Shown: piece after piece, positions 1 to 64,000 of the stretch
Position numbering within the stretch: position 1 is the stretch's first letter
How the letters are laid out: the number at the start of each line of letters is the position of its first letter
From: Marinobacter sp. LQ44
GTDB lineage: Bacteria; Pseudomonadota; Gammaproteobacteria; Pseudomonadales; Oleiphilaceae
Direction: 5' to 3'
DNA: 64,000 bases
Assembly (NCBI RefSeq): GCF_001447155.2
Contig: NZ_CP014754.1
Location: forward strand, 2,542,001 to 2,606,000
The notes under the pieces: generated by a model
Told to the model about the DNA's origin: nothing
Seen by the model: the letters and a program-made list of their open reading frames with translations, nothing else
Database searches by the model: none
Position numbers and translations under genes: made by a program

Positions 1-887
1 AAGGCGCAGAGCTTTACGCCGAGGCGGCCACCCCGGAAACCCTCGAACGCTATGGTCAGCGCACTCCGGAAGACTGGATTGAGCGCAACGTGTATAGCCG
101 TTACAAAATGCTGGGTATTGTGCTGATGGCGGTGCTAAACCTGGCACTGTTCGGGGTCCACGGTATCTGGATCTGGGCCGTACAGATGATGTGGATTCCA
201 GTATGGGCTGCGGGCGTGGTCAATGGCATTGGCCACTATCTGGGTTACCGCAATTTCGAATGTGCGGATAATGCCCGCAATATTTCGCCCTGGGGCATCC
301 TGATCGGCGGCGAGGAACTGCACAACAACCATCATACCTATCCGAATTCCGCCAAGCTGTCCCGTCGCTGGTACGAAGTGGACATTGGTTGGGGCTACAT
401 CCGCCTGTTCCAGTTGTTTGGTCTTGCCAAGCCCAAGGGCTACCGGCCGATTGCTCATTACGTTCCGGGCAAGCAGGAGGTGGATGTGGAAACCGTTCAG
501 GCCATTACCAACAGCCGCTTCGACATCATGCGTCAGTACCGCAAACGGGTCATGGAACCGGTCTTGCGCCAACAGCGTTCACTGATGGACGACGAAATTC
601 GTCCCCGCTACCGAAAGCTGAAGCAGCTGTTATCCCGAGAAGCTACGCTGATCAAGCCCAAGGACAAAGAACAGCTGGAAACGGTTTTGGAGCGCCACGA
701 AATCCTGCGCCAAATCTACGAGAAGAGCCACGAGCTGCAACAGTTGTGGCGTCAGCGTGGGCTGAAGCCCCAGGAAAAACTGCAGGCGCTGATGGAGTGG
801 TGCAAAGAGGCGGAAGCCAGCGGCATTCGCTACCTGGAGGAGTTCGCGGCGCACCTGCGGGCCTACTCCCTGCGCCCGGTTGCCTGA
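1..887 (+). CDS. Fatty acid (acyl-CoA/acyl-lipid) desaturase, 5'-truncated by window edge
   Basis: The reading frame is open from base 3, so only the C-terminal part of the protein is present. Two hydrophobic segments (about 110-230) precede the third histidine box of membrane-bound di-iron desaturases, seen as GEELHNNHHTYPNS at about 310-352. A charged, helical C-terminal tail follows and ends at TGA 885-887. In this family the His boxes bind the di-iron centre that inserts a cis double bond, usually delta-9, into acyl chains at the inner membrane. The first two His boxes lie outside the window, so regiospecificity cannot be judged. A strong terminator follows directly, and the next gene is convergent. 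Confidence 0.88.
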   Translation, partial: GAELYAEAATPETLERYGQRTPEDWIERNVYSRYKMLGIVLMAVLNLALFGVHGIWIWAVQMMWIPVWAAGVVNGIGHYLGYRNFECADNARNISPWGILIGGEELHNNHHTYPNSAKLSRRWYEVDIGWGYIRLFQLFGLAKPKGYRPIAHYVPGKQEVDVETVQAITNSRFDIMRQYRKRVMEPVLRQQRSLMDDEIRPRYRKLKQLLSREATLIKPKDKEQLETVLERHEILRQIYEKSHELQQLWRQRGLKPQEKLQALMEWCKEAEASGIRYLEEFAAHLRAYSLRPVA

Positions 888-910
888 CGCGCCCCCGCCG
901 TTTAGGTACC

Positions 911-946
911 AAAAAAGCCAGATGGGTTCGCTCATCTGGCTTTTTT
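911..946. terminator. Bidirectional intrinsic terminator
   Basis: An 8-bp GC-containing stem (GCCAGATG 917-924 with CATCTGGC 933-940) is flanked by A6 on the left and T6 on the right. It therefore works as a Rho-independent terminator on both strands. It sits between the convergent desaturase and rsmD genes. Confidence 0.9.
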
Positions 947-963
947 GTTTTGTCGCGGCGGCA

Positions 964-1596
964 CTAATCCGTTTCCGGGTTAACCCGGTACAGGCTGTAG
1001 GTCACCTGGCCCGCGGTTTTCTGCCGATGCAGCAACCAGCCGGTGGGCACCTGCGGTGTTGCCCGTTCGCTTTCATGTTCCACGTACACCCAGCCGCCCG
1101 GTTTGATCCATTGGCCGGATTCCAGAAGCGGAAATAACCGTTCCAGCCAACCCTGGCGGAAGGGTGGGTCCATGAACACGATGTCGAAGGGTGGACGCTG
1201 CCGGTTGGCCAGATAGCTTTCCGCATCCTGGCAAACCACCACGCCTTTGTCGGATTTCAGTAACCGCAGATTGTCCCGCAAGGCGCTGGCCAGTGCCGGG
1301 GTATGGTCGACCAGCGTGGTGCTGGCAGCACCGCGGGAAAGCGCCTCCAGGCCCAGGGCTCCGGAGCCGGCAAACAGGTCCAGACAATCGCTGCCGGCAA
1401 TCTGGAAGTTGAGCCAGTTAAACAGGGTTTCGCGGGTACGTGCAGGGCTGGGGCGAACACCGCCGGCATCCGGAAATCTCAGCTTTCGGCTGCGCCAGTC
1501 ACCGCCGATAATACGCAGCTCCCCGGTACCGCTGGAGAGCGCGCGCGCCGCAGGCGTCGGGCCGGTTTTGCGGTTTGCCGGTTTGCGTCTGGCCAT
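964..1596 (-). CDS. rsmD: 16S rRNA (guanine(966)-N2)-methyltransferase RsmD
   Basis: RsmD methylates N2 of G966 in 16S rRNA using S-adenosylmethionine. The SAM-binding motif LDLFAGSGALG lies at residues 72-82, and the catalytic DPPF (variant of N/DPPY) at 143-146. The N-terminal segment RPSPARTRETLFNWL is typical of the family. The start at 1596 (MARRKPANRK) is preferred because CCGGAG lies at good spacing upstream; a longer in-frame reading to 1686 has an atypical N-terminus. The product is 210 residues, about normal. It is divergent from ftsY, the usual rsmD-ftsY arrangement of gammaproteobacteria. Confidence 0.95.
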   Translation of the reverse strand: MARRKPANRKTGPTPAARALSSGTGELRIIGGDWRSRKLRFPDAGGVRPSPARTRETLFNWLNFQIAGSDCLDLFAGSGALGLEALSRGAASTTLVDHTPALASALRDNLRLLKSDKGVVVCQDAESYLANRQRPPFDIVFMDPPFRQGWLERLFPLLESGQWIKPGGWVYVEHESERATPQVPTGWLLHRQKTAGQVTYSLYRVNPETD

Positions 1597-1755
1597 GGTT
1601 GTGCTCCGGAGTTCTGAACAGGTTGAATTGTGGGTGATTATGTTACCGGAAAGCAGTCGGCAGGGGATAATGGGCCAGCCCCTCACTTAGGCCTGCAGGT
1701 CTGCTAGAATGTGCGCTTTATTTTCGCCCGCCCCTTTCAGACAGATGGTAAGACT

Positions 1756-2979
1756 ATGACGGCAGAGTGGATTTCAATCGGCCTGTTGGCCCTTCTAGTT
1801 CTGTTCTTTGTGCTGGATATCGCCGGTAACCGTAAGCGTGTCCCCCGGCCGAAAGCGGTGGTCCAGCGCAAGCCTGAGGTCGCTCGGGGTCCCGCTCCAG
1901 CGGAACCAGAGCCAGCCCGGGAAACGCCGGAAACCGCTCCAGCAGAGCCGGTCGCCGAAGCACAGCCCGAGGCACCTTCTGCGGAGGCAGAGTCCGTCAA
2001 GGAAGTGCCGGCGGCCGAGTTAGCCCAGGAGCCAGAACCGGCTCCAGAGCCGGAAGCCCAGGTCAGTGTTTTTGAGCGAATCAGGAAGGGCTTGGGTAAA
2101 ACCCGTGCCAGCCTGACCGGCGGCCTGGCAGACCTGTTCTCGGTGGGCAAGAAGATCGACGAGGACTTGCTGGAGGAAATCGAAACCACCCTGTTGATGG
2201 CCGATGTGGGCGTTACCGCCACTTCCGAGATCATTGAGTCGCTCACCGACAAACTTGAGCGCAACCAACTCAAGGACGGTGCGGCCCTGCGTAAGGCCTT
2301 GCGTGACGAGCTGCATGGCCTGCTGAAGGACGTCACCAAGCCGCTGGATATCCACACCGACAACAAGCCTTACGTCATCCTGATGGTGGGCGTGAACGGT
2401 GTTGGCAAAACCACCACCATTGGCAAGCTTACCCGTAAGTTCCAGGCGGAGGGCAAATCCGTCATGCTCGCGGCTGGTGATACGTTCCGTGCCGCGGCGG
2501 TGGAGCAGTTGCAGGTGTGGGGAGAGCGCAATAACGTGCCGGTGGTGGCCCAGCATACCGGCGCCGACAGTGCTTCGGTGATTTTTGACGCTATCCAGTC
2601 CGCTCAGGCCCGGGGTACCGATGTGGTGATAGCAGACACCGCAGGCCGCCTGCAGAACAAAGACAACCTGATGAACGAATTGACCAAGGTTGTCCGGGTC
2701 ATGAAAAAGCTGGATGAATCGGCGCCCCACGAAGTGATGCTGGTGCTGGACGCCGGTACCGGCCAGAATGCCTTGAGCCAGGCCCAGGTCTTCCAGCAGG
2801 CGGTGGGCGTCAGCGGTATTACCTTGACGAAACTGGACGGCACCGCAAAAGGCGGTATTGTATTTGCCATTGCCCGCCAGCTGCAGCTGCCTATCCGCTT
2901 TATCGGTGTGGGCGAGCAGGCCGAAGACCTGCGCAGTTTTGATGCGGAAACCTTTGTCGACGCCCTGTTCGACGACTGA
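1756..2979 (+). CDS. ftsY: Signal recognition particle receptor FtsY
   Basis: FtsY is the SRP receptor GTPase that docks ribosome-SRP complexes at the inner membrane. A short hydrophobic N-terminus and an acidic Pro/Ala/Glu-rich A domain (about residues 30-115) are followed by the NG domain. G1 is GVNGVGKTTT (about 212), then DTFRAAAVEQL, G3 DTAGR (about 294) and G4/G5 TKLDGTAKGG (about 357). The ATG at 1756 gives 407 residues. A more upstream in-frame start would add 15 residues of non-typical sequence. It is first in the ftsY-ftsE-ftsX block. Confidence 0.96.
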   Translation: MTAEWISIGLLALLVLFFVLDIAGNRKRVPRPKAVVQRKPEVARGPAPAEPEPARETPETAPAEPVAEAQPEAPSAEAESVKEVPAAELAQEPEPAPEPEAQVSVFERIRKGLGKTRASLTGGLADLFSVGKKIDEDLLEEIETTLLMADVGVTATSEIIESLTDKLERNQLKDGAALRKALRDELHGLLKDVTKPLDIHTDNKPYVILMVGVNGVGKTTTIGKLTRKFQAEGKSVMLAAGDTFRAAAVEQLQVWGERNNVPVVAQHTGADSASVIFDAIQSAQARGTDVVIADTAGRLQNKDNLMNELTKVVRVMKKLDESAPHEVMLVLDAGTGQNALSQAQVFQQAVGVSGITLTKLDGTAKGGIVFAIARQLQLPIRFIGVGEQAEDLRSFDAETFVDALFDD

Positions 2980-3007
2980 AGCACCGGCTACGGAGCCCGC
3001 GCCCGAA

Positions 3008-3700
3008 ATGATCGAGTTTCGCCAAGTTACCAAACGCTATGACAGCGATCACACCGCTTTGCGCCAGGTGAATTTTCACCTGGACCGGGGGGAGCTGGCG
3101 TTTCTGACCGGGCACTCCGGCGCGGGCAAAAGTACCCTGCTAAAGCTGATCATGGTCATGGAGCGCCCCACGGCCGGTGAGCTGATCGTTGGTGGACAGC
3201 GCCTGAACAGTTTGCCGCGGCGCCAGATCCCCTACATCCGCCGGCATATCGGCGTGGTGTTCCAGAACCACCAGTTGCTGTTTGATCGCACTGTGTTCGA
3301 TAACGTCGCGATGCCACTGGAGGTGATGGGCGCCTCGCCCAATGACATCGGCCGTCGGGTGCGGGCGGCGTTGGACAAGGTGGGCCTGCTGAACAAGGAG
3401 AAGATGAATCCGCTGCAGTTATCCGGCGGTGAGCAACAGCGGGTCGGCATTGCCAGGGCTGTGGTGAACAAACCGCCCGTGTTGTTGGCGGATGAGCCGA
3501 CCGGTAACCTGGATCCGGAGCTGTCTGCAGATATCATGCATTTGTTTACCGAGTTCAGCCAGGTGGGCGTGACCGTACTGATTGCCACCCACGACATTGC
3601 CCTGATCAATGAGATGGGACGGCGAAAGCTGACCCTGGATCATGGCCAGCTGATCGCCGGTGGGCATGCCCCGGCAGCGGGAGGTGCCAGTGGCTACTGA
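3008..3700 (+). CDS. ftsE: Cell division ATP-binding protein FtsE
   Basis: FtsE is the ATPase of the FtsEX complex, which signals from the Z-ring to periplasmic amidase activators. Walker A is GHSGAGKST (about residues 35-43), the ABC signature is LSGGEQQR (about 138-145), and Walker B with D-loop is VLLADEPTGNLD (about 158-169). The switch His lies in ATHD. The ATG at 3008 gives 230 residues, close to the family norm; the frame is open upstream but that part overlaps ftsY in another frame. ftsY ends 28 bases upstream and ftsX overlaps the 3' end. Confidence 0.96.
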   Translation: MIEFRQVTKRYDSDHTALRQVNFHLDRGELAFLTGHSGAGKSTLLKLIMVMERPTAGELIVGGQRLNSLPRRQIPYIRRHIGVVFQNHQLLFDRTVFDNVAMPLEVMGASPNDIGRRVRAALDKVGLLNKEKMNPLQLSGGEQQRVGIARAVVNKPPVLLADEPTGNLDPELSADIMHLFTEFSQVGVTVLIATHDIALINEMGRRKLTLDHGQLIAGGHAPAAGGASGY

Positions 3701-4697
3701 ACCCCGGCACAAGCAGGATAACCGGCGCGGGGCTGCCAATCGGGGGAAGTCTCCGGTGAACGCCCAGGCCCGTAGCTATCTGGAGCATCACCGGAAGGTG
3801 GCCCGGGATTCCGCCCGGCGTCTTTGGCAAACACCGGTGGCCAGTATGATGACCTGGACCGTGATGGGCGTGGCGCTCGCCTTGCCCGTCGCACTGTTGC
3901 TGCTGTTGGGCAGTTTGCAGGGCGTGAGTGCCGGCTGGGAGAGCAGTGCCAGGATTACTGCCTACCTGGCCATGGATGTCTCTTTGGAGCAAGCCGGGGA
4001 ACTGGCGGAGGAGGTCCGGGGCGATGGCCGGGTCCTGTCGGTTCAGCTGGTGGATCGGGATCAGGCCCTGGAGGAGTTTCGCGCATCGTCCGGCCTGGAC
4101 GATGCCCTGGATTTTCTGGATGACAATCCGTTGCCCCATACCTTGTTGATCACCCCCCAGGACAGCGCCCGCTCCGCTGATGGCGTGCAGGCCCTGGTGC
4201 GGTTTGTTGATGGAATGGATGGCATTGAGCAGGTGCAGGTAGATCTTGGCTGGTTGCAGCGGCTCAATGCCATGACCGACATTCTGGCCCGGGCGGTCTG
4301 GGCCCTGGCGCTGTTGCTTGGCTCGGCGGTCATTCTGGTGATTGGCAATACCGTGCGCCTGGCGATTGAAAACCGGCGGGATGAAATTCTGGTAGCCAAG
4401 CTGGTGGGCGGCACCGATGCGTTTGTCCGCCGGCCGTTTCTGTACACCGGGGCCTGGTTTGGCCTTGGAGGTGGGGTGGTTGCCTGGTTGTTGATCCAGG
4501 TTTCCTTGTGGTGGCTGAACGGGCCCATTGAGCGGCTGGCAGGCCTTTACCGCAGCGAATTCTCGCTGCAGGGGCCGGGCTTTGACGGTGCATTGGCATT
4601 GATTATCATCGCAATGCTGCTAGGCTGGCTAGGCGCTTGGCTCGCGGTAAAGCGCCATCTGGATGACATTGAGCCGGGTGATATTGCCGGCGGGTGA
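3690..4697 (+). CDS. ftsX: Cell division protein FtsX
   Basis: FtsX is the membrane partner of FtsE. A basic cytoplasmic N-terminus is followed by TM1 (VMGVALALPVALLLLLG), a periplasmic domain (about residues 85-200) and three C-terminal TM segments. The GTG start at 3690 is chosen because GGGAGG lies 7-8 bases upstream; it overlaps ftsE by 11 bases, which suggests translational coupling. The 335-residue length is normal for the family. Confidence 0.93.
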   Translation: MATEPRHKQDNRRGAANRGKSPVNAQARSYLEHHRKVARDSARRLWQTPVASMMTWTVMGVALALPVALLLLLGSLQGVSAGWESSARITAYLAMDVSLEQAGELAEEVRGDGRVLSVQLVDRDQALEEFRASSGLDDALDFLDDNPLPHTLLITPQDSARSADGVQALVRFVDGMDGIEQVQVDLGWLQRLNAMTDILARAVWALALLLGSAVILVIGNTVRLAIENRRDEILVAKLVGGTDAFVRRPFLYTGAWFGLGGGVVAWLLIQVSLWWLNGPIERLAGLYRSEFSLQGPGFDGALALIIIAMLLGWLGAWLAVKRHLDDIEPGDIAGG

Positions 4698-4831
4698 TCC
4701 CGGTATCGGGAAAACCGTATTGAAGAGAGAGTTTGTTCTGGCGTAGCTTAAGGGTCAGAAAAGCCACGGTGGACTTTTCAGGTTGTTGTTTTGTAACGTT
4801 TTACTGGAAAGTTCGGGAACTAATCAAGTTC

Positions 4832-4860
4832 TTGGCGGTCTAAGTTTTAGTTGTTATATT
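4832..4860 (+). promoter_or_regulatory. Predicted sigma-70 promoter for rpoH
   Basis: TTGGCG (4832-4837) and TATATT (4855-4860) are separated by 17 bases, giving 4/6 and 5/6 matches to the -35 and -10 consensus. It lies about 30 bases upstream of the rpoH ATG in an AT-rich 192-base gap, so the leader would be short. Confidence 0.5.
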
Positions 4861-4889
4861 TAATGGCTGTCAGGTTCGGAGGTTAATAC

Positions 4890-5750
4890 ATGGGTACGAG
4901 TTTACAGCTGGCTGACAGACTGGTTCCGGGTGCCAACCTTGAGTCTTATATTCAGGCGGCAAGTCGCATTCCGGTGCTTTCCGTGGATGAGGAGCGGGAG
5001 CTTGCTGAGCGCCTGCACTATGATGGCGATGTGGAAGCCGCCCGCCAGCTGGTGCTGTCGCACCTGCGATTTGTGATTCATATTGCCCGGAGCTATTCCG
5101 GCTACGGCCTGGCTCAGGCGGATTTGATCCAGGAAGGTAACGTGGGCCTGATGAAGGCCGTCAAGCGCTTCAATCCTGAGTATGGCGTGCGTCTGGTGTC
5201 GTTTGCCGTGCACTGGATAAAGGCCGAGATCCATGAGTTCATTCTGCGCAACTGGCGTATTGTGAAGGTCGCTACTACCAAGGCTCAGCGTAAGCTGTTC
5301 TTCAACCTTCGCAGTCAGAAGAAGAAGCTGGCTTGGCTGAACCACGATGAGTTGAATGCGGTCGCGAAGGATCTGGGGGTAGAGCCTCGGGTGGTGCGCG
5401 AGATGGAAGGCCGGCTGGCGTCCCACGACACTTCGTTCGAAGGGCCGATGGATGACGACGATGACAGCAGCTACCAGGCGCCTGCTTACTACCTGGAAGA
5501 TCGTCGCAGTGATCCTGCGGTGCAGCTGGAGAACGCCGATTGGTCTGAAGATTCCAATGGCCGGTTGATGCAGGCGTTGTCGGCGCTGGATGAGCGCAGT
5601 CAGGATATTCTGCGTGAGCGCTGGTTGACGGATGGTAAGTCGACGCTGCATGAGTTGGCGGACAAGTATGGTGTGTCGGCGGAGCGCATTCGGCAGTTGG
5701 AGAAGAATGCCATGAAGAAGATCAAGGCGCAGATGATCGAGGCGGCTTGA
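4890..5750 (+). CDS. rpoH: RNA polymerase heat-shock sigma factor RpoH (sigma-32)
   Basis: RpoH directs RNA polymerase to heat-shock promoters. Region 2 contains [17 protein letters not shown] and the -10 recognition helix. The RpoH-specific box QRKLFFNLR is at about residues 133-141, which separates it from RpoD and RpoS. Region 4.2 ([21 protein letters not shown]) ends the 286-residue protein. GGAGG lies just upstream of ATG 4890. The position after ftsEX is conserved in gammaproteobacteria. A strong intrinsic terminator follows. Confidence 0.97.
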
Positions 5751-5773
5751 TTGGCGCCACCCTGCTTGGCTTG

Positions 5774-5808
5774 AAACGCCACCACCGTTCGCGGTTGGTG
5801 GCGTTTTT
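5774..5808 (+). terminator. Intrinsic terminator of rpoH
   Basis: The stem AACGCCACCA pairs with TGGTGGCGTT around a short loop and is followed by a T5 run (about 5804-5808). It lies 24 bases after the rpoH stop codon. Confidence 0.85.
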
Positions 5809-5842
5809 GTTTGTATACCTTATAGAATCCAGACATCCGGGC

Positions 5843-5957
5843 AGAAGCGGCTGGGTGGGTCTTTCCAAAACACGCTCCTTCGGCACATCCATGTGACGCT
5901 TGGGCTCCGCCATCCATGGCTCCGCACAGTTTTGGAAAGACCCACCCAGCCGCTTCT
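5843..5957 (-). repeat. Long-stem AYGGAY element, copy 1
   Basis: A perfect 29-bp inverted repeat (5843-5871 with 5929-5957) encloses a 57-base loop. On the minus strand the loop holds two short hairpins with AYGGAY hexaloops: GCC-ATGGAT-GGC (loop 5912-5917) and CAC-ATGGAT-GTG (loop 5887-5892). The inner stem core TTCCAAAA/TTTTGGAA and the loop phrase GCGGAGCCATGGATGGCGG recur at 15293-15393 and 24900-25004, while the outer stems differ. The element lies between rpoH and glxR, opposite in sense to both genes. It resembles the published TwoAYGGAY RNA motif, recognised from memory. Confidence 0.75.
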
Positions 5958-5983
5958 CCTACTTTTGGAGCGGGACCAGAAAA

Positions 5984-6916
5984 ATGACGAGCAGACTTCC
6001 TCACATCGCCTTCCTCGGCATCGGCCTGATGGGCGCACCGATGACCCGTAACCTGCTAACGGCCGGTTACCCCATGACCCTGTGGAACCGCACTGCGAGC
6101 AAGTGCGAGCCTTTTGCCGGCGAGGCAACCATTGCCGGGACCCCGGCTGAGGCAGTTGCCGGTGCTGACGTGGTGATCACCATGCTGGAAAACGGCGCGG
6201 TGGTTGAGGACGTGCTGGTGGCTCAGGGCGCTCTGACGGCTCTGAAATCCGGGGCGTTGGTGATTGATATGAGTTCGGTGCAGCCGTCGCTGGCGCGGCG
6301 GTTGGCCGGGTTGGCGGCGGAGCAGGGGGCGGGATTTGTGGATGCGCCGGTGTCGGGCGGTACTCTGGGCGCGGCTGAAGCTCGCTTGAGTATTATGGCC
6401 GGTGGGTCTGAGGCGGATGTGGAGCGGGCCCGGCCGGTGTTTGAGGTGTTGGGTAAGTGTACCCGCATCGGGCCGGTGGGGGCCGGGCAGTTGGCGAAGT
6501 TGGCGAATCAGGCGATTGTGGGGATTACCATTGGTGCGGTTTCTGAGGCGTTGTTGCTGGCGGCCAAGGGTGGCGCAGACCCGGCGGCGGTGCGGGAGGC
6601 GCTGATGGGTGGGTTTGCCGGTAGTCGGATTCTGGAGCTGCACGGGCAGCGGATGATTGACCGGGATTTTGCACCCGGTGCGCCGGCGCGGATTCAGTTG
6701 AAGGATATGCGGATGATTCTGGACGAGGCCCGGGCCGAGGGGCTGACGCTGCCGTTGGCGCAGCAGACCCATAACGAGTATTTGTCACTGGTGGCCAATG
6801 GCCACAGTGATGTGGACCACAGTGGTCTGTTACTGGAGCTTGAGCACCTGAACGGCACGTTGTTGGGATCCTTGGGCCGTGGCCCGAAGGAAGACACTCC
6901 AAACTCAAAGAACTAA
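5984..6916 (+). CDS. glxR: 2-hydroxy-3-oxopropionate (tartronate semialdehyde) reductase, 3-hydroxyisobutyrate dehydrogenase family
   Basis: A 310-residue beta-hydroxyacid dehydrogenase. The Rossmann motif FLGIGLMGAPMTRNLL is at about residues 8-23, the substrate motif DAPVSGGTLGAAEA at about 119-132, and the catalytic Lys in GQLAKLANQ at about 170. The family includes tartronate-semialdehyde reductase and 3-hydroxyisobutyrate dehydrogenase (MmsB). The hydroxypyruvate isomerase gene 10 bases downstream favours the glyoxylate/hydroxypyruvate route, giving D-glycerate. No glyoxylate carboligase (gcl) is present here. ATG 5984 is preferred over an upstream in-frame start inside the repeat. Confidence 0.8.
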   Translation: MTSRLPHIAFLGIGLMGAPMTRNLLTAGYPMTLWNRTASKCEPFAGEATIAGTPAEAVAGADVVITMLENGAVVEDVLVAQGALTALKSGALVIDMSSVQPSLARRLAGLAAEQGAGFVDAPVSGGTLGAAEARLSIMAGGSEADVERARPVFEVLGKCTRIGPVGAGQLAKLANQAIVGITIGAVSEALLLAAKGGADPAAVREALMGGFAGSRILELHGQRMIDRDFAPGAPARIQLKDMRMILDEARAEGLTLPLAQQTHNEYLSLVANGHSDVDHSGLLLELEHLNGTLLGSLGRGPKEDTPNSKN

Positions 6917-6926
6917 GGAGCGGGCA

Positions 6927-7706
6927 ATGCCACGGTTTGTTGCCAATCTGTCGATGTTGTTTACCGAGGTTCCGTTTCTGGAGCGCTTTGTCCGGGCGCG
7001 GGCCGCAGGGTTCACCGCGGTGGAGTACCTGTTTCCCTATGACTGGCCGGCAGAGCAGCTGGCAGAGCAGCTACGGGAGCAGGGCCTGACCCAGGTGTTG
7101 TTCAACCTGCCACCTGGTGACTGGCAGGCCGGGGAGCGGGGCATTGCCTGTTTGCCGGACCGGGTTGAGGAGTTTCGTGCCGGGGTGGATCAGGGTATTA
7201 CCTATGCGCGGGTGCTGGGCAACCGGCAGCTGAACTGCCTGGCAGGGTTGAAGCCGGCAGATCTCGATGAGCAGACCGCCTGGGAGACGCTGGTGGCGAA
7301 CGTGCAGTATGCCGCTGATCGCTTTGCCGAGGCGGGCCTGACCCTGTGCCTTGAGGCGATTAACAGCCGGGTGGATATGCCAGGGTTTATGCTGGACACC
7401 GCTGGCAAGGTGATGGCCTTGATTGAAGAACTCGATGCGGACAATGTGCGGTTACAGTATGACATCTATCATATGCAGATTATGGAAGGCGATGTGATTC
7501 GTACCATGGAGTGCCTGTTACCCTGGATTGGCCACATCCAGTTTGCCGATAATCCGGGCCGGCATGAGCCGGGTACCGGCGAGATTAACTTTTCGAATGT
7601 TTTCGCAGCGCTGGATCAAATGGGTTATCAGGGCTGGGTGAGTGCGGAATACCGGCCATCGTTGGTAACCGAGGACACTCTGAGCTGGTTCCGGGCGGCA
7701 AATTGA
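6927..7706 (+). CDS. hyi: Hydroxypyruvate isomerase
   Basis: A 259-residue TIM-barrel protein of the xylose-isomerase-like family that interconverts hydroxypyruvate and tartronate semialdehyde. The N-terminus MPRFVANLSMLFTEVPFLER is characteristic of Hyi. Later metal and substrate-binding stretches include LCLEAINSRVDMPGF, LQYDIYHMQIMEGD and IGHIQFADNPGRHEPGTGEINF. AAGGAG precedes ATG 6927. It is probably co-transcribed with glxR, 10 bases upstream. Confidence 0.9.
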   Translation: MPRFVANLSMLFTEVPFLERFVRARAAGFTAVEYLFPYDWPAEQLAEQLREQGLTQVLFNLPPGDWQAGERGIACLPDRVEEFRAGVDQGITYARVLGNRQLNCLAGLKPADLDEQTAWETLVANVQYAADRFAEAGLTLCLEAINSRVDMPGFMLDTAGKVMALIEELDADNVRLQYDIYHMQIMEGDVIRTMECLLPWIGHIQFADNPGRHEPGTGEINFSNVFAALDQMGYQGWVSAEYRPSLVTEDTLSWFRAAN

Positions 7707-7809
7707 CCGTCGTCATAGGCGACACCCTCTTACAAGATGGTAACTGGCTGGTTTCCGGAGTTCTTCGTACCCTAAGAGTTAATGTAATCCGCTATCAGGA
7801 GGAGCACCG

Positions 7810-8490
7810 GTGAAAGCGCTGGTAATCGAAGACGATCGGGATGTAGCAAATTATCTGCTGAAGGGACTGAGAGAATCCGACTTCGTGGTGGATCATGCGG
7901 CCGACGGCAAGGAAGGCATGATGATGGCGGCCAGTGAAGAGTACGACATCATGATTGTGGACCGCATGCTGCCTGGCATGGATGGTTTGTCCATTATCAA
8001 GACGGTGCGGGCAACGGGGAATCAGACCCCGGTACTTATCCTCAGCGCCCTGGGCGATGTGGATGACCGGGTAGAAGGGCTGCGTGGTGGCGGTGATGAC
8101 TACCTCACCAAACCCTTTTCGTTTACCGAACTGCTGGCCCGTATCGAATCCCTGATTCGACGCAATCGCCAGGCGGCGGAAACGGAAACCGTGCTGAAGG
8201 TGGCAGACCTGGAAATGGATCTGCTGGCCAGGACCGTTAAGCGTGCCGGTCAGAACATTGATGTTCAGCCCCGGGAATTCCGCCTGCTGGAATACCTGAT
8301 GCGTAATGCCGGCCAGGTGGTCACCCGGACCATGCTACTGGAGAAAGTCTGGGACTATCACTTTGACCCCCAGACCAACGTGATTGACGTGCACATCAGC
8401 CGCCTGCGGGCCAAGATCGATAAGGAATTCGACACGCCGCTGCTGCAGACGGTTCGGGGTGCGGGATACATGCTGCGTGAAACTGCTTAG
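7810..8490 (+). CDS. OmpR/PhoB-family two-component response regulator
   Basis: A 226-residue protein with a receiver domain (phosphoacceptor Asp at about residue 51 in MIVDRMLPGMDG; conserved Lys in YLTKPF at about 100) and a C-terminal winged helix (about 130-222, ending VRGAGYMLRE). The start is GTG 7810 behind AGGAGGAGCACC. The 103-base gap upstream holds no gene. The last 14 bases overlap the sensor kinase gene, so the two are a co-translated pair. The signal and regulon cannot be read from the sequence. Confidence 0.92.
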   Translation: MKALVIEDDRDVANYLLKGLRESDFVVDHAADGKEGMMMAASEEYDIMIVDRMLPGMDGLSIIKTVRATGNQTPVLILSALGDVDDRVEGLRGGGDDYLTKPFSFTELLARIESLIRRNRQAAETETVLKVADLEMDLLARTVKRAGQNIDVQPREFRLLEYLMRNAGQVVTRTMLLEKVWDYHFDPQTNVIDVHISRLRAKIDKEFDTPLLQTVRGAGYMLRETA

Positions 8491-9958
8491 TCAGCTCAGG
8501 ACATCTTCTTTTCAGCTGGCCCTGCTGTACATGGTTGTGTTTGCCACATCGGTATTCCTGTTGCTGGCATTCATCTACTGGCGCACGGCCGGCTTCATGA
8601 CCGCCCAGACCGATGAAACCATCGAAGCGGAAATCGCCGGTCTGGCGGAGCAGTACCGCGGGCGTGGCGTGAACGGACTGATCACCATCATCCGTGAGCG
8701 CGTCGCCCGGGACCCCAACGCCAAATCCATCTACCTGCTCACCACAGACGACTTCCTCAAGCTGGCCGGTAACATTGAAACCTGGCCAGGGGGCAGTCGC
8801 TCGTCGGACACCGGCTGGATCAACTTTACCCTGGATTCCTCCGTGGGCTGGCAGGGGCCGGAGCGGCTTGCCCGTGCCCGGATTTTTGAGGTCCAGGGCG
8901 GGTTGAAATTATTGGTGGGGCGGGATGTTGAAGAACTCACCAATCTCAAGCGGGTGATCGAAACCGCCATCAACTGGGGCATGGGCATCACCCTGGCACT
9001 GGCGTTACTGGGTGGCTTTTTGATGAGCCGTGGCACTACGCGCCGAATCGAAGTCATCAACAATACTTCCCGGCGAATCATGAACGGTCATCTGTCACTA
9101 CGCATACCCACCCGCGGCACCGAGGACGATTTTGATCAGCTCGCCGAAAACCTGAACCAGATGCTCGACCGCATTGTTTACCTGATGGAAGGTATTCGCC
9201 ATGTGTCAGACAGCATTGCCCACGACCTTCGCACCCCGCTGACGCGCCTGCGCAACCAGCTTGAGAACACCCTGATTGCCGTGGACAACGATGAGGCCCG
9301 GGAACAGGTGGGCAGGGCAGTGGCCGAGGCGGACCAGTTGCTGGCAACCTTCAACGCTCTGTTGCGGATTGCCCGGCTGGAAACCCGGGGGAATTCGGCG
9401 GACATGAAAGTGGTGTCCCTGGACGAGCTGGTCAGTGATGCCTGTGAATTGTACGAAGCCCTGGCGGAGGACAAGGAGCAAGCCTTCGCCCAGTCGCTGG
9501 AGCAAGGCGTGATGATCGAGGGTGATCGGGACCTGCTGTTCCAGATGATCAGCAACCTGATCGACAATGCGATCAAATACACACCGGAGCACGGTTCCAT
9601 CCAGGTGGTGGTTCGCCGCGATGGCGCGGGCGCGGTGTTTGAGGTGCAGGACTCCGGTATCGGTATACCGGACGACGAGAAAAGCCAGGTGTTCCAGCGC
9701 TTCTATAGGGTGGGCAAGAGTCGGTCACTGCCAGGCAACGGCCTGGGATTGAGCCTGGTCAGTGCGGTAGCAGAAATTCACCAGGGCCAGATTTTGCTTA
9801 GTGATACCCATGAGGGAGAGGAGCCGCCTGGCTTGACGGTCACCGTGCAGATGCCCGCCTATACCGGGGTCCGCAAGCGGATCAAGGCAACACCGGCCGA
9901 ACAGGCAGAGGAGACCCAGAACGATAGGTCGTCCTCTACCGAAACCAGTAGCGCCTGA
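8477..9958 (+). CDS. Sensor histidine kinase
   Basis: A 493-residue inner-membrane kinase paired with the upstream regulator. TM1 (about residues 13-38) and TM2 (about 165-188) flank a periplasmic domain of about 130 residues, followed by HAMP, the H-box SDSIAHDLRTPLTRL (His at about 247), the N-box NLIDNAIKYTPEHG, G1 DSGIGIPDD and G2 GNGLGLSLV. The GTG at 8477 is chosen because it begins a plausible short cytoplasmic lead; no strong ribosome binding site is visible, consistent with coupling to the regulator. The Glu/Thr/Ser-rich C-terminal tail is not conserved in such kinases. Confidence 0.9.
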   Translation: MKLLSQLRTSSFQLALLYMVVFATSVFLLLAFIYWRTAGFMTAQTDETIEAEIAGLAEQYRGRGVNGLITIIRERVARDPNAKSIYLLTTDDFLKLAGNIETWPGGSRSSDTGWINFTLDSSVGWQGPERLARARIFEVQGGLKLLVGRDVEELTNLKRVIETAINWGMGITLALALLGGFLMSRGTTRRIEVINNTSRRIMNGHLSLRIPTRGTEDDFDQLAENLNQMLDRIVYLMEGIRHVSDSIAHDLRTPLTRLRNQLENTLIAVDNDEAREQVGRAVAEADQLLATFNALLRIARLETRGNSADMKVVSLDELVSDACELYEALAEDKEQAFAQSLEQGVMIEGDRDLLFQMISNLIDNAIKYTPEHGSIQVVVRRDGAGAVFEVQDSGIGIPDDEKSQVFQRFYRVGKSRSLPGNGLGLSLVSAVAEIHQGQILLSDTHEGEEPPGLTVTVQMPAYTGVRKRIKATPAEQAEETQNDRSSSTETSSA

Positions 9959-9961
9959 GTC

Positions 9962-10234
9962 TTACTGACTGGCGCGAAAACGGTTAACCACCGGGCTGAT
10001 CAGTGCACCAGCGCGGGCTTCGACCAGGCCGCTGATGTGCTCGAACTGAGAGCGGCGACGGTCCACTTTGGCCTGAATGCTGTCCCATTCCCCTTCCAGA
10101 TGCTTCTGCTCAGCCATCAGAAAGGCCGCGATGTTGTGGCGATTCAGTTTGCTGGTGATGCCCAGACTGTCCAGGCGAAAGCCCAGGCTATCGACACCTT
10201 CCAGAGCCAGGTTCATCAGTTTTTTGGTGTTCAT
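9962..10234 (-). CDS. Small conserved-looking protein of unknown function
   Basis: A 90-residue helical, charged protein beginning MNTKKLMNLALEGVDSLGFR. TTTGGAGACAAATCC precedes the ATG (10234), giving a good ribosome binding site. There is no signal peptide, membrane segment or Cys motif. The gene is convergent with the kinase, only 3 bases from its stop. The amphipathic helices and lack of cysteines are compatible with a small phasin-like or coiled-coil protein, but no family is recognised. Confidence 0.65.
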   Translation of the reverse strand: MNTKKLMNLALEGVDSLGFRLDSLGITSKLNRHNIAAFLMAEQKHLEGEWDSIQAKVDRRRSQFEHISGLVEARAGALISPVVNRFRASQ

Positions 10235-10384
10235 GGATTTGTCTCCAAACGAAAAGTCAGTGTTGATTACCTCGCACGCTATCTCCGGCGCCTAGAGTGT
10301 ACAACCTAATTTCAGCCGATCAGCCAGGTTTCAGCCTTGCAAAAAGGTAATTCCGTGGCCACCGCCGGGTAATGCCCGCTCTGT

Positions 10385-10482
10385 AGAATGGAAATTGTAG
10401 ATGCAGAAGCAGGTAGAAAGTTGCTTGCTTCTCCCTCCAGCACAGCGCTAGCCTTATACCCCGTGACCCACGGGGTTTTTTT
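10385..10482 (+). ncRNA. Candidate small RNA upstream of greB
   Basis: The 288-base gap between the small minus-strand gene and greB contains no ORF but has RNA-like structure. A hairpin (AGAAGCA near 10401 pairing with TGCTTCT near 10434) is followed by a pyrimidine-rich single-stranded stretch and a strong intrinsic terminator. No plus-strand gene lies within the gap upstream of this terminator. No convincing promoter was found, so the 5' end is a guess. It could instead be a greB leader attenuator. Confidence 0.3.
10458..10482 (+). terminator. Intrinsic terminator upstream of greB
   Basis: An 8-bp stem (ACCCCGTG 10458-10465 with CACGGGGT 10469-10476) with a 3-base loop is followed by T7 (10476-10482). 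It lies 40 bases upstream of greB and would end a transcript coming from the gap or from the two-component operon. Confidence 0.85.
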
Positions 10483-10522
10483 ATGCCCTGAATTTTCTGT
10501 TTAACCCGGAATCCCTGATCTG

Positions 10523-11038
10523 ATGAGCAAGACCGAAGGTTCGACGGCTCCAAGACCGCGCTATATCACACCGGACGGCGAGCAGGCGTTACGGGAGGAG
10601 TTGCAGTACCTGTGGAAAGTGAAGCGTCCCGAAGTCACCCAAGCCGTGCGCGAGGCCGCCGCCTTGGGGGATCGCTCTGAGAATGCCGAATACATCTATG
10701 GCAAAAAGCAGCTACGGGAAATCGACCGGCGGGTAAGGTTCCTGAGCAAGCGCCTGGATGAACTTACCGTGGTCGACCGGCTGCCGGACGATCAAAGCCG
10801 GGTATTTTTCGGGGCCTGGGTCACCATCGAGGACGATGACGGTGAAGAACAGACCTACAGGTTGGTGGGTGCGGATGAATTTGACCTCGCCAAGGGCTAT
10901 CTGAGCATCAATGCCCCGCTTGCCATGGCATTGATCGGCAAGCATCTGGACGATGAGGTCTCCGTGAAAACGCCGGAGGGCTGGAAGACGGTGGTCATCA
11001 CCGGTATTCGGTATCAGCCGGCAGACACTGGCAAGTGA
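10523..11038 (+). CDS. greB: Transcription elongation factor GreB
   Basis: GreB rescues backtracked RNA polymerase by stimulating cleavage of the 3' RNA end. The N-terminal coiled coil carries the acidic tip region (AALGDRSENAEYIYGKKQLREIDRR, within residues 45-75), with the Asp/Glu pair that positions Mg2+. The C-terminal domain shows the FKBP-like Gre fold. The extended N-terminus (RPRYITPDGEQALREEL) and YIYGKK distinguish GreB from GreA. The 171-residue length is standard. The ribosome binding site is weak. Confidence 0.93.
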   Translation: MSKTEGSTAPRPRYITPDGEQALREELQYLWKVKRPEVTQAVREAAALGDRSENAEYIYGKKQLREIDRRVRFLSKRLDELTVVDRLPDDQSRVFFGAWVTIEDDDGEEQTYRLVGADEFDLAKGYLSINAPLAMALIGKHLDDEVSVKTPEGWKTVVITGIRYQPADTGK

Positions 11039-11147
11039 AAATCGTCACAGAATCGTCTTTTGGTTGAGCAAAGCGTCACCAATGGCGATAGACTGATCAA
11101 AAATTGTCACCCGAAAGGGCAATGGAAGATCAATCAGGGTTGATGCG

Positions 11148-11609
11148 ATGAATTCGTCAGAGTCACACACCGGTTCAAAATGGGCAGGTCTGGTCGCCAT
11201 GGCTACCGTGGTGCTATCGCTGGGGCTGATATCAGCCAGCGCTCAGGGTCAAAGCGCCGGCAACACAGCACCGGCGTTTGAACTGGAGCAGCGCTCTACC
11301 ATTGATACCATTCCGTTCCGCTCCATCGAAGAGGAAACCCTGGCCAATACGGTCATTGAGGGCGGGCTCGAAGCGCCGGCCGCAGGCGTTCCCGTGCAAA
11401 CCGCCAGTGACGACGACTTCTATCTTGATCCTCTGGCATTGCAGCCCAGAGACAGCCGTACCGATCTCGGGCGCTCCGAAATTCCGGTGGACATCCGGTT
11501 CAGCAATCCCAAGCTCATCCCGGGCCAGACCCACAGCAACACCTACTCGATCCGGCCACCGGAGAATCGCACCTACGATACTCTGAACGTCAATATGACC
11601 GGGCGCTGA
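11148..11609 (+). CDS. Putative exported protein of unknown function
   Basis: A 153-residue protein with a signal-peptide-like N-terminus: a hydrophobic core at about residues 13-30 and a plausible cleavage after SASAQG. The mature part is polar, has no cysteine and shows no recognised domain. The start at ATG 11148 has no clear ribosome binding site. It is a single-gene unit between greB and a minus-strand gene. Confidence 0.6.
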   Translation: MNSSESHTGSKWAGLVAMATVVLSLGLISASAQGQSAGNTAPAFELEQRSTIDTIPFRSIEEETLANTVIEGGLEAPAAGVPVQTASDDDFYLDPLALQPRDSRTDLGRSEIPVDIRFSNPKLIPGQTHSNTYSIRPPENRTYDTLNVNMTGR

Positions 11610-11635
11610 TTCCCCCGGCGCCACTTCGAACCTGT

Positions 11636-11947
11636 TCAGGCCACTGCTGCGTTCGGGGTGGCCGTCTTACCAAGTACGTCCTCGTAAAAGAAGGTCAGCG
11701 CCTGGGTGGCCTGGTTAAGCCTAGCCCGAGATACGCGGATCTTGTTGCTCAGATAATCCAGAAACAGCAGTTGATCTTCTGCCGCCAGATGAGCCGGGTC
11801 TTTTAGATCGTGAAACAGCACAAAACGGCTGATCCAGTGCAGGTAGGTTTGTTCGGCCCGCTGATTCAGCTGGCGTTTGCGGATGGCGGCCTGTACATCT
11901 CCGACCATACCGGGCCGTGAGTGCTCGAGCGCCTGGGTAATATCCAT
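11636..11947 (-). CDS. Orphan SAM-like N-terminal domain of an integron-type tyrosine recombinase
   Basis: A 103-residue protein resembling only the N-terminal core-binding domain of phage/integron integrases. AEQTYLHWISRFVLFHD, FLDYLSNKIRVSRARLNQATQAL and FFYEDVLGK match the style of IntI-like proteins. The catalytic domain (R..HxR..Y) is absent here and in the flanking DNA. Ordinary integrases of this type exceed 300 residues. It may be a remnant or a stand-alone DNA-binding domain. No attC sites were seen. Confidence 0.6.
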   Translation of the reverse strand: MDITQALEHSRPGMVGDVQAAIRKRQLNQRAEQTYLHWISRFVLFHDLKDPAHLAAEDQLLFLDYLSNKIRVSRARLNQATQALTFFYEDVLGKTATPNAAVA

Positions 11948-12089
11948 GGTGTGTACTCTTCAGAAAGCTTGTTGTTGTTATGTTGCGCGCATCATATGAC
12001 AAACGTTTGAACGGCGCAAAACCGAAGGCGGTATTTTCCTGCGGTTGAGGGCTGCACGCGCCAAAGGGGCGGGCACAGCCCAGGGAGTA

Positions 12090-12350
12090 TTACTTCAGTG
12101 AGTCGAGCTTATCGATGTACTGCTGCATAGCCTGATCGCTGGAGGTGCCTTTCAGCTTCTCCCAGGCGTCGTATTTGGCGCGGCCCACGAAATCCATCAT
12201 GCCCGGGCGCTTGCCGGACACGTCGCCTGCGGTGGCTTGCTTGTACAGGGCATAAAACTCAAGCTTCATCTCGTTGGACGGTTTGAAATCGCCCTCGGCG
12301 GTCTGGATATAGTTTACCGCTTCATCAAACTTCGCCTTCAGGTCACTCAT
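12090..12350 (-). CDS. Acyl-CoA-binding protein (ACBP family)
   Basis: An 86-residue four-helix protein with the ACBP signature YALYKQATAGD (about residues 32-42), then KRPGMMDFVGRAKYDAWEKLKG (about 47-68), whose Tyr/Lys/Trp residues contact CoA. ACBPs bind medium and long acyl-CoA esters in the cytosol. AAGGAGACACACC precedes the ATG. It is divergent from the T6SS operon. A GC-rich hairpin without a T-run lies just after the stop (about 12049-12081). Confidence 0.93.
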   Translation of the reverse strand: MSDLKAKFDEAVNYIQTAEGDFKPSNEMKLEFYALYKQATAGDVSGKRPGMMDFVGRAKYDAWEKLKGTSSDQAMQQYIDKLDSLK

Positions 12351-12557
12351 GGTGTGTCTCCTTGGTGTAAATGGTTGTCTCCTCGAAGGATATCGCGAGT
12401 ATAGCCTTGGCCGGCAGTGCCGTCATTGACTGAAACTGCATTCGGTCCGGCAACAGGGCTATCTGGCAAAAGTTTGCCCGACAGCACAGTTTGGGCCATT
12501 GCTGGCCAGTTTTTGCTTGAGAATGCCAGATCACCTGTGTACAGTTTGACGCGTTGT

Positions 12558-12582
12558 CTGCCAGGACGGCAGGCATCAAGGA
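12558..12582 (+). promoter_or_regulatory. GGA-loop hairpin in the tssB leader (possible RsmA/CsrA site)
   Basis: CTGCC (12558-12562) and GGCAG (12568-12572) form a perfect 5-bp stem around an AGGAC loop. A second AGGAC lies 10 bases further on, at about 12578-12582, some 40 bases before the tssB ATG. GGA in a short loop is the core of CsrA/RsmA recognition. No convincing sigma-70 promoter was identified in the 271-base gap between the ACBP gene and tssB. Confidence 0.3.
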
Positions 12583-12621
12583 CTGAACAACACTGCAAAT
12601 GAATTGCACAGGGAGCACGCC

Positions 12622-13119
12622 ATGTCTGCCAAAGACGGTTCCGTCGCGCCGAAAGAGCGCATCAATATCAAGTATGTCCCCGCCACCGGCGACCAGCAGG
12701 CTGAAACCGAGCTGCCGCTGAAGATGTTTGTGGTTGGCGATTTCAAGGGCCATGCTGAAGAAACCCCCATCGAAGACCGCAAAGCCATTTCCGTTGACAA
12801 GAACAACTTCCGTTCTGTCATGAAGGAAGCCGGTCTGACTTTGTCTACGTCGGTCTCCAACAAGCTCGAAGAGAATGCCGATGACCTGCCGGTCAATCTG
12901 GAATTCCAGGGTTTGGACGACTTTTCTCCGGACAGCATTGCCCGCCAGGTACCCGAGCTGAAAAAACTGATCGAGCTGCGTGAAGCCCTGGTTGCCCTCA
13001 AGGGCCCGCTGGGCAACGTGCCTTCGTTCCGTTCCAAGCTGCAGGAACTGCTGGACAACGACAGCGCCCGGGAAAAACTGCTGGCCGAGCTCGAACTGGC
13101 CACCGAAGGCGGCGAGTAA
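12622..13119 (+). CDS. tssB: T6SS contractile sheath small subunit TssB (VipA)
   Basis: A 165-residue sheath protein that polymerises with TssC around the Hcp tube. Family features are the RINIKYVPATGDQQAETELPL start, the KMFVVGDFKG motif, the NLEFQGLDDFSPDSIARQVPEL segment and the C-terminal helix LVALKGPLGNVPSFRSKLQELL. AGGGAGCACGCC precedes ATG 12622. It is the first gene of the T6SS operon, with tssC 61 bases downstream. Confidence 0.96.
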   Translation: MSAKDGSVAPKERINIKYVPATGDQQAETELPLKMFVVGDFKGHAEETPIEDRKAISVDKNNFRSVMKEAGLTLSTSVSNKLEENADDLPVNLEFQGLDDFSPDSIARQVPELKKLIELREALVALKGPLGNVPSFRSKLQELLDNDSAREKLLAELELATEGGE

Positions 13120-13180
13120 GCGCACCACCGGAATCCGGTAACCAATACCGATTATCAATCACGTACTGAAGGGATGTGGT

Positions 13181-14662
13181 ATGTCTGATACTGCTGTGCA
13201 GCAATCTGCTGCCTCCGAATCCGTAGCAGAAGGGTCCTTGCTGGACCAGGTCATGGCCAATAGCCGTATGGCGCCGGCCGACGAAGGTTACGATGTTGCC
13301 CGTAAAGGGGTAGCTACGTTTATCGCCAACCTGCTGAAAAGCGACGAAAAAGGCCAGCCGGTCAATAAGGCCCTGGTGGATCAGATGGTGGTCGAGCTGG
13401 ACCGCAAGATCAGTGCCCAGATGGATGAAATCCTGCACGCCCCCAAGCTGCAGGAACTGGAATCGTCCTGGCGCGGCCTGAAGCTGATGGTCGACCGCAC
13501 TGAATTCCGCGAGAACATCAAAGTCGACATCCTGCACGCCACCAAGCAGGAGTTGCTGGAAGACTTCGAGTTTGCACCGGACGTTACCCAGACCGGCTTC
13601 TACAAGCACATCTATGCCGCAGAATACGGCCAGTTCGGTGGTGAGCCGGTGGGTGCCATTGTCGGCAACTACGCCTTCAGTCCATCAACGCCAGACATGA
13701 AGCTGCTGCAGTACGTGTCCTCTGTAGGCGCCATGTCCCACGCGCCGTTCCTGTCCTCGGTGGCGCCGTCGTTCTTTGGTGTCGACAGCTACCAGGAACT
13801 GCCGGCTATCAAGGAGCTCAGTGCCGTCTTCGAAGGCCCGAAATACGCCAAGTGGCGCTCCCTGCGGGAATCCGAAGACGCCCGTTACCTGGGCCTGACC
13901 GCGCCGCGCTTCCTGCTGCGTGTGCCCTATGACCCAACCGAGAACCCGGTGCGCAGCTTCAACTACAAAGAAGAAGTCTCCGGCGACCACGAGCACTACC
14001 TATGGGGCAACACCGCCTATCTTTTGGCTACCCGCCTGACCGAGAGCTTCGCCAAGTACCGCTGGTGCCCGAACATCATCGGCCCGCAAAGCGGTGGTGC
14101 CGTGGAAGACCTGCCGGTGCACACCTTTGAGTCCTTCGGCCAGCTGGAAGCCAAGATTCCCACCGAAGTGCTGATCACCGACCGCCGGGAATACGAACTG
14201 GCGGAAGAAGGCTTCATCGCCCTGACCATGCGCAAGGGCAGCGACAACGCCGCGTTCTTCTCCGCCAACTCGGTGCAGAAGCCCAAGCAGTTCCCGAACA
14301 CCAAGGAAGGCAAAGAAGCCGAAACCAACTACAAGTTGGGTACCCAACTGCCGTACATGATGATCGTGAACCGCCTGGCTCACTACATCAAAGTGCTGCA
14401 GCGCGAACAGATCGGCTCCTGGAAAGAACGCCAGGATCTGGAGCGGGAACTGAACACCTGGATTCGCCAGTACGTGGCCGACCAGGAAAACCCGCCGGCG
14501 GAAGTTCGCAGCCGTCGCCCGTTGCGTGCAGCCAAGGTGGAAGTGTCGGAAGTGGAAGGCGATCCGGGCTGGTACCAGGTCTCCCTGGCCGTGCGCCCGC
14601 ACTTCAAGTACATGGGTGCCAACTTCGAACTCTCGCTGGTTGGCCGCCTGGACAAGGATTAA
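13181..14662 (+). CDS. tssC: T6SS contractile sheath large subunit TssC (VipB)
   Basis: A 493-residue protein of normal length. Conserved stretches include LESSWRGLKLMVDRT, KVDILHATKQELLEDFE, YGQFGGEPVGAIVGNYAF and, near the C-terminus, PYMMIVNRLAHYIKVLQREQIG. It forms the contractile sheath with TssB, and its N-terminal part interacts with ClpV for recycling in this system type. tssE follows after 3 bases. Confidence 0.97.
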   Translation: MSDTAVQQSAASESVAEGSLLDQVMANSRMAPADEGYDVARKGVATFIANLLKSDEKGQPVNKALVDQMVVELDRKISAQMDEILHAPKLQELESSWRGLKLMVDRTEFRENIKVDILHATKQELLEDFEFAPDVTQTGFYKHIYAAEYGQFGGEPVGAIVGNYAFSPSTPDMKLLQYVSSVGAMSHAPFLSSVAPSFFGVDSYQELPAIKELSAVFEGPKYAKWRSLRESEDARYLGLTAPRFLLRVPYDPTENPVRSFNYKEEVSGDHEHYLWGNTAYLLATRLTESFAKYRWCPNIIGPQSGGAVEDLPVHTFESFGQLEAKIPTEVLITDRREYELAEEGFIALTMRKGSDNAAFFSANSVQKPKQFPNTKEGKEAETNYKLGTQLPYMMIVNRLAHYIKVLQREQIGSWKERQDLERELNTWIRQYVADQENPPAEVRSRRPLRAAKVEVSEVEGDPGWYQVSLAVRPHFKYMGANFELSLVGRLDKD

Positions 14663-14665
14663 TCC

Positions 14666-15103
14666 ATGTTCGGCGCCACTGGCACTGACGGCGTTCGCAA
14701 TACCGGCAGCCTGTTTGAACGGCTCGAACAGGCCGCCGCCCCGGCGGGGCAGAGCATGGGTGAAGTGACCCATGTGGTGGAATCCATCAAGCGCCACCTG
14801 GTACGCCTGCTGAATGCCCATCCGGGCAACAGCGCCAGCGTACCGGACCTTGGCCTGCTGGATTTCAACGATGCCACCCTGGGTACTCAGGATTTGAGTA
14901 TCCAGATTCGCGGGGCGATTCGTCAGTGCATCGAGAAGTTCGAGCCGCGGGTCAAGCGGGTGGATGTGGTGGCGTTGCCGCCGGGCCCGGACCCGCTGCA
15001 GTTGAAGTTTCAGGTGACGGTTTATCTGCAGGTAGCCGGTGCTGATGACCGGACGACCATTGATCTGGTCCTCGATGATAAGCGCTATTACCGGGTGCTG
15101 TAA
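14666..15103 (+). CDS. tssE: T6SS baseplate subunit TssE (gp25-like)
   Basis: A 145-residue protein with the gp25-like fold. SIQIRGAIRQCIEKFEPRVKRVDV contains the conserved EPR motif needed for sheath nucleation. It ends with a beta-rich segment, TTIDLVLDDKRYYRVL. AAGGATTAATCC precedes the ATG, overlapping the tssC stop region. A 333-base gap with two long hairpin elements separates it from tssF. Confidence 0.93.
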   Translation: MFGATGTDGVRNTGSLFERLEQAAAPAGQSMGEVTHVVESIKRHLVRLLNAHPGNSASVPDLGLLDFNDATLGTQDLSIQIRGAIRQCIEKFEPRVKRVDVVALPPGPDPLQLKFQVTVYLQVAGADDRTTIDLVLDDKRYYRVL

Positions 15104-15143
15104 GACTTGGTGGGGACTTGGACTTTGGGCGGACACTGGAGTT

Positions 15144-15236
15144 GGGAGGGGGCGGGGATGCTTTTCTTCTGGGAAAAAACAACTCGCTTCGCTCAGACAT
15201 CTTTTTTCCCGGCAGAAAAGCATCCCCACCCCCTCC
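15144..15236. repeat. Long imperfect inverted repeat in the tssE-tssF gap
   Basis: Arms of about 35 bases (15144-15179 and 15202-15236) pair with only a few mismatches: GGAGGGGG.GGGGATGCTTTT against AAAAGCATCCCC.CCCCCTCC, closing on GGGAAAAAA/TTTTTTCCC. The 22-base loop contains CGCTTCGCTCAGACA. It is a different repeat type from the AYGGAY elements. It would fold strongly in the operon mRNA and could attenuate transcription or protect the upstream tssBCE message. Confidence 0.7.
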
Positions 15237-15292
15237 GTCAAACCTGAGTGTTTGCGGTCCGGGTGACTTTGAAGGCAAGTATGAGAGACAGG

Positions 15293-15393
15293 GTGTGGGT
15301 AGGCCTTTCCAAAAGTGTGCGGAGCCATGGATGGCGGAGCCCAAGCGTCCCACGGATGGGCTCGAAGCGTCTTTTGGAAAGGCCTACCCACAC
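15293..15393 (+). repeat. Long-stem AYGGAY element, copy 2 (inside the T6SS operon)
   Basis: A perfect 23-bp inverted repeat (15293-15315 with 15371-15393) shares the TTTCCAAAA/TTTTGGAAA core with the other copies but has different outer bases. Its loop holds GCC-ATGGAT-GGC (hexaloop 15327-15332) and CCC-ACGGAT-GGG (hexaloop 15352-15357), in sense orientation with the operon. With the neighbouring hairpin it fills the 15104-15436 gap, which has no gene. Confidence 0.8.
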
Positions 15394-15436
15394 GCTGGCT
15401 CGGAGCTAGACAAAGCGCAGACAAGGTTCAGTAAAG

Positions 15437-17209
15437 ATGAAGTTGAACAGGTTCTACAGGGATGAGTTGAGCTTTCTGCGGTTGCAAGGCAGGGAATTTG
15501 CCGAGGCACATCCGCAGCTTACCCGCTTTTTGTCCGAACAAAGTACCGACCCGGATGTGGAACGGCTGCTCGAAGGCTTTGCCTTCCTGACCGGCAAATT
15601 GCGGGAAAAGGTTGAGGACGAGTTTCCAGAGCTGACCCATTCCCTGCTGAACATGCTCTGGCCCAACTACCTGCGGCCAGTACCCAGTTGCACCATCATG
15701 CGTTTCGACCCGCAATTGCACGCCATCAGCGAGCGGCAAACCGTTGAGCGCCATACCGAAATCAAGAGCCGACCCCTGGGCGAAGCCAGCCGCCAGACCC
15801 AGTGCCGGTTCCGTACCTGTCGGGCGGTCGATATCTTCCCGGTCAGCGTGGCCGATGCCCATGCCGAGCATTCCCGGGAAGTGTCTTCCGTCACCGTCGA
15901 CCTGGGACTGCACACAGACCAGCCGCTGAATGCCCTGGGCCTGGACAACCTGCGGTTTTATCTGGGAGGTGATAACCACACCGCCGAAACCCTGTACCTG
16001 TGGCTGAACCACTACCTCACCCGCATGGAACTGGTGGTGGGCGACAATGTATACAACCTGCCGTCGTCGCTGTTGCAGCCGGTGGGTTTTGCCGCCGATG
16101 AAGCGATTTTGCCGTACCCGAAGAACGCCTACGCCGGGTACCGCATCATCCAGGAATACCTGAGCTTTCCGGAGGCGTTCCGGTTTATCGATATTGCCGG
16201 CCTCAAGTCCCGGTTGCCGGCGGTGCAGGCCGATGAGATCAGCCTGCGTTTCCATTTCAGCCGGATTCTGCCGCCCGATGTTCGGGTCACCCGGGACTCC
16301 CTGCAGCTGTACTGCACACCGGCGGTCAACCTGTTCAGCCACGAGGGCGAGCCGGTGGACCTGAACGGCCGGCAGACCGAGTACCGTATTTCCCCGTCCA
16401 GCCGCTGTCCGGAGCATTTTGAAGTGTTCAGTATCGAACAGGTGGAAGGCTGGCTGGAGGGGCGTTCCGGGCGGGGGGAGCCGCGGCTGTACACCGCGTT
16501 CGAGAGTTTCCAGCACGAGGTGGAGCGGGACCGTGGCCGCACGGCGCTGTATTACCGGGTGCGTACCCGTGAAAGCGTGCGCGGTGATGGCTTTGATCAC
16601 TACATCTCGTTTGTCCGGGGCGACGAATCCGAATGCATGAACCGCCAGGAAGCGGTGTCGCTGACGCTGACCTGCACCAACCGGCAACTGCCCCAGCAGC
16701 TGGCGGTGGGTGAGATCTGCATGGCCACCGAGACCACCCCGGCGTTTGCCTCGTTCAGCAACATTACCCGGCCCACGGCCACGCTGCGGCCAACGCTGGA
16801 CGGCAGCCTGTTGTGGACGCTGATTTCCAATCTGTCCCTGAACTATCTGTCGATGCTGGATGTGGATGCCCTGCGCACCGTGCTGCGGGTATACGACTTT
16901 CGAGCGCTGGTCGACCGGCAGGCCGAGCGGGTGTCCCAGAAACGGTTGGCGGGCATCAGTGAGATCACCACTCAGCCGGTGGACCGCATGGTTCGTGGCT
17001 TGCCGGTGCGTGGCATTCGTTCGGTGCTGAAGCTGGATCAGCAGAATTTCGGCAGCGAAGGGGATCTGTACCTGTTCGGAACGGTACTGAGCCAGTTTTT
17101 TGCGCTTTACGCGAGTATCAATGCCTTTCACCAGCTGGAAGTGGTGAATACAGACAATCAGGAACGGTACACATGGACGTTACAGCAAGGTCAGCAGCCG
17201 CTGATGTAG
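15437..17209 (+). CDS. tssF: T6SS baseplate subunit TssF (VasA)
   Basis: A 590-residue wedge protein of the T6SS baseplate, of usual length. It begins MKLNRFYRDELSFLRLQGREFA, the classic TssF start, followed by HPQLTRFLSEQSTDPDVERLLEGFAFLTGKLR and, further in, PELTHSLLNMLWPNYLRPVPS. The ribosome binding site is modest (AAGG). tssG overlaps its 3' end by 37 bases. Confidence 0.96.
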   Translation: MKLNRFYRDELSFLRLQGREFAEAHPQLTRFLSEQSTDPDVERLLEGFAFLTGKLREKVEDEFPELTHSLLNMLWPNYLRPVPSCTIMRFDPQLHAISERQTVERHTEIKSRPLGEASRQTQCRFRTCRAVDIFPVSVADAHAEHSREVSSVTVDLGLHTDQPLNALGLDNLRFYLGGDNHTAETLYLWLNHYLTRMELVVGDNVYNLPSSLLQPVGFAADEAILPYPKNAYAGYRIIQEYLSFPEAFRFIDIAGLKSRLPAVQADEISLRFHFSRILPPDVRVTRDSLQLYCTPAVNLFSHEGEPVDLNGRQTEYRISPSSRCPEHFEVFSIEQVEGWLEGRSGRGEPRLYTAFESFQHEVERDRGRTALYYRVRTRESVRGDGFDHYISFVRGDESECMNRQEAVSLTLTCTNRQLPQQLAVGEICMATETTPAFASFSNITRPTATLRPTLDGSLLWTLISNLSLNYLSMLDVDALRTVLRVYDFRALVDRQAERVSQKRLAGISEITTQPVDRMVRGLPVRGIRSVLKLDQQNFGSEGDLYLFGTVLSQFFALYASINAFHQLEVVNTDNQERYTWTLQQGQQPLM

Positions 17210-18189
17210 CCGGGCTGGAACCTGTCCTCGGCAACGCGCGGCGTTACAGTTTTTTCCAGTTGGTGGATCTGATTCACCGGCACCATGGCGACGATCTGGA
17301 AAACTCCGGCAGCGGCGAGCCTCGCCAGGAGCGTATCCGGTTTTCGGCCTCGGCCGGTCTGGGCTTTCCGGGCAGCGATGTGGTCTCGGCCCTGTCGCCG
17401 GAACATGAGCACGCGCCTTACCAGATGGAAGTGAGCTTTCTCGGCCTGCACGGCTCCCAGTCGCCGCTGCCTGGGTACTATCTGGAAGACCTGGCCTGGG
17501 AAGCAGGCCAGAACCTTGGGGTGCGCCGGCATTTCCTGGACTTTTTCAATCACCGGCTGGTCACCCTGTTCCACCGGGCCTGGCGCAAGTACCGGTATTA
17601 CGTGCGGTTTCAGCCCGGCGCCAGCGACGGTTTTTCCGAGCTGGTGTTTTCCCTGGTCGGTCTGGGTGACAGCCGCTTGCGGGAAGCCACACCGGTCAAC
17701 TGGTCCAAGATGCTGGCCTACGCCGGCCAGATGGCGGGCCGCAGCCGATCGCCGGAAGTGGTCAGTGGCATTGTCGCACACTGTTTCGACCTGGAGGACG
17801 TCAGCATCGAGCAGTGGGTGTTGCGCAAGGTGGCCATCGGGCAAGACCAGCAAACGCGGTTGGGCCGGGCGAATGCCAGCCTGGGCCAGGACACCCTGGT
17901 TGGCTCCAGCATCCGGGATCGCAGCGGTAAGTTCATCCTGCGCCTGCGCAACCTGAGCCGGCAGCGCTTTGCGGATTTCCTGCCCAACGGCCGGGACCAT
18001 GAGCGCCTGGTGAAGCTGGTGGAATTCACCACCCGGGAGCAGCTGGCCTACGACCTGGAGCTGCAAATGCGGCCCAAGGATATCCGGCCCATGCAGCTGG
18101 GTGAGGATGTGCGCCTGGGCTGGAATTCCTTTGTGACACCGGACCGGGCCCGTGAACGCCCGGCGGTGCGCATCCAGATACGACGATAA
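17173..18189 (+). CDS. tssG: T6SS baseplate subunit TssG (VasB)
   Basis: A 338-residue partner of TssF in the baseplate wedge. Typical features are FFQLVDLIHRHHGDD near the N-terminus, IRFSASAGLGFPGSDV, then YLEDLAWE and FLDFFNHRLVTLFHRAWRKYRY. AGGAACGG precedes ATG 17173, and the overlap with tssF implies translational coupling. Confidence 0.95.
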   Translation: MDVTARSAAADVAGLEPVLGNARRYSFFQLVDLIHRHHGDDLENSGSGEPRQERIRFSASAGLGFPGSDVVSALSPEHEHAPYQMEVSFLGLHGSQSPLPGYYLEDLAWEAGQNLGVRRHFLDFFNHRLVTLFHRAWRKYRYYVRFQPGASDGFSELVFSLVGLGDSRLREATPVNWSKMLAYAGQMAGRSRSPEVVSGIVAHCFDLEDVSIEQWVLRKVAIGQDQQTRLGRANASLGQDTLVGSSIRDRSGKFILRLRNLSRQRFADFLPNGRDHERLVKLVEFTTREQLAYDLELQMRPKDIRPMQLGEDVRLGWNSFVTPDRARERPAVRIQIRR

Positions 18190-18206
18190 GGCAAGGAGCC
18201 AGACAG

Positions 18207-19541
18207 GTGTCAAACCGGACAGCAGCATTAACCCTGGTGATCATCAACCCGACCGAAACCGGCGGTGGTGCCAGCATTGAACACAGTTTTGGTACCGGTG
18301 GCGGGTCGATTGGCACGGCGGCCAACGACACCTGGCGGTTGTCGCCCCATCGCACCGGCGCCGTAGCCGGCCATGCCGAGGTTCGCTTCCTGGATGGTGG
18401 CTTCTGCCTGATTGACCGCAGTGGCCGCACTTACATCAACAGCAGCAGCCAGCCTGTGGGCCGGGGCCGCAGGGCGCGGCTGAATCATGGTGACACCCTC
18501 ACCATCGGCCGTTACCGGATGCGGGCAGAGCTGAACGGTGACGCGGTTGACCGCTCAGAGCTGGAAGAAGGCTCTGGGCAGGACCGGCAGCTGGTGGATG
18601 TGGAGGAAGATTCACTGTTGCGGGCAGAAACCGGTCAGAGGCTGCCGGATGGCCGGGAACCCCTCGTGGGACTGCACACGCCGGCCGGTGAGCCGGTCAG
18701 CGACGACCCGCTGGCGCCCTGGCAGGAAACGGCCGGTCAGCCTGCGGAAGAAGCTCCCGAGCTGTTGGCGAGTGACCAGTCCTGGTTTGCCCGCTCGGCC
18801 GAGGTCAGCGATGAATACCGGGAAAACCGGGATGTGGCCATGGGCCTGCCAATGAACCGTAACGCCCGCAAGCACGGGCACGACACACAGGAGCGACAGG
18901 GAATGTCAGAGTTCAGGGAACACAGCCGGGAAGCCAAAGACACCAGCCGGCAACACATCAGCGGTGCCCCCCTGATGCGAGGTATGGAAGCCGACATCGA
19001 TTTTGCCGACAGCGATGAAATGCGGTTGTTCCTGGAGGAAGCCGGCCAGACCCTGAAAGCCACGGTCGAAGGCCTGCTGGCCCTGCATCAGGGTGAGGAT
19101 TCGCGGCACCGGGCCCTGCGCACCCGCCTGCAGCCGATTGAAGACAACCCGTTGCGCCTGGGTGACGACTACACCGGCACCATGCAGACCCTGTTTGCAG
19201 CCGAGCGCAGCCCGGTGCACCTGTCTGCTCCGGCAGCGGTTCGGGAAAGCCTGGAGAGCCTGAACCATCACCAGCAAGCCACCCGCGAAGCCATCCGGGA
19301 AGCCCTGGAAGCCATTCTTTATGCCTTCTCGCCGGAGGCCCTGTTGCGCCGGTTCCACGGCTACCGCCGTGGCCTGCAAGACAACGAAGACGAAGGCCGT
19401 TGGGCCTGGAACATGTACCAACACTATTACCGGGAACTCAGATCCAGTCGTCAGCAGGGATTTGAACGCCTCTTCCAGGAGGTGTTCGACCAGGCCTACG
19501 ACCAACACTTGCGCCAATTACAGAGGGAGAGCCTTTCATGA
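18207..19541 (+). CDS. tagH: T6SS-associated FHA-domain protein TagH (Fha/VasC)
   Basis: A 444-residue protein with an N-terminal FHA domain (about residues 1-110; HAEVRFLDGGFCLIDRSGRTYIN fits the phosphothreonine-reader core), a polar linker and the C-terminal VasC-type domain (about 255-440). In threonine-phosphorylation-controlled T6SSs the FHA protein is a substrate or reader of PpkA, but no kinase or phosphatase gene is visible here. The start is GTG 18207 behind AAGGAGCC. It overlaps tssJ by ATGA. Confidence 0.88.
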   Translation: MSNRTAALTLVIINPTETGGGASIEHSFGTGGGSIGTAANDTWRLSPHRTGAVAGHAEVRFLDGGFCLIDRSGRTYINSSSQPVGRGRRARLNHGDTLTIGRYRMRAELNGDAVDRSELEEGSGQDRQLVDVEEDSLLRAETGQRLPDGREPLVGLHTPAGEPVSDDPLAPWQETAGQPAEEAPELLASDQSWFARSAEVSDEYRENRDVAMGLPMNRNARKHGHDTQERQGMSEFREHSREAKDTSRQHISGAPLMRGMEADIDFADSDEMRLFLEEAGQTLKATVEGLLALHQGEDSRHRALRTRLQPIEDNPLRLGDDYTGTMQTLFAAERSPVHLSAPAAVRESLESLNHHQQATREAIREALEAILYAFSPEALLRRFHGYRRGLQDNEDEGRWAWNMYQHYYRELRSSRQQGFERLFQEVFDQAYDQHLRQLQRESLS

Positions 19542-20071
19542 AGTACTGCAAATGGAGCTTGCTGGCTATTGTCATGCTGATGGTGGGGTGCAGCACCCCG
19601 TACAACGCGGTGACCAAAACCGCCAAGGTGTTGTGGGACCCCGATATTCCCGTGGGCTATCCGGAAGAGCTGCCCAGCAAGGTGGCGCTGACCATGCTCG
19701 CTGAACCGGATGTAAACCCGAACGAATCCCTGGCGCCCACGCCGATTGCCTATCAGATCATCGAGCTGCGGGACAGCTCCCTGCTGATGGCCGGCGACTT
19801 TGATCAACTGTTGAACGACCTGGAAAAGTCCCTGGGCCGCAACTACGTGGACCACAGCGACTACACCCTGGTACCGGGCCAGTTCAAGTACGTGGCACCG
19901 TTCGAGATCAGCAAGGACACCCGGTTTATCGGCGTTATCGCCTTCTATGCTTACCCGAACCTGTCCCAGTGGAAAAAAGTCATCCGGGTGGATCCGGTGG
20001 GCGACACCTACCACCTGCTGGTCAACCTGCGTGAGCGGGAAGTTCAACTCAGACGTTCGGAAGATACCTGA
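19538..20071 (+). CDS. tssJ: T6SS outer-membrane lipoprotein TssJ (VasD)
   Basis: A 177-residue lipoprotein with the signal sequence MKYCKWSLLAIVMLMVGCS and a lipobox Cys at about residue 18. The mature domain is a transthyretin-like beta-sandwich that anchors the TssM periplasmic domain at the outer membrane. VALTMLAEPDVNPN is the usual first strand region. The gene overlaps tagH and tssK by a few bases on either side. Confidence 0.93.
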   Translation: MKYCKWSLLAIVMLMVGCSTPYNAVTKTAKVLWDPDIPVGYPEELPSKVALTMLAEPDVNPNESLAPTPIAYQIIELRDSSLLMAGDFDQLLNDLEKSLGRNYVDHSDYTLVPGQFKYVAPFEISKDTRFIGVIAFYAYPNLSQWKKVIRVDPVGDTYHLLVNLREREVQLRRSEDT

Positions 20072-21405
20072 TGGCAGCTACCAATCGAGTCGTCTGGAGT
20101 GACGGGCTGTTTATCAAGCCCCAGCACTTCCAGCAGCAGCAACGATATCTGGAACACCAGATCAACGAGCGGGCGCTGGCGGTCTCGGACTACCTGTATG
20201 GCTTCAGTGATCTGGAGCTGAACGCCGAGTACCTGAGCTTTGGCCGGGTTGGCCTGGTGCGGGCTTCCGGACTGTTTCCGGATGGTACCCGGTTCAATCT
20301 GCCCCAGGACGATGTGATGCCGGAGCCCCTGGAAATCACCGATGCCTCGGTGGCCAATCAGGTGGTGTATCTGGCGCTGCCCCTGGGCAGCGATACCCTG
20401 GCGGAAGTGGAGTGGCCGGATGCCCCGGTAGCAGGGCGTTTTCGTGCCCAGACCGTGGAAATCCGGGATCTGCATTCCATTGATGGCGACGCCCACAGCA
20501 TCGATGTGGGCCGGGTTGCGCCGCGCCTGATGCTGGAGCGGGACGATCGCAGTGCCTATGCCTCGGTGGCCATCGGCCGGATCCTGGAAAAACGCCCGGA
20601 TGGCAGCCTGGTGATGGACCCCAACTTCCTGCCCACCATGCTCAGCGTCCGTTCAGCCCCGCGCTTGCAGCGGTTCGTCGGCGAAATGGCTGGCTTGATG
20701 CAGGAGCGGGCCCGCAACATCGCCGAGCGCGTAGGTGCGCCAGGGCAGGGCGGTGTGGCGGATGTGTCTGACTTCATGCTGCTGCAGATGCTGAACCGGG
20801 CGCACCCGAAATTCATGCACCTGGCCCGGCTGCGCCAGCTGCATCCCGAGCGCCTGTACGAGGCTCTGCTTGAGCTGTGTGGCGAGTTGGTGACCTTTAC
20901 CGACGAAAGCCGGCTGCCCAAGGAATTCACCCCCTATGACCACGACCTGCCGGAAGCCTGCTTCAGCCCGCTGATGCAAGTGCTGCGACAGGCCCTGAGC
21001 ACCGTGCTGGAACCGAGAGCCCTGTCGATCACGCTGCAGCAGCGCCAGTACGGGCTGACGGTGGCACCGGTGCAGGATGGACAGATCATCAAGGATGCCG
21101 AATTCATCCTGGCGGTGAAGGCCGACATGCCGCTGGACGACCTGCGCAAGCAGTTCACCCAGCAGTGCAAAGTGGCGTCTGTGGAGAAAATTCGCGACCT
21201 CATCAGCCTGCAGCTGCCGGGTATTCCGTTGTCGGCTCTGCCGGTGGCGCCGCGCCAACTGCCGTACCACGCCGGCTTTGTCTACTTCCGGCTGGACGAG
21301 CAGAGCCAAGCCTGGCAAATGCTCGACAACGCCAGTGGCTTTGCCTTCCACGTGGCCGGCAGCTTCCCCGGGCTGGAAATGCAATTCTGGGCAATCAGGA
21401 GCTAA
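20071..21405 (+). CDS. tssK: T6SS baseplate-membrane complex connector TssK (VasE)
   Basis: A 444-residue trimeric connector between baseplate and TssLM. The characteristic start RVVWSDGLFIKPQHFQQQQRYLE is present, and the C-terminal membrane-complex binding domain ends GSFPGLEMQFWAIRS. Length is normal. The ATG overlaps the tssJ stop codon, and tssL begins 3 bases after its own stop. Confidence 0.96.
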   Translation: MAATNRVVWSDGLFIKPQHFQQQQRYLEHQINERALAVSDYLYGFSDLELNAEYLSFGRVGLVRASGLFPDGTRFNLPQDDVMPEPLEITDASVANQVVYLALPLGSDTLAEVEWPDAPVAGRFRAQTVEIRDLHSIDGDAHSIDVGRVAPRLMLERDDRSAYASVAIGRILEKRPDGSLVMDPNFLPTMLSVRSAPRLQRFVGEMAGLMQERARNIAERVGAPGQGGVADVSDFMLLQMLNRAHPKFMHLARLRQLHPERLYEALLELCGELVTFTDESRLPKEFTPYDHDLPEACFSPLMQVLRQALSTVLEPRALSITLQQRQYGLTVAPVQDGQIIKDAEFILAVKADMPLDDLRKQFTQQCKVASVEKIRDLISLQLPGIPLSALPVAPRQLPYHAGFVYFRLDEQSQAWQMLDNASGFAFHVAGSFPGLEMQFWAIRS

Positions 21406-21408
21406 ACC

Positions 21409-22230
21409 ATGGCAGATGCACCGGTAATGGACAGACCAGACAACACCAGGGATTCGGGTGACAGTGCATTCAGTGACCTTCTGTTTGCGGACGCCGGCAA
21501 CAGTGGCTCCCGAACCGAATTCGACAACGCCGGCTTCCAGCTGCGAGGGCTGGAAGAGAACCGCCTGATCGACGCCGCCACGCCACTGCTGGGCCTGGTG
21601 ATCCGGGTCCGCCGGCTGGCGGATTTCCGGGACGTGGAAAACCTGTACCAGCAAGTGGTCGACGAAGTGGCGGCCATTGACCGGGAGCTGATCGAGCAGG
21701 GCTATGAGCGCCCGACGGTGGTGGCCTATCGCTACGTGCTCTGCGCCTTCATTGATGAAGCGGTGCTGGGCACCGATTGGGGCGCCCATAGTGTGTGGTC
21801 CCAGCACTCCCTGCTGTCCCGCTTCCACAATGAAACCTGGGGTGGGGAAAAGGTGTTCGCCATCCTCGCTCGCATGGAAAAGGAGCCAGCCCGCTACCGC
21901 GATATGCTGGGCTTCATCTACCTGTGCCTGTGCCTGGGTTTTGAAGGCCGTTACAAGGTCATGGAGAACGGCCGGGATGAGTACGACCGGATTGTTCGCG
22001 GCCTCTATGAGCAACTCCGTGAACTCCGTGCCGACCGGGACCCGCAGCCGCTGGCCGACGCCACGGAGAACGTAGCTCCGGCCCGCAACCGGCTGCGCAG
22101 CGGCCTGCCCCTGTGGGGTATTGGCGGCCTGTTTATTGCCGCCATGGCGGGCATTTACCACTTGTACAACGTCGCGCTGAACGAACGCATCAGGGATGTG
22201 CTCAGCGTACTGGACCAACTACCGAAATAA
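21409..22230 (+). CDS. tssL: T6SS inner-membrane protein TssL (DotU/VasF)
   Basis: A 273-residue DotU-type protein with a cytoplasmic helical domain (ENRLIDAATPLLGLVIRVRRL; YRYVLCAFIDEAVLGTDWG) and one C-terminal membrane span (LPLWGIGGLFIAAMAGIYHLY, about residues 229-250). No OmpA/peptidoglycan-binding extension is present. It forms the membrane complex with TssM and TssJ. Confidence 0.95.
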   Translation: MADAPVMDRPDNTRDSGDSAFSDLLFADAGNSGSRTEFDNAGFQLRGLEENRLIDAATPLLGLVIRVRRLADFRDVENLYQQVVDEVAAIDRELIEQGYERPTVVAYRYVLCAFIDEAVLGTDWGAHSVWSQHSLLSRFHNETWGGEKVFAILARMEKEPARYRDMLGFIYLCLCLGFEGRYKVMENGRDEYDRIVRGLYEQLRELRADRDPQPLADATENVAPARNRLRSGLPLWGIGGLFIAAMAGIYHLYNVALNERIRDVLSVLDQLPK

Positions 22231-22240
22231 GGATATCACT

Positions 22241-24874
22241 GTGATTCGGGTAGAACTGCCGGCGCTGATCGGGCGCCTTAACGACATTTCACGCCAGGCC
22301 CTGGAAGCCTCCGCCGCCCTGTGCATCAGCCGCCAGGGCGCCGAGATTACCCCGGCCCATTTGCTGTTCAAACTGCTGGAAACGCCGTTCTCTGACGTAC
22401 GCCAGATTCTGGAACACACCGGTATCAATCATCAGCAACTGCAGCCATTGGTGGGCGACAGCCTGAACGGCGAGCCGCAGACCGCCGAGCCTTATCCCTC
22501 GTTCTCGCCTTTGCTGGTGGAACTGATGCAGGACGCCTGGCTGTTGGCCTCCACCGAACTGGGCCACACCGAACTGCGTTCCGGCGCCGTGTTTCTGGCC
22601 CTGCTGATGAACGCCGACCGCTACCTGATGCCCCGGGTGGCCCAGACCCTGGTAGACATCAACCGGGAACAGCTGCGCAAACAATTCGACCGCCTCACGG
22701 ACGGTTCCGTCGAACGCCCGCAGCTGACGGAAAACGGCTCTGCCAAGCCTGTGGCGGATACCGACATGGACCCGCTCAAGCGTTACGCCACCGACTTCAC
22801 CAAGCTGGCCCGGGAAGAAAAACTGGACCCGGTAGTATGCCGGGATGCCGAAATCGACCAGATGATCGACATCCTCTGCCGCCGCCGCAAGAACAACCCG
22901 ATTGTGGTGGGTGATGCCGGCGTGGGCAAAAGCGCTCTGGTGGAAGGTTTGGCCCTGCGCATCGTCAACGGTGACGTACCGGACCGCCTGAAAACCGTTG
23001 AACTCTGGACCCTGGACATGGGCGCCCTGCAGGCCGGTGCCTCGGTCAAAGGCGAATTCGAGAAGCGCCTGAAGGGCGTGATCGAAGCCGTTAAAGGTTC
23101 TGTTACGCCAATCATCCTGTTCATCGACGAAGCCCACACCCTGATCGGTGCCGGCAACAGCGAAGGCGGCTCCGACGCCGCCAACCTGTTGAAGCCAGCG
23201 CTGGCCCGGGGCGAGCTGCGCACCATCGCCGCCACCACCTGGCGCGAATACAAGAAATACTTCGAGAAAGACCCGGCCTTGAGCCGCCGCTTCCAGCCGG
23301 TCGCCCTGGACGAGCCGACCCCGGGCGAAGCCGTCCACATACTCCGGGGCCTGCGTACTGTCTACGAAAAAGCCCATCAGGTACTGGTCGCCGACAGCGC
23401 CCTGAAAGCCGCCTCGGAAATGTCTGCCCGTTACCTCGCCGGCCGCCAATTACCGGACAAAGCCATCGACGTACTGGACACCGCCTGCGCCAGGGTCAGC
23501 CTGAACCTGAGCACACCTCCGCGCCGTCTCAGCCACGTGCGCAGCGAGTTGCACCAACTGGCCATGGAACAGGACCTGCTGAGCCGGGAACATACCCTGG
23601 GCCAGAGCGTTGACGCCGAGCGGGAACAGGAACTTGAACAACGCATCGCCGACCTGACCGCCGAAGCCGAAGCCCTGGAGCAAAGCTGGAACGACCAGCG
23701 CGACCTGGTGGCCCGGCTGGTCGACATCCGCGAACAGCTGTTGCTGGGTGATGTCGAAGCCGAAATCGCCGCTGTTGAGTTGGCCGAGAGCGATCACGAA
23801 GAACGCCCGGACCTGAAAAGCGAAGCCGCCGCCATCGAACAGGAACTGGCCGAGCTGCAAGCTGATGAACCCCTGGTCCATGCCCGCGTCGACGCTCGCC
23901 AGGTCGCCGAAGTCATCGCCGACTGGACCGGCATTCCTGTCAATCGCATGACCACCGACGAACTGGAGAAAATCACCCACTTGCCGGCGTACCTGCAGGC
24001 CCACATCAAAGGCCAGGACACCGCCATCGACTGCCTGCACCAGCACCTGCTCACCGCCCGCGCCGACCTGCGCCGCCCCGGCCGCCCCATGGGCGCCTTC
24101 CTGCTGGTGGGCCCGAGTGGTGTTGGTAAAACCGAAACCGTGGTGCAACTGGCCGAACTGCTTTACGGCGGCCGCCAGTTCCTCACCACCATCAACATGT
24201 CCGAATACCAGGAGAAGCACACCGTCTCCCGCCTGATCGGCTCACCCCCAGGCTATGTGGGCTTTGGCGAAGGCGGCATCCTCACCGAAGCCATCCGCCA
24301 GAAGCCCTATTCCGTGGTCCTGCTCGACGAAGTCGAAAAAGCCCACCCGGAAGTCCTAAACCTGTTCTACCAGGCCTTTGACAAAGGCGAGCTGGCGGAC
24401 GGCGAAGGCCGGTTGATCGACTGCAAAAACGTCGTCTTCTTCCTCACCTCCAACCTCGGCTACCAGACCATCGCCAACCACGCCGAAGCACCGGAAAAGA
24501 TCGAAGAAGCCCTGTACCCGGAACTGGCCAACTTCTTCAAGCCGGCATTGCTGGCGCGAATGGAAGTGGTGCCCTACCTGCCGCTGGGTGAAGACACCCT
24601 CAACCGCATCGTCGGCGACAAACTCCAGCGCCTGGCCGACCAGATCAAAGCCCGTTACCACACCGACGTGGAACTGGAAGACGGCCTGGTAGAAGCCATC
24701 CGCAGCCGCGCCACCAGAAGTGAAAACGGCGCAAGGATGCTGGAGTCGATCATCGAAGGCGAACTATTGCCACCGGTGTCCCTGGCGCTGCTGGAAAAAC
24801 TGGCGGCAAGAGAGCCGGTGACCAAGGTCACCCTGGGTGTCGAAGAAAACAAATTCACAGGAACAGTCGCATAA
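22241..24874 (+). CDS. tssH: T6SS sheath-recycling AAA+ ATPase TssH (ClpV)
   Basis: An 877-residue ClpB-type double AAA+ ATPase that disassembles contracted TssBC sheath. It has an N domain (about residues 1-160), first Walker A GDAGVGKS (about 224), Walker B ILFIDEAHTLIGAG, a middle coiled coil (about 410-540), second Walker A GPSGVGKT (about 623) and Walker B VVLLDEVEKAHPEV. The GTG at 22241 is preferred (AAGGATATCACT upstream); an earlier in-frame start lies within tssL. The next gene is 238 bases away, behind an AYGGAY element. Confidence 0.96.
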   Translation: MIRVELPALIGRLNDISRQALEASAALCISRQGAEITPAHLLFKLLETPFSDVRQILEHTGINHQQLQPLVGDSLNGEPQTAEPYPSFSPLLVELMQDAWLLASTELGHTELRSGAVFLALLMNADRYLMPRVAQTLVDINREQLRKQFDRLTDGSVERPQLTENGSAKPVADTDMDPLKRYATDFTKLAREEKLDPVVCRDAEIDQMIDILCRRRKNNPIVVGDAGVGKSALVEGLALRIVNGDVPDRLKTVELWTLDMGALQAGASVKGEFEKRLKGVIEAVKGSVTPIILFIDEAHTLIGAGNSEGGSDAANLLKPALARGELRTIAATTWREYKKYFEKDPALSRRFQPVALDEPTPGEAVHILRGLRTVYEKAHQVLVADSALKAASEMSARYLAGRQLPDKAIDVLDTACARVSLNLSTPPRRLSHVRSELHQLAMEQDLLSREHTLGQSVDAEREQELEQRIADLTAEAEALEQSWNDQRDLVARLVDIREQLLLGDVEAEIAAVELAESDHEERPDLKSEAAAIEQELAELQADEPLVHARVDARQVAEVIADWTGIPVNRMTTDELEKITHLPAYLQAHIKGQDTAIDCLHQHLLTARADLRRPGRPMGAFLLVGPSGVGKTETVVQLAELLYGGRQFLTTINMSEYQEKHTVSRLIGSPPGYVGFGEGGILTEAIRQKPYSVVLLDEVEKAHPEVLNLFYQAFDKGELADGEGRLIDCKNVVFFLTSNLGYQTIANHAEAPEKIEEALYPELANFFKPALLARMEVVPYLPLGEDTLNRIVGDKLQRLADQIKARYHTDVELEDGLVEAIRSRATRSENGARMLESIIEGELLPPVSLALLEKLAAREPVTKVTLGVEENKFTGTVA

Positions 24875-24899
24875 CGTGAAGGCCCCCTGAATCGTAGCG

Positions 24900-25004
24900 C
24901 ACCGTGGGGTTGAGCGTTCCAAAACCCTGCGGAGCCATGGATGGCGGAGCGGAGCGTACACGGACGTATTCACAGCGTGTTTTGGAACGCTCAACCCCAC
25001 GGTG
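24900..25004 (+). repeat. Long-stem AYGGAY element, copy 3 (between tssH and vasH)
   Basis: A perfect 26-bp inverted repeat (24900-24925 with 24979-25004). The loop holds GCC-ATGGAT-GGC (hexaloop 24937-24942) and TAC-ACGGAC-GTA (hexaloop 24960-24965), in sense with the operon. The core TTCCAAAAC/GTTTTGGAA matches the other copies, while the outer stem sequence is unique and fully compensated. Confidence 0.8.
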
Positions 25005-25023
25005 TGCGGGCGGCAAACGAGAG

Positions 25024-25060
25024 CGGAGCGTACAAGGATGTATTCACAGCGTGTTTTGGA
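25024..25060 (+). repeat. Half copy of the AYGGAY element with a full CsrA-type consensus
   Basis: This stretch repeats the right half of copy 3 (GCGGAGCGTACA.GGA.GTATTCACAGCG, then TGTTTTGGA) without its own left arm. Its hairpin TAC-AAGGAT-GTA contains GTACAAGGATGT at 25030-25041, which fits every position of the published CsrA SELEX consensus RUACARGGAUGU. It lies about 70 bases upstream of the vasH-like start codon, in sense orientation. Confidence 0.65.
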
Positions 25061-25112
25061 AAACCACCCCGCAGGGTGCGCGGGCGACGATCTCCTAAGT
25101 CATTATTCTGGA

Positions 25113-26696
25113 ATGGAAAGCATGGGAAGAATGCAGAAGGAACTGCACACCGGCATAGACCTGGCGGTGGCACTCATCAAACAGGACACCCTGCCTGCGT
25201 TGCTGAACACCGCCACCAGCCAGCTCCAAAAAGCCTTCGGCCTCACCAAATGCTGGGCCCTAGAACTCGACCTCAGCGGCCGAACCCTCCACTGTGGCCA
25301 ACTAGGCGACACCAGTGAATTCGACTGCAGCGACTTCAGCCACCCGTTTGCCCATGTACTGCAAACCGGCCAGCCCAGAGAGCTTACCCGCGCCGCCAGC
25401 TACCGCCTGGACCACCCCGGCTTCCAGACCCTGTTCGACGCCAGCGACCGCCCCAGAAGCCTCTGGCTTGAACCCCTCGCCGGCGAAGACGGCCGCACCC
25501 TCGGCATCCTCGTTCTTTGCAGCGACCATCCAGACTGGCAAGGCATCGTCGGCCAGCCCCTGTACGCCGGCATCAAACAACTGCTGGTGCATCAGTGGAT
25601 CAGCCAACTGCAAACGCGCGACCAGGTCTGGCAGCGGCGCATGCTTAAACGCTCCCTGGACCACCTGCACGACGCCGAAACCCTGCGCCAGCGCTGTGAA
25701 AAACTGGCCCACACCCTGGTCGGCAACTCCGAAGCCATGGTGAACCTCCGGGCCCAAGTGGTGCGTGCCGCCGGCAGTCAGCTGTCCGTGCTGATCCAGG
25801 GCGAAACCGGCTGCGGCAAAGACGTGGTCGCCCGGGGCATCCACGACATGTCCGACCGGGCGAATGGTCCGCTGGTGGTGGTCAACTGCGCTGCCATCCC
25901 GGACACCCTGCTGGAAAGCGAACTGTTCGGCCATACCAAAGGCGCCTTCTCCGGCGCCGACCAGTCCAAAGAGGGCCTTCTGGCCCAGGCCAATGGCGGC
26001 ACCCTGTTCCTGGATGAAATCGGTGACATGCCTATGGCCCTGCAGTCCAAACTGCTGCGGGTACTGGAAAGCCGCCAGTTCCGCCCCCTGGGCGCCCGGG
26101 ATGAACAGCACTCCGACTTCCGGCTGGTGGCGGCTACCCATCAGCCCCTGCAGGAAGGCATCGAAGACGGCCGCTTTCGGCGTGACCTGTTCTATCGCCT
26201 CAGCCAGTTCCCATTGCGGGTTATTCCGCTGCGCGAACGCACGGAAGACCTGGAAGCCCTGAGCCGGCATTTCATTCGCCTGTACACCGAACGCGAAGGC
26301 AGTGGCCCATTGGGTATCAGCAGCCACGCGCTGCACACGCTGGCTGGTTACAACTTTCCCGGCAACGTGCGGGAACTGCGCAACATCGTGGAATTGGCTT
26401 GCCTGCAAACGCCCGCCGGCGATGACATCCAGCCGGAAGTGTTACGCCTGGATGACCTGTTTGCCGATCCAGGCCCGGCCATGGATGCCAGCGTTGAACC
26501 GAAAGCCATGGTGGGGGTTCCGGTGGCGGATGACATCCGCGACCTGAAAGCCGCCGCCCAGGCCTTCGAGGCCGCCATTATCCGTGAACGACTGCGCCAG
26601 TACGGCGGCAACCGTGCCCAGGCTGCTGAAAGCCTGGGCCTGCCCAAACGTACCCTGGCCCATAAATGTCTGAAGTATCAGGTAACTGACGTATGA
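25113..26696 (+). CDS. vasH: Sigma-54-dependent T6SS activator (VasH-like)
   Basis: An enhancer-binding protein of about 527 residues. It has an N-terminal GAF-like sensor (about residues 15-180), a central AAA+ domain with Walker A GETGCGKD, the sigma-54 contact loop GAFSGA (usual GAFTGA), Walker B GGTLFLDEIGD and the R finger region FRRDLFYRL, and a C-terminal Fis-type helix-turn-helix (NRAQAAESLGLPKRTLAHK). It activates sigma-54 promoters, typically of hcp/vgrG operons in Vibrio. The start is uncertain among ATG 25113, 25122 and 25131. It overlaps tagO by ATGA. Confidence 0.9.
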   Translation: MESMGRMQKELHTGIDLAVALIKQDTLPALLNTATSQLQKAFGLTKCWALELDLSGRTLHCGQLGDTSEFDCSDFSHPFAHVLQTGQPRELTRAASYRLDHPGFQTLFDASDRPRSLWLEPLAGEDGRTLGILVLCSDHPDWQGIVGQPLYAGIKQLLVHQWISQLQTRDQVWQRRMLKRSLDHLHDAETLRQRCEKLAHTLVGNSEAMVNLRAQVVRAAGSQLSVLIQGETGCGKDVVARGIHDMSDRANGPLVVVNCAAIPDTLLESELFGHTKGAFSGADQSKEGLLAQANGGTLFLDEIGDMPMALQSKLLRVLESRQFRPLGARDEQHSDFRLVAATHQPLQEGIEDGRFRRDLFYRLSQFPLRVIPLRERTEDLEALSRHFIRLYTEREGSGPLGISSHALHTLAGYNFPGNVRELRNIVELACLQTPAGDDIQPEVLRLDDLFADPGPAMDASVEPKAMVGVPVADDIRDLKAAAQAFEAAIIRERLRQYGGNRAQAAESLGLPKRTLAHKCLKYQVTDV

Positions 26697-27334
26697 CCCT
26701 GAAAGACCGAATCCAACCCGGGCTGTTCGGCCTGGCCATGCTGCTGGCCAGCACCGTCACGCTCGCCGACACACGCCTGGCGGAAGCCGAGGCCTGCACG
26801 GCCGAAGCCAACCGGCTCGACCGGCTGGCCTGTTTTGATGAGGTGTTCGCTACCCCACTGGCTCGTTATGAGCAGGGTCGGCGGGTGCCGGAGGTCAACC
26901 AGTCCGAACGCTGGCGCCGGGCCTTTGCCCAGGCCAGTGGTGAGGATGCGTCCGGGGTGACCTATCGGGATACCGGTGCGGCTGCTGGCCACCTGGTCAC
27001 TGTCTCTGCATTAGGGGTTCAACCGCCACGACCGGTGCTGGCGCTGCAGTGCCACAACAACATCACCGAATTGACCGTCATGCTGCCGGAACCTATCAAC
27101 CGGGAGCGGGTGGAGGTGGCATTGGGGCCCGAGCGAGCCTACTGGCGGGTACGGGATGAGGGCCTGGTGGTCAGTGCCGGCCGCGGCTTGCCGGCAATCC
27201 GTATAGTGCAGCAAATCGTCGGGCAGCCGGACGCTCGCATTCACGCCGAAGCCCAGGAGCTGGATGGTTTGCTGTTTGATCTTTCCGGTTATGCAGAAGC
27301 GATCCGGCCACTGCGTCAGGCCTGTGGCTGGTAA
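26693..27334 (+). CDS. tagO: T6SS-associated protein TagO (VasI)
   Basis: A 213-residue exported protein: signal peptide (LFGLAMLLASTVTLA, about residues 11-25), then the VasI-type Cys-containing segment EACTAEANRLDRLACFDEVF and a beta-rich domain (LALQCHNNITELTVML). VasI/TagO proteins are periplasmic accessories; in some systems TagO helps recruit TssA-TagA. It starts inside the vasH stop region and is followed by tssA after 10 bases. Confidence 0.88.
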   Translation: MTLKDRIQPGLFGLAMLLASTVTLADTRLAEAEACTAEANRLDRLACFDEVFATPLARYEQGRRVPEVNQSERWRRAFAQASGEDASGVTYRDTGAAAGHLVTVSALGVQPPRPVLALQCHNNITELTVMLPEPINRERVEVALGPERAYWRVRDEGLVVSAGRGLPAIRIVQQIVGQPDARIHAEAQELDGLLFDLSGYAEAIRPLRQACGW

Positions 27335-27344
27335 GGGGGCAACG

Positions 27345-28787
27345 ATGCAGGTTATTGAACAACACCCATACGTTGAACAGGTGCTCGGTGCGATTCCGGG
27401 GGAAAGCGGCACCGGCGACAGCCTGGCCGAGGACCCGGTGTTGGAGTTTCTGGAAGACGAAGTGATGAAAGTGGGTTCTCTGGCCCACAACGACATCGAC
27501 TGGAACAAGGTTGAGAGTGAGGCCCTCAAGCTGCTGGCAGACCGCAGCAAAGACATCAAGGTGCTGGGTTTTCTGATGCTCAGCCTGCAGCGCAGTGGCG
27601 ACGGCGAACGCTTTGCCTTGTCACTGTACCTGTTGCATCGGGTGTTGGATGGCTGGTGGGAGAACGCCTGGCCCTATCCCGGCGCCAAGGGACAGCGTGC
27701 CCGAAAAATGCTGTTTACCCAGATGCTGCAACGCGCCCTCAAAGGTGTGGAGAGCCTGAGTTTTGATGCCAGCGTGGGTGATGGCCGCCAGTACTGCCTG
27801 GACCTGATCGACAAGCTGGATGACCAGGCCAAAGCCAAAGACCTGCCGGGTGACGCCTTGTTTGATCTGAAGCGGGCGGCAGAGAAACTGCCCAAACCAG
27901 ACCAGCCTGGCAGCCAGGCCAGTGCCGGGGAGCCTCAAACCGCTCCGAGCCAGCCGGCAGCGGCGGCAGTAAACAAGCCGGCGGCTACCACTGCCGCAAG
28001 CGCCTCACTGGGCAGCCTGACACTGGACCCGAGTAATGAGCGGGCGACCCGCCAGAGCCTGCTGAAAGTGGCTGAGCTGCTCACCGGCACTGAGCCGGAA
28101 AACCCCTTGGGTTACCAGATGCGCCGCCATGCCATCTGGCAAAGCATCACCAGCCTGCCGCCCACCCGGGATGGCAAGCGAACAGACCTGGCTGCTGTGA
28201 GTGCAGACCGGGTGGCGGAGTACAAGGAAAGTCTGGATAAAACCCCGGATAACGAACTCTGGCAGCGCATCGAACAGAGCCTGTCGGTCAGCCCGTTCTG
28301 GCTCGATGGCCATTGGCTCAGTGCCCGGGCGGCGATGGCGTTGGGCCATAGCGATTGCGCCGAAGCCATCCGGGAAGCCCTGAAAGCCTTTGTGCAAAGG
28401 CTGCCAGAACTGGCAGAGCTGACCTTCAATGACGGCACCGCCTTTCTCAGTGACGATGCCGCGGACTGGATGCACACCGCACCGGCGTCGGCCAAAGGCA
28501 ACGGCGGTGGCGCCAACCCCTGGGAGCAGGCGCTGGACAGTGCGGTGGAACTGGCAAGGCAGAGCAAACTGCCGGCGGCACTGGAGCTGCTGGAACAAGG
28601 CCTGGCCGATGCCCGGGAGCCCCGGGAACGGCTGTACTGGCGCCTGGCCAGTGCCAAGCTTCTTAAAGAAACCGGCCTGAAAGCCATGGCCGCGCAACAG
28701 ATTCAGGACCTGCAGGGGCAGGTCCGTGGCCTGGTTCTGGAAGACTGGGAACCCGGCCTGATCAAACAACTGGAACGACTGGCGTAA
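27345..28787 (+). CDS. tssA: T6SS cap/assembly protein TssA (VasJ-type)
   Basis: A 480-residue TssA with an ImpA N-terminal domain (HPYVEQVLGAIPG; DWNKVESEALKLLADRSKDIKVLGFLMLSL; WWENAWPYP), a Pro/Ala-rich linker (about residues 185-225) and a C-terminal VasJ domain (SPFWLDGHWLSARAAMALG). TssA nucleates tail tube and sheath assembly. ATG 27345 is chosen for the AAGGGGGC upstream; the earlier in-frame start lies inside tagO. Confidence 0.93.
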   Translation: MQVIEQHPYVEQVLGAIPGESGTGDSLAEDPVLEFLEDEVMKVGSLAHNDIDWNKVESEALKLLADRSKDIKVLGFLMLSLQRSGDGERFALSLYLLHRVLDGWWENAWPYPGAKGQRARKMLFTQMLQRALKGVESLSFDASVGDGRQYCLDLIDKLDDQAKAKDLPGDALFDLKRAAEKLPKPDQPGSQASAGEPQTAPSQPAAAAVNKPAATTAASASLGSLTLDPSNERATRQSLLKVAELLTGTEPENPLGYQMRRHAIWQSITSLPPTRDGKRTDLAAVSADRVAEYKESLDKTPDNELWQRIEQSLSVSPFWLDGHWLSARAAMALGHSDCAEAIREALKAFVQRLPELAELTFNDGTAFLSDDAADWMHTAPASAKGNGGGANPWEQALDSAVELARQSKLPAALELLEQGLADAREPRERLYWRLASAKLLKETGLKAMAAQQIQDLQGQVRGLVLEDWEPGLIKQLERLA

Positions 28788-28820
28788 CGCCCGCACGCAT
28801 CAAACGCAGGAATGGAAACC

Positions 28821-31800
28821 ATGTGGAGAAAAGCCTTACTCATTGGTCGTTGGCTACTGCCTCATCTTCGTAACGCCGCACCGGTCACCCTGGCGCTGGC
28901 GGTCATCGCCTTGCTGGTGGCCACCTGGTGGCTGGGCCCCCGCCTGGAAATTGGCGGAGAGTACCCGTTGATGGCCTGGCAGATGCGGGCCCTGGTGACC
29001 CTGGGTGTGATTTTGCTGGTGGTGGTGTTCTGGGGTATGGCCCTGGCTCGCCGGCTGGGCAAGGTGAATAAAGCCAAAGCCGAGGAGCAACAGGAACAGG
29101 AAGATCCGATCCTGCCTATGGAACGCCGGCAGCAGCGCTTGCTGGACCGCCAGTTGCAGGCCCTGAAAAGCAATCTGCCCGGCCACAAAGGCCTGTACCG
29201 CCTGCCCTGGTACCTGGTTATGGGCCTGGAAGATGCCGGCAAGACCAGCCTGATTCAGCGGGCAGGGCAAACCTACACCCTCACCAACGTCACCCGGAAT
29301 AACCGGGGCGACCGCAATCCCTTCGGTTTTGACTGGTGGATTGGCGATAACGGCGTACTGATCGACCCGGACGGCGAACTGCTGAGCCAGAACCAGGGCG
29401 AAGGCGCCACCGGCGAAATCCAGAACCGGCTGTGGAACCACTTTATCGGCTGGCTCGAGCGCAGCCGTCCCCAGCGCCCGCTGAACGGCGTGATTCTGGC
29501 CGTGGACCTGGCCCGCCTGAGCACCGCCAGTGATAAGCAGCGGGAAGCCCACGCCATCCTGCTGCGCACCCGCCTGCGGGAACTGATGGAACAGCTGGGT
29601 TCGCGGCTGCCGGTGTATGTCACCTTCACCAAGATGGACCTGATGTACGGGTTCGCACCGTTCGTGCGTACCCTGTCAAAAGCCGAGAAAGACAAGGCTT
29701 TAGGCTTCACCTTCCGACTGGATGGCCAGCAGGATCACGATCAGTGGTTGGAGCAATTCGCAGATCGCTACAACGACATGGTGGATGAGCTTAGCCAGCG
29801 CCTGCCGGATGTCCTGGCGGACACCCGCGATAACGAAGAGCGGGCCGCTGCCTATTCGTTCACCCGCCAGCTGGCGGGCCTGAAAACCACCATGGAGCAG
29901 TTCCTGACCGATCTGTTGTCGGCCGATGCCTTCTCCACGCCTGCCCTGGTCCGTGGGACCTATTTCACCTCGGTGCTGCAGGAAGGTGTGCCGGAAGATG
30001 CCTTTGTCTCTGCCGCTGCCCACAATTACCAGATGACCAGCCCCATCCAGCCGGCCCAGCGAGGCGGTCAGTCGGTCAGCCTGTTTACCAAAGGGCTGTT
30101 CCCGGAGGTGATCTATCCAGAGGCGGGCCTGGCGGGCGATAACCGCAAGGTGGTCGGCAAACGCCGTCGCAAAGTCGCTGTGGCCGCCGCCGTGGCGGTG
30201 TGTGCCGGTGCCGGCATGACCGCCGGCTGGCAGCACTATTTCATCAAGAACGCAGACGCCGCCGCCCAGGTGGAAAACCGGGTAAACGCCTTTATCAACA
30301 ACTGGCAGCCGGTGGGCTACGAGCCCGACAGCACCGGCCGTAATCTGCTGCAACCGCTGGATGAATTGCGCGAGGCCACCATGGCCTTTGGCGACTACCG
30401 CAACGAGTGGAGCCTGGTAGCCGATATGGGCCTGTATCAGGGCCACAAAGTGGGGCCGGAAGTAGATGCCGCCTACCTCGACATGTTGGCCTACCAGTAC
30501 CTGCCTGCATTGATGTTCGGCGTGATGGAAGAAATGGGCCGGGCACCTGACAACAGCACCGAGCGCCTGGAACACCTGCGGGTGTTGCGCATGCTGTACG
30601 ACGCCAGCGGTCGGCGCAGTGACCTTGTCGCCGCTTACATGCGAAGCTACTGGCAGAACCGTTTCCCCGGCCAGCGGGAGGTGCAGAACCGTCTCTATGG
30701 CCACCTGCAATACGCCATGGCCCACACCAACCTGGCCGGCATGGCGGCCGAGGGCGACCAGACCGCCACCATGGCACTGGCACCGTTCCGCAGCAGTGTG
30801 CAGTGGGCGCAGCATGAACTGGGCCGGATCAGCACGCCAGACCGCGTGTACCGTGATCTGCAGGTGGAAGCCAACCGGGAATTCCAGGCACCGCTGGAGC
30901 TGGCGCGCAGCTCCGGGCCAGCCTTCTCCACCGTGTTCACCCGCATGGACGCCTACGGTGAACCGCTGGGCGATGAATTACCGTCCGCAGACGATCCACT
31001 GTCCATCCCTGCGTTGCTGACCCGCGAAGGCCTGGAGAAGTGGTTCCTGCGCAAATCCGGTTCGGTAACCGAACTGGCGTTGGTGGATGCCTGGGTATTG
31101 GGTCGGCGCAATGATGTGGATTTCAGCAAGGCGGACGAGGCAGAGCTGCTGGCCAGCCTGCAAACGCTGTATGCCGAGAATTATGCGGAAGCCTGGCGCA
31201 CCGCCGTCAGCCGGCTGGATGTCCACCGGTTTGAAGACCTGAACCACGGCGTGCGCATTCTGGAAAGCCTGACCAGCGGCCACGAACCCCTGGCCCGGTT
31301 CCTTGGCCAGGTCCAGAGTAATACCCGCCTGATCCCGGTGGGTGACGGTGAAGCCGAGGCAGCCCGAAAACTGCTGGAGCAGTCGCCCCATTTCCGTATG
31401 TTGCAGGATATTGAGCGCCAGTTCGCCGACCTGAACCGGCTGACCCGCAAGCAGGGTGACCAGCCTTCTGGCCTGGATGAAATCATGCAGGTGGTGGGTG
31501 AACTGCATGAATACCTGCGCAACATCCAGGAGTCCCCGGATGCCGGCAAAGCCGCGCTCAGCGCCGCCCGTGCCCGCATGGGCCTGCAGGGGGCAGACCC
31601 CATCTTCACGCTGCAGCGTATGGCCAACCACCAGCCGGAGCCACTGAACCGCGTGCTCAACCGGCTGGCCACGGAAAGCTGGCGCGTGGTGCTTGACCGT
31701 GCGGTGGCTCAGTTGGAGCGCGAGTGGTACCGGGAAGTATACCAGCCGTTCCAGCAGAATCTGGCCCGGCATTATCCGTTCACCGCCGGTGCCGGTCGCG

Positions 31801-32405
31801 ATGCCGCACTGCAGGACTTCGAGCGCTTCTTCGCCCCGGATGGCATCCTGGAAACTTTCTACAATGACAACCTGAAACTGTTTCTGGAAGACCATCCCGA
31901 GCATGTGGGCGACGCCCGCCGGGCCAGCCTGGTACGCCGGGACGTGGTGGCCTCTCTGGACCGGGCCCGGCAGATTCGCCAGGCCTTCTTCACCCGCAGC
32001 GGCACACTGGACGTAGAATTCGCCCTGGAACCCCTGAACCTGACCAACAACAAGCGCCGGGCGGTAGTGAACATCGACGGCCAGCTGGTGGAGTTCTCCC
32101 ACGGCCCGCGCCAGAGCATACCGCTGGTCTGGCCCAATACCCTGCGGGATTCGGTGGAAAGCCGCATTACCCTGGTGCCGATTCAGGTCAACCGTTCGCC
32201 CCGGAGTATCTCGGAAAGTGGCCCCTGGGCGCTGTTCCGGTTGCTCGATAAAGCCGAGATTGCCGGCGTCAGCAGCAATGCCGTGGATGTGAAGTTCACC
32301 GTGGACGATGGCGAGATGCGATATCGCCTGCATGCGGCCAGTAATACCAACCCGTTCACACAGCAGCTGCTCTCGGGGTACCGCATACCCCGCAGCTTGT
32401 ATTAA
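28821..32405 (+). CDS. tssM: T6SS inner-membrane complex protein TssM (IcmF/VasK)
   Basis: An IcmF protein of about 1194 residues. Two N-terminal membrane spans (about residues 15-35 and 50-72) are followed by a cytoplasmic GTPase-like domain with Walker A GLEDAGKTS (about 132), a third span (KVAVAAAVAVCAGAGMTAGW, about 450-470) and a large periplasmic domain that binds TssJ. ATG 28821 is favoured because AGGAA lies 8 bases upstream; the ATG at 28812 sits too close to it. It is the last structural gene before vgrG. Confidence 0.95.
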   Translation: MWRKALLIGRWLLPHLRNAAPVTLALAVIALLVATWWLGPRLEIGGEYPLMAWQMRALVTLGVILLVVVFWGMALARRLGKVNKAKAEEQQEQEDPILPMERRQQRLLDRQLQALKSNLPGHKGLYRLPWYLVMGLEDAGKTSLIQRAGQTYTLTNVTRNNRGDRNPFGFDWWIGDNGVLIDPDGELLSQNQGEGATGEIQNRLWNHFIGWLERSRPQRPLNGVILAVDLARLSTASDKQREAHAILLRTRLRELMEQLGSRLPVYVTFTKMDLMYGFAPFVRTLSKAEKDKALGFTFRLDGQQDHDQWLEQFADRYNDMVDELSQRLPDVLADTRDNEERAAAYSFTRQLAGLKTTMEQFLTDLLSADAFSTPALVRGTYFTSVLQEGVPEDAFVSAAAHNYQMTSPIQPAQRGGQSVSLFTKGLFPEVIYPEAGLAGDNRKVVGKRRRKVAVAAAVAVCAGAGMTAGWQHYFIKNADAAAQVENRVNAFINNWQPVGYEPDSTGRNLLQPLDELREATMAFGDYRNEWSLVADMGLYQGHKVGPEVDAAYLDMLAYQYLPALMFGVMEEMGRAPDNSTERLEHLRVLRMLYDASGRRSDLVAAYMRSYWQNRFPGQREVQNRLYGHLQYAMAHTNLAGMAAEGDQTATMALAPFRSSVQWAQHELGRISTPDRVYRDLQVEANREFQAPLELARSSGPAFSTVFTRMDAYGEPLGDELPSADDPLSIPALLTREGLEKWFLRKSGSVTELALVDAWVLGRRNDVDFSKADEAELLASLQTLYAENYAEAWRTAVSRLDVHRFEDLNHGVRILESLTSGHEPLARFLGQVQSNTRLIPVGDGEAEAARKLLEQSPHFRMLQDIERQFADLNRLTRKQGDQPSGLDEIMQVVGELHEYLRNIQESPDAGKAALSAARARMGLQGADPIFTLQRMANHQPEPLNRVLNRLATESWRVVLDRAVAQLEREWYREVYQPFQQNLARHYPFTAGAGRDAALQDFERFFAPDGILETFYNDNLKLFLEDHPEHVGDARRASLVRRDVVASLDRARQIRQAFFTRSGTLDVEFALEPLNLTNNKRRAVVNIDGQLVEFSHGPRQSIPLVWPNTLRDSVESRITLVPIQVNRSPRSISESGPWALFRLLDKAEIAGVSSNAVDVKFTVDDGEMRYRLHAASNTNPFTQQLLSGYRIPRSLY

Positions 32406-32419
32406 ACTGTGTCCCGTCG

Positions 32420-32439
32420 CCCGGGCTTGAATGCCCGGG
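32420..32439 (+). other. Strong hairpin without T-run, tssM-vgrG gap
   Basis: CCCGGGC (32420-32426) pairs with GCCCGGG (32433-32439) around a 6-base loop, 15 bases after the tssM stop. The downstream bases TTGACC give no U-tract, so an RNA-processing or stability role is more likely than termination. Confidence 0.45.
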
Positions 32440-32507
32440 TTGACCGGAGCTTGCACCTGGATGGTGCCGGCTGAAACGGAAATGTTCATTCTTCAGGGAC
32501 CGAAGTC

Positions 32508-34631
32508 ATGCCCCAGGCAAGCGGATTGCAGTTCACCGCCCGTGTAGGCGAATTCCCCTCAGATCACTTTTCGGTAGTTGGCTTTAAGCTGGCCGAACAG
32601 CTGTCTTCCTTGTTTCATGGCCGGTTAGAACTGGCGAGCACCGACCCCGATGTGGCCGCTGCTGACGTTCTGGAACAGCCGGTGGACCTGGTAGTCTGGC
32701 AAGATGGCCAACCCCTGCGGCGCTTCACCGGCGTGGTCAACGAATTCGTCCGAGGCAACACCGGCCACCGCCGCACCGCCTATGAAGTGGTCATCCAGCC
32801 CCCGGCCTGGCGCCTGGGCCTGATGCACAACAGCCGCATCTTCCAGACCCAGAGTACCGACACCATCGTGCGCACCCTGCTCGAGGAGCGGGGCATTATT
32901 GATACGGTCTTTGACTTCAAGCGCCCCCCTGAAGAACGGGAATACTGCGTCCAGCATCGGGAAAGCGACCTGCAGTTCATTGAACGACTGGCCGCCGAAG
33001 AAGGCTGGCACTACCGTTACCAGCACGGCAGCGTGGATGGCGAAGAACAACCAGCATTAATCATCGCTGACCACCACGGCGACGCCCCCAAGCTGGACCC
33101 GGTGCCCTGCAACACCCAGGCCGGCGGCAGCAGCAAACAGGCCTGCGTATTCAGCTTCGCCTACGAAGAACGCATCAAAGCCGCCTCCGTGGCCATGAAG
33201 GACTACACCTTCAAAAACCCCGCTTACGCCCTGATGCACGAGCACAGTGCTGGCGGTGTGAACCACAGAGAAGACTACCAACACTACGACTACCCCGGCC
33301 GCTACAAGGCCGACGCCAGCGGCCAGCCCTTCACCCAGGCCAGACTGGACGCCCTGAGAAACGACGCCTCCCTGGCCCAGGGCGAAAGCAACCGCCCGGA
33401 CTTTACCCCCGGCGCCAAAGTCGAGCTGCAGGACCACGACAGCCAGAGCCTGAACCGGGAATGGCTGCTGACCGCCATCACCCACACCGGCAAACAGCCC
33501 CAGGCCATGGAAGAAGAGGGTGGCAGCGAACCCACCAGCTACCACAACGACTTCACCGCCATCCCGGCCGACAAAACCTGGCGGCCAGTGTGTGAACACA
33601 AACCCATGATGGACGGCCCCCAGATGGCCATCGTCACCGGCCCCGAGGGTGAAGAGATCCACTGCGACCAGTACGGCCGGGTGAAAGTGAGATTCCCCTG
33701 GGACCGCTATTCAAAGAACGACGAACACTCCAGCGCCTGGCTGCGTGTGGCCCAAGGTTGGGCCGGCGGCCAATACGGCTTTATGGCGTTACCCAGAATC
33801 GGTAACGAAGTGATTGTCTCCTTCCTGGACGGCGACCCGGACCAGCCCATCATCACTGGCCGAACCTATCACGCCACCAACACACCGCCCTACGCGCTGC
33901 CGGAACACAAAACCCGGACCACATTAAAAACCAAAACCCACAAGGGTGAGGGCAGCAACGAACTGCGCTTCGAAGACGAAGCAGACCAAGAGCAAATCTA
34001 CGTTCACGCCCAGAAAGACCTGGACCTGCTGACGGAAAACAACCGTACCGAAGTCATCAAGAACGACAGCCACCTGACGGTGGAGAACAACCGCTTCAGC
34101 CACACCAAAGGCAACAGCCACCATACCGTGGACCGCGAAAAGCGCGAACAAACCGGCAAAGACCACAGCTTCAACGTCACCGGCACCCTGCACCTCAAAG
34201 CCGGCACCGCCTGGCTCAGTGATTCCGGCACCGAGCTGCATATCAAAGCCGGCCAAAAAGCAGTGATCGAAGCAGGAGCCGAAATCACCCTCAAAGCCGG
34301 TGGCAGCTTCGTAAAGATCGACCCCAGCGGCGTGGCCTTGGGTGGTGCGAGCATCAAGATGAACGCCGGTGGCGCTGGCGGCAAAGGCAGTGGGCAGAAG
34401 GTGCAGGTGCCGGAGAGGCCCGGGTTGGTGACGGCTGCAGGCGGGGTTGTGGCGCCGGTGGCGTTGGCGGAAGTCGATCAACGTCTGGATGCCGAGCCAA
34501 AAGCCATCGTTGCCCATCGCCTCAAGCAGGCACGCATGCAAGGAACGGCCATTGTTGAGCAGTGCCAGCAACAACCTGATGGCTCCTGTCCGCTCGGTAA
34601 CTGCCCGTGCGGCAAGAACCAGTCGGCATGA
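32508..34631 (+). CDS. tssI: T6SS spike protein VgrG (TssI)
   Basis: A 707-residue VgrG. The gp27-like N-terminal half includes PDVAAADVLEQPVDL and VQHRESDLQFIERLAAEEGWHYRY. The gp5-OB junction is EIHCDQYGRVKVRFPWDR (about residues 380-400), followed by WLRVAQGWAGGQYGFMALPRIGNEVIVSFLDGDPDQPIITG and a DUF2345-like beta-helix tail. The last residues form a Cys cluster, C-x7-C-x4-C-x-C, from about 686. No enzymatic C-terminal extension is seen. It is followed directly by the DUF4123 adaptor, overlapping or within 17 bases depending on start. Confidence 0.95.
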   Translation: MPQASGLQFTARVGEFPSDHFSVVGFKLAEQLSSLFHGRLELASTDPDVAAADVLEQPVDLVVWQDGQPLRRFTGVVNEFVRGNTGHRRTAYEVVIQPPAWRLGLMHNSRIFQTQSTDTIVRTLLEERGIIDTVFDFKRPPEEREYCVQHRESDLQFIERLAAEEGWHYRYQHGSVDGEEQPALIIADHHGDAPKLDPVPCNTQAGGSSKQACVFSFAYEERIKAASVAMKDYTFKNPAYALMHEHSAGGVNHREDYQHYDYPGRYKADASGQPFTQARLDALRNDASLAQGESNRPDFTPGAKVELQDHDSQSLNREWLLTAITHTGKQPQAMEEEGGSEPTSYHNDFTAIPADKTWRPVCEHKPMMDGPQMAIVTGPEGEEIHCDQYGRVKVRFPWDRYSKNDEHSSAWLRVAQGWAGGQYGFMALPRIGNEVIVSFLDGDPDQPIITGRTYHATNTPPYALPEHKTRTTLKTKTHKGEGSNELRFEDEADQEQIYVHAQKDLDLLTENNRTEVIKNDSHLTVENNRFSHTKGNSHHTVDREKREQTGKDHSFNVTGTLHLKAGTAWLSDSGTELHIKAGQKAVIEAGAEITLKAGGSFVKIDPSGVALGGASIKMNAGGAGGKGSGQKVQVPERPGLVTAAGGVVAPVALAEVDQRLDAEPKAIVAHRLKQARMQGTAIVEQCQQQPDGSCPLGNCPCGKNQSA

Positions 34632-34648
34632 TCGGAGGGGAGAGGTCC

Positions 34649-35188
34649 GTGGCATTACCAAAACCTTCATCTGACAAAGTGCGTTACCTGGTGTTGGAAG
34701 CCCGCCAGAATCCGCCGGTTGTGCGGTCTTTGTATGCGCAGGCAGACAACCCGAATTGGGTGCACCTGTTTGCTGAAACAGACTGGCAGCAATACCTGAC
34801 TGAAAGCCCCGTTGTCCTGGAAGCAAACCAGAGTAGCCCTGAATACCAGTGGGCGCTGAAAGGACTGAAAGAGGGACGATTAACGGGCCTGATTCTGGAG
34901 TCGTCAGAAGGGCTCGAGTCCGTCACGCAATGGTTAAGAGCGCGTCTGAAAGTACGCTTCGATGGGCAACGACAGGGCCTGTTGCGCTTCTATGACCCGG
35001 ATGTTTGGCATCGGCTATCTCCGGTGGTCCAGGACCAAGCGGATGTAGTGGAACGAGTTATCTACTGGCATGGTGATTCCGGTGAGGCCCGCTGGCTAAC
35101 CACCGAAAAACCAAGCCCGTTTAACATGTTCCCTGTGCCCACACTGAACGAAAGCCAATGGCAGGCATTGAACATTGTTATTGCCTGA
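34649..35188 (+). CDS. DUF4123-type T6SS effector adaptor
   Basis: A protein of about 179 residues recognised as DUF4123 from YLVLEARQNPPVVRSLYAQADNPNWVHLFAETDWQQYLTESPVVLE and the C-terminal RFYDPDVWHRLSP. DUF4123 proteins act as chaperone/adaptors loading cargo effectors onto the cognate VgrG. GTG 34649 is chosen because GGAGGGGAGAGG lies immediately upstream; the alternative ATG 34628 overlaps the vgrG stop and lacks such a site. Base composition becomes more AT-rich from here to about 41.5 kb. Confidence 0.85.
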   Translation: MALPKPSSDKVRYLVLEARQNPPVVRSLYAQADNPNWVHLFAETDWQQYLTESPVVLEANQSSPEYQWALKGLKEGRLTGLILESSEGLESVTQWLRARLKVRFDGQRQGLLRFYDPDVWHRLSPVVQDQADVVERVIYWHGDSGEARWLTTEKPSPFNMFPVPTLNESQWQALNIVIA

Positions 35189-35227
35189 GAATGAATTCAC
35201 CGCTAGACAAAGCAAGGAATGACAGGG

Positions 35228-38200
35228 ATGTCTGAGAACAACTCGAACCAGGTTGCCGGAAGCTGTGGTCCCGCCTGTGAGGGCGAATTACTCTTTGTCG
35301 AGGTAATGGGAAGGGATCACCCGAAAGGGCATGCCTTCCGGATCTTTGATGAGCAAAATGTCGAACGGCAAGAAAAACTGGAAAGCCGGGTGGCTGTGGA
35401 GGATCTTGGCGATTCGCTTCTTCATATCTGGCCGTGGCAAGGGGAACCGAACCGTAGCCTATGGCTGGAGATTGCTGCAGATGAGGGTGATCCGATTCAT
35501 GTACCGTTTCTTAAAAGTGCAACTGCTGTGCAACGTGAATCGGAGCGCCAGCATCATGTGATACTTCCCATCATTCCGACCACGCTGATCTCGGGTGTAA
35601 CCCTGAAAGGTAACAACCCCGCCCACCGCGTAGTGTCGCGTCCCGGTTTTATCTATCTATTCCACGAGGGGAAACTTTGGCGTGAACTTGAAGTACGAAT
35701 GAACGAGCAAGGGGTTACGAGTTACCACGATGTGGCGCTTGAGAACTATAGGCAGACCGGTGGTGAGTTTGAGCCTGGCTATCGAGCTGTGACAGGTGCC
35801 GCCCTTAGTGAAATCTGGGTGCCGGCACGAATTGATGGCAACTGGATCAGTATCGACGCAGCGTACAGTGAGTCTCAGTGGCCAGGGGCCCGAGTTAACT
35901 ATTTACAGGGTAAGCCTCTGGTCAGAGTGGATCGCTGCAGCACCATTAAAATGGAGCTTGCGGATCCGAAGCATCAAGACGGCGAGACCTACACAATCAA
36001 CCCAGGCCTTACCAATGCGTTCCTGGCTAGCCATCTCGCACCCCAAAGGAGCCGAAACCCTTTAATCGAGTGGCATTTTGATCGCCCGGAGAACTACCTC
36101 TTTGATCTCAAAGGTAGCTATGCTGCGTCGGCAGCGGAAGCGGCAGTCGGAATCCACCAACGTCAGGAGGATCCAGACCCCGAGGACGTGATTCATGAGG
36201 ATGAGCGTCCGGAGATGTCGGTGCTAGCCAAATGTCTTTATCGGACATTGAAAGAAGTGGAAGTGGCTGATGAGCCAACGAGTGATGAAGAAGGGCTCGG
36301 GATACTGGATTGGCCTGAAAATATACAAACTGTCGGAGATTGTATTAAGGACGCACGCGATCGGCTGATTGGGGCTATCCAGCTGGATGACCCGGTTGGA
36401 AAGCTACGTTATCTGCAGCAGCGTCGTCAGGTAGCGGCCTGGTTCTCCAATGCTGCAGTGAGACGGGCAAAGGCCCGGCCTTATTTTGAGTCCGCCCTGT
36501 TAATGAATGCCGCAGTTGTACCCAGCAATATTGGTGGGAGATTAAACCCACTGCACAAGTACATGTCTGAACTAAATGATGAGGGGCGGAAGGAGCTTGA
36601 ACGTTCCATCGCCGTGTCTGAGAGAAGGCTTGCAGTGGAGTATGGGGCTAACCTGCAAACTGATCTTCTGGATCTGTTGCAGCGTAGCTGGGTCCAACAT
36701 AGTTTGGTGGATCTGTTTACGCATGATGGTTACGACTATGCGGGTGCTTTTCATTTTCTGGTGTCATTAATCCAAGAAGTGATCAAGGAGTCTGCCGAAT
36801 GTGACGTTTTGGCGGCTAGAACAGACGGCCCGATGACCGGTAAAGGAAAAGAGTGGCTTCTGGACATCTGTCGCGCAGGGCGCGGCCAATTACTTTACAC
36901 ACTGCTGTTTCCCAGCGTTACTATCGAGGACCTGAAGCAGCCCTATGTTACTCCGGCCGAACCGGACGAAAACACAGGCGACGGTCAGTTCCGGGCCAGC
37001 GAGTTGGCATCGCTGGAGGATGAAGATCTCCCAGAAATAGATCTTGTCAAGACGCGGGATGGCCTGGAATTGGCCGCCGCGGCCGAGACAGGGATTTTCT
37101 CAACGGTCTTTGCTTCAAGCATGCGGATAGGCACCCAGACACTGTTGAGCATCCATGGCAATCTTTGGTCGGCAATTCAAAGTGCCAGTCAGCCCTTGAT
37201 CAGCAATAACCAGAAACTTAAAGATCTTGACGCCCAACTCAAGGCAATCGAAACGGAAATGGATCGGTTGCGGCAGGAAAGGGCAGACGCCGAGAGAGCG
37301 AGTACGGAGGCAAGGGATAACGCGGTTGATGAGCGGAATGAAGGTCACCGACAGGCCGAACAGGCCAGGCAGAAAGCGCGGGCAAACCTTGCGCGTATAG
37401 CTGCACAGGAGTCTGAAATTGATCTACGCTCAAAGAATCTGGCAGGACAAAGACAACTGTTATACGCAGGCTTGATCCAAGCGCGAATGAAGCTGTATTC
37501 AGGGTCAATTGAGCAACTCAGGGCATCCCTGCCTTCCCTCATGGGCAGCATCCGGCTGGAGCGCTTTTCAAAGGCGAAGCAAAAACGCTTCCTCGTGCTC
37601 GGGATCACTGGCTTGGAGGAGCTTCCCGAAGGAATGAGGGCCATTCAGATGTTTGGTGATATTACCGAACTGACCGAGGGAAAGGTTCACCATAGAGCCT
37701 CCACGAACAAGTCTCGTGCCCGTGCACAAGGGTTGCCTTCCGGTAAAGCGAGCGAAGTCTTGTTGCTGGTTGTGCCGGAGAACGAGCGAATGGCGAAAAT
37801 TCTGAAACACCTAGATGCGGCACAAAGACAATACTCCGGGGCGTTGAAGGAGCTGGGCATATGGGAGCGCTATGCGGCCCAATCCTCCAACTTGTCGGCG
37901 GCAGCGACTGCTGTGGTGGCCCGGCGGGTGGCAGAGGCAGAGCTCAAACTAGACAAGGCATTGAGCCAGTTCGAGAAGGTCGATGGTAACCTGCGAGCGG
38001 CCAACGATGCTGTTGGCGATCTGGAAGCCAACAGAAATACCCTTGGGGCCAAAGTCCGCGAGCTCGAAGAAACGGTGACTAAGACGGAGAAAAGGCGTCT
38101 TTACCGGGTGCTCAATTCTCCACTTTTGCCTGCTTCAATCATGCTTATGGAGTTGCATAATGTGTCAGGCGTGGTGGCTGCTTACGAGAGAAATTTCAGA

Positions 38201-39346
38201 ACTAAGGGGGAGTGGAATGCAATTTCGGGGGCTGGAAGTGCATACTACGACATAGGTTATGCCTCCGTTATGCTAACAGAGCGATTTCTGCAGAATGTGG
38301 CGATTGTTGAACGGGTATCGAAGCAGTTCCTGTCTCGTGAATGGAATGGTCGTTTTGCTACAAAGCTAGCTGGATATCTTGGTGGTCCCCTAACGTGGGG
38401 CAGGGCCTTGGGCGGAGTGGGCGGCGTCCTGATGAGCCTCGTCTATGCCCTTGACGCGAATTATTTTTTTCGTATGGGTAATACTGGCGCGTCGGTTGGT
38501 GCGGGAATAGTCGCTGCTGGGGGGGTGGCATTGACATTTGCCAGCGTGGCCGGGTCTGCAGGGTTGTTGTTTCTGGGGCCGGCTGGGTGGCTTGCTTTGG
38601 GTGTGGCGCTGGCAATTTCGGGTACGGCAGTGATGGCCTGGTTCAACGAGAAGCCCATTGAGATCTGGATGCGCCATGGTCCCTTCGGGTCGATGGCCGA
38701 GAAACCCTTTCTGAAAGAACCTCAGGAAGCTTATTACCGCCTGGCAAGTCTATTAATGGGTGTGAGTGTCGTGATCGAACCCAACCCTCTGCGTGGGCGG
38801 GCGCTCCGGCGGGAGTTGGCTGAGGAGGACGAGGATCGCCTGGCGGTACTCCGAGAGGCAAATACCCGTTTACGGATCGAAAGCGCTTTCCCTGGTTTAT
38901 TCAAAGGAGCTGAGATGGTGGCTGTGAAGCCACACCTTCAATTGGTTGAGACAAAGTCCGAGCGGGGGTATTTGCTGGGCGTGAGTGACATGTCCAGAAC
39001 GATGGTTAGGCCATTCGCAAAAACTGAGTTGAAGGAACATGTACTTCTGGAGGAGGAGTTCGATGGTGGGACTTATGTGTATCTGAAAACGCCTCTTACC
39101 CGCAGCAAGGGATCGGAGCGCTGGTTCGGAGCGGTGGATCTGAAAGAAACCTGGACCTATCACTGGGATGTCCGCATTCAGGTGCAAATTCACGCTGAAG
39201 AAGGCAAGGCTCCCATGGTTTTCCCCGCGCCAGATCCGGAGGACCCATTGACTTACAACAAAGATGATCCTAAACATGCTCAACCGGACTTCAGTAAGAA
39301 GGGTCGCCCATTCTGGTATGAGGAACAGGTCCGTTACTATGGTTGA
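35228..39346 (+). CDS. Putative T6SS pore-forming effector (VasX-like, MIX-type motif)
   Basis: A 1372-residue protein. The N-terminal region carries RPGFIYLF at about residues 138-145, matching the core of the MIX marker (R-x-G-h-h-Y-h-h). The middle is helical, with a long charged coiled coil at about 655-740. Near the C-terminus hydrophobic segments at about 1065-1140 (VLMSLVYALDANYFF; GIVAAGGVALTFASVAGSAGLLFLG; WLALGVALAISGTAVMAWF) form a hairpin-like membrane region, the hallmark of VasX/colicin-like pore formers. ATG 35228 has AAGGA at good spacing. DUF4123 upstream and membrane proteins downstream support cargo plus immunity. Confidence 0.8.
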   Translation: MSENNSNQVAGSCGPACEGELLFVEVMGRDHPKGHAFRIFDEQNVERQEKLESRVAVEDLGDSLLHIWPWQGEPNRSLWLEIAADEGDPIHVPFLKSATAVQRESERQHHVILPIIPTTLISGVTLKGNNPAHRVVSRPGFIYLFHEGKLWRELEVRMNEQGVTSYHDVALENYRQTGGEFEPGYRAVTGAALSEIWVPARIDGNWISIDAAYSESQWPGARVNYLQGKPLVRVDRCSTIKMELADPKHQDGETYTINPGLTNAFLASHLAPQRSRNPLIEWHFDRPENYLFDLKGSYAASAAEAAVGIHQRQEDPDPEDVIHEDERPEMSVLAKCLYRTLKEVEVADEPTSDEEGLGILDWPENIQTVGDCIKDARDRLIGAIQLDDPVGKLRYLQQRRQVAAWFSNAAVRRAKARPYFESALLMNAAVVPSNIGGRLNPLHKYMSELNDEGRKELERSIAVSERRLAVEYGANLQTDLLDLLQRSWVQHSLVDLFTHDGYDYAGAFHFLVSLIQEVIKESAECDVLAARTDGPMTGKGKEWLLDICRAGRGQLLYTLLFPSVTIEDLKQPYVTPAEPDENTGDGQFRASELASLEDEDLPEIDLVKTRDGLELAAAAETGIFSTVFASSMRIGTQTLLSIHGNLWSAIQSASQPLISNNQKLKDLDAQLKAIETEMDRLRQERADAERASTEARDNAVDERNEGHRQAEQARQKARANLARIAAQESEIDLRSKNLAGQRQLLYAGLIQARMKLYSGSIEQLRASLPSLMGSIRLERFSKAKQKRFLVLGITGLEELPEGMRAIQMFGDITELTEGKVHHRASTNKSRARAQGLPSGKASEVLLLVVPENERMAKILKHLDAAQRQYSGALKELGIWERYAAQSSNLSAAATAVVARRVAEAELKLDKALSQFEKVDGNLRAANDAVGDLEANRNTLGAKVRELEETVTKTEKRRLYRVLNSPLLPASIMLMELHNVSGVVAAYERNFRTKGEWNAISGAGSAYYDIGYASVMLTERFLQNVAIVERVSKQFLSREWNGRFATKLAGYLGGPLTWGRALGGVGGVLMSLVYALDANYFFRMGNTGASVGAGIVAAGGVALTFASVAGSAGLLFLGPAGWLALGVALAISGTAVMAWFNEKPIEIWMRHGPFGSMAEKPFLKEPQEAYYRLASLLMGVSVVIEPNPLRGRALRRELAEEDEDRLAVLREANTRLRIESAFPGLFKGAEMVAVKPHLQLVETKSERGYLLGVSDMSRTMVRPFAKTELKEHVLLEEEFDGGTYVYLKTPLTRSKGSERWFGAVDLKETWTYHWDVRIQVQIHAEEGKAPMVFPAPDPEDPLTYNKDDPKHAQPDFSKKGRPFWYEEQVRYYG

Positions 39347-40496
39347 CCCAACAAACACAGGGACTGATTTCGGTGGCTACTATGGCACCGACGCATATTG
39401 TCCCGAATCAGTACCGGAGCAACCCGTTCAAAGTCAGGATTTCAATCATTCTAAATTAGGGCGATCAGCGGGCTTTCGGCTGCCTTGGGGGAGAGCGCAG
39501 GATGTCATGCCATCCAACTTATTTGCTCGCTGGCCACCAAAAGCCTTGCGAGAGATAGAACTAATTGGGAATCTTTTGGAGGAAGCAGGGCACCAAGGCC
39601 AGCAAGATCATCAAAGTATTCGGTATGCGCCGCTCGCTTTCCGGTCTAAGTTGATCAATGCGCTTGAGGTATTCGGAAAAGCTCTCTTCTGGGTCAGTTT
39701 ACCTCTTGGGGTTGTTATATATGTGATGCATGCCTATCTTACAGACTCCAAGTTGTTAATTGCACTGCAAGATGTCTACTCATTTATTCTGATGATAACA
39801 GGCATACCCGCCCTCATGTGGCTGTCCTCAACACTCGTTTTCACCCTATTTCCCCGATGGAGCGTAAAAGCCGGACGCGGTCCTGAATGGGAACTCGACC
39901 GTCGCAACGGGATGGTTCGGGTGTGGAGTTACCGCCGTGCCGTGCCTTTTATTGGGCCACGCAAAGTCACGGTTTTCGAGGCGCCTTTCTATGAGTTCGA
40001 CGGCTTTGTGGCCGGTGGGGCAACCCGGTATGGGCCAAGGTTCGATTTCATCCTGTGCCACCGCTATAGCAAGCTGACGGTGCATATCGGCGATATTCTT
40101 TTGGGCTGGCACCATAACCCCCGGCCTTGTTACGCGCTCTGGGATTTCCTCCAGAACTACATGGATGTGAGCCGCCCACTGCCCGAGTTTCCGGTGCTGG
40201 AGCCCCATCGACACAAAGACCCTGTAACCGCCGAACACGACAGGAAATCAGGGCGCCCGGAACGTTACTGGCGGGATATGGACGATAAAACCTTCAAGCA
40301 AAAAGAGGATGAGATGCTTAGCCGGGTCCTGAGCATTGACACCGAGCAACGCCCGAACCTGATGGCAAAGAAGGTTCGCTATGCGCACATGACCCCAGAG
40401 GACATGCTCGCCTATGGGCGTGGTTCCCGTCGGGGTCGTAATGGGGCTCGTGCACCCAGGCCGTCAGTTGGATATGTGCAAAGGGATTGGAAATAA
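39339..40496 (+). CDS. Putative membrane immunity protein for the VasX-like effector
   Basis: A 385-residue protein starting ATGGTTGA inside the effector stop region, so translation is coupled. Two membrane spans lie at about residues 105-130 (FGKALFWVSLPLGVVIYVMHAYL) and 142-168 (FILMITGIPALMWLSSTLVF). A cytoplasmic-looking domain follows (KAGRGPEWELDRRNGMVRVW) with an Arg/Gly-rich C-terminus. Known immunity proteins of pore-forming T6SS effectors are membrane proteins encoded directly downstream. Function is inferred from context only. Confidence 0.6.
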   Translation: MVDPTNTGTDFGGYYGTDAYCPESVPEQPVQSQDFNHSKLGRSAGFRLPWGRAQDVMPSNLFARWPPKALREIELIGNLLEEAGHQGQQDHQSIRYAPLAFRSKLINALEVFGKALFWVSLPLGVVIYVMHAYLTDSKLLIALQDVYSFILMITGIPALMWLSSTLVFTLFPRWSVKAGRGPEWELDRRNGMVRVWSYRRAVPFIGPRKVTVFEAPFYEFDGFVAGGATRYGPRFDFILCHRYSKLTVHIGDILLGWHHNPRPCYALWDFLQNYMDVSRPLPEFPVLEPHRHKDPVTAEHDRKSGRPERYWRDMDDKTFKQKEDEMLSRVLSIDTEQRPNLMAKKVRYAHMTPEDMLAYGRGSRRGRNGARAPRPSVGYVQRDWK

Positions 40497-40562
40497 TCCA
40501 GTATCGGCTTGCCGTACCTACACTTATCAATTCTAAAAGCATCGGTTAATGGACTAACTCCG

Positions 40563-41108
40563 ATGGATTCAACGTATTCAAAAATATCAACCGTCAAGCA
40601 TCAGGTGTACCTGAAGAACAGGGCATTGATGTATACAACCGGCATTCTATTGTTCGGGACGGTCCTGGGTTTCGGATATTTGTTCTATTTGGAAGCAACT
40701 GCCGCGTTTGCACTTGGCTTCATATTGTTTTTGAGTGTTGCCGTGCTGGGCCTATTGCGTATCGATTTCGGCAAGATCAATCACATGATCGAGATTACCC
40801 CTCAATTCCTGAGAGTGGATGACTGTATCTTGAAAGAGATTGCCTGGCAGGATATCGCTCACCTCAAGCTGGAAAGCCATTTCAGCAAGGGAATCAAGCG
40901 GTCTGCGCTTCTGATCGTTTACCTGAAGAACAATCACACGTACGACCTGCCAGAACCTGGGCGAATTCTATCCCGTCATCGATCGGACGGAGGGATTGTT
41001 GCTACGAATCTGTACAACTATGCCGGCGATTATAAGGACATCTTCAATAGTCTCTGTGAGGCGCGAGAAAGCGGTCAGTTTGTTTTGTGGAATCGCTCTC
41101 AACATTGA
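40563..41108 (+). CDS. Membrane protein, second immunity/accessory candidate
   Basis: A protein of about 181 residues with a hydrophobic hairpin (ALMYTTGILLFGTVLGFGYLFYL and FALGFILFLSVAVLGLL, about residues 25-70) and a soluble C-terminal domain (MIEITPQFLRVDDCILKEIAWQDIAHLKLES) that resembles a PH-like beta fold. The start is uncertain; ATG 40563 gives a normal N-terminus. It follows the first immunity candidate by 66 bases and may give added protection or be a remnant of an expanded immunity cassette. Confidence 0.55.
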   Translation: MDSTYSKISTVKHQVYLKNRALMYTTGILLFGTVLGFGYLFYLEATAAFALGFILFLSVAVLGLLRIDFGKINHMIEITPQFLRVDDCILKEIAWQDIAHLKLESHFSKGIKRSALLIVYLKNNHTYDLPEPGRILSRHRSDGGIVATNLYNYAGDYKDIFNSLCEARESGQFVLWNRSQH

Positions 41109-41230
41109 GTATGTAATTTGCGCATTTCATGCCAGGGTCAAGTTGCCCGAACGCTTGGTCGGGTAAACTGCCAGGGTTGATGCATTAATCATTAGAACCA
41201 TCAATAACGTGTCACCACAAGGAGAACACT

Positions 41231-41473
41231 ATGTCAGGAAGTCGCGATCATCTCGAAATGTCATTCATGTCCATCCAGTGCTTTGCCGATGACGGCAAGT
41301 TGGATGCCGAGGAACTAGGATCAATCGTTCGTATTGCCGAGCGCGATGGTGTGATTGATGAGAACGAAATCCGGGTACTTCGGAACATCATTTCCAGAAT
41401 CAAACCGGAAGAGGTGGATGACGCCATGCGCCGCCGCTTGCAGGAAATTGAGCGCAAGATTTCGGCAGCATGA
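41231..41473 (+). CDS. Small acidic TerB/EF-hand-like protein
   Basis: An 80-residue acidic protein. FADDGKLDAEELGSIVRIAERDGVIDENEIRVLRNII shows two acidic helix-loop-helix units similar to TerB-like and EF-hand-like proteins. AAGGAGAACACT precedes the ATG. It ends 23 bases before the left end of the IS1380 element. Its role is unknown; position links it to the effector module or to the stress cluster beyond the IS. Confidence 0.6.
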   Translation: MSGSRDHLEMSFMSIQCFADDGKLDAEELGSIVRIAERDGVIDENEIRVLRNIISRIKPEEVDDAMRRRLQEIERKISAA

Positions 41474-41496
41474 TTACATGAAGAAACTGGGGCTAA

Positions 41497-43065
41497 CCCG
41501 GATTTCTCATGAGAAGGTAGCATAAGGAAGGAAGAAGCGGCTGAAAGTGTTATGATTTCAAGCTCCTACACAAAAAACCAACACTAACCGCCGCTATCCA
41601 AAATGGTACCCGAAAAGCTGACCTTCTCGCCACTCGTTCGCCGTAAAATTGAAGCCGATTTCTCCGGTGGTCATATCACCTCCGATGCCGGGTTGCTCCT
41701 GCTTCGGGAAATCGACAAGCAACACCGTCTGACTCAGCGCCTGGCCTCGGTGCTTAACGATTCACGGAATCCGGTCTTGGTTCGTCACAAGCTGGAAACC
41801 ATGACTCGACAACGGGTCTTCGGCGTAGCCGCCGGATATGAAGACCTGAACGATCACGAGGCACTGCGTTTTGACCAAGCTCTGCAAACCGCTGTTGGCC
41901 GAGAGAGCGATTTAGCCGGCAAGTCCACGCTGTGCCGAATGGAGCAGCAGGTGGACAGGCAATCGGTCGTTAAAGCCCACGAACTACTTTGGCATCACTT
42001 TATCGAACAGCATGAGACACCGCCGAAGGAAATCGTGCTGGATTTTGATGGCACTGATATCCCGGTTCATGGCGACCAGCCCGGCAAGTTCTTCAACGCC
42101 TATTACGACCACCACTGTTACTTTCCGCTGTACGTGTTCTGTGGTCGCCACCTGCTGGTGAGCTACCTGCGCACCAGTAACCGCAGTGACAGCCGCCACA
42201 GCTGGGCCATTCTGGCCCTGCTGGTGAAGTTCATTCGGCAGTACTGGCCTGATACCCGCATCATGTTCCGGGGTGACAGCGGCTTCTACCGTCCCCGATT
42301 GCTGAGCTGGTGCGACCGGAATAACGTGGATTACCTGGTCGGCATCAGCAAAAACAGCCGGTTGCTCAAGGACGTGGAAGCGCCGTCACAACTGGTCCGG
42401 GACACGCACCAGAAAGTCGGTGAAAAAGTCTCCGCCACTTATCGGTTCCGGTATCAGGCGCATTCCTGGAAGTTCCCTCGCTGGGTGGTGGCTCGCCTGG
42501 AAGAAGGCGAGCTGGGTTCCAACCCTCGCTTCGTGATCAGCTCCCGCTATGACGACGGTTTTAAGCTCTATTACGAACAGTACTGCGCCCGAGGCGACAT
42601 GGAAAACCGGATCAAGGATCAGCAGCTGTATCTGTTCGCGGATCGAACGTCGAGCGTTCAGTGGTGGACCAATCAATGGCGGCTGATCTTATCCGGCTTC
42701 GCTTACACCTTGTTCGAGCGATTACGAGCGCACCTGAAGAAGACACCCTTCGAACGGATGAGCGCCAGCAATCTGCGGCTGAAGCTGATCAAGGTTGGCG
42801 CGGTCATCATCCGCAATACCCGCCGAATCCGGGTGCTGATGAGCGACAGCTATCCCTATAAAGATGAACTCACAGATCTGGTACGCCGCCTGGTTCCGGG
42901 GTAGATGCCCGGGCTCCCCCGGCCCGACGCAATGGGGGAAAGGGGGAAGTGTGTCCAGGCAACAGAAAATGATCACAAATTGGCCAATAATGGCCGCGCC
43001 TGAGCTGTCATGGCGGTAAACCGCCCAACCTGCAAGGCTGGCTGGGTAGCTATGAGAAATCCGGG
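41497..43065 (+). mobile_element. IS1380-family insertion sequence, complete
   Basis: A 1569-bp element bounded by 14-bp perfect terminal inverted repeats (CCCGGATTTCTCAT at 41497-41510; its complement at 43052-43065). A 4-base target duplication, CTAA, occurs at 41493-41496 and 43066-43069. One intact transposase gene fills it. Perfect ends, intact target repeat and intact gene suggest a recent, possibly still active insertion, located between the T6SS cargo module and the envelope cluster. Confidence 0.93.
41603..42904 (+). CDS. IS1380-family transposase
   Basis: A 433-residue DDE transposase. The start VPEKLTFSPLVRRKIEADFSGGHITSDAGLLLLREID is typical of IS1380. Catalytic residues are in VLDFDGTDIPVHG, RGDSGFYRP and the Glu of ARGDMENRIKD. 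The C-terminus is complete. It carries out cut-and-paste transposition of its own element. Confidence 0.95.
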   Translation: MVPEKLTFSPLVRRKIEADFSGGHITSDAGLLLLREIDKQHRLTQRLASVLNDSRNPVLVRHKLETMTRQRVFGVAAGYEDLNDHEALRFDQALQTAVGRESDLAGKSTLCRMEQQVDRQSVVKAHELLWHHFIEQHETPPKEIVLDFDGTDIPVHGDQPGKFFNAYYDHHCYFPLYVFCGRHLLVSYLRTSNRSDSRHSWAILALLVKFIRQYWPDTRIMFRGDSGFYRPRLLSWCDRNNVDYLVGISKNSRLLKDVEAPSQLVRDTHQKVGEKVSATYRFRYQAHSWKFPRWVVARLEEGELGSNPRFVISSRYDDGFKLYYEQYCARGDMENRIKDQQLYLFADRTSSVQWWTNQWRLILSGFAYTLFERLRAHLKKTPFERMSASNLRLKLIKVGAVIIRNTRRIRVLMSDSYPYKDELTDLVRRLVPG

Positions 43066-43170
43066 CTAACCATAGTTGCGCTCGCTCGGTGCATCGCAGC
43101 GGTTGAATCCTGAAGTGGAGCTGCTGACCATACGCCGCTCAAATGGACACGAATACAAGGAATGTCAGGA

Positions 43171-43377
43171 ATGGAATCTTTCTCAAAGCGCCGGCTTACC
43201 GCCGACGAATTACCTCACCGTATTGAAAATTTCCCGCTTGCTCAGAATTGGGAAATGATTCTTCTGAATCCCGGGCCCATTTTTTCCATTGGCGTCATGC
43301 TCCTGGTAGCCGGTTCTCAGATCACACCTTCCGTGATTCAGGAAGTTCAAACATACGTCTACGAGCAGCAAAGCTGA
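43171..43377 (+). CDS. Small hypothetical protein
   Basis: A 68-residue protein: KRRLTADELPHRIENFPLAQNW, then a hydrophobic stretch PIFSIGVMLLVAGSQI (about residues 35-50). ATG 43171 is preferred because AAGGAA lies 8 bases upstream; ATG 43162 overlaps that site. It lies 45 bases before the first tail-anchored paralog and may be its partner. No family is recognised. Confidence 0.45.
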   Translation: MESFSKRRLTADELPHRIENFPLAQNWEMILLNPGPIFSIGVMLLVAGSQITPSVIQEVQTYVYEQQS

Positions 43378-43422
43378 GCAAGGCTCGTTTCAAGAAAATC
43401 AGTTCCAACAGGGATCGTAGCT

Positions 43423-45072
43423 ATGGGCGCAGTTGTAGAATCGTCACCGTCTGCTTCGCTGAAGAAAGCGTTGGACCAGAACAATAGCAAGGAATTGCTG
43501 ACTCGCTGGGCAGAGCAATCCTTTTTTACACTTTTTGCGACGGACCCTTCGGGTATCGAGCGTGTGGCCTTTGTCCAGTATGGGCCGGATCAGGCTGCTA
43601 TCGTTGCATTGGACCAGCAGGAGGCTGAGGATCTGGTCTCGGCGCTTACTGAGCATAACCCATCAGTCAAACCCTTCGTCAAAACCTTGCCCCTTTGGGA
43701 AATTGCTCGTTTGGCCCATTCCGATGGGGGCATCGTGACGTGGCACCAACAAGGCACCGTGCTTGAGGGGCGTCCTTTGGCGGCGCTTGGGTATATGGCG
43801 CTGGTCACAAGCGAAGAGGGCGGCGATCGTTATTACAAGATAACAACTTTGCCCCTTGAGGGTGAGGGCGCTGAGGACCTGGCTCCGGGCTGCCTGCAGC
43901 ACTGGAACGACGAAGGTGAAGACGCCGACACCGGTAATCTGCGACTGATTTACGATGACACCGTTGATTGGCAGGGTAATCCCATGCTGCCGGATTTGCC
44001 GGAGTCAGCAGTGCCACGCTCAGCTCTTTCAGACGGTGAGCGCCGGATATTTGATCGTTGGGCAACGCCGGTGCTTGGCCGGCACGTGCCGTTGACGCGG
44101 GATCAGAACGCCAGTCATCAGCCCCGGTTATCCGCCGTTGAGACAATGCCTCCGGCACTCCTGGCCACGGCACAGCAGTTCTACGAGTTGCTGGAGGAGC
44201 GGTTGTTCAACCAGAGTTCGGGCCTGAAACTCGAAGTGGCACCCACGACGATTACTCCAATCGCCGTTGACGATGATGGTAACGAATATGAGGGAGAACC
44301 TGTCGGAGCCATTCGATTTGCGGTTCAATACATGCAGCAAAGCCGCTTTGGTGCCGGTATAACGTCGCTCAAACTGTATGAAGAAACACTGAGGGTTGAA
44401 GAGGTTGAACGAATGCCGTATCGGCTGCCGCAGGCGCCGGGGCTTCATCCACTTCCAGACGCCCTGCGTGGACTGCTTCTGCGGCACATTAGCTGGAGGC
44501 TGTGCGTGCTTTCTCGCAGGTTGGAAGACGGTTTGTTTTTCTTGGGTGGGCATTTACGGGACCTGCTTTCAGCTCAGCCAGAAAACTCGGATTCACGCTT
44601 TTTCAGTGATCCCGATGACGAACGGTTTCCCTTTCTGGCCGGTTTCCGGTGTGGTGAGAATCTGGTGCCGGTGTTGGTTCTCGGGATGCAGGATGGCAAC
44701 TATGTCTGTAGTCCTCAGCAAGACGTTGAGTTGGATGAAGAGCAGGTCGCCACGGAGCTGCCGCAACGGGAATTTGTCGTTGTCGATGGTGTTATGACCC
44801 TTTGGGACGCGCTGGGCTCTATTGTTGTGCCGCCGGCGCTGATTGAATATCCGGAACCCTGGTATAACGGTGTTCGGGTGTCGCTGGACCAAACCGTGTC
44901 ACAAACCATCAGGAGTCTTGCGCTTCTGAGTTTTGCCTCTCAGGACGATGACACCTCAGGGCCAGCTGTTTCCGAAAATCGTGACAACGCTTCCGAAGGC
45001 AAATTGCTCCTGAAGTGGATGGGAGCAGCCGCCATTGTCTTTGTTTTCGTCATGATTCTGGTTGGCTACTGA
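43423..45072 (+). CDS. Tail-anchored membrane protein, paralog A
   Basis: A 549-residue mostly soluble acidic protein ending in one membrane span (WMGAAAIVFVFVMILVGY), so it is probably a tail-anchored inner-membrane protein with a cytoplasmic body. It is a paralog of the gene at 59658-61274: shared blocks are PLWEIARLAH/PLRELARNAH, RRIFDRWATPV/AALFDKWAAPV, ERFPFLAGFRCG/TRFPVLASMPCG and GSIVVPPALIEYPEPWY/GPIVVPQSAIKFPDEWY. No enzymatic motif is evident. It is convergent with the rhomboid operon. Confidence 0.75.
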   Translation: MGAVVESSPSASLKKALDQNNSKELLTRWAEQSFFTLFATDPSGIERVAFVQYGPDQAAIVALDQQEAEDLVSALTEHNPSVKPFVKTLPLWEIARLAHSDGGIVTWHQQGTVLEGRPLAALGYMALVTSEEGGDRYYKITTLPLEGEGAEDLAPGCLQHWNDEGEDADTGNLRLIYDDTVDWQGNPMLPDLPESAVPRSALSDGERRIFDRWATPVLGRHVPLTRDQNASHQPRLSAVETMPPALLATAQQFYELLEERLFNQSSGLKLEVAPTTITPIAVDDDGNEYEGEPVGAIRFAVQYMQQSRFGAGITSLKLYEETLRVEEVERMPYRLPQAPGLHPLPDALRGLLLRHISWRLCVLSRRLEDGLFFLGGHLRDLLSAQPENSDSRFFSDPDDERFPFLAGFRCGENLVPVLVLGMQDGNYVCSPQQDVELDEEQVATELPQREFVVVDGVMTLWDALGSIVVPPALIEYPEPWYNGVRVSLDQTVSQTIRSLALLSFASQDDDTSGPAVSENRDNASEGKLLLKWMGAAAIVFVFVMILVGY

Positions 45073-45125
45073 GTCTGCGTTGGCTTGGGCGATTGTGTGT
45101 AACCCGTCAGCCGGTGAACGCCTAC

Positions 45126-46214
45126 CTACCGGCTGATGGCTGCCTCTGGCTGGTTCAGCATGGCGATCAGCGGATTCTTTGCAAGAACATAGTCTCGCAT
45201 CAGGTATCCGATCAATAGACCAAATACGAACCCGCCAAGATGAGCAGCCCAGGCCACGCCGCCCTGGGCGGTAAACATCCCGAACAGATTGATCAGGCTC
45301 CAGATCAGGAAATACCAGTGGGGGGCCAGTTTCTTCTGGTAGATAACGATCATGAATGTCAGGCTGGCATGGCGGAACCACATGAGATAGAGGCCGAACA
45401 GGGCCGCGATGGAGCCGCTGGCGCCTACCAGTAGCAACGGCCCTTGAGAGGCATCAAACAGCATAAGTTCTGCCAATGCGGCGACCACCCCAGACAGCAG
45501 ATACAGGCCTAGAAAAGTCCAGTGGCCCAATGCGTCTTCCAGGTTGTCGCCGATAATCCACAGAAAATACATGTTACCGACAAGGTGCATCAGCCCGCCG
45601 TGAACAAATTGGTAGGTAAACAGTTGCATGGCCACATGGGCTGCACTCGGGGAATCTGAGTTAAGGCCAAGGTTCAGAAAGATCCATTCGTTGGAGCCGG
45701 CATCATAGACGCCACTGAAAAAGACAAGAGAGCATAGTGCGATCAGCAGCCATGTCACCCAGGGTGTGCGATGGGGCTGAATGTTGTATTCAACCGGCAT
45801 GGCCGTGAAGAACTGGAACACCCAGGATTTCCAAGTGACCTTTTTGTTCAGTTCCGCCAAGGCATCCTTAAGCAACGGGGAGTGAATGACTTGATCCACT
45901 TCATGCTGGTCAAGCCAGACACCGTCGCAGGTCGGGCAGCAGTCGATCTCTACGCTGTAATCGGCCAGTAACTGGTAGTGCGTCATGGGAACCCTGCATC
46001 TGGTGCACTGGCGATTGCTTTCGCCCAGTTTCGGCCCCAGGTGCTGTTCATGATCGTAGCGCTCAATATGATCGTGGTGGCCGGTTATGGCACAGTTCAG
46101 GCTGCCATCTTCAAACCACACCCCATGGCAATGCCTGCATTCAGCAATTCGTTGGTCGCCTCCCTGGAGTGGCCTCAGGGTGCGGGTGTCGCAGGCAGGA
46201 CAGTAGGATTTCAC
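45126..46214 (-). CDS. Rhomboid-family intramembrane protease with N-terminal zinc ribbons
   Basis: A 362-residue protein. Two CxxC-type zinc-ribbon units (CPACD and CRHCHGVWF at about residues 5-33; CTRC and CCPTCDGVWLDQHE at about 70-102), similar to zf-TFIIB domains, precede a six-span rhomboid core. The catalytic Ser is in VGASGSIAALFG (about 265) and His in AHLGGFVFG (about 324); the loop motif HGGLMHLVGNMYFLWIIG is also present. It cleaves membrane-spanning substrates. GTG 46214 overlaps the upstream gene by 4 bases, with GGAG upstream. Confidence 0.9.
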   Translation of the reverse strand: MKSYCPACDTRTLRPLQGGDQRIAECRHCHGVWFEDGSLNCAITGHHDHIERYDHEQHLGPKLGESNRQCTRCRVPMTHYQLLADYSVEIDCCPTCDGVWLDQHEVDQVIHSPLLKDALAELNKKVTWKSWVFQFFTAMPVEYNIQPHRTPWVTWLLIALCSLVFFSGVYDAGSNEWIFLNLGLNSDSPSAAHVAMQLFTYQFVHGGLMHLVGNMYFLWIIGDNLEDALGHWTFLGLYLLSGVVAALAELMLFDASQGPLLLVGASGSIAALFGLYLMWFRHASLTFMIVIYQKKLAPHWYFLIWSLINLFGMFTAQGGVAWAAHLGGFVFGLLIGYLMRDYVLAKNPLIAMLNQPEAAISR

Positions 46215-46936
46215 AGTTGCTCCATAACTTGCTGATCACGCTTTTCCAGGAACCAGTCAAGAGTTTGGGTGAGGGTCCAGGCCGCAAGCATGTAAATCTG
46301 GCACATGATCAGAAAGCCGAAGGTTCCGGAAACAAGATGTATAACGACTAGCGGGATATTCGCGACGACAAACAGGGTTGTAAGCGAGCCATCTTTGACC
46401 TTTTTTCGGATGTGGTCCTTGAGTTTAGCCGGTTGCCACCGCCGGATCGACGGCACTTCCGCCGGGGTTAATTCCGCCACAATCCGGGAATCCACGCCCA
46501 GATGCCAGCCACTATCCAGGGGGGTCTTCAGGTCAAGGTAGCTGCCTTCTGATCCTTGGCGAAGCTCGAGTGCTAGGGACGTGCTTTGCTCTGAGTTCAG
46601 ATGACTGATGGTGTGATTGGCCAGGTCAACAGAATACACGTGCCGTCCGGTGCCGAAGGTAACGCTTGCTGCCGTAAGAGCCAGCCAGAGGCCCGTCCAG
46701 CAATACAGAATCAATAACAGGTTGTTCTCGCCCCATGCTGTGTAGGTAAACGGCACCACAAAGCCGTAAGTCAGCACTGCGATTACCGGGAACCAAACCA
46801 CGAGCAAACTGGTCAAGGCCGACCGGTTGCCGGCAAGCAGAAGTTGCCCTGCATAACGGTTGTGGTTTCGGATTTGTTTCAGGCTATCTAGCGGGTTAGT
46901 AACCGCCTGAGACGGTTCCATGCTGGCGGTCGTCAT
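46211..46936 (-). CDS. Membrane protein of unknown function
   Basis: A 241-residue protein with two N-terminal hydrophobic segments (LTSLLVVWFPVIAVLTYGFVV; LLLILYCWTGLWLALTAAS) and two C-terminal ones (LFVVANIPLVVIHLVSG; IMCQIYMLAAWTLTQTL), with a soluble loop between them. AAAGGAAT precedes its ATG. It lies 3 bases from the upstream exported protein and overlaps the rhomboid gene, so it is a tight operon member and a possible rhomboid partner or substrate. Confidence 0.7.
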   Translation of the reverse strand: MTTASMEPSQAVTNPLDSLKQIRNHNRYAGQLLLAGNRSALTSLLVVWFPVIAVLTYGFVVPFTYTAWGENNLLLILYCWTGLWLALTAASVTFGTGRHVYSVDLANHTISHLNSEQSTSLALELRQGSEGSYLDLKTPLDSGWHLGVDSRIVAELTPAEVPSIRRWQPAKLKDHIRKKVKDGSLTTLFVVANIPLVVIHLVSGTFGFLIMCQIYMLAAWTLTQTLDWFLEKRDQQVMEQL

Positions 46937-46939
46937 GAC

Positions 46940-47848
46940 TTACAGATTCCTTTCTATTGGAAGAAATACCAATTCATAGGGCAAACCGGCACTGAGCCGT
47001 TGCATGTTCTGGGAGGCGGCACCGGCAGTCACATCGGAAAGTGCTAAAGCGTAATCTGTGCCGTTCGCTCGCAGGCTGTGCAGAAGAAACATCGGCTCAC
47101 CCGGAGGCGTGGTGCCGCGCCAGACTTTTTTCACCGGGCGGATCAAGCCTCTGGCGAAAGGTGGTAGCGCGTCCTTTGAGGACAATTCTTCCAGCAGGTC
47201 GCTGGTGCCTGCCAGCGTTCCATGTTGAAGCAGAAGTTGGCCATTGCGACGGAGCCCGACCACCGCATCGGGCCATGTCAGTTGGCGCCATTGTTCCAGG
47301 GATTCCAGTACCGGCAGTTCCCCGGTGTCAAAGCTATTCCAGAACTTGGCCAACTTGCGGAGATCGGTCTCTGACAAGACGGTAAGGCTACGTTCGTATG
47401 GTCCTGCCGGCTCACCTTTATGCCACACGGTTTTGTACTCCACTTGCCTTGAGCTGTACCGGCTTGTAGGAGAATTGTCGATACCGCGAATGGCGATGAT
47501 TTGCCCTGTGCTCCAATCGCCGTCGGAGTAGGCCCAGGACGTCAGTGTTTGAATGTCCGTAACACGAAAATTGACCAAGGCGCGGTTGACGCAGCGGACC
47601 AGAAAGCGGGGATGAGTTCCTGCCCGGGCGAGCACCGGGGCTTCGCAGGTTTCCGGGTCAATGCCCAGGTCTGTGTGCGCTAGCGGTTCGTCTTTGTTGG
47701 GCTTCAGCCAGCGCAGGGTCTCCGGTGATTGCGTTAGCCGCTGCTGAAGGTCTTCGGCGAGTGCCGATATTGTCGTTTCTGCTTGCGTTGTTACGGTGGT
47801 GAACAGGCAGGCTACCAGTGTCAAGGCGCTGAAAGTGCGTTTAACCAT
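46940..47848 (-). CDS. Exported protein of unknown function
   Basis: A 302-residue protein with a clear signal peptide (KRTFSALTLVACLFTTVTTQAET, cleavage at about residue 23). The mature part has two Cys (PETCEAPV; LVRCVNRAL), which could form a disulfide. AAGGAG lies upstream of ATG 47848, 7 bases after the DUF1190 gene. It probably acts in the periplasm. No family is recognised. Confidence 0.7.
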   Translation of the reverse strand: MVKRTFSALTLVACLFTTVTTQAETTISALAEDLQQRLTQSPETLRWLKPNKDEPLAHTDLGIDPETCEAPVLARAGTHPRFLVRCVNRALVNFRVTDIQTLTSWAYSDGDWSTGQIIAIRGIDNSPTSRYSSRQVEYKTVWHKGEPAGPYERSLTVLSETDLRKLAKFWNSFDTGELPVLESLEQWRQLTWPDAVVGLRRNGQLLLQHGTLAGTSDLLEELSSKDALPPFARGLIRPVKKVWRGTTPPGEPMFLLHSLRANGTDYALALSDVTAGAASQNMQRLSAGLPYELVFLPIERNL

Positions 47849-47855
47849 TTTTTGA

Positions 47856-48590
47856 TCAGCTCCTTGCCGCCTGCATGGTTTGCCTGGCAGTGGAGCCAAA
47901 GCCGCCACGCTGGCTGGTGCCGGTGAAGGTTCTGCTGGTGTTGGCTGCCAGTTGGCTTTTGGTGCGTGTTACGGGATCACGAAGATTCTGGTTGCCAAGG
48001 TACTGACCGTTGGCCATAACATAATGCCAGAGGAAGGGCGTGTGGCTGCGATAAGTCGAGCCCTGGCCTCCATCACCACTGCTGCTCAGAGTCTCGTCGG
48101 AAATGCTGTACACCGGCTGCAATTGCCTGTCATCCAGAGATTCGGGCGCGGGCTTGGTTCCCTCATAGGTGCCATCAAGGATGGCTTGATCGACCAGAAA
48201 GCCCGAAAAGGGGGGACGATAGTAGCCATCTGCTGTGCGCTCGCAGACGGAGAGATCGTCAATACCGCACCAGCCATTTTCACACGAACTGTTGACGGTT
48301 ACGTGAGCAAAGTCCGACTCACATTGGTGGCGAGAAGTGTACTTTGGGGCGATTGACGGATGCCGCTCTGCTGCCTCTGCGTTCAGTGTCTCGCAATAGT
48401 CCTGTGCGCCTGGCAAGGCGGTCTGGCATGCCTGCAGGTCCCGAAAAACCCGGACCTCAGAATGCAGAGGGTCCAGGCCAAGCACAGCGAAGGGCGTAGC
48501 ACCCATTAGCACCAGCGTCGCGGTCTGGGAGCGTTTCTGACGACGGGTACGGGTTGGCAGTATGGCGTTTGCCTCGTCCTGAGTGGCCAT
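47856..48590 (-). CDS. DUF1190 (YgiB/YjfM-like) protein
   Basis: A 244-residue protein: a basic N-terminus, one hydrophobic segment (TATLVLMGATPFAVLGL), then the Cys-containing DUF1190 region (ACQTALPGAQDYCETLN, SRHQCESDFAHV, SSCENGWC) and a Gly/Ser/Arg-rich tail ending QRGGFGSTARQTMQ. In E. coli YgiB/YjfM are encoded with the ATP-grasp proteins YgiC/YjfC, which matches the divergent neighbour at 48754. The start at 48590 (MATQDEAN) has AAGGATACTCC upstream; further upstream codons are non-typical. Confidence 0.85.
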   Translation of the reverse strand: MATQDEANAILPTRTRRQKRSQTATLVLMGATPFAVLGLDPLHSEVRVFRDLQACQTALPGAQDYCETLNAEAAERHPSIAPKYTSRHQCESDFAHVTVNSSCENGWCGIDDLSVCERTADGYYRPPFSGFLVDQAILDGTYEGTKPAPESLDDRQLQPVYSISDETLSSSGDGGQGSTYRSHTPFLWHYVMANGQYLGNQNLRDPVTRTKSQLAANTSRTFTGTSQRGGFGSTARQTMQAARS

Positions 48591-48626
48591 GGAGTATCCT
48601 TCTCCTGTATGCAGTTTGGGCGGGAA

Positions 48627-48653
48627 TTTATAGCAAGCGAAAGGAAAGGTCAA
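48627..48653 (-). promoter_or_regulatory. Predicted sigma-70 promoter of the DUF1190-rhomboid operon
   Basis: On the minus strand TTGACC (48653-48648) and TATAAA (48632-48627) are separated by 15 bases: 5/6 matches at both boxes but a short spacer. It is placed 37 bases before the DUF1190 start codon. Confidence 0.45.
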
Positions 48654-48753
48654 TCCGGTTGGACTTGGCGACTTTCCCGGGTGTGGAAATGCCGGTAGAC
48701 TCTCGCGCTTCAGGAAAGTATTAGACTGGCCCGCCTCAGGAGAAGGACACTCC

Positions 48754-49917
48754 ATGGAACGCATACAAATGGCTCCCCGCCCGGATTGGTGCTCTCAGGC
48801 GGAATCCTATGGATTCCATTTTCATACCCTGGAGGGCGAACCCTATTGGGATGAAACCGCCTGTTATCGGTTTACGCTTGCCGAGATTGAAGACGGTATT
48901 GAGGCACCCACCGAGCAACTTCACGCAATGTGCCTCGATCTGGTGGGTGAGGTGGTCTCAAGCGAGCGCTTGATGGATCAATTGGCGATACCCGGGAAGG
49001 CCTGGGATCTGATCGCCGAAAGCTGGAAGTTTTCTGAGCCGTCACTTTATGGGCGAATGGACTTCTCGTTCGATGGTGTCGGGCCTGCGAAGTTCTACGA
49101 ATACAACGCGGACACCCCTACCTCTCTCTATGAAACGGGTTTCTTCCAATGGTTGTGGCTTGAACAACAGATTGAGCGAGGGCAGCTGCCGGCAGGCGCC
49201 GATCAGTTCAATCGATTGCAGGAGGCTCTGATCGAGCGGTTGGCAATGATTGGTCGTGCAGGGCAGTCGTTTCACCTGGCCTGCTGCCGGGACCATCCCG
49301 AAGATGCCGGTACCATTGAGTATCTCGCCGACTGCGCGGATCAGGCCGGGCTTAATCCCAAGACCTTATTTATTGATGAGATTGGCCTTGGAGAGCGTCA
49401 GCGATTTTTTGGCCTTGATGATGAGCCTGTTGATCAATTGTTCAAGCTATACCCTTGGGAATGGATGTGGCAGGAATCTTTTTCCGATTATGTGGGTGCC
49501 AGTGGCACCCAGTTTGTCGAACCGCCATGGAAGCTGATCCTGTCGAACAAAGGTATCCTGCCTTTGTTGTGGGAGCGCCATGAGGGCCATCCAAATCTTT
49601 TGCCAGCCTGGTTTGAAAGCGATAAGCGACGTGATCCGAACCTCGAACGCTGGGTTCGCAAGCCGTTGTTCTCCAGAGAAGGTGCAAACATTGCGATTGA
49701 AACCGGCGCCGGAGTGGAGGCTCAGGTTGAGGGGCCATATGGCGATGGGCCAACCATCATTCAGGGTTGGTGTCCGCCTCCCCGTTTCTCCGGGCACTAT
49801 TGCCTAATCGGGAGCTGGATTGTGGGTAACGAGGCTGTCGGGATGGGTATCCGTGAAGACAATACGGCGATCACGCGCGACACGTCGCGGTTCGTCCCGC
49901 ATTTCATAGACGGCTGA
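48754..49917 (+). CDS. Glutathionylspermidine-synthase-like ATP-grasp amidoligase (YgiC/YjfC family)
   Basis: A 387-residue ATP-grasp ligase lacking the N-terminal amidase of GspS. Motifs are FYEYNADTPTSLYETGFFQW (about residues 112-131), EPPWKLILSNKGILPLLWE (about 251-269), HPNLLPAWF and VRKPLFSREGANI (about 297-309), which supply ATP/Mg2+ and acceptor contacts. Family members join an amine to a peptide carboxylate; the substrate of the YjfC branch is unsettled. AGGAGAAGG precedes the ATG. It is divergent from DUF1190, its usual partner. Confidence 0.9.
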   Translation: MERIQMAPRPDWCSQAESYGFHFHTLEGEPYWDETACYRFTLAEIEDGIEAPTEQLHAMCLDLVGEVVSSERLMDQLAIPGKAWDLIAESWKFSEPSLYGRMDFSFDGVGPAKFYEYNADTPTSLYETGFFQWLWLEQQIERGQLPAGADQFNRLQEALIERLAMIGRAGQSFHLACCRDHPEDAGTIEYLADCADQAGLNPKTLFIDEIGLGERQRFFGLDDEPVDQLFKLYPWEWMWQESFSDYVGASGTQFVEPPWKLILSNKGILPLLWERHEGHPNLLPAWFESDKRRDPNLERWVRKPLFSREGANIAIETGAGVEAQVEGPYGDGPTIIQGWCPPPRFSGHYCLIGSWIVGNEAVGMGIREDNTAITRDTSRFVPHFIDG

Positions 49918-49926
49918 CGAGCGCCG

Positions 49927-50250
49927 CTATCCCGCCAGGTAGTTGCTCGCAAACGCCTGCAACTCCCCCGCCACCCGCTGCCGAATCGCGGCGCGGTCGT
50001 TGGGATCAAGCCCGTACTTCTTTGCCAGTACCTCAAAATCCTCATCCCGCAGGGTGATGGTCAGCCGGGGCCTGGTGCGATTCTTACGGTAGGGCAGTTG
50101 CAGGACTTTGCGGACCATATCAGCGGTAGTCATGTCCTGCAGGGCCGCAGACACCCGGAAGGCGCGCTGGATGTCGTTGGAGAGATCAAAGGCCAGTTGC
50201 ACCGCCTGAACCGCTTGTTCTTCTTTTGACCAGTCCGGTTTCTTTGCCAT
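49927..50250 (-). CDS. Small protein of unknown function in the PspA operon
   Basis: A 107-residue charged protein. The C-terminal half (RPRLTITLRDEDFEVLAKKYGLDPNDRAAIRQRV) looks like a short DNA- or protein-binding helical module. The ribosome binding site is weak. It lies 44 bases downstream of the PspA gene on the same strand and so is probably co-transcribed. It is convergent with the ATP-grasp gene, 9 bases apart. Confidence 0.6.
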   Translation of the reverse strand: MAKKPDWSKEEQAVQAVQLAFDLSNDIQRAFRVSAALQDMTTADMVRKVLQLPYRKNRTRPRLTITLRDEDFEVLAKKYGLDPNDRAAIRQRVAGELQAFASNYLAG

Positions 50251-50294
50251 TGGCTTAGCCTGGATAGGCGCCCCCGTGTTGGGGGCGCAAAGTG

Positions 50295-50990
50295 TTACTG
50301 AGCCTGGTTGCCTTTCAGGCGGGCAAGGACATCGTTTACCGCGTCTTGCTCGCTGTCAATGCCGGCGGCTTTGAGCTTCTCATCGAGGTCTGCCCCGGTG
50401 AGCTCCTTCTCAAGCGTAGCGCTGGCGGTTTGCCGGTCTTCTTCCCGGGCCTGGCGGTCGCGGATGCGCTCCAATGTTTCCTTGGCGGTGCTCAGGGAAG
50501 ACTGGTTGCTGTTGATATTGGTATCGATCTGGGCGGTGGTGCGCAGCACCCGCTCGTTGGTTTTCACCACCTGCAGTTCCCGGCGGTAGTCGGCCAGCTG
50601 CTTTTCTGCCCGTTGTACGCGCTCTTTCAGGCCGCTGATGCGCTGTTGCAGCAATTCGCGGGTCTGGGTCAGTTCCCCGGCGCGGCGTTCGTGGCCCACG
50701 ATCCGTTCTGCCACTTCCCGGGCCAGCTCTTCCTGGCCGGCGGCCAGGGCTTTGCTGGCGTCCTGTTCGCGTTTGCTGGCGCTGTCCTGCTCAACGCGGA
50801 TCTGCCGGGCCAGCGATGCGGATTCGGCCATCAGGGCAGCCAGTTCCTGCTTGGCCTGTTTCAGTTCCTGTTCGGCGTCTCGCAGTTCCTGTTCCAGAAT
50901 GCGGTTGCCCTGGCCATCCACAACGGCTTCACCCAGTTCGTTAACGCCACCGCGCATGGCGGTCAGGATTTTCTTCAGTACGGTTCTCAT
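50295..50990 (-). CDS. PspA/IM30-family membrane-stress protein (YjfJ-like)
   Basis: A 231-residue protein that is almost entirely coiled coil (about residues 25-185), with the PspA/IM30 N-terminus MRTVLKKILTAMRGGVNELGEAVVDGQ. PspA-type proteins oligomerise on the inner membrane and limit leakage. The C-terminal DLDEKLKAAGIDSEQDAVNDVLARLKG resembles that of YjfJ rather than PspA proper. It is encoded 14 bases after the DUF2170 gene. No PspB, PspC or PspF is nearby. Confidence 0.88.
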   Translation of the reverse strand: MRTVLKKILTAMRGGVNELGEAVVDGQGNRILEQELRDAEQELKQAKQELAALMAESASLARQIRVEQDSASKREQDASKALAAGQEELAREVAERIVGHERRAGELTQTRELLQQRISGLKERVQRAEKQLADYRRELQVVKTNERVLRTTAQIDTNINSNQSSLSTAKETLERIRDRQAREEDRQTASATLEKELTGADLDEKLKAAGIDSEQDAVNDVLARLKGNQAQ

Positions 50991-51004
50991 GGTTCAGCCC
51001 TCAC

Positions 51005-51409
51005 TCAAGCCAGGTAGTCTTCAAAAGTCTGTAACAGGTCGATGGCATTCTCGGCGAGCGTGACCAGTTCCTGCATGATTTCGGTCGTACCGGAGGTGGG
51101 GCTCAAGGCGCCATATACCACGTAATGATCGCCGGTTCTTCCCAGTGCGCTGAGGGGCATGGGTACGCTTAGGCGGAGCATGTTTTCATGCAGCTCGTTC
51201 AGGCGTTCCGGGTTAAGCTCCTGTTCGTCAAAAAGGTACGCAAGGCACAGAATCTGGGTGTCGGTTACGGTAACGTACACCGGCGTTTCTTCAGCGCCGG
51301 AAACGACCACTTGCAATACCGGCTCGTCACCGGCTACGGGCATCACATCAAAGGTACGGCCTGCATGGGTAGCATCACCCAAGGCCAGGGTGAGGGATTG
51401 AGTGTCCAC
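51005..51409 (-). CDS. DUF2170 (YjfI-like) protein
   Basis: A 134-residue protein. PVYVTVTDTQILCLAYLFDEQELNPERLNELHENMLRLSVPMPLSALG and the following HYVVYGALS match DUF2170 (YjfI), which is regularly encoded next to YjfJ-type PspA proteins. The start is GTG 51409 with AAGGAGCTATTC upstream. It is the first gene of the minus-strand PspA operon. Confidence 0.85.
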   Translation of the reverse strand: MDTQSLTLALGDATHAGRTFDVMPVAGDEPVLQVVVSGAEETPVYVTVTDTQILCLAYLFDEQELNPERLNELHENMLRLSVPMPLSALGRTGDHYVVYGALSPTSGTTEIMQELVTLAENAIDLLQTFEDYLA

Positions 51410-51473
51410 GAATAGCTCCTTCCTGTGGCATTGAATCGGTTCGGCCGATCCGGACGAACCTTGTCCTGTCGCT

Positions 51474-51488
51474 TGACATTTTATGTCA
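51474..51488. promoter_or_regulatory. Palindromic operator candidate O1, TGACA-N5-TGTCA
   Basis: TGACA (51474-51478) and TGTCA (51484-51488) are inverted arms with 5 bases between them; the symmetry extends by one base on each side (TTGACAT/ATGTCAA). It sits just downstream of the predicted minus-strand start site of the DUF2170-PspA operon. Confidence 0.55.
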
Positions 51489-51498
51489 ATAAGCCGAG

Positions 51499-51526
51499 TC
51501 TATACTCCGCAATTAAATATTTGCAA
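51499..51526 (-). promoter_or_regulatory. Predicted promoter of the DUF2170-PspA operon
   Basis: On the minus strand TTGCAA (51526-51521) and TATAGA (51504-51499) are 16 bases apart. The -35 box is a perfect palindrome and is shared with the divergent plus-strand promoter. Confidence 0.4.
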
Positions 51527-51550
51527 GAAATAGTTTATTTGCGTTATAAA
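51521..51550 (+). promoter_or_regulatory. Predicted promoter of the YqiJ-flotillin-ATPase operon
   Basis: TTGCAA (51521-51526) and TATAAA (51545-51550) are 18 bases apart (or TTATAA at 17). The surroundings are strikingly AT-rich for this genome. It lies 64 bases upstream of the YqiJ-like start codon. Confidence 0.5.
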
Positions 51551-51563
51551 AGCGCCTAATTGC

Positions 51564-51578
51564 TGACATGAACTGTCA
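51564..51578. promoter_or_regulatory. Palindromic operator candidate O2, TGACA-N5-TGTCA
   Basis: TGACA (51564-51568) and TGTCA (51574-51578) have the same arms and spacing as O1, extended to GCTGACA/TGTCAGC. Centre-to-centre distance from O1 is 90 bases. It lies just downstream of the predicted plus-strand start site. Confidence 0.55.
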
Positions 51579-51614
51579 GCGCATGGATTTACCGGAACGG
51601 ATGTCTGGTCGCGT

Positions 51615-52241
51615 ATGGAAACATTCTTCGCAGTTGCGTTCTCCTTCCCGACGGTGGTTTTCTCCGTACTGCTTTGCGTGGCCATTATTTACTGGCTGAT
51701 TTCCCTTTCCGGTATGGGCGATGTAGATGCCGAGGGTGATCTTGATGTGGCCGGTGATTTCAGTGGCCTGATGGTGACTCTCGGCTTGCAAGGCGTGCCC
51801 CTGCCGCTGGTGCTCACCCTGTTGTTCCTGGCTGGCTGGTTGACCAGTTATTTCATTGATCTTGCCTTGGGCGCCCTGGTGCCGTCGGGCATTCTGCACT
51901 GGTTGTACGCGCTGGCGGTGCTGTTCACAGCCCTGGTTGCCGGCCTGTTGGTCACGTCCATTGTCGTTCGTCCCCTTCGGCCCCTGTTTCGCCGTGCCTA
52001 TCTGCCGCCTCTGCAAAAACGCATTATAGGAACACCCTGCGTGGTGATTTCCTCCTCGGTTTCTGAAACATCCGGGCGGGCAGAAGCCCATCTGGACGGT
52101 GCCCACCTGGTGTTGCAGGTGCGCAGCCATTCCCCGTTGTCCCATCGGGAGCGGGCCATCCTCATTGAACATATTCCGGATGCCAACGCCTGGTGGGTGG
52201 TGCCCGAATCTGAATTTCTGTCCGGCGGCTCCGCCGGTTAA
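51615..52241 (+). CDS. YqiJ/NfeD-like OB-fold inner-membrane protein (flotillin partner)
   Basis: A 208-residue protein with three membrane spans (about residues 8-32, 56-82 and 92-116) and a C-terminal OB-fold-like domain (RIIGTPCVVISSSVSETSGRAEAHLDGAHLVLQVRS). This is the architecture of E. coli YqiJ, whose gene precedes the flotillin yqiK. The partner flotillin follows 43 bases downstream. The ribosome binding site for ATG 51615 is weak. Confidence 0.85.
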   Translation: METFFAVAFSFPTVVFSVLLCVAIIYWLISLSGMGDVDAEGDLDVAGDFSGLMVTLGLQGVPLPLVLTLLFLAGWLTSYFIDLALGALVPSGILHWLYALAVLFTALVAGLLVTSIVVRPLRPLFRRAYLPPLQKRIIGTPCVVISSSVSETSGRAEAHLDGAHLVLQVRSHSPLSHRERAILIEHIPDANAWWVVPESEFLSGGSAG

Positions 52242-52284
52242 CCCTGCACAAGCGTCCTTCCAATCAGCTCAGGAGAAAGCGTAA

Positions 52285-54288
52285 ATGGACTTATCTTGGA
52301 TCATCCCGGTCTTTATGACTGTCGGCGTTCTGGTCTTGTTGATACTGGGCATTCTGGCCCTGTTCAAGGCTTTCTATCGCAAGGTCGATCAGGGCCAGGC
52401 CCTGATCGTGAACGATCTGTCGCCCACCCCGAAGGTGTACTTCACCGGCGCCATGGTGCTGCCGGTTATTCACCGTTCCGAGACCATGAAAATCTCGGTC
52501 ATTACCCTTGAGCTGAACCGAACCGGCAAGGAAGGGTTGATCTGTAAGGACAACCTGCGGGCGGATATCACCGTAGCTTTCTACCTGCGGGTCAACGAAA
52601 CCGCAGAAGATGTCTTGCGGGTTGCCAAATCGGTTGGGGTTGGCCGTGCCTCTGACCGCGATGCGGTCAACGAACTGTTCAATGCCAAGTTCAGTGAAGC
52701 GCTGAAAACCGTTGGTAAGAAGCTGGAGTTCATGCAGCTGTTCGAAGAGCGGCAGCGGTTCCGGGATTCCATTGTTGAGACCATCGGCGAAGATCTGAAT
52801 GGCTACATCCTCGAAGACGTGGCCATCGATTACCTGGAGCAAACACCGAAAACCTCTCTGGATCCAAACAACATTCTGGATTCCGAAGGCATCAAGCGCA
52901 TCACCGAAATCACTGCGCTGCACAACGTAGAAACCAACCGCCTGGAACGTGATCAGGAGCTGGAAATCCAGCGCAAGAACGTCTCCGCCCGCGAAGCATC
53001 GTTGGAATTGGAGCGTAGTCAGGCCGACGCAGAAGCCCGTCAGCGCCGTGAAATTGAAACCCTGCAGGCCCGCGAAACCTCGGAAACCGAGCAGGTACGT
53101 GAGCAAGAGCGTGCCCGCGCTGAAGCTGCCCGCATCAAGACCGATGAAGAGCTGGCGATTGCCGAAGAGAACAAGCAGCGTCAGATCGAGATGGCCATGA
53201 AGGCCCGTGAGCGTGCGGTGCAGATTGAGGAAGTGCGCATTCGCCAGGCCCGTGAGCTGGAAGATGTAAACCGTGAGCGCGCCGTAGAGATCGAGCGCAT
53301 CGGCATGGAGAAGGCGCTGGAAGGCGAGCGTAAGGAAATTGCCGACATCACCAGTCAGCGTATTGCGGTTGAGCGCAACGTGGCGGAAGAAGAAGAGAAC
53401 ATCAAGGATGTGCGGAACCGTTCTGAAGCCGAGCGTTTGAAGGTGAAGAAAGTGGTTGCGGCCGAAGCCGATGCCGAAGAGCTGAAGCTGATGGATGTGA
53501 AAGCCGCTGAAGCCGCGTTCGAACGCTCCAAGCTGGAAGCGGAACAGGTGCGCGTGAAAGCCCAGGCAGACCTGGATGCGGCCGAGAAGAAGTCGGTGGC
53601 TGATGAGAAGCTGGCTCGTGGTCGTCAGGCCATGGCAGCGGCCGATGGCCTGGCCGATGCCCAGGTCAAGGAAGCTCAGGCAACTGCGATCCGTGCGGAT
53701 GGTCTGGCCCGTGCCGAAGTTAAATCGGCCACGGCGAAGGCTGACGAAGAAGCTGGCCTGGCCGAAGTACGTGTGCTGGAGCAACGCCTTGAAACCGAAG
53801 CCATGGGCGAAGAGAAGCTGGGTCTGGCCAAAGCGGATGCCCGCAAAGCCATGGTGCTGGCGGATGCCGAAGGCGAGCAGCGTATGGGGCTGGCCAAGGC
53901 CGATGCCCGCGAAGCCATGGCCAAGGCCGAAGCGTCTGGCCTGGTCGAGAAGCTGAAGGCCTACGATGGTATGTCTGAAGAAGCCCGCCACTTCGAAGAA
54001 TTCCGCATGAACCTGGAAGTTCATGAGAAGGAAGTGATGGCGCAGATCGAAGCCCAGAAGACCGGCCTGTTGGAAAATGGTCGCGTGATGGCGGCGGCCC
54101 TGAAAGACGCCAAGTTTGAAATGATTGGCGGCGACGGCGGCATCTTCGAGAAGTTTGCCCAAGGGCTGGGTTACGGCAAGAGTGTGCAGGGCGTTCTGGA
54201 CAAGTCGCCCTCGCTGCAGGCAGCCCTGGCCGGCATCGCCGGACGGGTTTCCGGTGAGAAGTCCAGCCGGACTTCGGAAACCGCCTGA
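52285..54288 (+). CDS. Flotillin/SPFH-domain protein (YqiK-like), extended
   Basis: A 667-residue protein: one N-terminal membrane span (IIPVFMTVGVLVLLILGILALFKAF), an SPFH/band-7 domain (about residues 35-210) and a very long Ala/Glu/Lys/Arg coiled coil (about 215-590) with near-repeats (LGLAKADARKAM, MGLAKADAREAM). It is noticeably longer than the roughly 550 residues of YqiK. Flotillins scaffold ordered membrane microdomains. AGGAGAAAGC precedes the ATG. A perfect 13-bp hairpin follows the stop. Confidence 0.93.
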   Translation: MDLSWIIPVFMTVGVLVLLILGILALFKAFYRKVDQGQALIVNDLSPTPKVYFTGAMVLPVIHRSETMKISVITLELNRTGKEGLICKDNLRADITVAFYLRVNETAEDVLRVAKSVGVGRASDRDAVNELFNAKFSEALKTVGKKLEFMQLFEERQRFRDSIVETIGEDLNGYILEDVAIDYLEQTPKTSLDPNNILDSEGIKRITEITALHNVETNRLERDQELEIQRKNVSAREASLELERSQADAEARQRREIETLQARETSETEQVREQERARAEAARIKTDEELAIAEENKQRQIEMAMKARERAVQIEEVRIRQARELEDVNRERAVEIERIGMEKALEGERKEIADITSQRIAVERNVAEEEENIKDVRNRSEAERLKVKKVVAAEADAEELKLMDVKAAEAAFERSKLEAEQVRVKAQADLDAAEKKSVADEKLARGRQAMAAADGLADAQVKEAQATAIRADGLARAEVKSATAKADEEAGLAEVRVLEQRLETEAMGEEKLGLAKADARKAMVLADAEGEQRMGLAKADAREAMAKAEASGLVEKLKAYDGMSEEARHFEEFRMNLEVHEKEVMAQIEAQKTGLLENGRVMAAALKDAKFEMIGGDGGIFEKFAQGLGYGKSVQGVLDKSPSLQAALAGIAGRVSGEKSSRTSETA

Positions 54289-54294
54289 AGCCCC

Positions 54295-54326
54295 AGCGAC
54301 CGCCGGTCCAAACACCGGCGGTCGCT
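54295..54326 (+). other. Perfect 13-bp hairpin between flotillin and ATPase genes
   Basis: Left arm 54295-54307 (AGCGACCGCCGGT) and right arm 54314-54326 are exact complements around a 6-base loop. There is no T-run after it, so it may tune read-through or mRNA stability, lowering expression of the giant ATPase relative to the flotillin. Confidence 0.6.
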
Positions 54327-54366
54327 GTTCCCATTCCGATTTCCCTTCAGTTCAGGATGATTTGGT

Positions 54367-55887
54367 ATGTCGACGGATCGCACCGGCCTTGAAAGCATTG
54401 TTCAGGAAGGCTCTGCCTTCGAAACCATCCAGCGGCGGCTGAAAGAGCAGGGCGGGCAGCTCCGGGAGCAGGTGTCCGGGTTGAATCAGGCCCGGGAAGA
54501 GGTTTTCGGCAGTGCCGGCATGAACGTACTTGGCCGGGCCCGGGTCAGAACCGAAAACAATGCCATTGCACGGGATGTGGTTCGTCTTGGGGACAAACTG
54601 CTGTTCGGCTTCAATCTCCAGCTTGGCTTGCGCAAGTCCCTGGCGGTTGAGGATGTGTTCCGGCTGTACCACCTGAATGACGGCGACAGCGGTTTCGAAA
54701 TGACCGAAGCCGCCATCGAAGGCTCCTTCCTGACCGATGCCCGCTTCGCCACAGACTTCCGGGAACTGCAGCAGTACTACAACACCGCCACCCTGTCTCA
54801 GCTGGTCATCCTCAAGGGCATGTTGCTGATGGCGTTCCGTATTGGTGACAAGCTGGACGACCTGAGGGTGTTCCGCTGGGAACTGAAGCCGGATGGCAAC
54901 GTAAACCGATACGTGGACAACCGGGGCGAGCGCGACCTGACCTTCCCGGACCGTTTCAGCTTCCCCTGGAAAACCGTTGGCCGTGACAGCCAGGTACAGG
55001 GCCGTTCGCCGCATCTGAACATTGCCGACACCCTGTTTGTCGACAACCTGCGGGGCAACATCACCTTCAAGGTGGAGAACAACACCGCCACCGGCGAGGG
55101 CATCTATCAGGACGCCGTGGAGTCTGACTCCCAGTCCCTGGACGACGCCAGCTTCGACTACGCCGACCTTGGCGAGATTCTGCTGGTGCGGATTCTGCCG
55201 TTCAATGAAAAGCACTGGCGCTACTACCTGTTCAATCGCACCCAGCGCAAGGTTGAACGGGTGGATGCCATGGCCGGTTCGGTGGCGTCGTTGCCGGACA
55301 ATCACGGCCTCATTTTCCCCTCCGGCTATTACCTCACCACCGGTGAACTGAAAACCTTCCAGATTCCGGATGGCGATTTCCGGCTCAAGCGCACGCTGCG
55401 CTCACCGAACGGTGAGGACATGTTGTATGTGTTCTACGAGCAACTGACCGGGCAGGTGATACTGTTCCGCTACAACCTGATTCGGAAACAGGCGGATGTG
55501 CCCCTGATTGGCCATGGCTTCGCACTGTTCGAAAACGGCCATCTGGTGGTCCTCAATGCCGATAACGAACCGACCCTGGTGCACCCGCTGCAGGTATGGG
55601 AAACCCCGTTTACCTCCGAGAGCTTCCATGCCCAGGCCAGCGTGGCAAACGATTCGGAACTGGCTCGGATTGGCAATCCGGAACTGGTCCGCGGCATTGC
55701 CGAATTGAACACGGTGGTAACGCTGGTGGATTCCTCCAGTGCCAGTGAACGCCACTTCACCAGCCTGATTCGCACCGTTGACCGTGTGCTCGACCAGTTC
55801 TTCTGGCTGTCTGGCAGGCAGGAAGAGGCTCTGTTCGCCGGCCTTCATCAGCATCTGAGCACCATCCGCGGCACTGGTACTGGATGA
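54367..55887 (+). CDS. DUF3686/AAA+ 'DNA repair' ATPase, N-terminal part (gene interrupted by frameshift)
   Basis: A 506-codon segment carrying the DUF3686 region: NAIARDVVRLGDKLLFGFNLQLGLRKSLAVEDVFRLYHL (about residues 58-97) and a beta-rich domain after it. In homologous proteins this region is fused to a long coiled coil and an AAA+ domain in one chain of about 1700 residues. Here the frame meets TGA at 55885-55887, just after LFAGLHQHLSTIRG, while the matching continuation (LVLDEYEKVQSIRAQTE) is in the +1 frame. Skipping one base near 55876 restores a single chain of about 1750 residues. Confidence 0.8.
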   Translation: MSTDRTGLESIVQEGSAFETIQRRLKEQGGQLREQVSGLNQAREEVFGSAGMNVLGRARVRTENNAIARDVVRLGDKLLFGFNLQLGLRKSLAVEDVFRLYHLNDGDSGFEMTEAAIEGSFLTDARFATDFRELQQYYNTATLSQLVILKGMLLMAFRIGDKLDDLRVFRWELKPDGNVNRYVDNRGERDLTFPDRFSFPWKTVGRDSQVQGRSPHLNIADTLFVDNLRGNITFKVENNTATGEGIYQDAVESDSQSLDDASFDYADLGEILLVRILPFNEKHWRYYLFNRTQRKVERVDAMAGSVASLPDNHGLIFPSGYYLTTGELKTFQIPDGDFRLKRTLRSPNGEDMLYVFYEQLTGQVILFRYNLIRKQADVPLIGHGFALFENGHLVVLNADNEPTLVHPLQVWETPFTSESFHAQASVANDSELARIGNPELVRGIAELNTVVTLVDSSSASERHFTSLIRTVDRVLDQFFWLSGRQEEALFAGLHQHLSTIRGTGTG

Positions 55888-55939
55888 GTATGAGAAAGTC
55901 CAGAGTATCCGGGCCCAGACGGAAACCGCCATTAATGAC

Positions 55940-58900
55940 GTGGCTGAGGCCCAGGGCACCCTGATGCGAGATCTGAAGCCGGACAGCTGGAAAGCGCCGG
56001 ATCAGTTCGTCAGTTACCTGGCCCGCCTGCGCGAACATCGGGGGCGGGTGCGCACCTTGAATGATCGGCGGTATGCCGATAAGGCCCGTATCGAAACGCT
56101 GGAAAGCGATCTGGCCGACGCTGAGGAGCGGCTGACGGAGCGAACCTTCCGTTTTCTGGCCTCACCGGAGGCGCTGGATGGTTACCGCAAGACCCTGACC
56201 GAATTACAAACTGACCTGGCCGAGGCCGACACCCGGGATGCCCTGCGCAAGATTGTAGACCGCTACCGGGAGCTGACTTCCGGGCTGGATATGATTCAGG
56301 GCATGCTGGCGTCCATGGCCGGTGACGATGCCGCGCTGGAAACCGCCATCACCGATAACATCTCGGGCATCTACGCCACCATCAATCAGCAGCGCTCGGA
56401 AGCGGAACTGCGCCTGAAAGAGCAGGGCAGTGCCGAGGCCCGGGCCCAGTTTGCCGCCCGGCTGCGGTTGTTTGAGCAGAGCCTGGCCAACGGCGTGAGT
56501 TCCCTGACCGATGTGCGGGAATGCGATGGCCTGATGACCCGTATGCTCGACCAGTTGCAGGAACTGGAAAGCCAGTTTGGCGAATACGATGAGTTTCTTG
56601 CCGCCATTCTGGAGCAGCGTGAGAACGCCCACGAAAGCATTGAGGCCCGGCGCCAGCAACTGCAGGATCAGCAGCAGCGCCGGGTAACGACACTCACCGA
56701 TGCCGCCGAACGCATACTCCGGAACGTCACCCGCCGGACCGAAAGGTTCGCCAGCCCGGAAGAACTGCACGCCTTCTTCGCCTCCGATGCCATGGTGGCG
56801 CGCCTGCGCAGCATGGCCAAAGAGCTGCGGGAGCTGGGCGCGGCCATGGAAGCGGATGACTGCCTGGGGCAGCTCAAGGCCGCCCAGGACACCGCGCTCA
56901 GAAGTGTTCGCGACAAAGCCGATATCTTTGAAGACGGCGGCGCGGTCATCCGTTTGGGCAAGCACCGGTTCAGTGTCAACCAGCAGGAGCTGGACCTGAC
57001 GCTGATCCCGCGAGACGACCACGTGCTGCTGCACCTGACCGGCACCCAGTATTATGAGCGCCTGGACGAGCCAGAGCTGGACCGCCTGCGCGGCTACTGG
57101 AACATGAGCCAGCCGTCGGAGTCAGACAGGGTCTACCGGGCCGAGTACCTTGCGGCACTGGTGATCGAGGAATTCCGGCAGGCATCTGATCTGCCCGTCA
57201 ACGTGGCCGACCTGGATGAGCTGACCGACTACATCCGCAAATTCGCCTCCCCCCGCTACCGTGAGGGCTATGAAAAAGGCATTCATGACCACGATGCGGC
57301 CTTGATTGTCAGTACCCTCTGGCCGGCTATCCAGAGCGCCGGATTGCTTCGATTCAGCCCCAAGGCCCGTGCCCTAGCCATGCTTTACTGGGCCGAGGTG
57401 GCCCGGCAGGATCTGGCGGCACAACAGTTGCGTTCTCGCTGTCTGTCTGCCGGTATTCTCAGCCGGATGATGCAGTCGAACGAATTGTTGTACTCCCTGG
57501 AGCAGGAACTTGCTCCGCAGATGTCGGAGTTTGTCGCCCATCATCAGCTGGCGATAGCGGAAAAAGGCAGTGCCGAGCGTACCCTGATTGAGTCGGCGGC
57601 CCAGTATTTAGTGCAGCAGCTGGCGGAGGAAACCGAGCAGTTTGATATCACCCGTTATGCGGGTGAGCTGGCGGCCGGTTTCACCGAATCTCTGAAACGG
57701 GATAACCAGTTTGCGCAGTACCAGCAAGCACTGGATGTGGTGAGCGGCCAGCCGGCGGCTCGCTGGACCATTGCCCAGCATTGGCTCAAGGCCTGGATGG
57801 GCAAGACCGACCAGCAACACCTGATGCATTACTTGCCGGAAGTGGTGGCCGTCCTCAATGTGGGCGATGCCATCAAGACTGGCGTTCGCAGCGTTGAGTT
57901 GGCCTTTCATGTGGAAGGCCTGCTGGGCCAGCACAGTCGCATCAACGAGCGCACCCTGAGCCTGCAGCTGGACGAATTCGATGAGCGCCTTCGCTACCAC
58001 CGCCAGGAAATCATTCCCGGCTGGCAGCAATTGCAGGAAGTTCGCCACAAAGTCCTGGAGCGCTGGCGCGACCAGCTACGCCTTGAGGAGTTCCGGCCCC
58101 GGCCGCTGTCGTCTTTTGTGCGCAATAAATTGATCAGCGAGAGCTACCTGCCGATCATCGGCGACAACCTGGCCAAGCAGATGGGTACCGCCGGTGAAGA
58201 CCGGCGCACAGACCAGTCCGGCCTGTTGATGATGATTTCGCCACCCGGCTACGGCAAGACCACCCTGATGGAATACGTGGCAAACCGCCTGGGCCTGATC
58301 TTCATGAAGATCAACTGCCCGAGCCTGGGCCACGATGTCACCTCCCTGGACCCGGAAAAAGCGCCGCACTCCACCGCCGAGGCAGAGCTGATCAAACTCA
58401 ACCTGGCCCTGGAAATGGGTAACAACGTGATGCTGTATCTGGATGATATCCAGCACACCCATCCGGAGTTCCTGCAGAAATTCATCTCCCTGTGTGACGG
58501 CACCCGGCGCATTGAGGGGGTCTGGCGCGGCCGCACTCGCACCTACGACATGCGCGGTAAACGCTTCTGTGTGGTCATGGCCGGTAACCCCTACACAGAG
58601 AGCGGTGAAGTGTTCAAAGTGCCCGACATGCTCGCTAACCGGGCCGATATCTACAACCTGGGTGACGTGCTCTCAGGCATGGAACACGCCTTTGCGCTGT
58701 CCTACATCGAGAACAGCCTGAGCTCCAACCCGGTACTGGCGCCCCTGGCCACCCGGGGCATGGCGGATTTCTACCGCTTTGCCGACCTGGCCGAGGGCAA
58801 AGCCGTGGCCGATTCCGAATTCGAGCACGATTACAGTGCTGCTGAGCGGGACGAAATCGTCTCCCTGCTGAAGAAAATGATCCGCGTGCGGGAAACCGTA

Positions 58901-59623
58901 CTGCGAGTCAACCAGGCTTACATTGCCTCCAGTGCCCAGGCCGAGGCCTATCGCACCGAGCCGACGTTCAAGCTGCAGGGCAGTTACCGGAACATGAACA
59001 AGCTGGCAGAAAAGCTTTCACCGATCATGAGCGAGGATGAACTGGACGCCTTGATTGATGACCACTACCAGGGTGAATCCCAGTTGCTGACCCAGGGCGC
59101 GGAAGAAAATCTGCTGAAACTCAAACAGATGCGCGGCACCCTGAGCGAGGCAGAAGCCGCCCGCTGGCAGTCCATCTGCGAAGAATACCGCCGCCGCCAA
59201 CAGGCTGGCGGTGACGAAGAAACCGGCGTCAAAGTGGTGCGCCAGCTGGGCCTGATTTCCGAGCACATGCAGCAACTGGGTCAGCAATTGGTGGCCGGGC
59301 TGGACAGCCGAAAGGGGACCGAACCGGATCTCGACAAGGCCCTGAGCCAGTTGTCCCGCTCGCTGGAAACGGGCCTCACCGAAGGCCTGCAATCGGTGCA
59401 GCTCAACCCGGCAGTCACCGTCAACCTGGACAGCCCGCCCCAGGTAGGCGATGCCCTGATGGCTTTTGCGAGGATCTTCGAGGAATCCATTGTGCCACTG
59501 GTGAAAACCATGGATGGCAAGCTGGACCTGGACCTGAAAACCCAGCAGGAAATGAGCCGGGTGTTGAGGGTTATACGGGATCTTCAGGACAGATTGCTGA
59601 CGCAGGATCGAGCTCAAAGCTAA
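55940..59623 (+). CDS. DUF3686/AAA+ 'DNA repair' ATPase, C-terminal part (gene interrupted by frameshift)
   Basis: A 1227-codon segment from the first possible start (GTG 55940); coding similarity reaches back in this frame to 55859 and no ribosome binding site is present. A coiled-coil region (about residues 1-330) and helical linker are followed by the AAA+ domain: Walker A PPGYGKTTLMEYVA (about 768), Walker B NVMLYLDDIQHTHPEFLQ (about 830) and sensor region VVMAGNPYTESGEVF. The 'DNA repair' label is a family name; the flotillin neighbour points to membrane-linked remodelling. Confidence 0.82.
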   Translation: MAEAQGTLMRDLKPDSWKAPDQFVSYLARLREHRGRVRTLNDRRYADKARIETLESDLADAEERLTERTFRFLASPEALDGYRKTLTELQTDLAEADTRDALRKIVDRYRELTSGLDMIQGMLASMAGDDAALETAITDNISGIYATINQQRSEAELRLKEQGSAEARAQFAARLRLFEQSLANGVSSLTDVRECDGLMTRMLDQLQELESQFGEYDEFLAAILEQRENAHESIEARRQQLQDQQQRRVTTLTDAAERILRNVTRRTERFASPEELHAFFASDAMVARLRSMAKELRELGAAMEADDCLGQLKAAQDTALRSVRDKADIFEDGGAVIRLGKHRFSVNQQELDLTLIPRDDHVLLHLTGTQYYERLDEPELDRLRGYWNMSQPSESDRVYRAEYLAALVIEEFRQASDLPVNVADLDELTDYIRKFASPRYREGYEKGIHDHDAALIVSTLWPAIQSAGLLRFSPKARALAMLYWAEVARQDLAAQQLRSRCLSAGILSRMMQSNELLYSLEQELAPQMSEFVAHHQLAIAEKGSAERTLIESAAQYLVQQLAEETEQFDITRYAGELAAGFTESLKRDNQFAQYQQALDVVSGQPAARWTIAQHWLKAWMGKTDQQHLMHYLPEVVAVLNVGDAIKTGVRSVELAFHVEGLLGQHSRINERTLSLQLDEFDERLRYHRQEIIPGWQQLQEVRHKVLERWRDQLRLEEFRPRPLSSFVRNKLISESYLPIIGDNLAKQMGTAGEDRRTDQSGLLMMISPPGYGKTTLMEYVANRLGLIFMKINCPSLGHDVTSLDPEKAPHSTAEAELIKLNLALEMGNNVMLYLDDIQHTHPEFLQKFISLCDGTRRIEGVWRGRTRTYDMRGKRFCVVMAGNPYTESGEVFKVPDMLANRADIYNLGDVLSGMEHAFALSYIENSLSSNPVLAPLATRGMADFYRFADLAEGKAVADSEFEHDYSAAERDEIVSLLKKMIRVRETVLRVNQAYIASSAQAEAYRTEPTFKLQGSYRNMNKLAEKLSPIMSEDELDALIDDHYQGESQLLTQGAEENLLKLKQMRGTLSEAEAARWQSICEEYRRRQQAGGDEETGVKVVRQLGLISEHMQQLGQQLVAGLDSRKGTEPDLDKALSQLSRSLETGLTEGLQSVQLNPAVTVNLDSPPQVGDALMAFARIFEESIVPLVKTMDGKLDLDLKTQQEMSRVLRVIRDLQDRLLTQDRAQS

Positions 59624-59657
59624 GCCGTTAATAATGCAAGCAAGGATGTAGTCCATC

Positions 59658-61274
59658 ATGATCAAGGAAGATTTGGCAGTGCCCACAGCGGCACAGTTTT
59701 TAGAAACACTCAACAGCGGTGATCACCTGAAGCTCATTCGGGAATGGCGCGATGTTGTGTTTCACACCGTATTCGTCAAGAAACCCTCTGGGCTTGAATT
59801 GCCAATGCTCTATCCGGTTGACGAGCATCAGAGCTTTCTGGCGAGCCCGGATGCCAATGAGGTTCAAGAGGCATTGGAAGGCTTTGCGCTTCCGGACGAT
59901 GCCGACGTTTTCGTTAAAGCGGAACCGTTACGAGAGCTGGCCAGAAACGCCCATATGTTGGGAGCCTGGCTGAACTGGCTGGGTGCCGAGATCATCATGA
60001 ACAGTTCACTCATGGAACTGTTGGGGATGAAAGCTCTGGTGACAGTGGAAGGTGGGCAAGAGAAATTGTATCAGGCAAAAGTTTATGCCTCCCCTGCACT
60101 GAATAAGACGGGCCCCTCGGCCAACGCAAGCGCCCAAATCTGGAACATCAACCAGGTCGTTGGCGGGTCCGACATTCAGCGCTCCCAAGAAGTCATGATT
60201 TATGATGACAGCAAATCTTTTGCGATTGCAGAGAATGAAGGCTCGATTCTCTCTTCACGCAAATTAAGCCAGTTGACGGCGGATGAAGCAGCGCTCTTCG
60301 ACAAATGGGCGGCGCCGGTATATGACTTTGAGGCGTTAACCCAGGGTGAAGAGAAGGGGAGCGGCTCTCTTACTCAGGACACTTACGTTCCCCACCCCTC
60401 ATTGCTTGACGATGCGTTACTGAATTCATTCCGTGAACTTGAGCGGGCGATTAACAATGAGATCATGCCCGATGCAAGCCGCCTTCATCTGGAGGTTAGC
60501 AAAGACCAGGTTTTCGCCGAAATGGAAGAGTCGGGAGATGACAGCCTGGATCGCGTTGAGGGCCGCAAGTTCTGTATTCTTTTTGAGGATCACCCCGAAT
60601 GGTGTCTGTTGCTCGGTGGGGATGGCCTGGCACTGACCGATTTCTCCGATGAGGTTTGGCTACCGAGCTCAACTGGTCGCCATGAGGTGCCGGAGCCCCT
60701 GCGCCTGAAAGTGGTTCGGGGCATTGCCTGGACGTTATTCTGGAAGGGGCGGGAGCCTGGTACGCGGGTGTCGCTCATTCCCGGACAGTTTGCGGGTCTG
60801 AAACCCTTTCGCCCGGACAATCTGAACAGGATCTTTCATCCGCCTTTGGATGACACCCGGTTCCCGGTGCTGGCTTCCATGCCTTGTGGCGCACAACCAA
60901 TGCCTGTGCTGGTGCACGGTGAGATACCCGAAGGTTACGTGGTTGAAGCACTGGAGGATCTGAAAGTTCAAGCTTCAGATCTTCCCCGGGGAACACCGCG
61001 TCGAGACAGCATACTGGTGAACGACGCGGTTCATTTTGGCTCGATGTGCGGCCCCATAGTGGTGCCACAGAGTGCCATCAAATTCCCGGATGAGTGGTAC
61101 ACAAGCGCTCGAACGTCCAAAACCCAGCTAATTTCCGATTTCAAGTTTTTCCTGCAGAGCCAGCCCCGGAGGACGTCTGCGCCGGGTAAAGATCTTGATA
61201 GCCCGGGGGTGGTGATAGGCATCTGCGTTGGTTTCATGGCCTTTTTGTTACTACTGGTTGTCATGCTTGGGTGA
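59658..61274 (+). CDS. Tail-anchored membrane protein, paralog B
   Basis: A 538-residue paralog of the gene at 43423-45072, with the same order of conserved blocks (PLRELARNAH; LFDKWAAPVYDF; DDTRFPVLASMPCGAQPMPVLV; GPIVVPQSAIKFPDEWY) and a single C-terminal span (VVIGICVGFMAFLLLLVVMLG). AAGGATG precedes ATG 59658. It is 34 bases after the ATPase gene and thus probably in its operon, which ties this unknown family to the flotillin-ATPase system. Confidence 0.78.
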   Translation: MIKEDLAVPTAAQFLETLNSGDHLKLIREWRDVVFHTVFVKKPSGLELPMLYPVDEHQSFLASPDANEVQEALEGFALPDDADVFVKAEPLRELARNAHMLGAWLNWLGAEIIMNSSLMELLGMKALVTVEGGQEKLYQAKVYASPALNKTGPSANASAQIWNINQVVGGSDIQRSQEVMIYDDSKSFAIAENEGSILSSRKLSQLTADEAALFDKWAAPVYDFEALTQGEEKGSGSLTQDTYVPHPSLLDDALLNSFRELERAINNEIMPDASRLHLEVSKDQVFAEMEESGDDSLDRVEGRKFCILFEDHPEWCLLLGGDGLALTDFSDEVWLPSSTGRHEVPEPLRLKVVRGIAWTLFWKGREPGTRVSLIPGQFAGLKPFRPDNLNRIFHPPLDDTRFPVLASMPCGAQPMPVLVHGEIPEGYVVEALEDLKVQASDLPRGTPRRDSILVNDAVHFGSMCGPIVVPQSAIKFPDEWYTSARTSKTQLISDFKFFLQSQPRRTSAPGKDLDSPGVVIGICVGFMAFLLLLVVMLG

Positions 61275-61350
61275 TAGTAGGCTGATCCGAACCTGACTGG
61301 TCGGTATTTAACGCAGATAAGCGCAGGTTCGATGCAGAAGGATTTGTAGC

Positions 61351-62739
61351 ATGGCAGGGAAACTCAGTTATCAACAATTTCACTTTATTCGACGGGATGT
61401 TATTGCGGCAGGCTTGCCAAACTACACTCTCACCGACCGTGAGTCTCAGGGCGGGAGGTATGTAACCAGCCACCGGGAAAAAGAGGTGTTTCTGTATCTG
61501 GAGGATGAAGAAATATTCTGCCTCTCGCCTGATGAGAAACCTTCGCGCATGCCTCTGACATCAGTTCGTAATTTGTATCTGGGCCCAGGTGGTTCTGACT
61601 GGGAGGTGTCGTGCGCCATTCATAGAGGCTTGGGTAGGCCGATCGTTTTTGGGGATCACAGCTACCATCGAGGCGTTGATAGCATTGCTGAAGTTCTCCG
61701 GTCTGACTTCAGGACTTTCATTGAGCAAATTCAGCGTGCTCTTATAGAGCGGAAGCGGGACGCAAAGGTAACGTACGAAGCAAGAGGGCCAGCTTCTCGC
61801 AGCGTAGGTTGCCTTACCGCCTTTACGCTTTTGGGCTTGGGCCCGATGCTGGCCATAGTATGGTCGACGTACTGGTTGGACAACGCGAACGATGCAGGTG
61901 AGGCGAACTCCTGGATATTTGCTGGCGTGAATCTTCTGCTTATTGGCATCGGCATTTTTTTCTCTGTCTTTCTGAACCGTATTCTCAGCCCACGGATTCG
62001 CTTTGAGAAGGCCAAAACACCTGACGCCATGTTTGACGCGGCAGATGCTGTCATAACGTCCGAATGTCACAGATATCAATCAGCCCTGCGGTTTATCAAC
62101 TACCAAATTCCTAAGGCCGAAAAAGGTGTTTACCAGTCTGCTGATGCCAAGGGATATCAGAGTCGTTTTCAAGTGACGGATAAAGAGGTTGTTTTCACGT
62201 CGTGGAAGGAGCAGCACGAGGCCAGGGAAGAGCGATACCGCCTTGGTGCTATTGTTAGCGTGAATATGAACCAGCCGAAAATGAATTTTCACACCATCTC
62301 GATCACCTTCTACGATGGAAATACTTGGCTGATCACTACTGAGGATTTCAACCCGAGTGTTGGCAATCAGCGGGCGCATGCTGACTTGCAAAGAGCCCGG
62401 TTTCGTCATTGGGTTGATCACCTTCATAGGCAACTGATAGATCGACAATGTAGCGGTCGTATCGCTTTCACAAGCGGAAACTCTGCCTCTTACAAGTTGG
62501 CCCGGGTCGGGTTGTGGCTATTTAACGTTTTTGTATTTGGCACGGTCGCATTGCTGATAATCCTCGGGTTTGCGGTTGCGTGGTCTCCCAGACTTTTATT
62601 CTCGGCAGTTTTGCTCGGGCTCGTCGGCGTGACCACCAACGTTGTTTCATCTTTACTGAGCACGAAACGTCCGACTCAGCCTTATTCACCCGAGTCACTG
62701 CCGTGGCGGCATGTTCCACATCAGTCTGTTGAAAGGTAA
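61351..62739 (+). CDS. Polytopic membrane protein of unknown function
   Basis: A 462-residue protein. A soluble N-terminal domain (about residues 1-145) is followed by two spans (LTAFTLLGLGPMLAIVW; IFAGVNLLLIGIGIFFSVFL), a second soluble domain (SRFQVTDKEVVFTSWKEQHEAREERYRLGAIVSV) and two C-terminal spans (FNVFVFGTVALLIILGFAVAW and FSAVLLGLVGVTTNVV). AGAAGGATTTGT precedes the ATG. It is 76 bases downstream of paralog B on the same strand, so it is likely the last gene of the operon. Confidence 0.7.
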   Translation: MAGKLSYQQFHFIRRDVIAAGLPNYTLTDRESQGGRYVTSHREKEVFLYLEDEEIFCLSPDEKPSRMPLTSVRNLYLGPGGSDWEVSCAIHRGLGRPIVFGDHSYHRGVDSIAEVLRSDFRTFIEQIQRALIERKRDAKVTYEARGPASRSVGCLTAFTLLGLGPMLAIVWSTYWLDNANDAGEANSWIFAGVNLLLIGIGIFFSVFLNRILSPRIRFEKAKTPDAMFDAADAVITSECHRYQSALRFINYQIPKAEKGVYQSADAKGYQSRFQVTDKEVVFTSWKEQHEAREERYRLGAIVSVNMNQPKMNFHTISITFYDGNTWLITTEDFNPSVGNQRAHADLQRARFRHWVDHLHRQLIDRQCSGRIAFTSGNSASYKLARVGLWLFNVFVFGTVALLIILGFAVAWSPRLLFSAVLLGLVGVTTNVVSSLLSTKRPTQPYSPESLPWRHVPHQSVER

Positions 62740-62883
62740 ATTCTGGATAAAGAATCCTTTAACTACTTGGGCCCGAGCGCCGATACCTCGGAAAGTATTC
62801 CCTCAACACCTGATAAGCCGGAAAATTTAAATCGCACTGGGGTGGGGATTGCTGCGGGATCCGTCTCAAATTTCCCAGTCAGG

Positions 62884-64000
62884 CTAAAACGCAACACCAC
62901 GTTGTAGTAAGTGCCCTCTCGCCCATTCACTACCATGCTCCCAGGCCAGATCGAGTTCACTCTGCTGCTGTTCCGTCGTGCGCTCAAAGGTATCTTCCAG
63001 ATAGAGAACAATATCTTTGGGGGCGAATTTGTATGCAGCCGGGAGTACGCTGTAGGGAGGTGCGCCGAGGAGCGGGTTTTCGCTCGCTCCCGCGTTGACA
63101 AGCATTTTGACTATCTCAAGATCTCCACTAACAACCGCGTCACGCAACGCGTTGGATGACATCTGCTCGCTGAACCCATCGGGGTGGGCGCCGTGGTTCA
63201 GTAGCTGTTTAACCACAGATTCTGATTTATTGAACACAGCGAGTTTTAGCGGGAATCGATAGTCCTGGTTGTAGACATTTGGCCTTGCTCCCATTGAGAG
63301 CAAGGCTTCCACCATGTCTTCCCGGTCGGCTTTGACGGCGGTCATGAGAGGGGTATTCCCTCTGAAATCCCGGGCATTAAGGTCGTATATCGCGGGATGG
63401 AGGGCCCGAAGTGCCTCAACCTTGCCAGTGTGTGCCGCGATATGGAGAGTTTGCGGTGTCACTGTGGCACCGTTTTTCAGCAGGGATTCAATAGCCTTAG
63501 TGTCGTTCTGGAGGACAGCTGCATCCAGAAGCGTCAGCCTGCTAACGGGGTCCTCTTCGTTGAGCTTTTCTCGATCAACGGTCGGCAACACGCTGAACCC
63601 TTCCTGGAGGTAACTCCAGACAGGGGGTATGGGTTCGTCGGCATTCGTGAACAGTTGGCGGAGGCGGTCCAGAAGCGGAGAAGTCTGCCTGTTTTGTTGA
63701 TCTTGCTGGAGCAGGCGGAGAAGAGCGATACGGTGCCCCCACTCGATGTCTTCTCCAAGAACCACTGTGGCCTCCTGAACCGGTGATGAGCCGGAATAAT
63801 CTTTGTCGCCAAGATCAGCGCCGCTGCGAACCAACGCGTTGATCAAAGACAGATTTTTTCCCGAACGGATGAGCGGGTTCAACACATCTGCCAAGGGTTT
63901 ATCCAGAGCCGCGCGTCCTTGCTGTTTGAGCCATGAAACCAGCTGCTCTTCAGGCATAGCCTGCGAAAGATGCTCCAGGCTGGCGATAAGGAACTCGGCT
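62884..64000 (-). CDS. Ankyrin-repeat protein, 5' end beyond the window
   Basis: The frame is open to the window edge; residues upstream of an internal Met at 63957 (AEFLIASLEHLSQA) look coding, so the true start lies outside. At least four ankyrin-like repeats are visible (TLLDAAVLQNDTKAIESLLKNGA; GNTPLMTAVKADREDMVEALLSMGA; FPLKLAVFNKSESVVKQLLNHGA; NALRDAVVSGDLEIVKMLVNAGA). Ankyrin repeats mediate protein binding. The gene is convergent with the membrane protein; the 144-base gap between them holds nothing recognisable. Confidence 0.8.
   Translation of the reverse strand, partial: AEFLIASLEHLSQAMPEEQLVSWLKQQGRAALDKPLADVLNPLIRSGKNLSLINALVRSGADLGDKDYSGSSPVQEATVVLGEDIEWGHRIALLRLLQQDQQNRQTSPLLDRLRQLFTNADEPIPPVWSYLQEGFSVLPTVDREKLNEEDPVSRLTLLDAAVLQNDTKAIESLLKNGATVTPQTLHIAAHTGKVEALRALHPAIYDLNARDFRGNTPLMTAVKADREDMVEALLSMGARPNVYNQDYRFPLKLAVFNKSESVVKQLLNHGAHPDGFSEQMSSNALRDAVVSGDLEIVKMLVNAGASENPLLGAPPYSVLPAAYKFAPKDIVLYLEDTFERTTEQQQSELDLAWEHGSEWARGHLLQRGVAF

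Follow-up and report, generated by a model that had tools for sequence, protein, structure and literature searches.

Known PspA partner operons and the Marinobacter locus

The closest described relatives of the locus analyzed here are PspA partner operons and a set of type VI secretion system (T6SS) effector genes. The excerpted text of Ravi et al. 2024 (PMC11237479) presents as known PspA partner operons both a core of DUF2170-PspA, a YqiJ-like protein, flotillin, and a DUF3686-AAA+ ATPase and a pair of DUF1190 and ATP-grasp genes. The core corresponds there to a CesT/Tir-PspA operon with flotillin, YqiJ/YuaF, and a coiled-coil/beta-propeller AAA+ protein; like that operon, the window (the whole stretch of 64,000 nucleotides of Marinobacter sp. 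LQ44 that was analyzed) has DUF2170, PspA, flotillin, the YqiJ-like protein, and DUF3686-AAA+ in one locus. Unlike that operon, the window has two divergent runs, and to these it adds a T6SS effector unit, tail-anchored proteins, a rhomboid with zinc ribbons, and a small protein (S107). The Escherichia coli yjf-type group (CesT/Tir-PspA, DUF1190, DUF350, DUF2491, and ATP-grasp) in the same excerpts resembles the window in that DUF1190 and a GSP_synth ATP-grasp gene lie beside DUF2170-PspA, whereas the window has the proteins designated M241, X301, and TAa instead of DUF350 and DUF2491. The word "rhomboid" does not occur in the main text of PMC11237479. Relative to those excerpts, the new elements are the location of the Marinobacter block 3' of a T6SS vgrG-effector unit and a rhomboid-bearing run on plasmid pQBR103.

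On the T6SS side, the window resembles Vibrio cholerae vgrG-2/vasW/vasX/tsiV2 as presented in excerpts of PMC3857813: vgrG and an adaptor gene are followed by a large VasX-like effector that bears hydrophobic segments at its C-terminal end and then by a membrane protein. According to the same excerpts, VasX presented from the periplasm reduces the membrane potential as much as CCCP does. The excerpted PMC7690452, citing Hersch 2020, names envelope stress responses as an immunity-independent defense against T6SS. The window differs from the V. cholerae genes in that its membrane protein (M410) is without a named immunity family and the PspA-flotillin block comes next.

T6SS cluster and vgrG-effector unit

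The T6SS cluster and the vgrG-effector unit occupy approximately 12 to 41 kb of the window, directly 5' of the PspA/flotillin cluster. The T6SS cluster was recognized from a profile match to VipB/TssC at 13379-14278 and from TssA/ImpA at 27264-28787. The genes that follow are these:

28812..32405, plus strand, T6SS membrane-complex protein, 1197 aa (ORF), which we take to be TssM-like
32508..34631, plus strand, VgrG spike protein (Pfam GPD and gp5 domains; TIGR03361, 613.7 bits)
34607..35188, plus strand, DUF4123 effector adaptor (PF13503, 64.3 bits)
35219..39346, plus strand, VasX-like/BTH_I2691-like T6SS effector, 1375 aa (weak family matches; hydrophobic pair near the C terminus)
39264..40496, plus strand, M410, membrane protein directly 3' of the effector gene (Pfam, none)
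40509..41108, plus strand, M199, small membrane protein (Pfam, none)
41603..42904, plus strand, DDE transposase between the T6SS unit and the cluster (PF13701, 526 bits)

VasW is also a DUF4123 protein. The effector scored 16.6 bits against PF20249 (cutoff, 27) and 45.9 bits against NF041559 (cutoff, 150), and its hydrophobic segments lie at 1093-1133; its equivalents score over the PF20249 cutoff in three genomes (G040, G114, and G059) and under it in two (G046 and G047). M410, which matched no named immunity family, is an immunity candidate by its position. It has 377 homologues, and the genera named among the best 120 of the 377 are Marinobacter, Pseudomonas, and Ectopseudomonas. The transposase is absent from the corresponding locus of a relative (G082).

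The original prediction set the limits of a supercluster at 43423..64000, which left out the T6SS cluster and the vgrG unit, and at the other end the ankyrin gene runs past the window. The model that accompanied this prediction omits the T6SS.

The PspA-flotillin-ATPase core

The core and the adjacent DUF1190/ATP-grasp pair comprise the following features:

47856..48764, minus strand, DUF1190 protein (PF06693, 76 bits); the real start is probably internal to the ORF
48754..49917, plus strand, GSP_synth-type ATP-grasp ligase, 387 aa (PF03738, 482 bits over 371/371; without the amidase part)
49927..50250, minus strand, S107, small protein (weak ribbon-helix-helix match, PF23807, 17.8 bits; cutoff, 27)
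50295..50990, minus strand, PspA/IM30 family protein (PF04012, 147.7 bits)
51005..51409, minus strand, DUF2170 (YjfI) protein (PF09938, 115.6 bits)
51615..52241, plus strand, YqiJ-like membrane protein (Pfam, none over the cutoff)
52285..54288, plus strand, flotillin/SPFH protein (matches an annotated SPFH protein at 46% identity across 96%)
54367..55887, plus strand, DUF3686 part of a giant ATPase, 506 aa (PF12458, 569 bits); the frame breaks 3' of this part
55940..59623, plus strand, DUF7902 and AAA part of the giant ATPase, 1227 aa (Pfam profiles)

Two features of the Ravi group 1 PspA operon are present, DUF2170 beside PspA_IM30 and the set of flotillin, YqiJ-like, and DUF3686/AAA+ genes. 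The group 3 (polyamine-ligase) operon is represented by the GSP_synth ATP-grasp and DUF1190 genes; DUF350 and DUF2491 are absent, with no match to their Pfam profiles among the 16 window proteins scanned. The ATP-grasp protein is not a bifunctional glutathionylspermidine synthase (GspS), the profile of which gave 106/882 bits for these 387 aa, and the PspA family protein is not the classical PspA of pspFABC (TIGR02977, 13.3 of 242.95 bits).

The YqiJ-like designation is based on position, hydrophobic pattern, and homologues that adjoin flotillin homologues. The flotillin yielded no Pfam match at an E value of ≤1 and was designated from tblastn identities of 45 to 46% to proteins annotated as "SPFH domain-containing" and "flotillin family." The predicted giant AAA+ ATPase does have the DUF3686 and AAA domains, but in this assembly its gene is split by a frame change, with the two parts in different frames. 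In 24 of the 26 other DUF3686-bearing Marinobacter genomes it is a single frame of 1738 to 1788 aa, the exceptions being G107 (contig end) and G036 (broken).

Rhomboid, tail-anchored, and flanking genes

Less familiar genes lie on both sides of the core:

43423..45072, plus strand, TAa, tail-anchored protein, 549 aa (C-terminal hydrophobic segment, 529-547)
45126..46214, minus strand, ROM, two zinc ribbons and a rhomboid protease (PF01694, 109 bits; PF13453, 56.7 bits, two stretches)
46211..46936, minus strand, M241, polytopic protein encoded within the TAa module
46940..47845, minus strand, X301, protein that looks exported and has two invariant Cys (signal peptide judged by eye)
59658..61274, plus strand, TAb, tail-anchored protein, 538 aa (hydrophobic segment, 518-536)
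61351..62739, plus strand, M462, polytopic protein, 462 aa (found in 1/27 loci)
62884..64000, minus strand, ankyrin-repeat protein, 1235 aa in full, extending beyond the window (2/27 loci)

ROM contains GASG and WAAHLGG motifs and four CxxC. We take GASG and HLGG to be the catalytic Ser/His motifs of rhomboids, and with these and PF01694 ROM classifies as a rhomboid protease. TAa matched nothing in Pfam/NCBIfam and has a second, weaker hydrophobic segment at 451-469; TAb has at least 14 homologues, from Marinobacter wherever a genus is named. X301 matched no family among the Pfam/NCBIfam profiles, and its C67 and C85 are invariant in 5/5 sequences.

Profiles bore out the original assignments of the rhomboid with Zn_ribbon_TFIIB, DUF1190, GSP_synth ATP-grasp, PspA_IM30, DUF2170, DUF3686, AAA, and ankyrin repeats. 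TAa and TAb, originally proposed to be tail-anchored paralogs, are 25 to 26% identical, and both end in a hydrophobic C-terminal segment.

Distribution across Marinobacter

The sample comprised 120 Marinobacter genomes, 27 with DUF3686 and 93 without. DUF2170 is present in 24 of the 120, PspA adjoins it in all 24, and S107 is a constant neighbor of PspA (24/24 PspA-type cores). A vgrG gene lies within approximately 17 kb on the same contig in 15 of these cores (13 within 14.2 kb, the window at 15.3 kb, and G093 at 16 to 17 kb); the contig edge falls in the unit in two, one gave no verdict, and six have none. The cores occur in two chromosomal settings with almost unshared flanks, and vgrG adjoins 10 of 14 cores in class I, where two others are cut off by the end of the contig, and 5 of 9 in class II. 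The six genomes whose cores are without an adjacent vgrG have a lower-scoring vgrG type.

Genes beyond the core track this adjacency. The zinc-ribbon rhomboid is present in 14/15 cores with vgrG versus 0/6 without (Fisher 1.3e-4, kinship ignored). On the core tree, where G018 and G073 were scored as adjacent from an M410 fragment at the contig edge, four independent contrasts show the rhomboid changing in the same direction in three to four and opposite in none (p 0.125 at best). Orthologs of the rhomboid (≥430 bits) occur in 21 of the 120 genomes, 16 of them with a core; in the five without a core the rhomboid adjoins vgrG too, as do all 19 orthologs on contigs that permit a verdict. The ortholog is missing in G093 and in the edge case G073, and G079 has a 47% relative with no T6SS gene nearby. 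The tail-anchored family occurs in 12 of the 120 genomes, which are 12/27 of those with DUF3686 and 0/93 of those without (kinship ignored). For rhomboid orthologs and tail-anchored genes alike, a vgrG-effector unit is in the same locus or is possible at a cut contig. Of the predicted recurrence and co-occurrence with PspA, flotillin, and ATPase genes, what stands is the core together with the rhomboid and tail-anchored genes, whereas the ankyrin gene (2/27) and the 462-aa polytopic protein (1/27) do not recur.

These same counts bear on the idea that all genes from 43 to 64 kb, including the tail-anchored, polytopic, and ankyrin genes, cooperate in an integrated envelope-maintenance system irrespective of T6SS. 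The confinement of tail-anchored genes to DUF3686 genomes would fit, as would pQBR103, which joins rhomboid, DUF1190/ATP-grasp, and flotillin-AAA parts in one run. However, in addition to the rarity of the ankyrin and M462 genes, the module TAa-M241-X301-DUF1190-ATP-grasp is found in five genomes only, and in G047 it adjoins vgrG-effector genes, apart from the flotillin/ATPase genes. Furthermore, all six cores without vgrG have neither a rhomboid ortholog nor a tail-anchored gene. We regard the integrated system as improbable. Its biochemical scheme, in which flotillin marks, the ATPase extracts, the rhomboid cleaves, and the ATP-grasp enzyme modifies, is putative.

Other genera and plasmid pQBR103

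On pQBR103 (NC_009444, 84.4-97.6 kb), a single run reads DUF2170-PspA-rhomboid-DUF2491-DUF350-DUF1190-ATP-grasp-YqiJ-like-flotillin-AAA+. It shares DUF2170, PspA, rhomboid, DUF1190, ATP-grasp, YqiJ-like, flotillin, and DUF3686-AAA with the window and differs in being co-oriented, in its rhomboid without zinc ribbons, and in having DUF2491 and, by annotation, DUF350. Of the supercluster originally proposed as undescribed and fuller, the core is already in the excerpts of PMC11237479, and a rhomboid partner is found beyond Marinobacter as well, on pQBR103. Lone zinc-ribbon proteins flank flotillin-AAA genes at four loci in three other genera.

The pQBR103 region has no annotated T6SS gene within the 30 kb shown. 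There is likewise no T6SS near nine class loci outside Marinobacter (four with DUF2170-PspA, the others carrying smaller sets, at the least just the ATPase) or near the flotillin half in Halomonas. Because these loci are without a nearby T6SS, the core needs no T6SS.

An alternative, to which we give only slightly less weight than to the self-protection reading below, is that the region 3' of vgrG is an insertion hotspot at which a general envelope-maintenance module landed once and was then inherited and moved along, with no functional link to T6SS. Consistent with this are the persistence of the core in six Marinobacter genomes without an adjacent vgrG, the lack of vgrG at loci with the core or half of it in other genera, and the single change of chromosomal setting that suffices on the core tree. 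The slot 3' of vgrG holds different genes, regulator- and enzyme-like by look, in G013 and G031, and the transposase and ankyrin gene are strain-level additions. However, three to four of the four contrasts have the rhomboid varying together with vgrG adjacency, vgrG and effector genes sit 5' of the core in both settings, and none of 20 other vgrG regions in nine genomes has rhomboid, tail-anchored, or core genes.

Another alternative is that DUF2170 and the AAA+ ATPase act ahead of firing, readying or recycling the membrane-active effector, instead of mending damage. DUF2170 has the CesT/Tir fold, and CesT/Tir chaperones function in type III secretion (PMC11237479); the adjoining effector unit would also suit such a role. 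We consider it very improbable, however, as DUF2170-PspA is present in all six cores without an adjacent vgrG and at four loci of other genera, and the effector unit already has a DUF4123 adaptor.

Possible self-protection of the attacking cell

The gene content, the adjacency, and the tracking of the coexistence of core and vgrG unit by rhomboid and tail-anchored genes are established. In this marine bacterium and some relatives, the membrane-maintenance set adjoins a T6SS with a predicted toxin similar to the membrane-depolarizing VasX, mostly with the rhomboid as well, which hints that the set may protect the membrane of the attacking cell. The reading that we tentatively favor from the sequences, while holding it at somewhat less than even confidence, is that in part of Marinobacter a known type of PspA-flotillin-AAA+ module has been joined to the T6SS effector end and may provide general, rather than effector-specific, self-protection of the inner membrane. 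In its favor are the vgrG adjacency in two chromosomal settings, the covariation of the rhomboid with it, the 20 other vgrG regions without these genes, the loss of membrane potential caused by VasX, the envelope stress responses cited as T6SS defense, and the rhomboid and zinc-ribbon neighbors at related loci on pQBR103 and in other genera.

We infer every biochemical step of such a mechanism. The VasX-like effector, arriving from kin or leaked by the cell itself, would insert into and depolarize the inner membrane, and M410, as a dedicated membrane protein, would neutralize its cognate effector. PspA with DUF2170 may coat the depolarized membrane, flotillin/YqiJ may gather the damaged patch, and the AAA+ ATPase may pull out membrane-inserted proteins. 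The zinc-ribbon rhomboid would cut the inserted effector or orphaned membrane proteins, and the tail-anchored proteins might be inner-face adaptors.

Several observations point against self-protection: the six cores without vgrG, the VasX/BTH_I2691-like effectors in 8 of the 20 other vgrG regions, all without such a module, the effector scores below both cutoffs, and the broken ATPase gene in the window strain. In addition, DUF3686 is missing from 61 of 87 T6SS-bearing Marinobacter genomes.

A bolder and, in our estimation, unlikely proposal is that the T6SS attack locus carries a second, effector-independent layer of immunity, in which a PspA-flotillin-AAA+ repair machine, the zinc-ribbon rhomboid, and tail-anchored adaptors would rid the attacker's inner membrane of pore-forming effectors. 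In the zinc-ribbon rhomboid, two partners that are encoded separately beside this machine elsewhere, as the lone zinc-ribbon proteins and the lone rhomboid of pQBR103, would then have become fused. If self-protection were borne out, the purpose of PspA-flotillin-AAA+ operons would be tied to a concrete insult, membrane-depolarizing T6SS effectors; a protease would join the list of PSP partners; and attackers would carry general damage repair in addition to specific immunity proteins.

Organization of the locus

A profile search of the window (G000:C1:2542001-2606000 of the 4.44-Mb LQ44 genome) confirmed the genes that the original prediction had named from 43.4 kb onward, the majority with clear family scores. 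DUF2170, PspA, and a small PspA neighbor (S107) share one strand, and the YqiJ-like, flotillin, and DUF3686-AAA+ genes lie on the opposite strand. To the left of this core are genes for ATP-grasp, DUF1190, an exported-looking protein (X301), a polytopic protein (M241), a protein combining two zinc ribbons with a rhomboid protease (ROM), and a tail-anchored protein (TAa). To the right are a further tail-anchored protein (TAb), the polytopic M462, and an ankyrin gene extending beyond the window. The giant AAA+ ATPase was present as proposed but not as a single gene: it occupies two frames in this strain and one frame of 1738 to 1788 amino acids in 24 of the 26 other DUF3686-bearing genomes. A second PspA_IM30 protein (G000:C1:1247994-1248671; 108 bits) is encoded away from this locus.

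A type VI secretion system (T6SS) cluster lies at 12 to 41 kb, outside the region originally proposed (43423 to 64000). It includes VipB/TssC, TssA, and genes that we take to be TssM and ClpV, and then VgrG, a DUF4123 adaptor, a 1375-amino-acid effector (VasX_N and BTH_I2691 scores both under the cutoff), and two membrane proteins, M410 and M199. A transposase gene between this effector unit and TAa is not found in genome G082.

The M410/G358 membrane protein family is multicopy at vgrG loci (L003:4504-5577; loci L113, L115, L117, L119, L123, L126, L127, and L129) and looks like a candidate T6SS immunity family. It has 377 homologues; Marinobacter, Pseudomonas, and Ectopseudomonas are the genera named among the best 120 of the 377. 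The members in the window and L003 had no Pfam matches. M462 (window 61351-62739) and an M410-family gene of sister strain G018 (L018:12499-13725) occupy the same slot after TAb; their first few residues are alike (MAGK-SYQ), with the remainder as if swapped.

Association of the core with T6SS effector units

DUF3686 was found in 27 of 120 Marinobacter genomes. DUF2170 was found in 24 of these, each with S107, the exceptions being G047, G077, and G079, which have only the YqiJ-like gene, flotillin, and the ATPase at the DUF3686 locus. All 27 loci were retrieved with 7.5 to 40 kb of surroundings, and genes were mapped using the window proteins. A vgrG gene lay within ca. 17 kb on the same contig in 15 of the 24 PspA-type cores. 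G018 and G073 are edge cases, with the contig edge falling inside an M410 fragment, and G107, with too short a contig, was given no verdict. No vgrG was found beside the core in the other six (G020, G085, G068, G094, G100, and G119); each of these genomes has one vgrG, of a ca. 516- to 521-bit type (G100 has one extra 28.6-bit match), and most full-length vgrG genes in other genomes score ca. 579 to 624 bits.

The effector genes between vgrG and the core vary among genomes. The window effector has strong matches in six other genomes and partial or weak matches in four, and VasX_N/BTH-type effector genes occur at G040, G057, G059, and G114 (G057 judged solely by a similar start). In G059, a von Willebrand-like, phosphatase-like, and 896-amino-acid kinase-like trio, named by sequence look only, separates the vgrG-effector unit from the PspA core (L036:10456-14570). 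In G036 (L056 and L057), a one-contig genome, many cluster genes, T6SS genes among them, are in several frames, which suggests either that the assembly is of low quality or that the locus is decaying.

Flanks beyond the cluster separated two chromosomal settings, with 14 genomes in class I and 9 in class II. The right flanks of the two classes differ almost entirely; the only overlap is of single genes that G036 has in common with G040 and with G068. Adjacency to vgrG occurs in each class (10 of 14, plus the two edge cases, in class I; 5 of 9 in class II), and a tree of PspA, DUF2170, YqiJ-like, and flotillin requires one change of setting and four of adjacency. Thus, most simply, the effector unit and core changed setting together; re-association is the alternative.

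The controls were 20 other vgrG regions, comprising all others above the profile cutoff in nine of the Marinobacter genomes (one 39-bit G040 match was left out). None contained ROM, tail-anchored, or core genes; 8 of the 20 have effectors matching VasX/BTH queries. DUF3686 occurs in 10 of 369 genomes of the class including the window's own, hence in 9 outside the genus. Marinobacter T6SS queries had no match at these 9 loci (up to 40 kb; two contigs of only 19 to 22 kb) except a ClpV-type match in G471 that may be ordinary ClpB, and only one of the 9 genomes has a vgrG above the cutoff, ca. 280 kb from the locus. The core is therefore no part of the T6SS itself.

A rhomboid protease at the junction

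ROM orthologs (at least 430 bits) were found in 21 of 120 genomes, of which 16 also carry the core and 5 (G005, G013, G031, G034, and G051) lack it. In all five of the latter ROM adjoins vgrG and effector genes, and G034 retains an S107 remnant, as if its core was lost. Among genomes with the core, ROM was present in 14 of 15 vgrG-adjacent versus 0 of 6 nonadjacent loci (Fisher P = 1.3e-4, counting genomes regardless of relatedness), or 15 of 17 adjacent with the edge cases (2.8e-4); G093 (adjacent) and G073 (edge case) are counterexamples that lack it. On the tree, ROM follows adjacency in three to four of four independent contrasts and the opposite direction in none (P = 0.125 at best). Only 5 of 61 T6SS-bearing genomes without DUF3686 have ROM, and ROM therefore belongs to the junction of core and T6SS, not to either alone. 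A further counterexample is a 47% rhomboid relative in G079, near which no T6SS gene was found. More distant rhomboids are common, with some match in all 120 genomes (up to 67 bits among the matches listed).

A single run of co-oriented genes on Pseudomonas plasmid pQBR103 comprises DUF2170, PspA, a lone rhomboid, DUF2491, DUF350 (identified by annotation), DUF1190, ATP-grasp, YqiJ-like, flotillin, and the DUF3686 ATPase. In a P. amygdali plasmid, the position of the rhomboid is taken by a rhomboid-like stretch split in two; flotillin and ATPase were absent within the 18.7 kb examined. No rhomboid is annotated at the corresponding P. syringae plasmid place or at one V. cholerae and one Rhizobium plasmid locus. 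Lone zinc-ribbon proteins flank the flotillin-ATPase genes at four loci: two in a single genus (G262 and G375), one in G258, and one on a Halomonas replicon. Two of the four score at the bare Pfam cutoff. Because lone rhomboid and lone zinc-ribbon proteins each accompany this machine elsewhere, the Marinobacter ROM looks like a fusion of the two parts.

The original prediction also counted the tail-anchored proteins, a polytopic protein, and an ankyrin protein as parts of the system. The tail-anchored genes do keep company with DUF3686: their profile matched 12 of 120 genomes, all inside the 27. In all five cases, TAa was accompanied by M241, X301, DUF1190, and ATP-grasp. This module adjoins vgrG and a VasX-like gene in G047, apart from the flotillin/ATPase locus, and lies beyond the far side of the core in G114, ca. 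25 kb from vgrG. DUF1190 has seven copies in six genomes, two of them not in a TAa module. Found in 2 of 27 and 1 of 27 loci, respectively, the ankyrin gene and M462 hardly recur and are strain-level cargo.

Possible function

The core and the DUF1190/ATP-grasp group have been described (PMC11237479); the word "rhomboid" was not found in the main text of that source, supplements apart. VasX presented from the periplasm is reported to depolarize membranes like CCCP (PMC3857813), and a further source cites envelope stress responses as a T6SS defense that is independent of immunity (PMC7690452). The neighboring T6SS effector resembles membrane-targeting VasX, at scores under the family cutoffs. 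Self-protection is the most economical function for the core-T6SS neighborhood, a reading we hold tentatively; that the neighborhood is a hotspot without function is a slightly less probable possibility. The most cautious conclusion is that a membrane-maintenance machine already known from other work has, in some Marinobacter, gained a stable T6SS effector-unit neighborhood and a junction protease.
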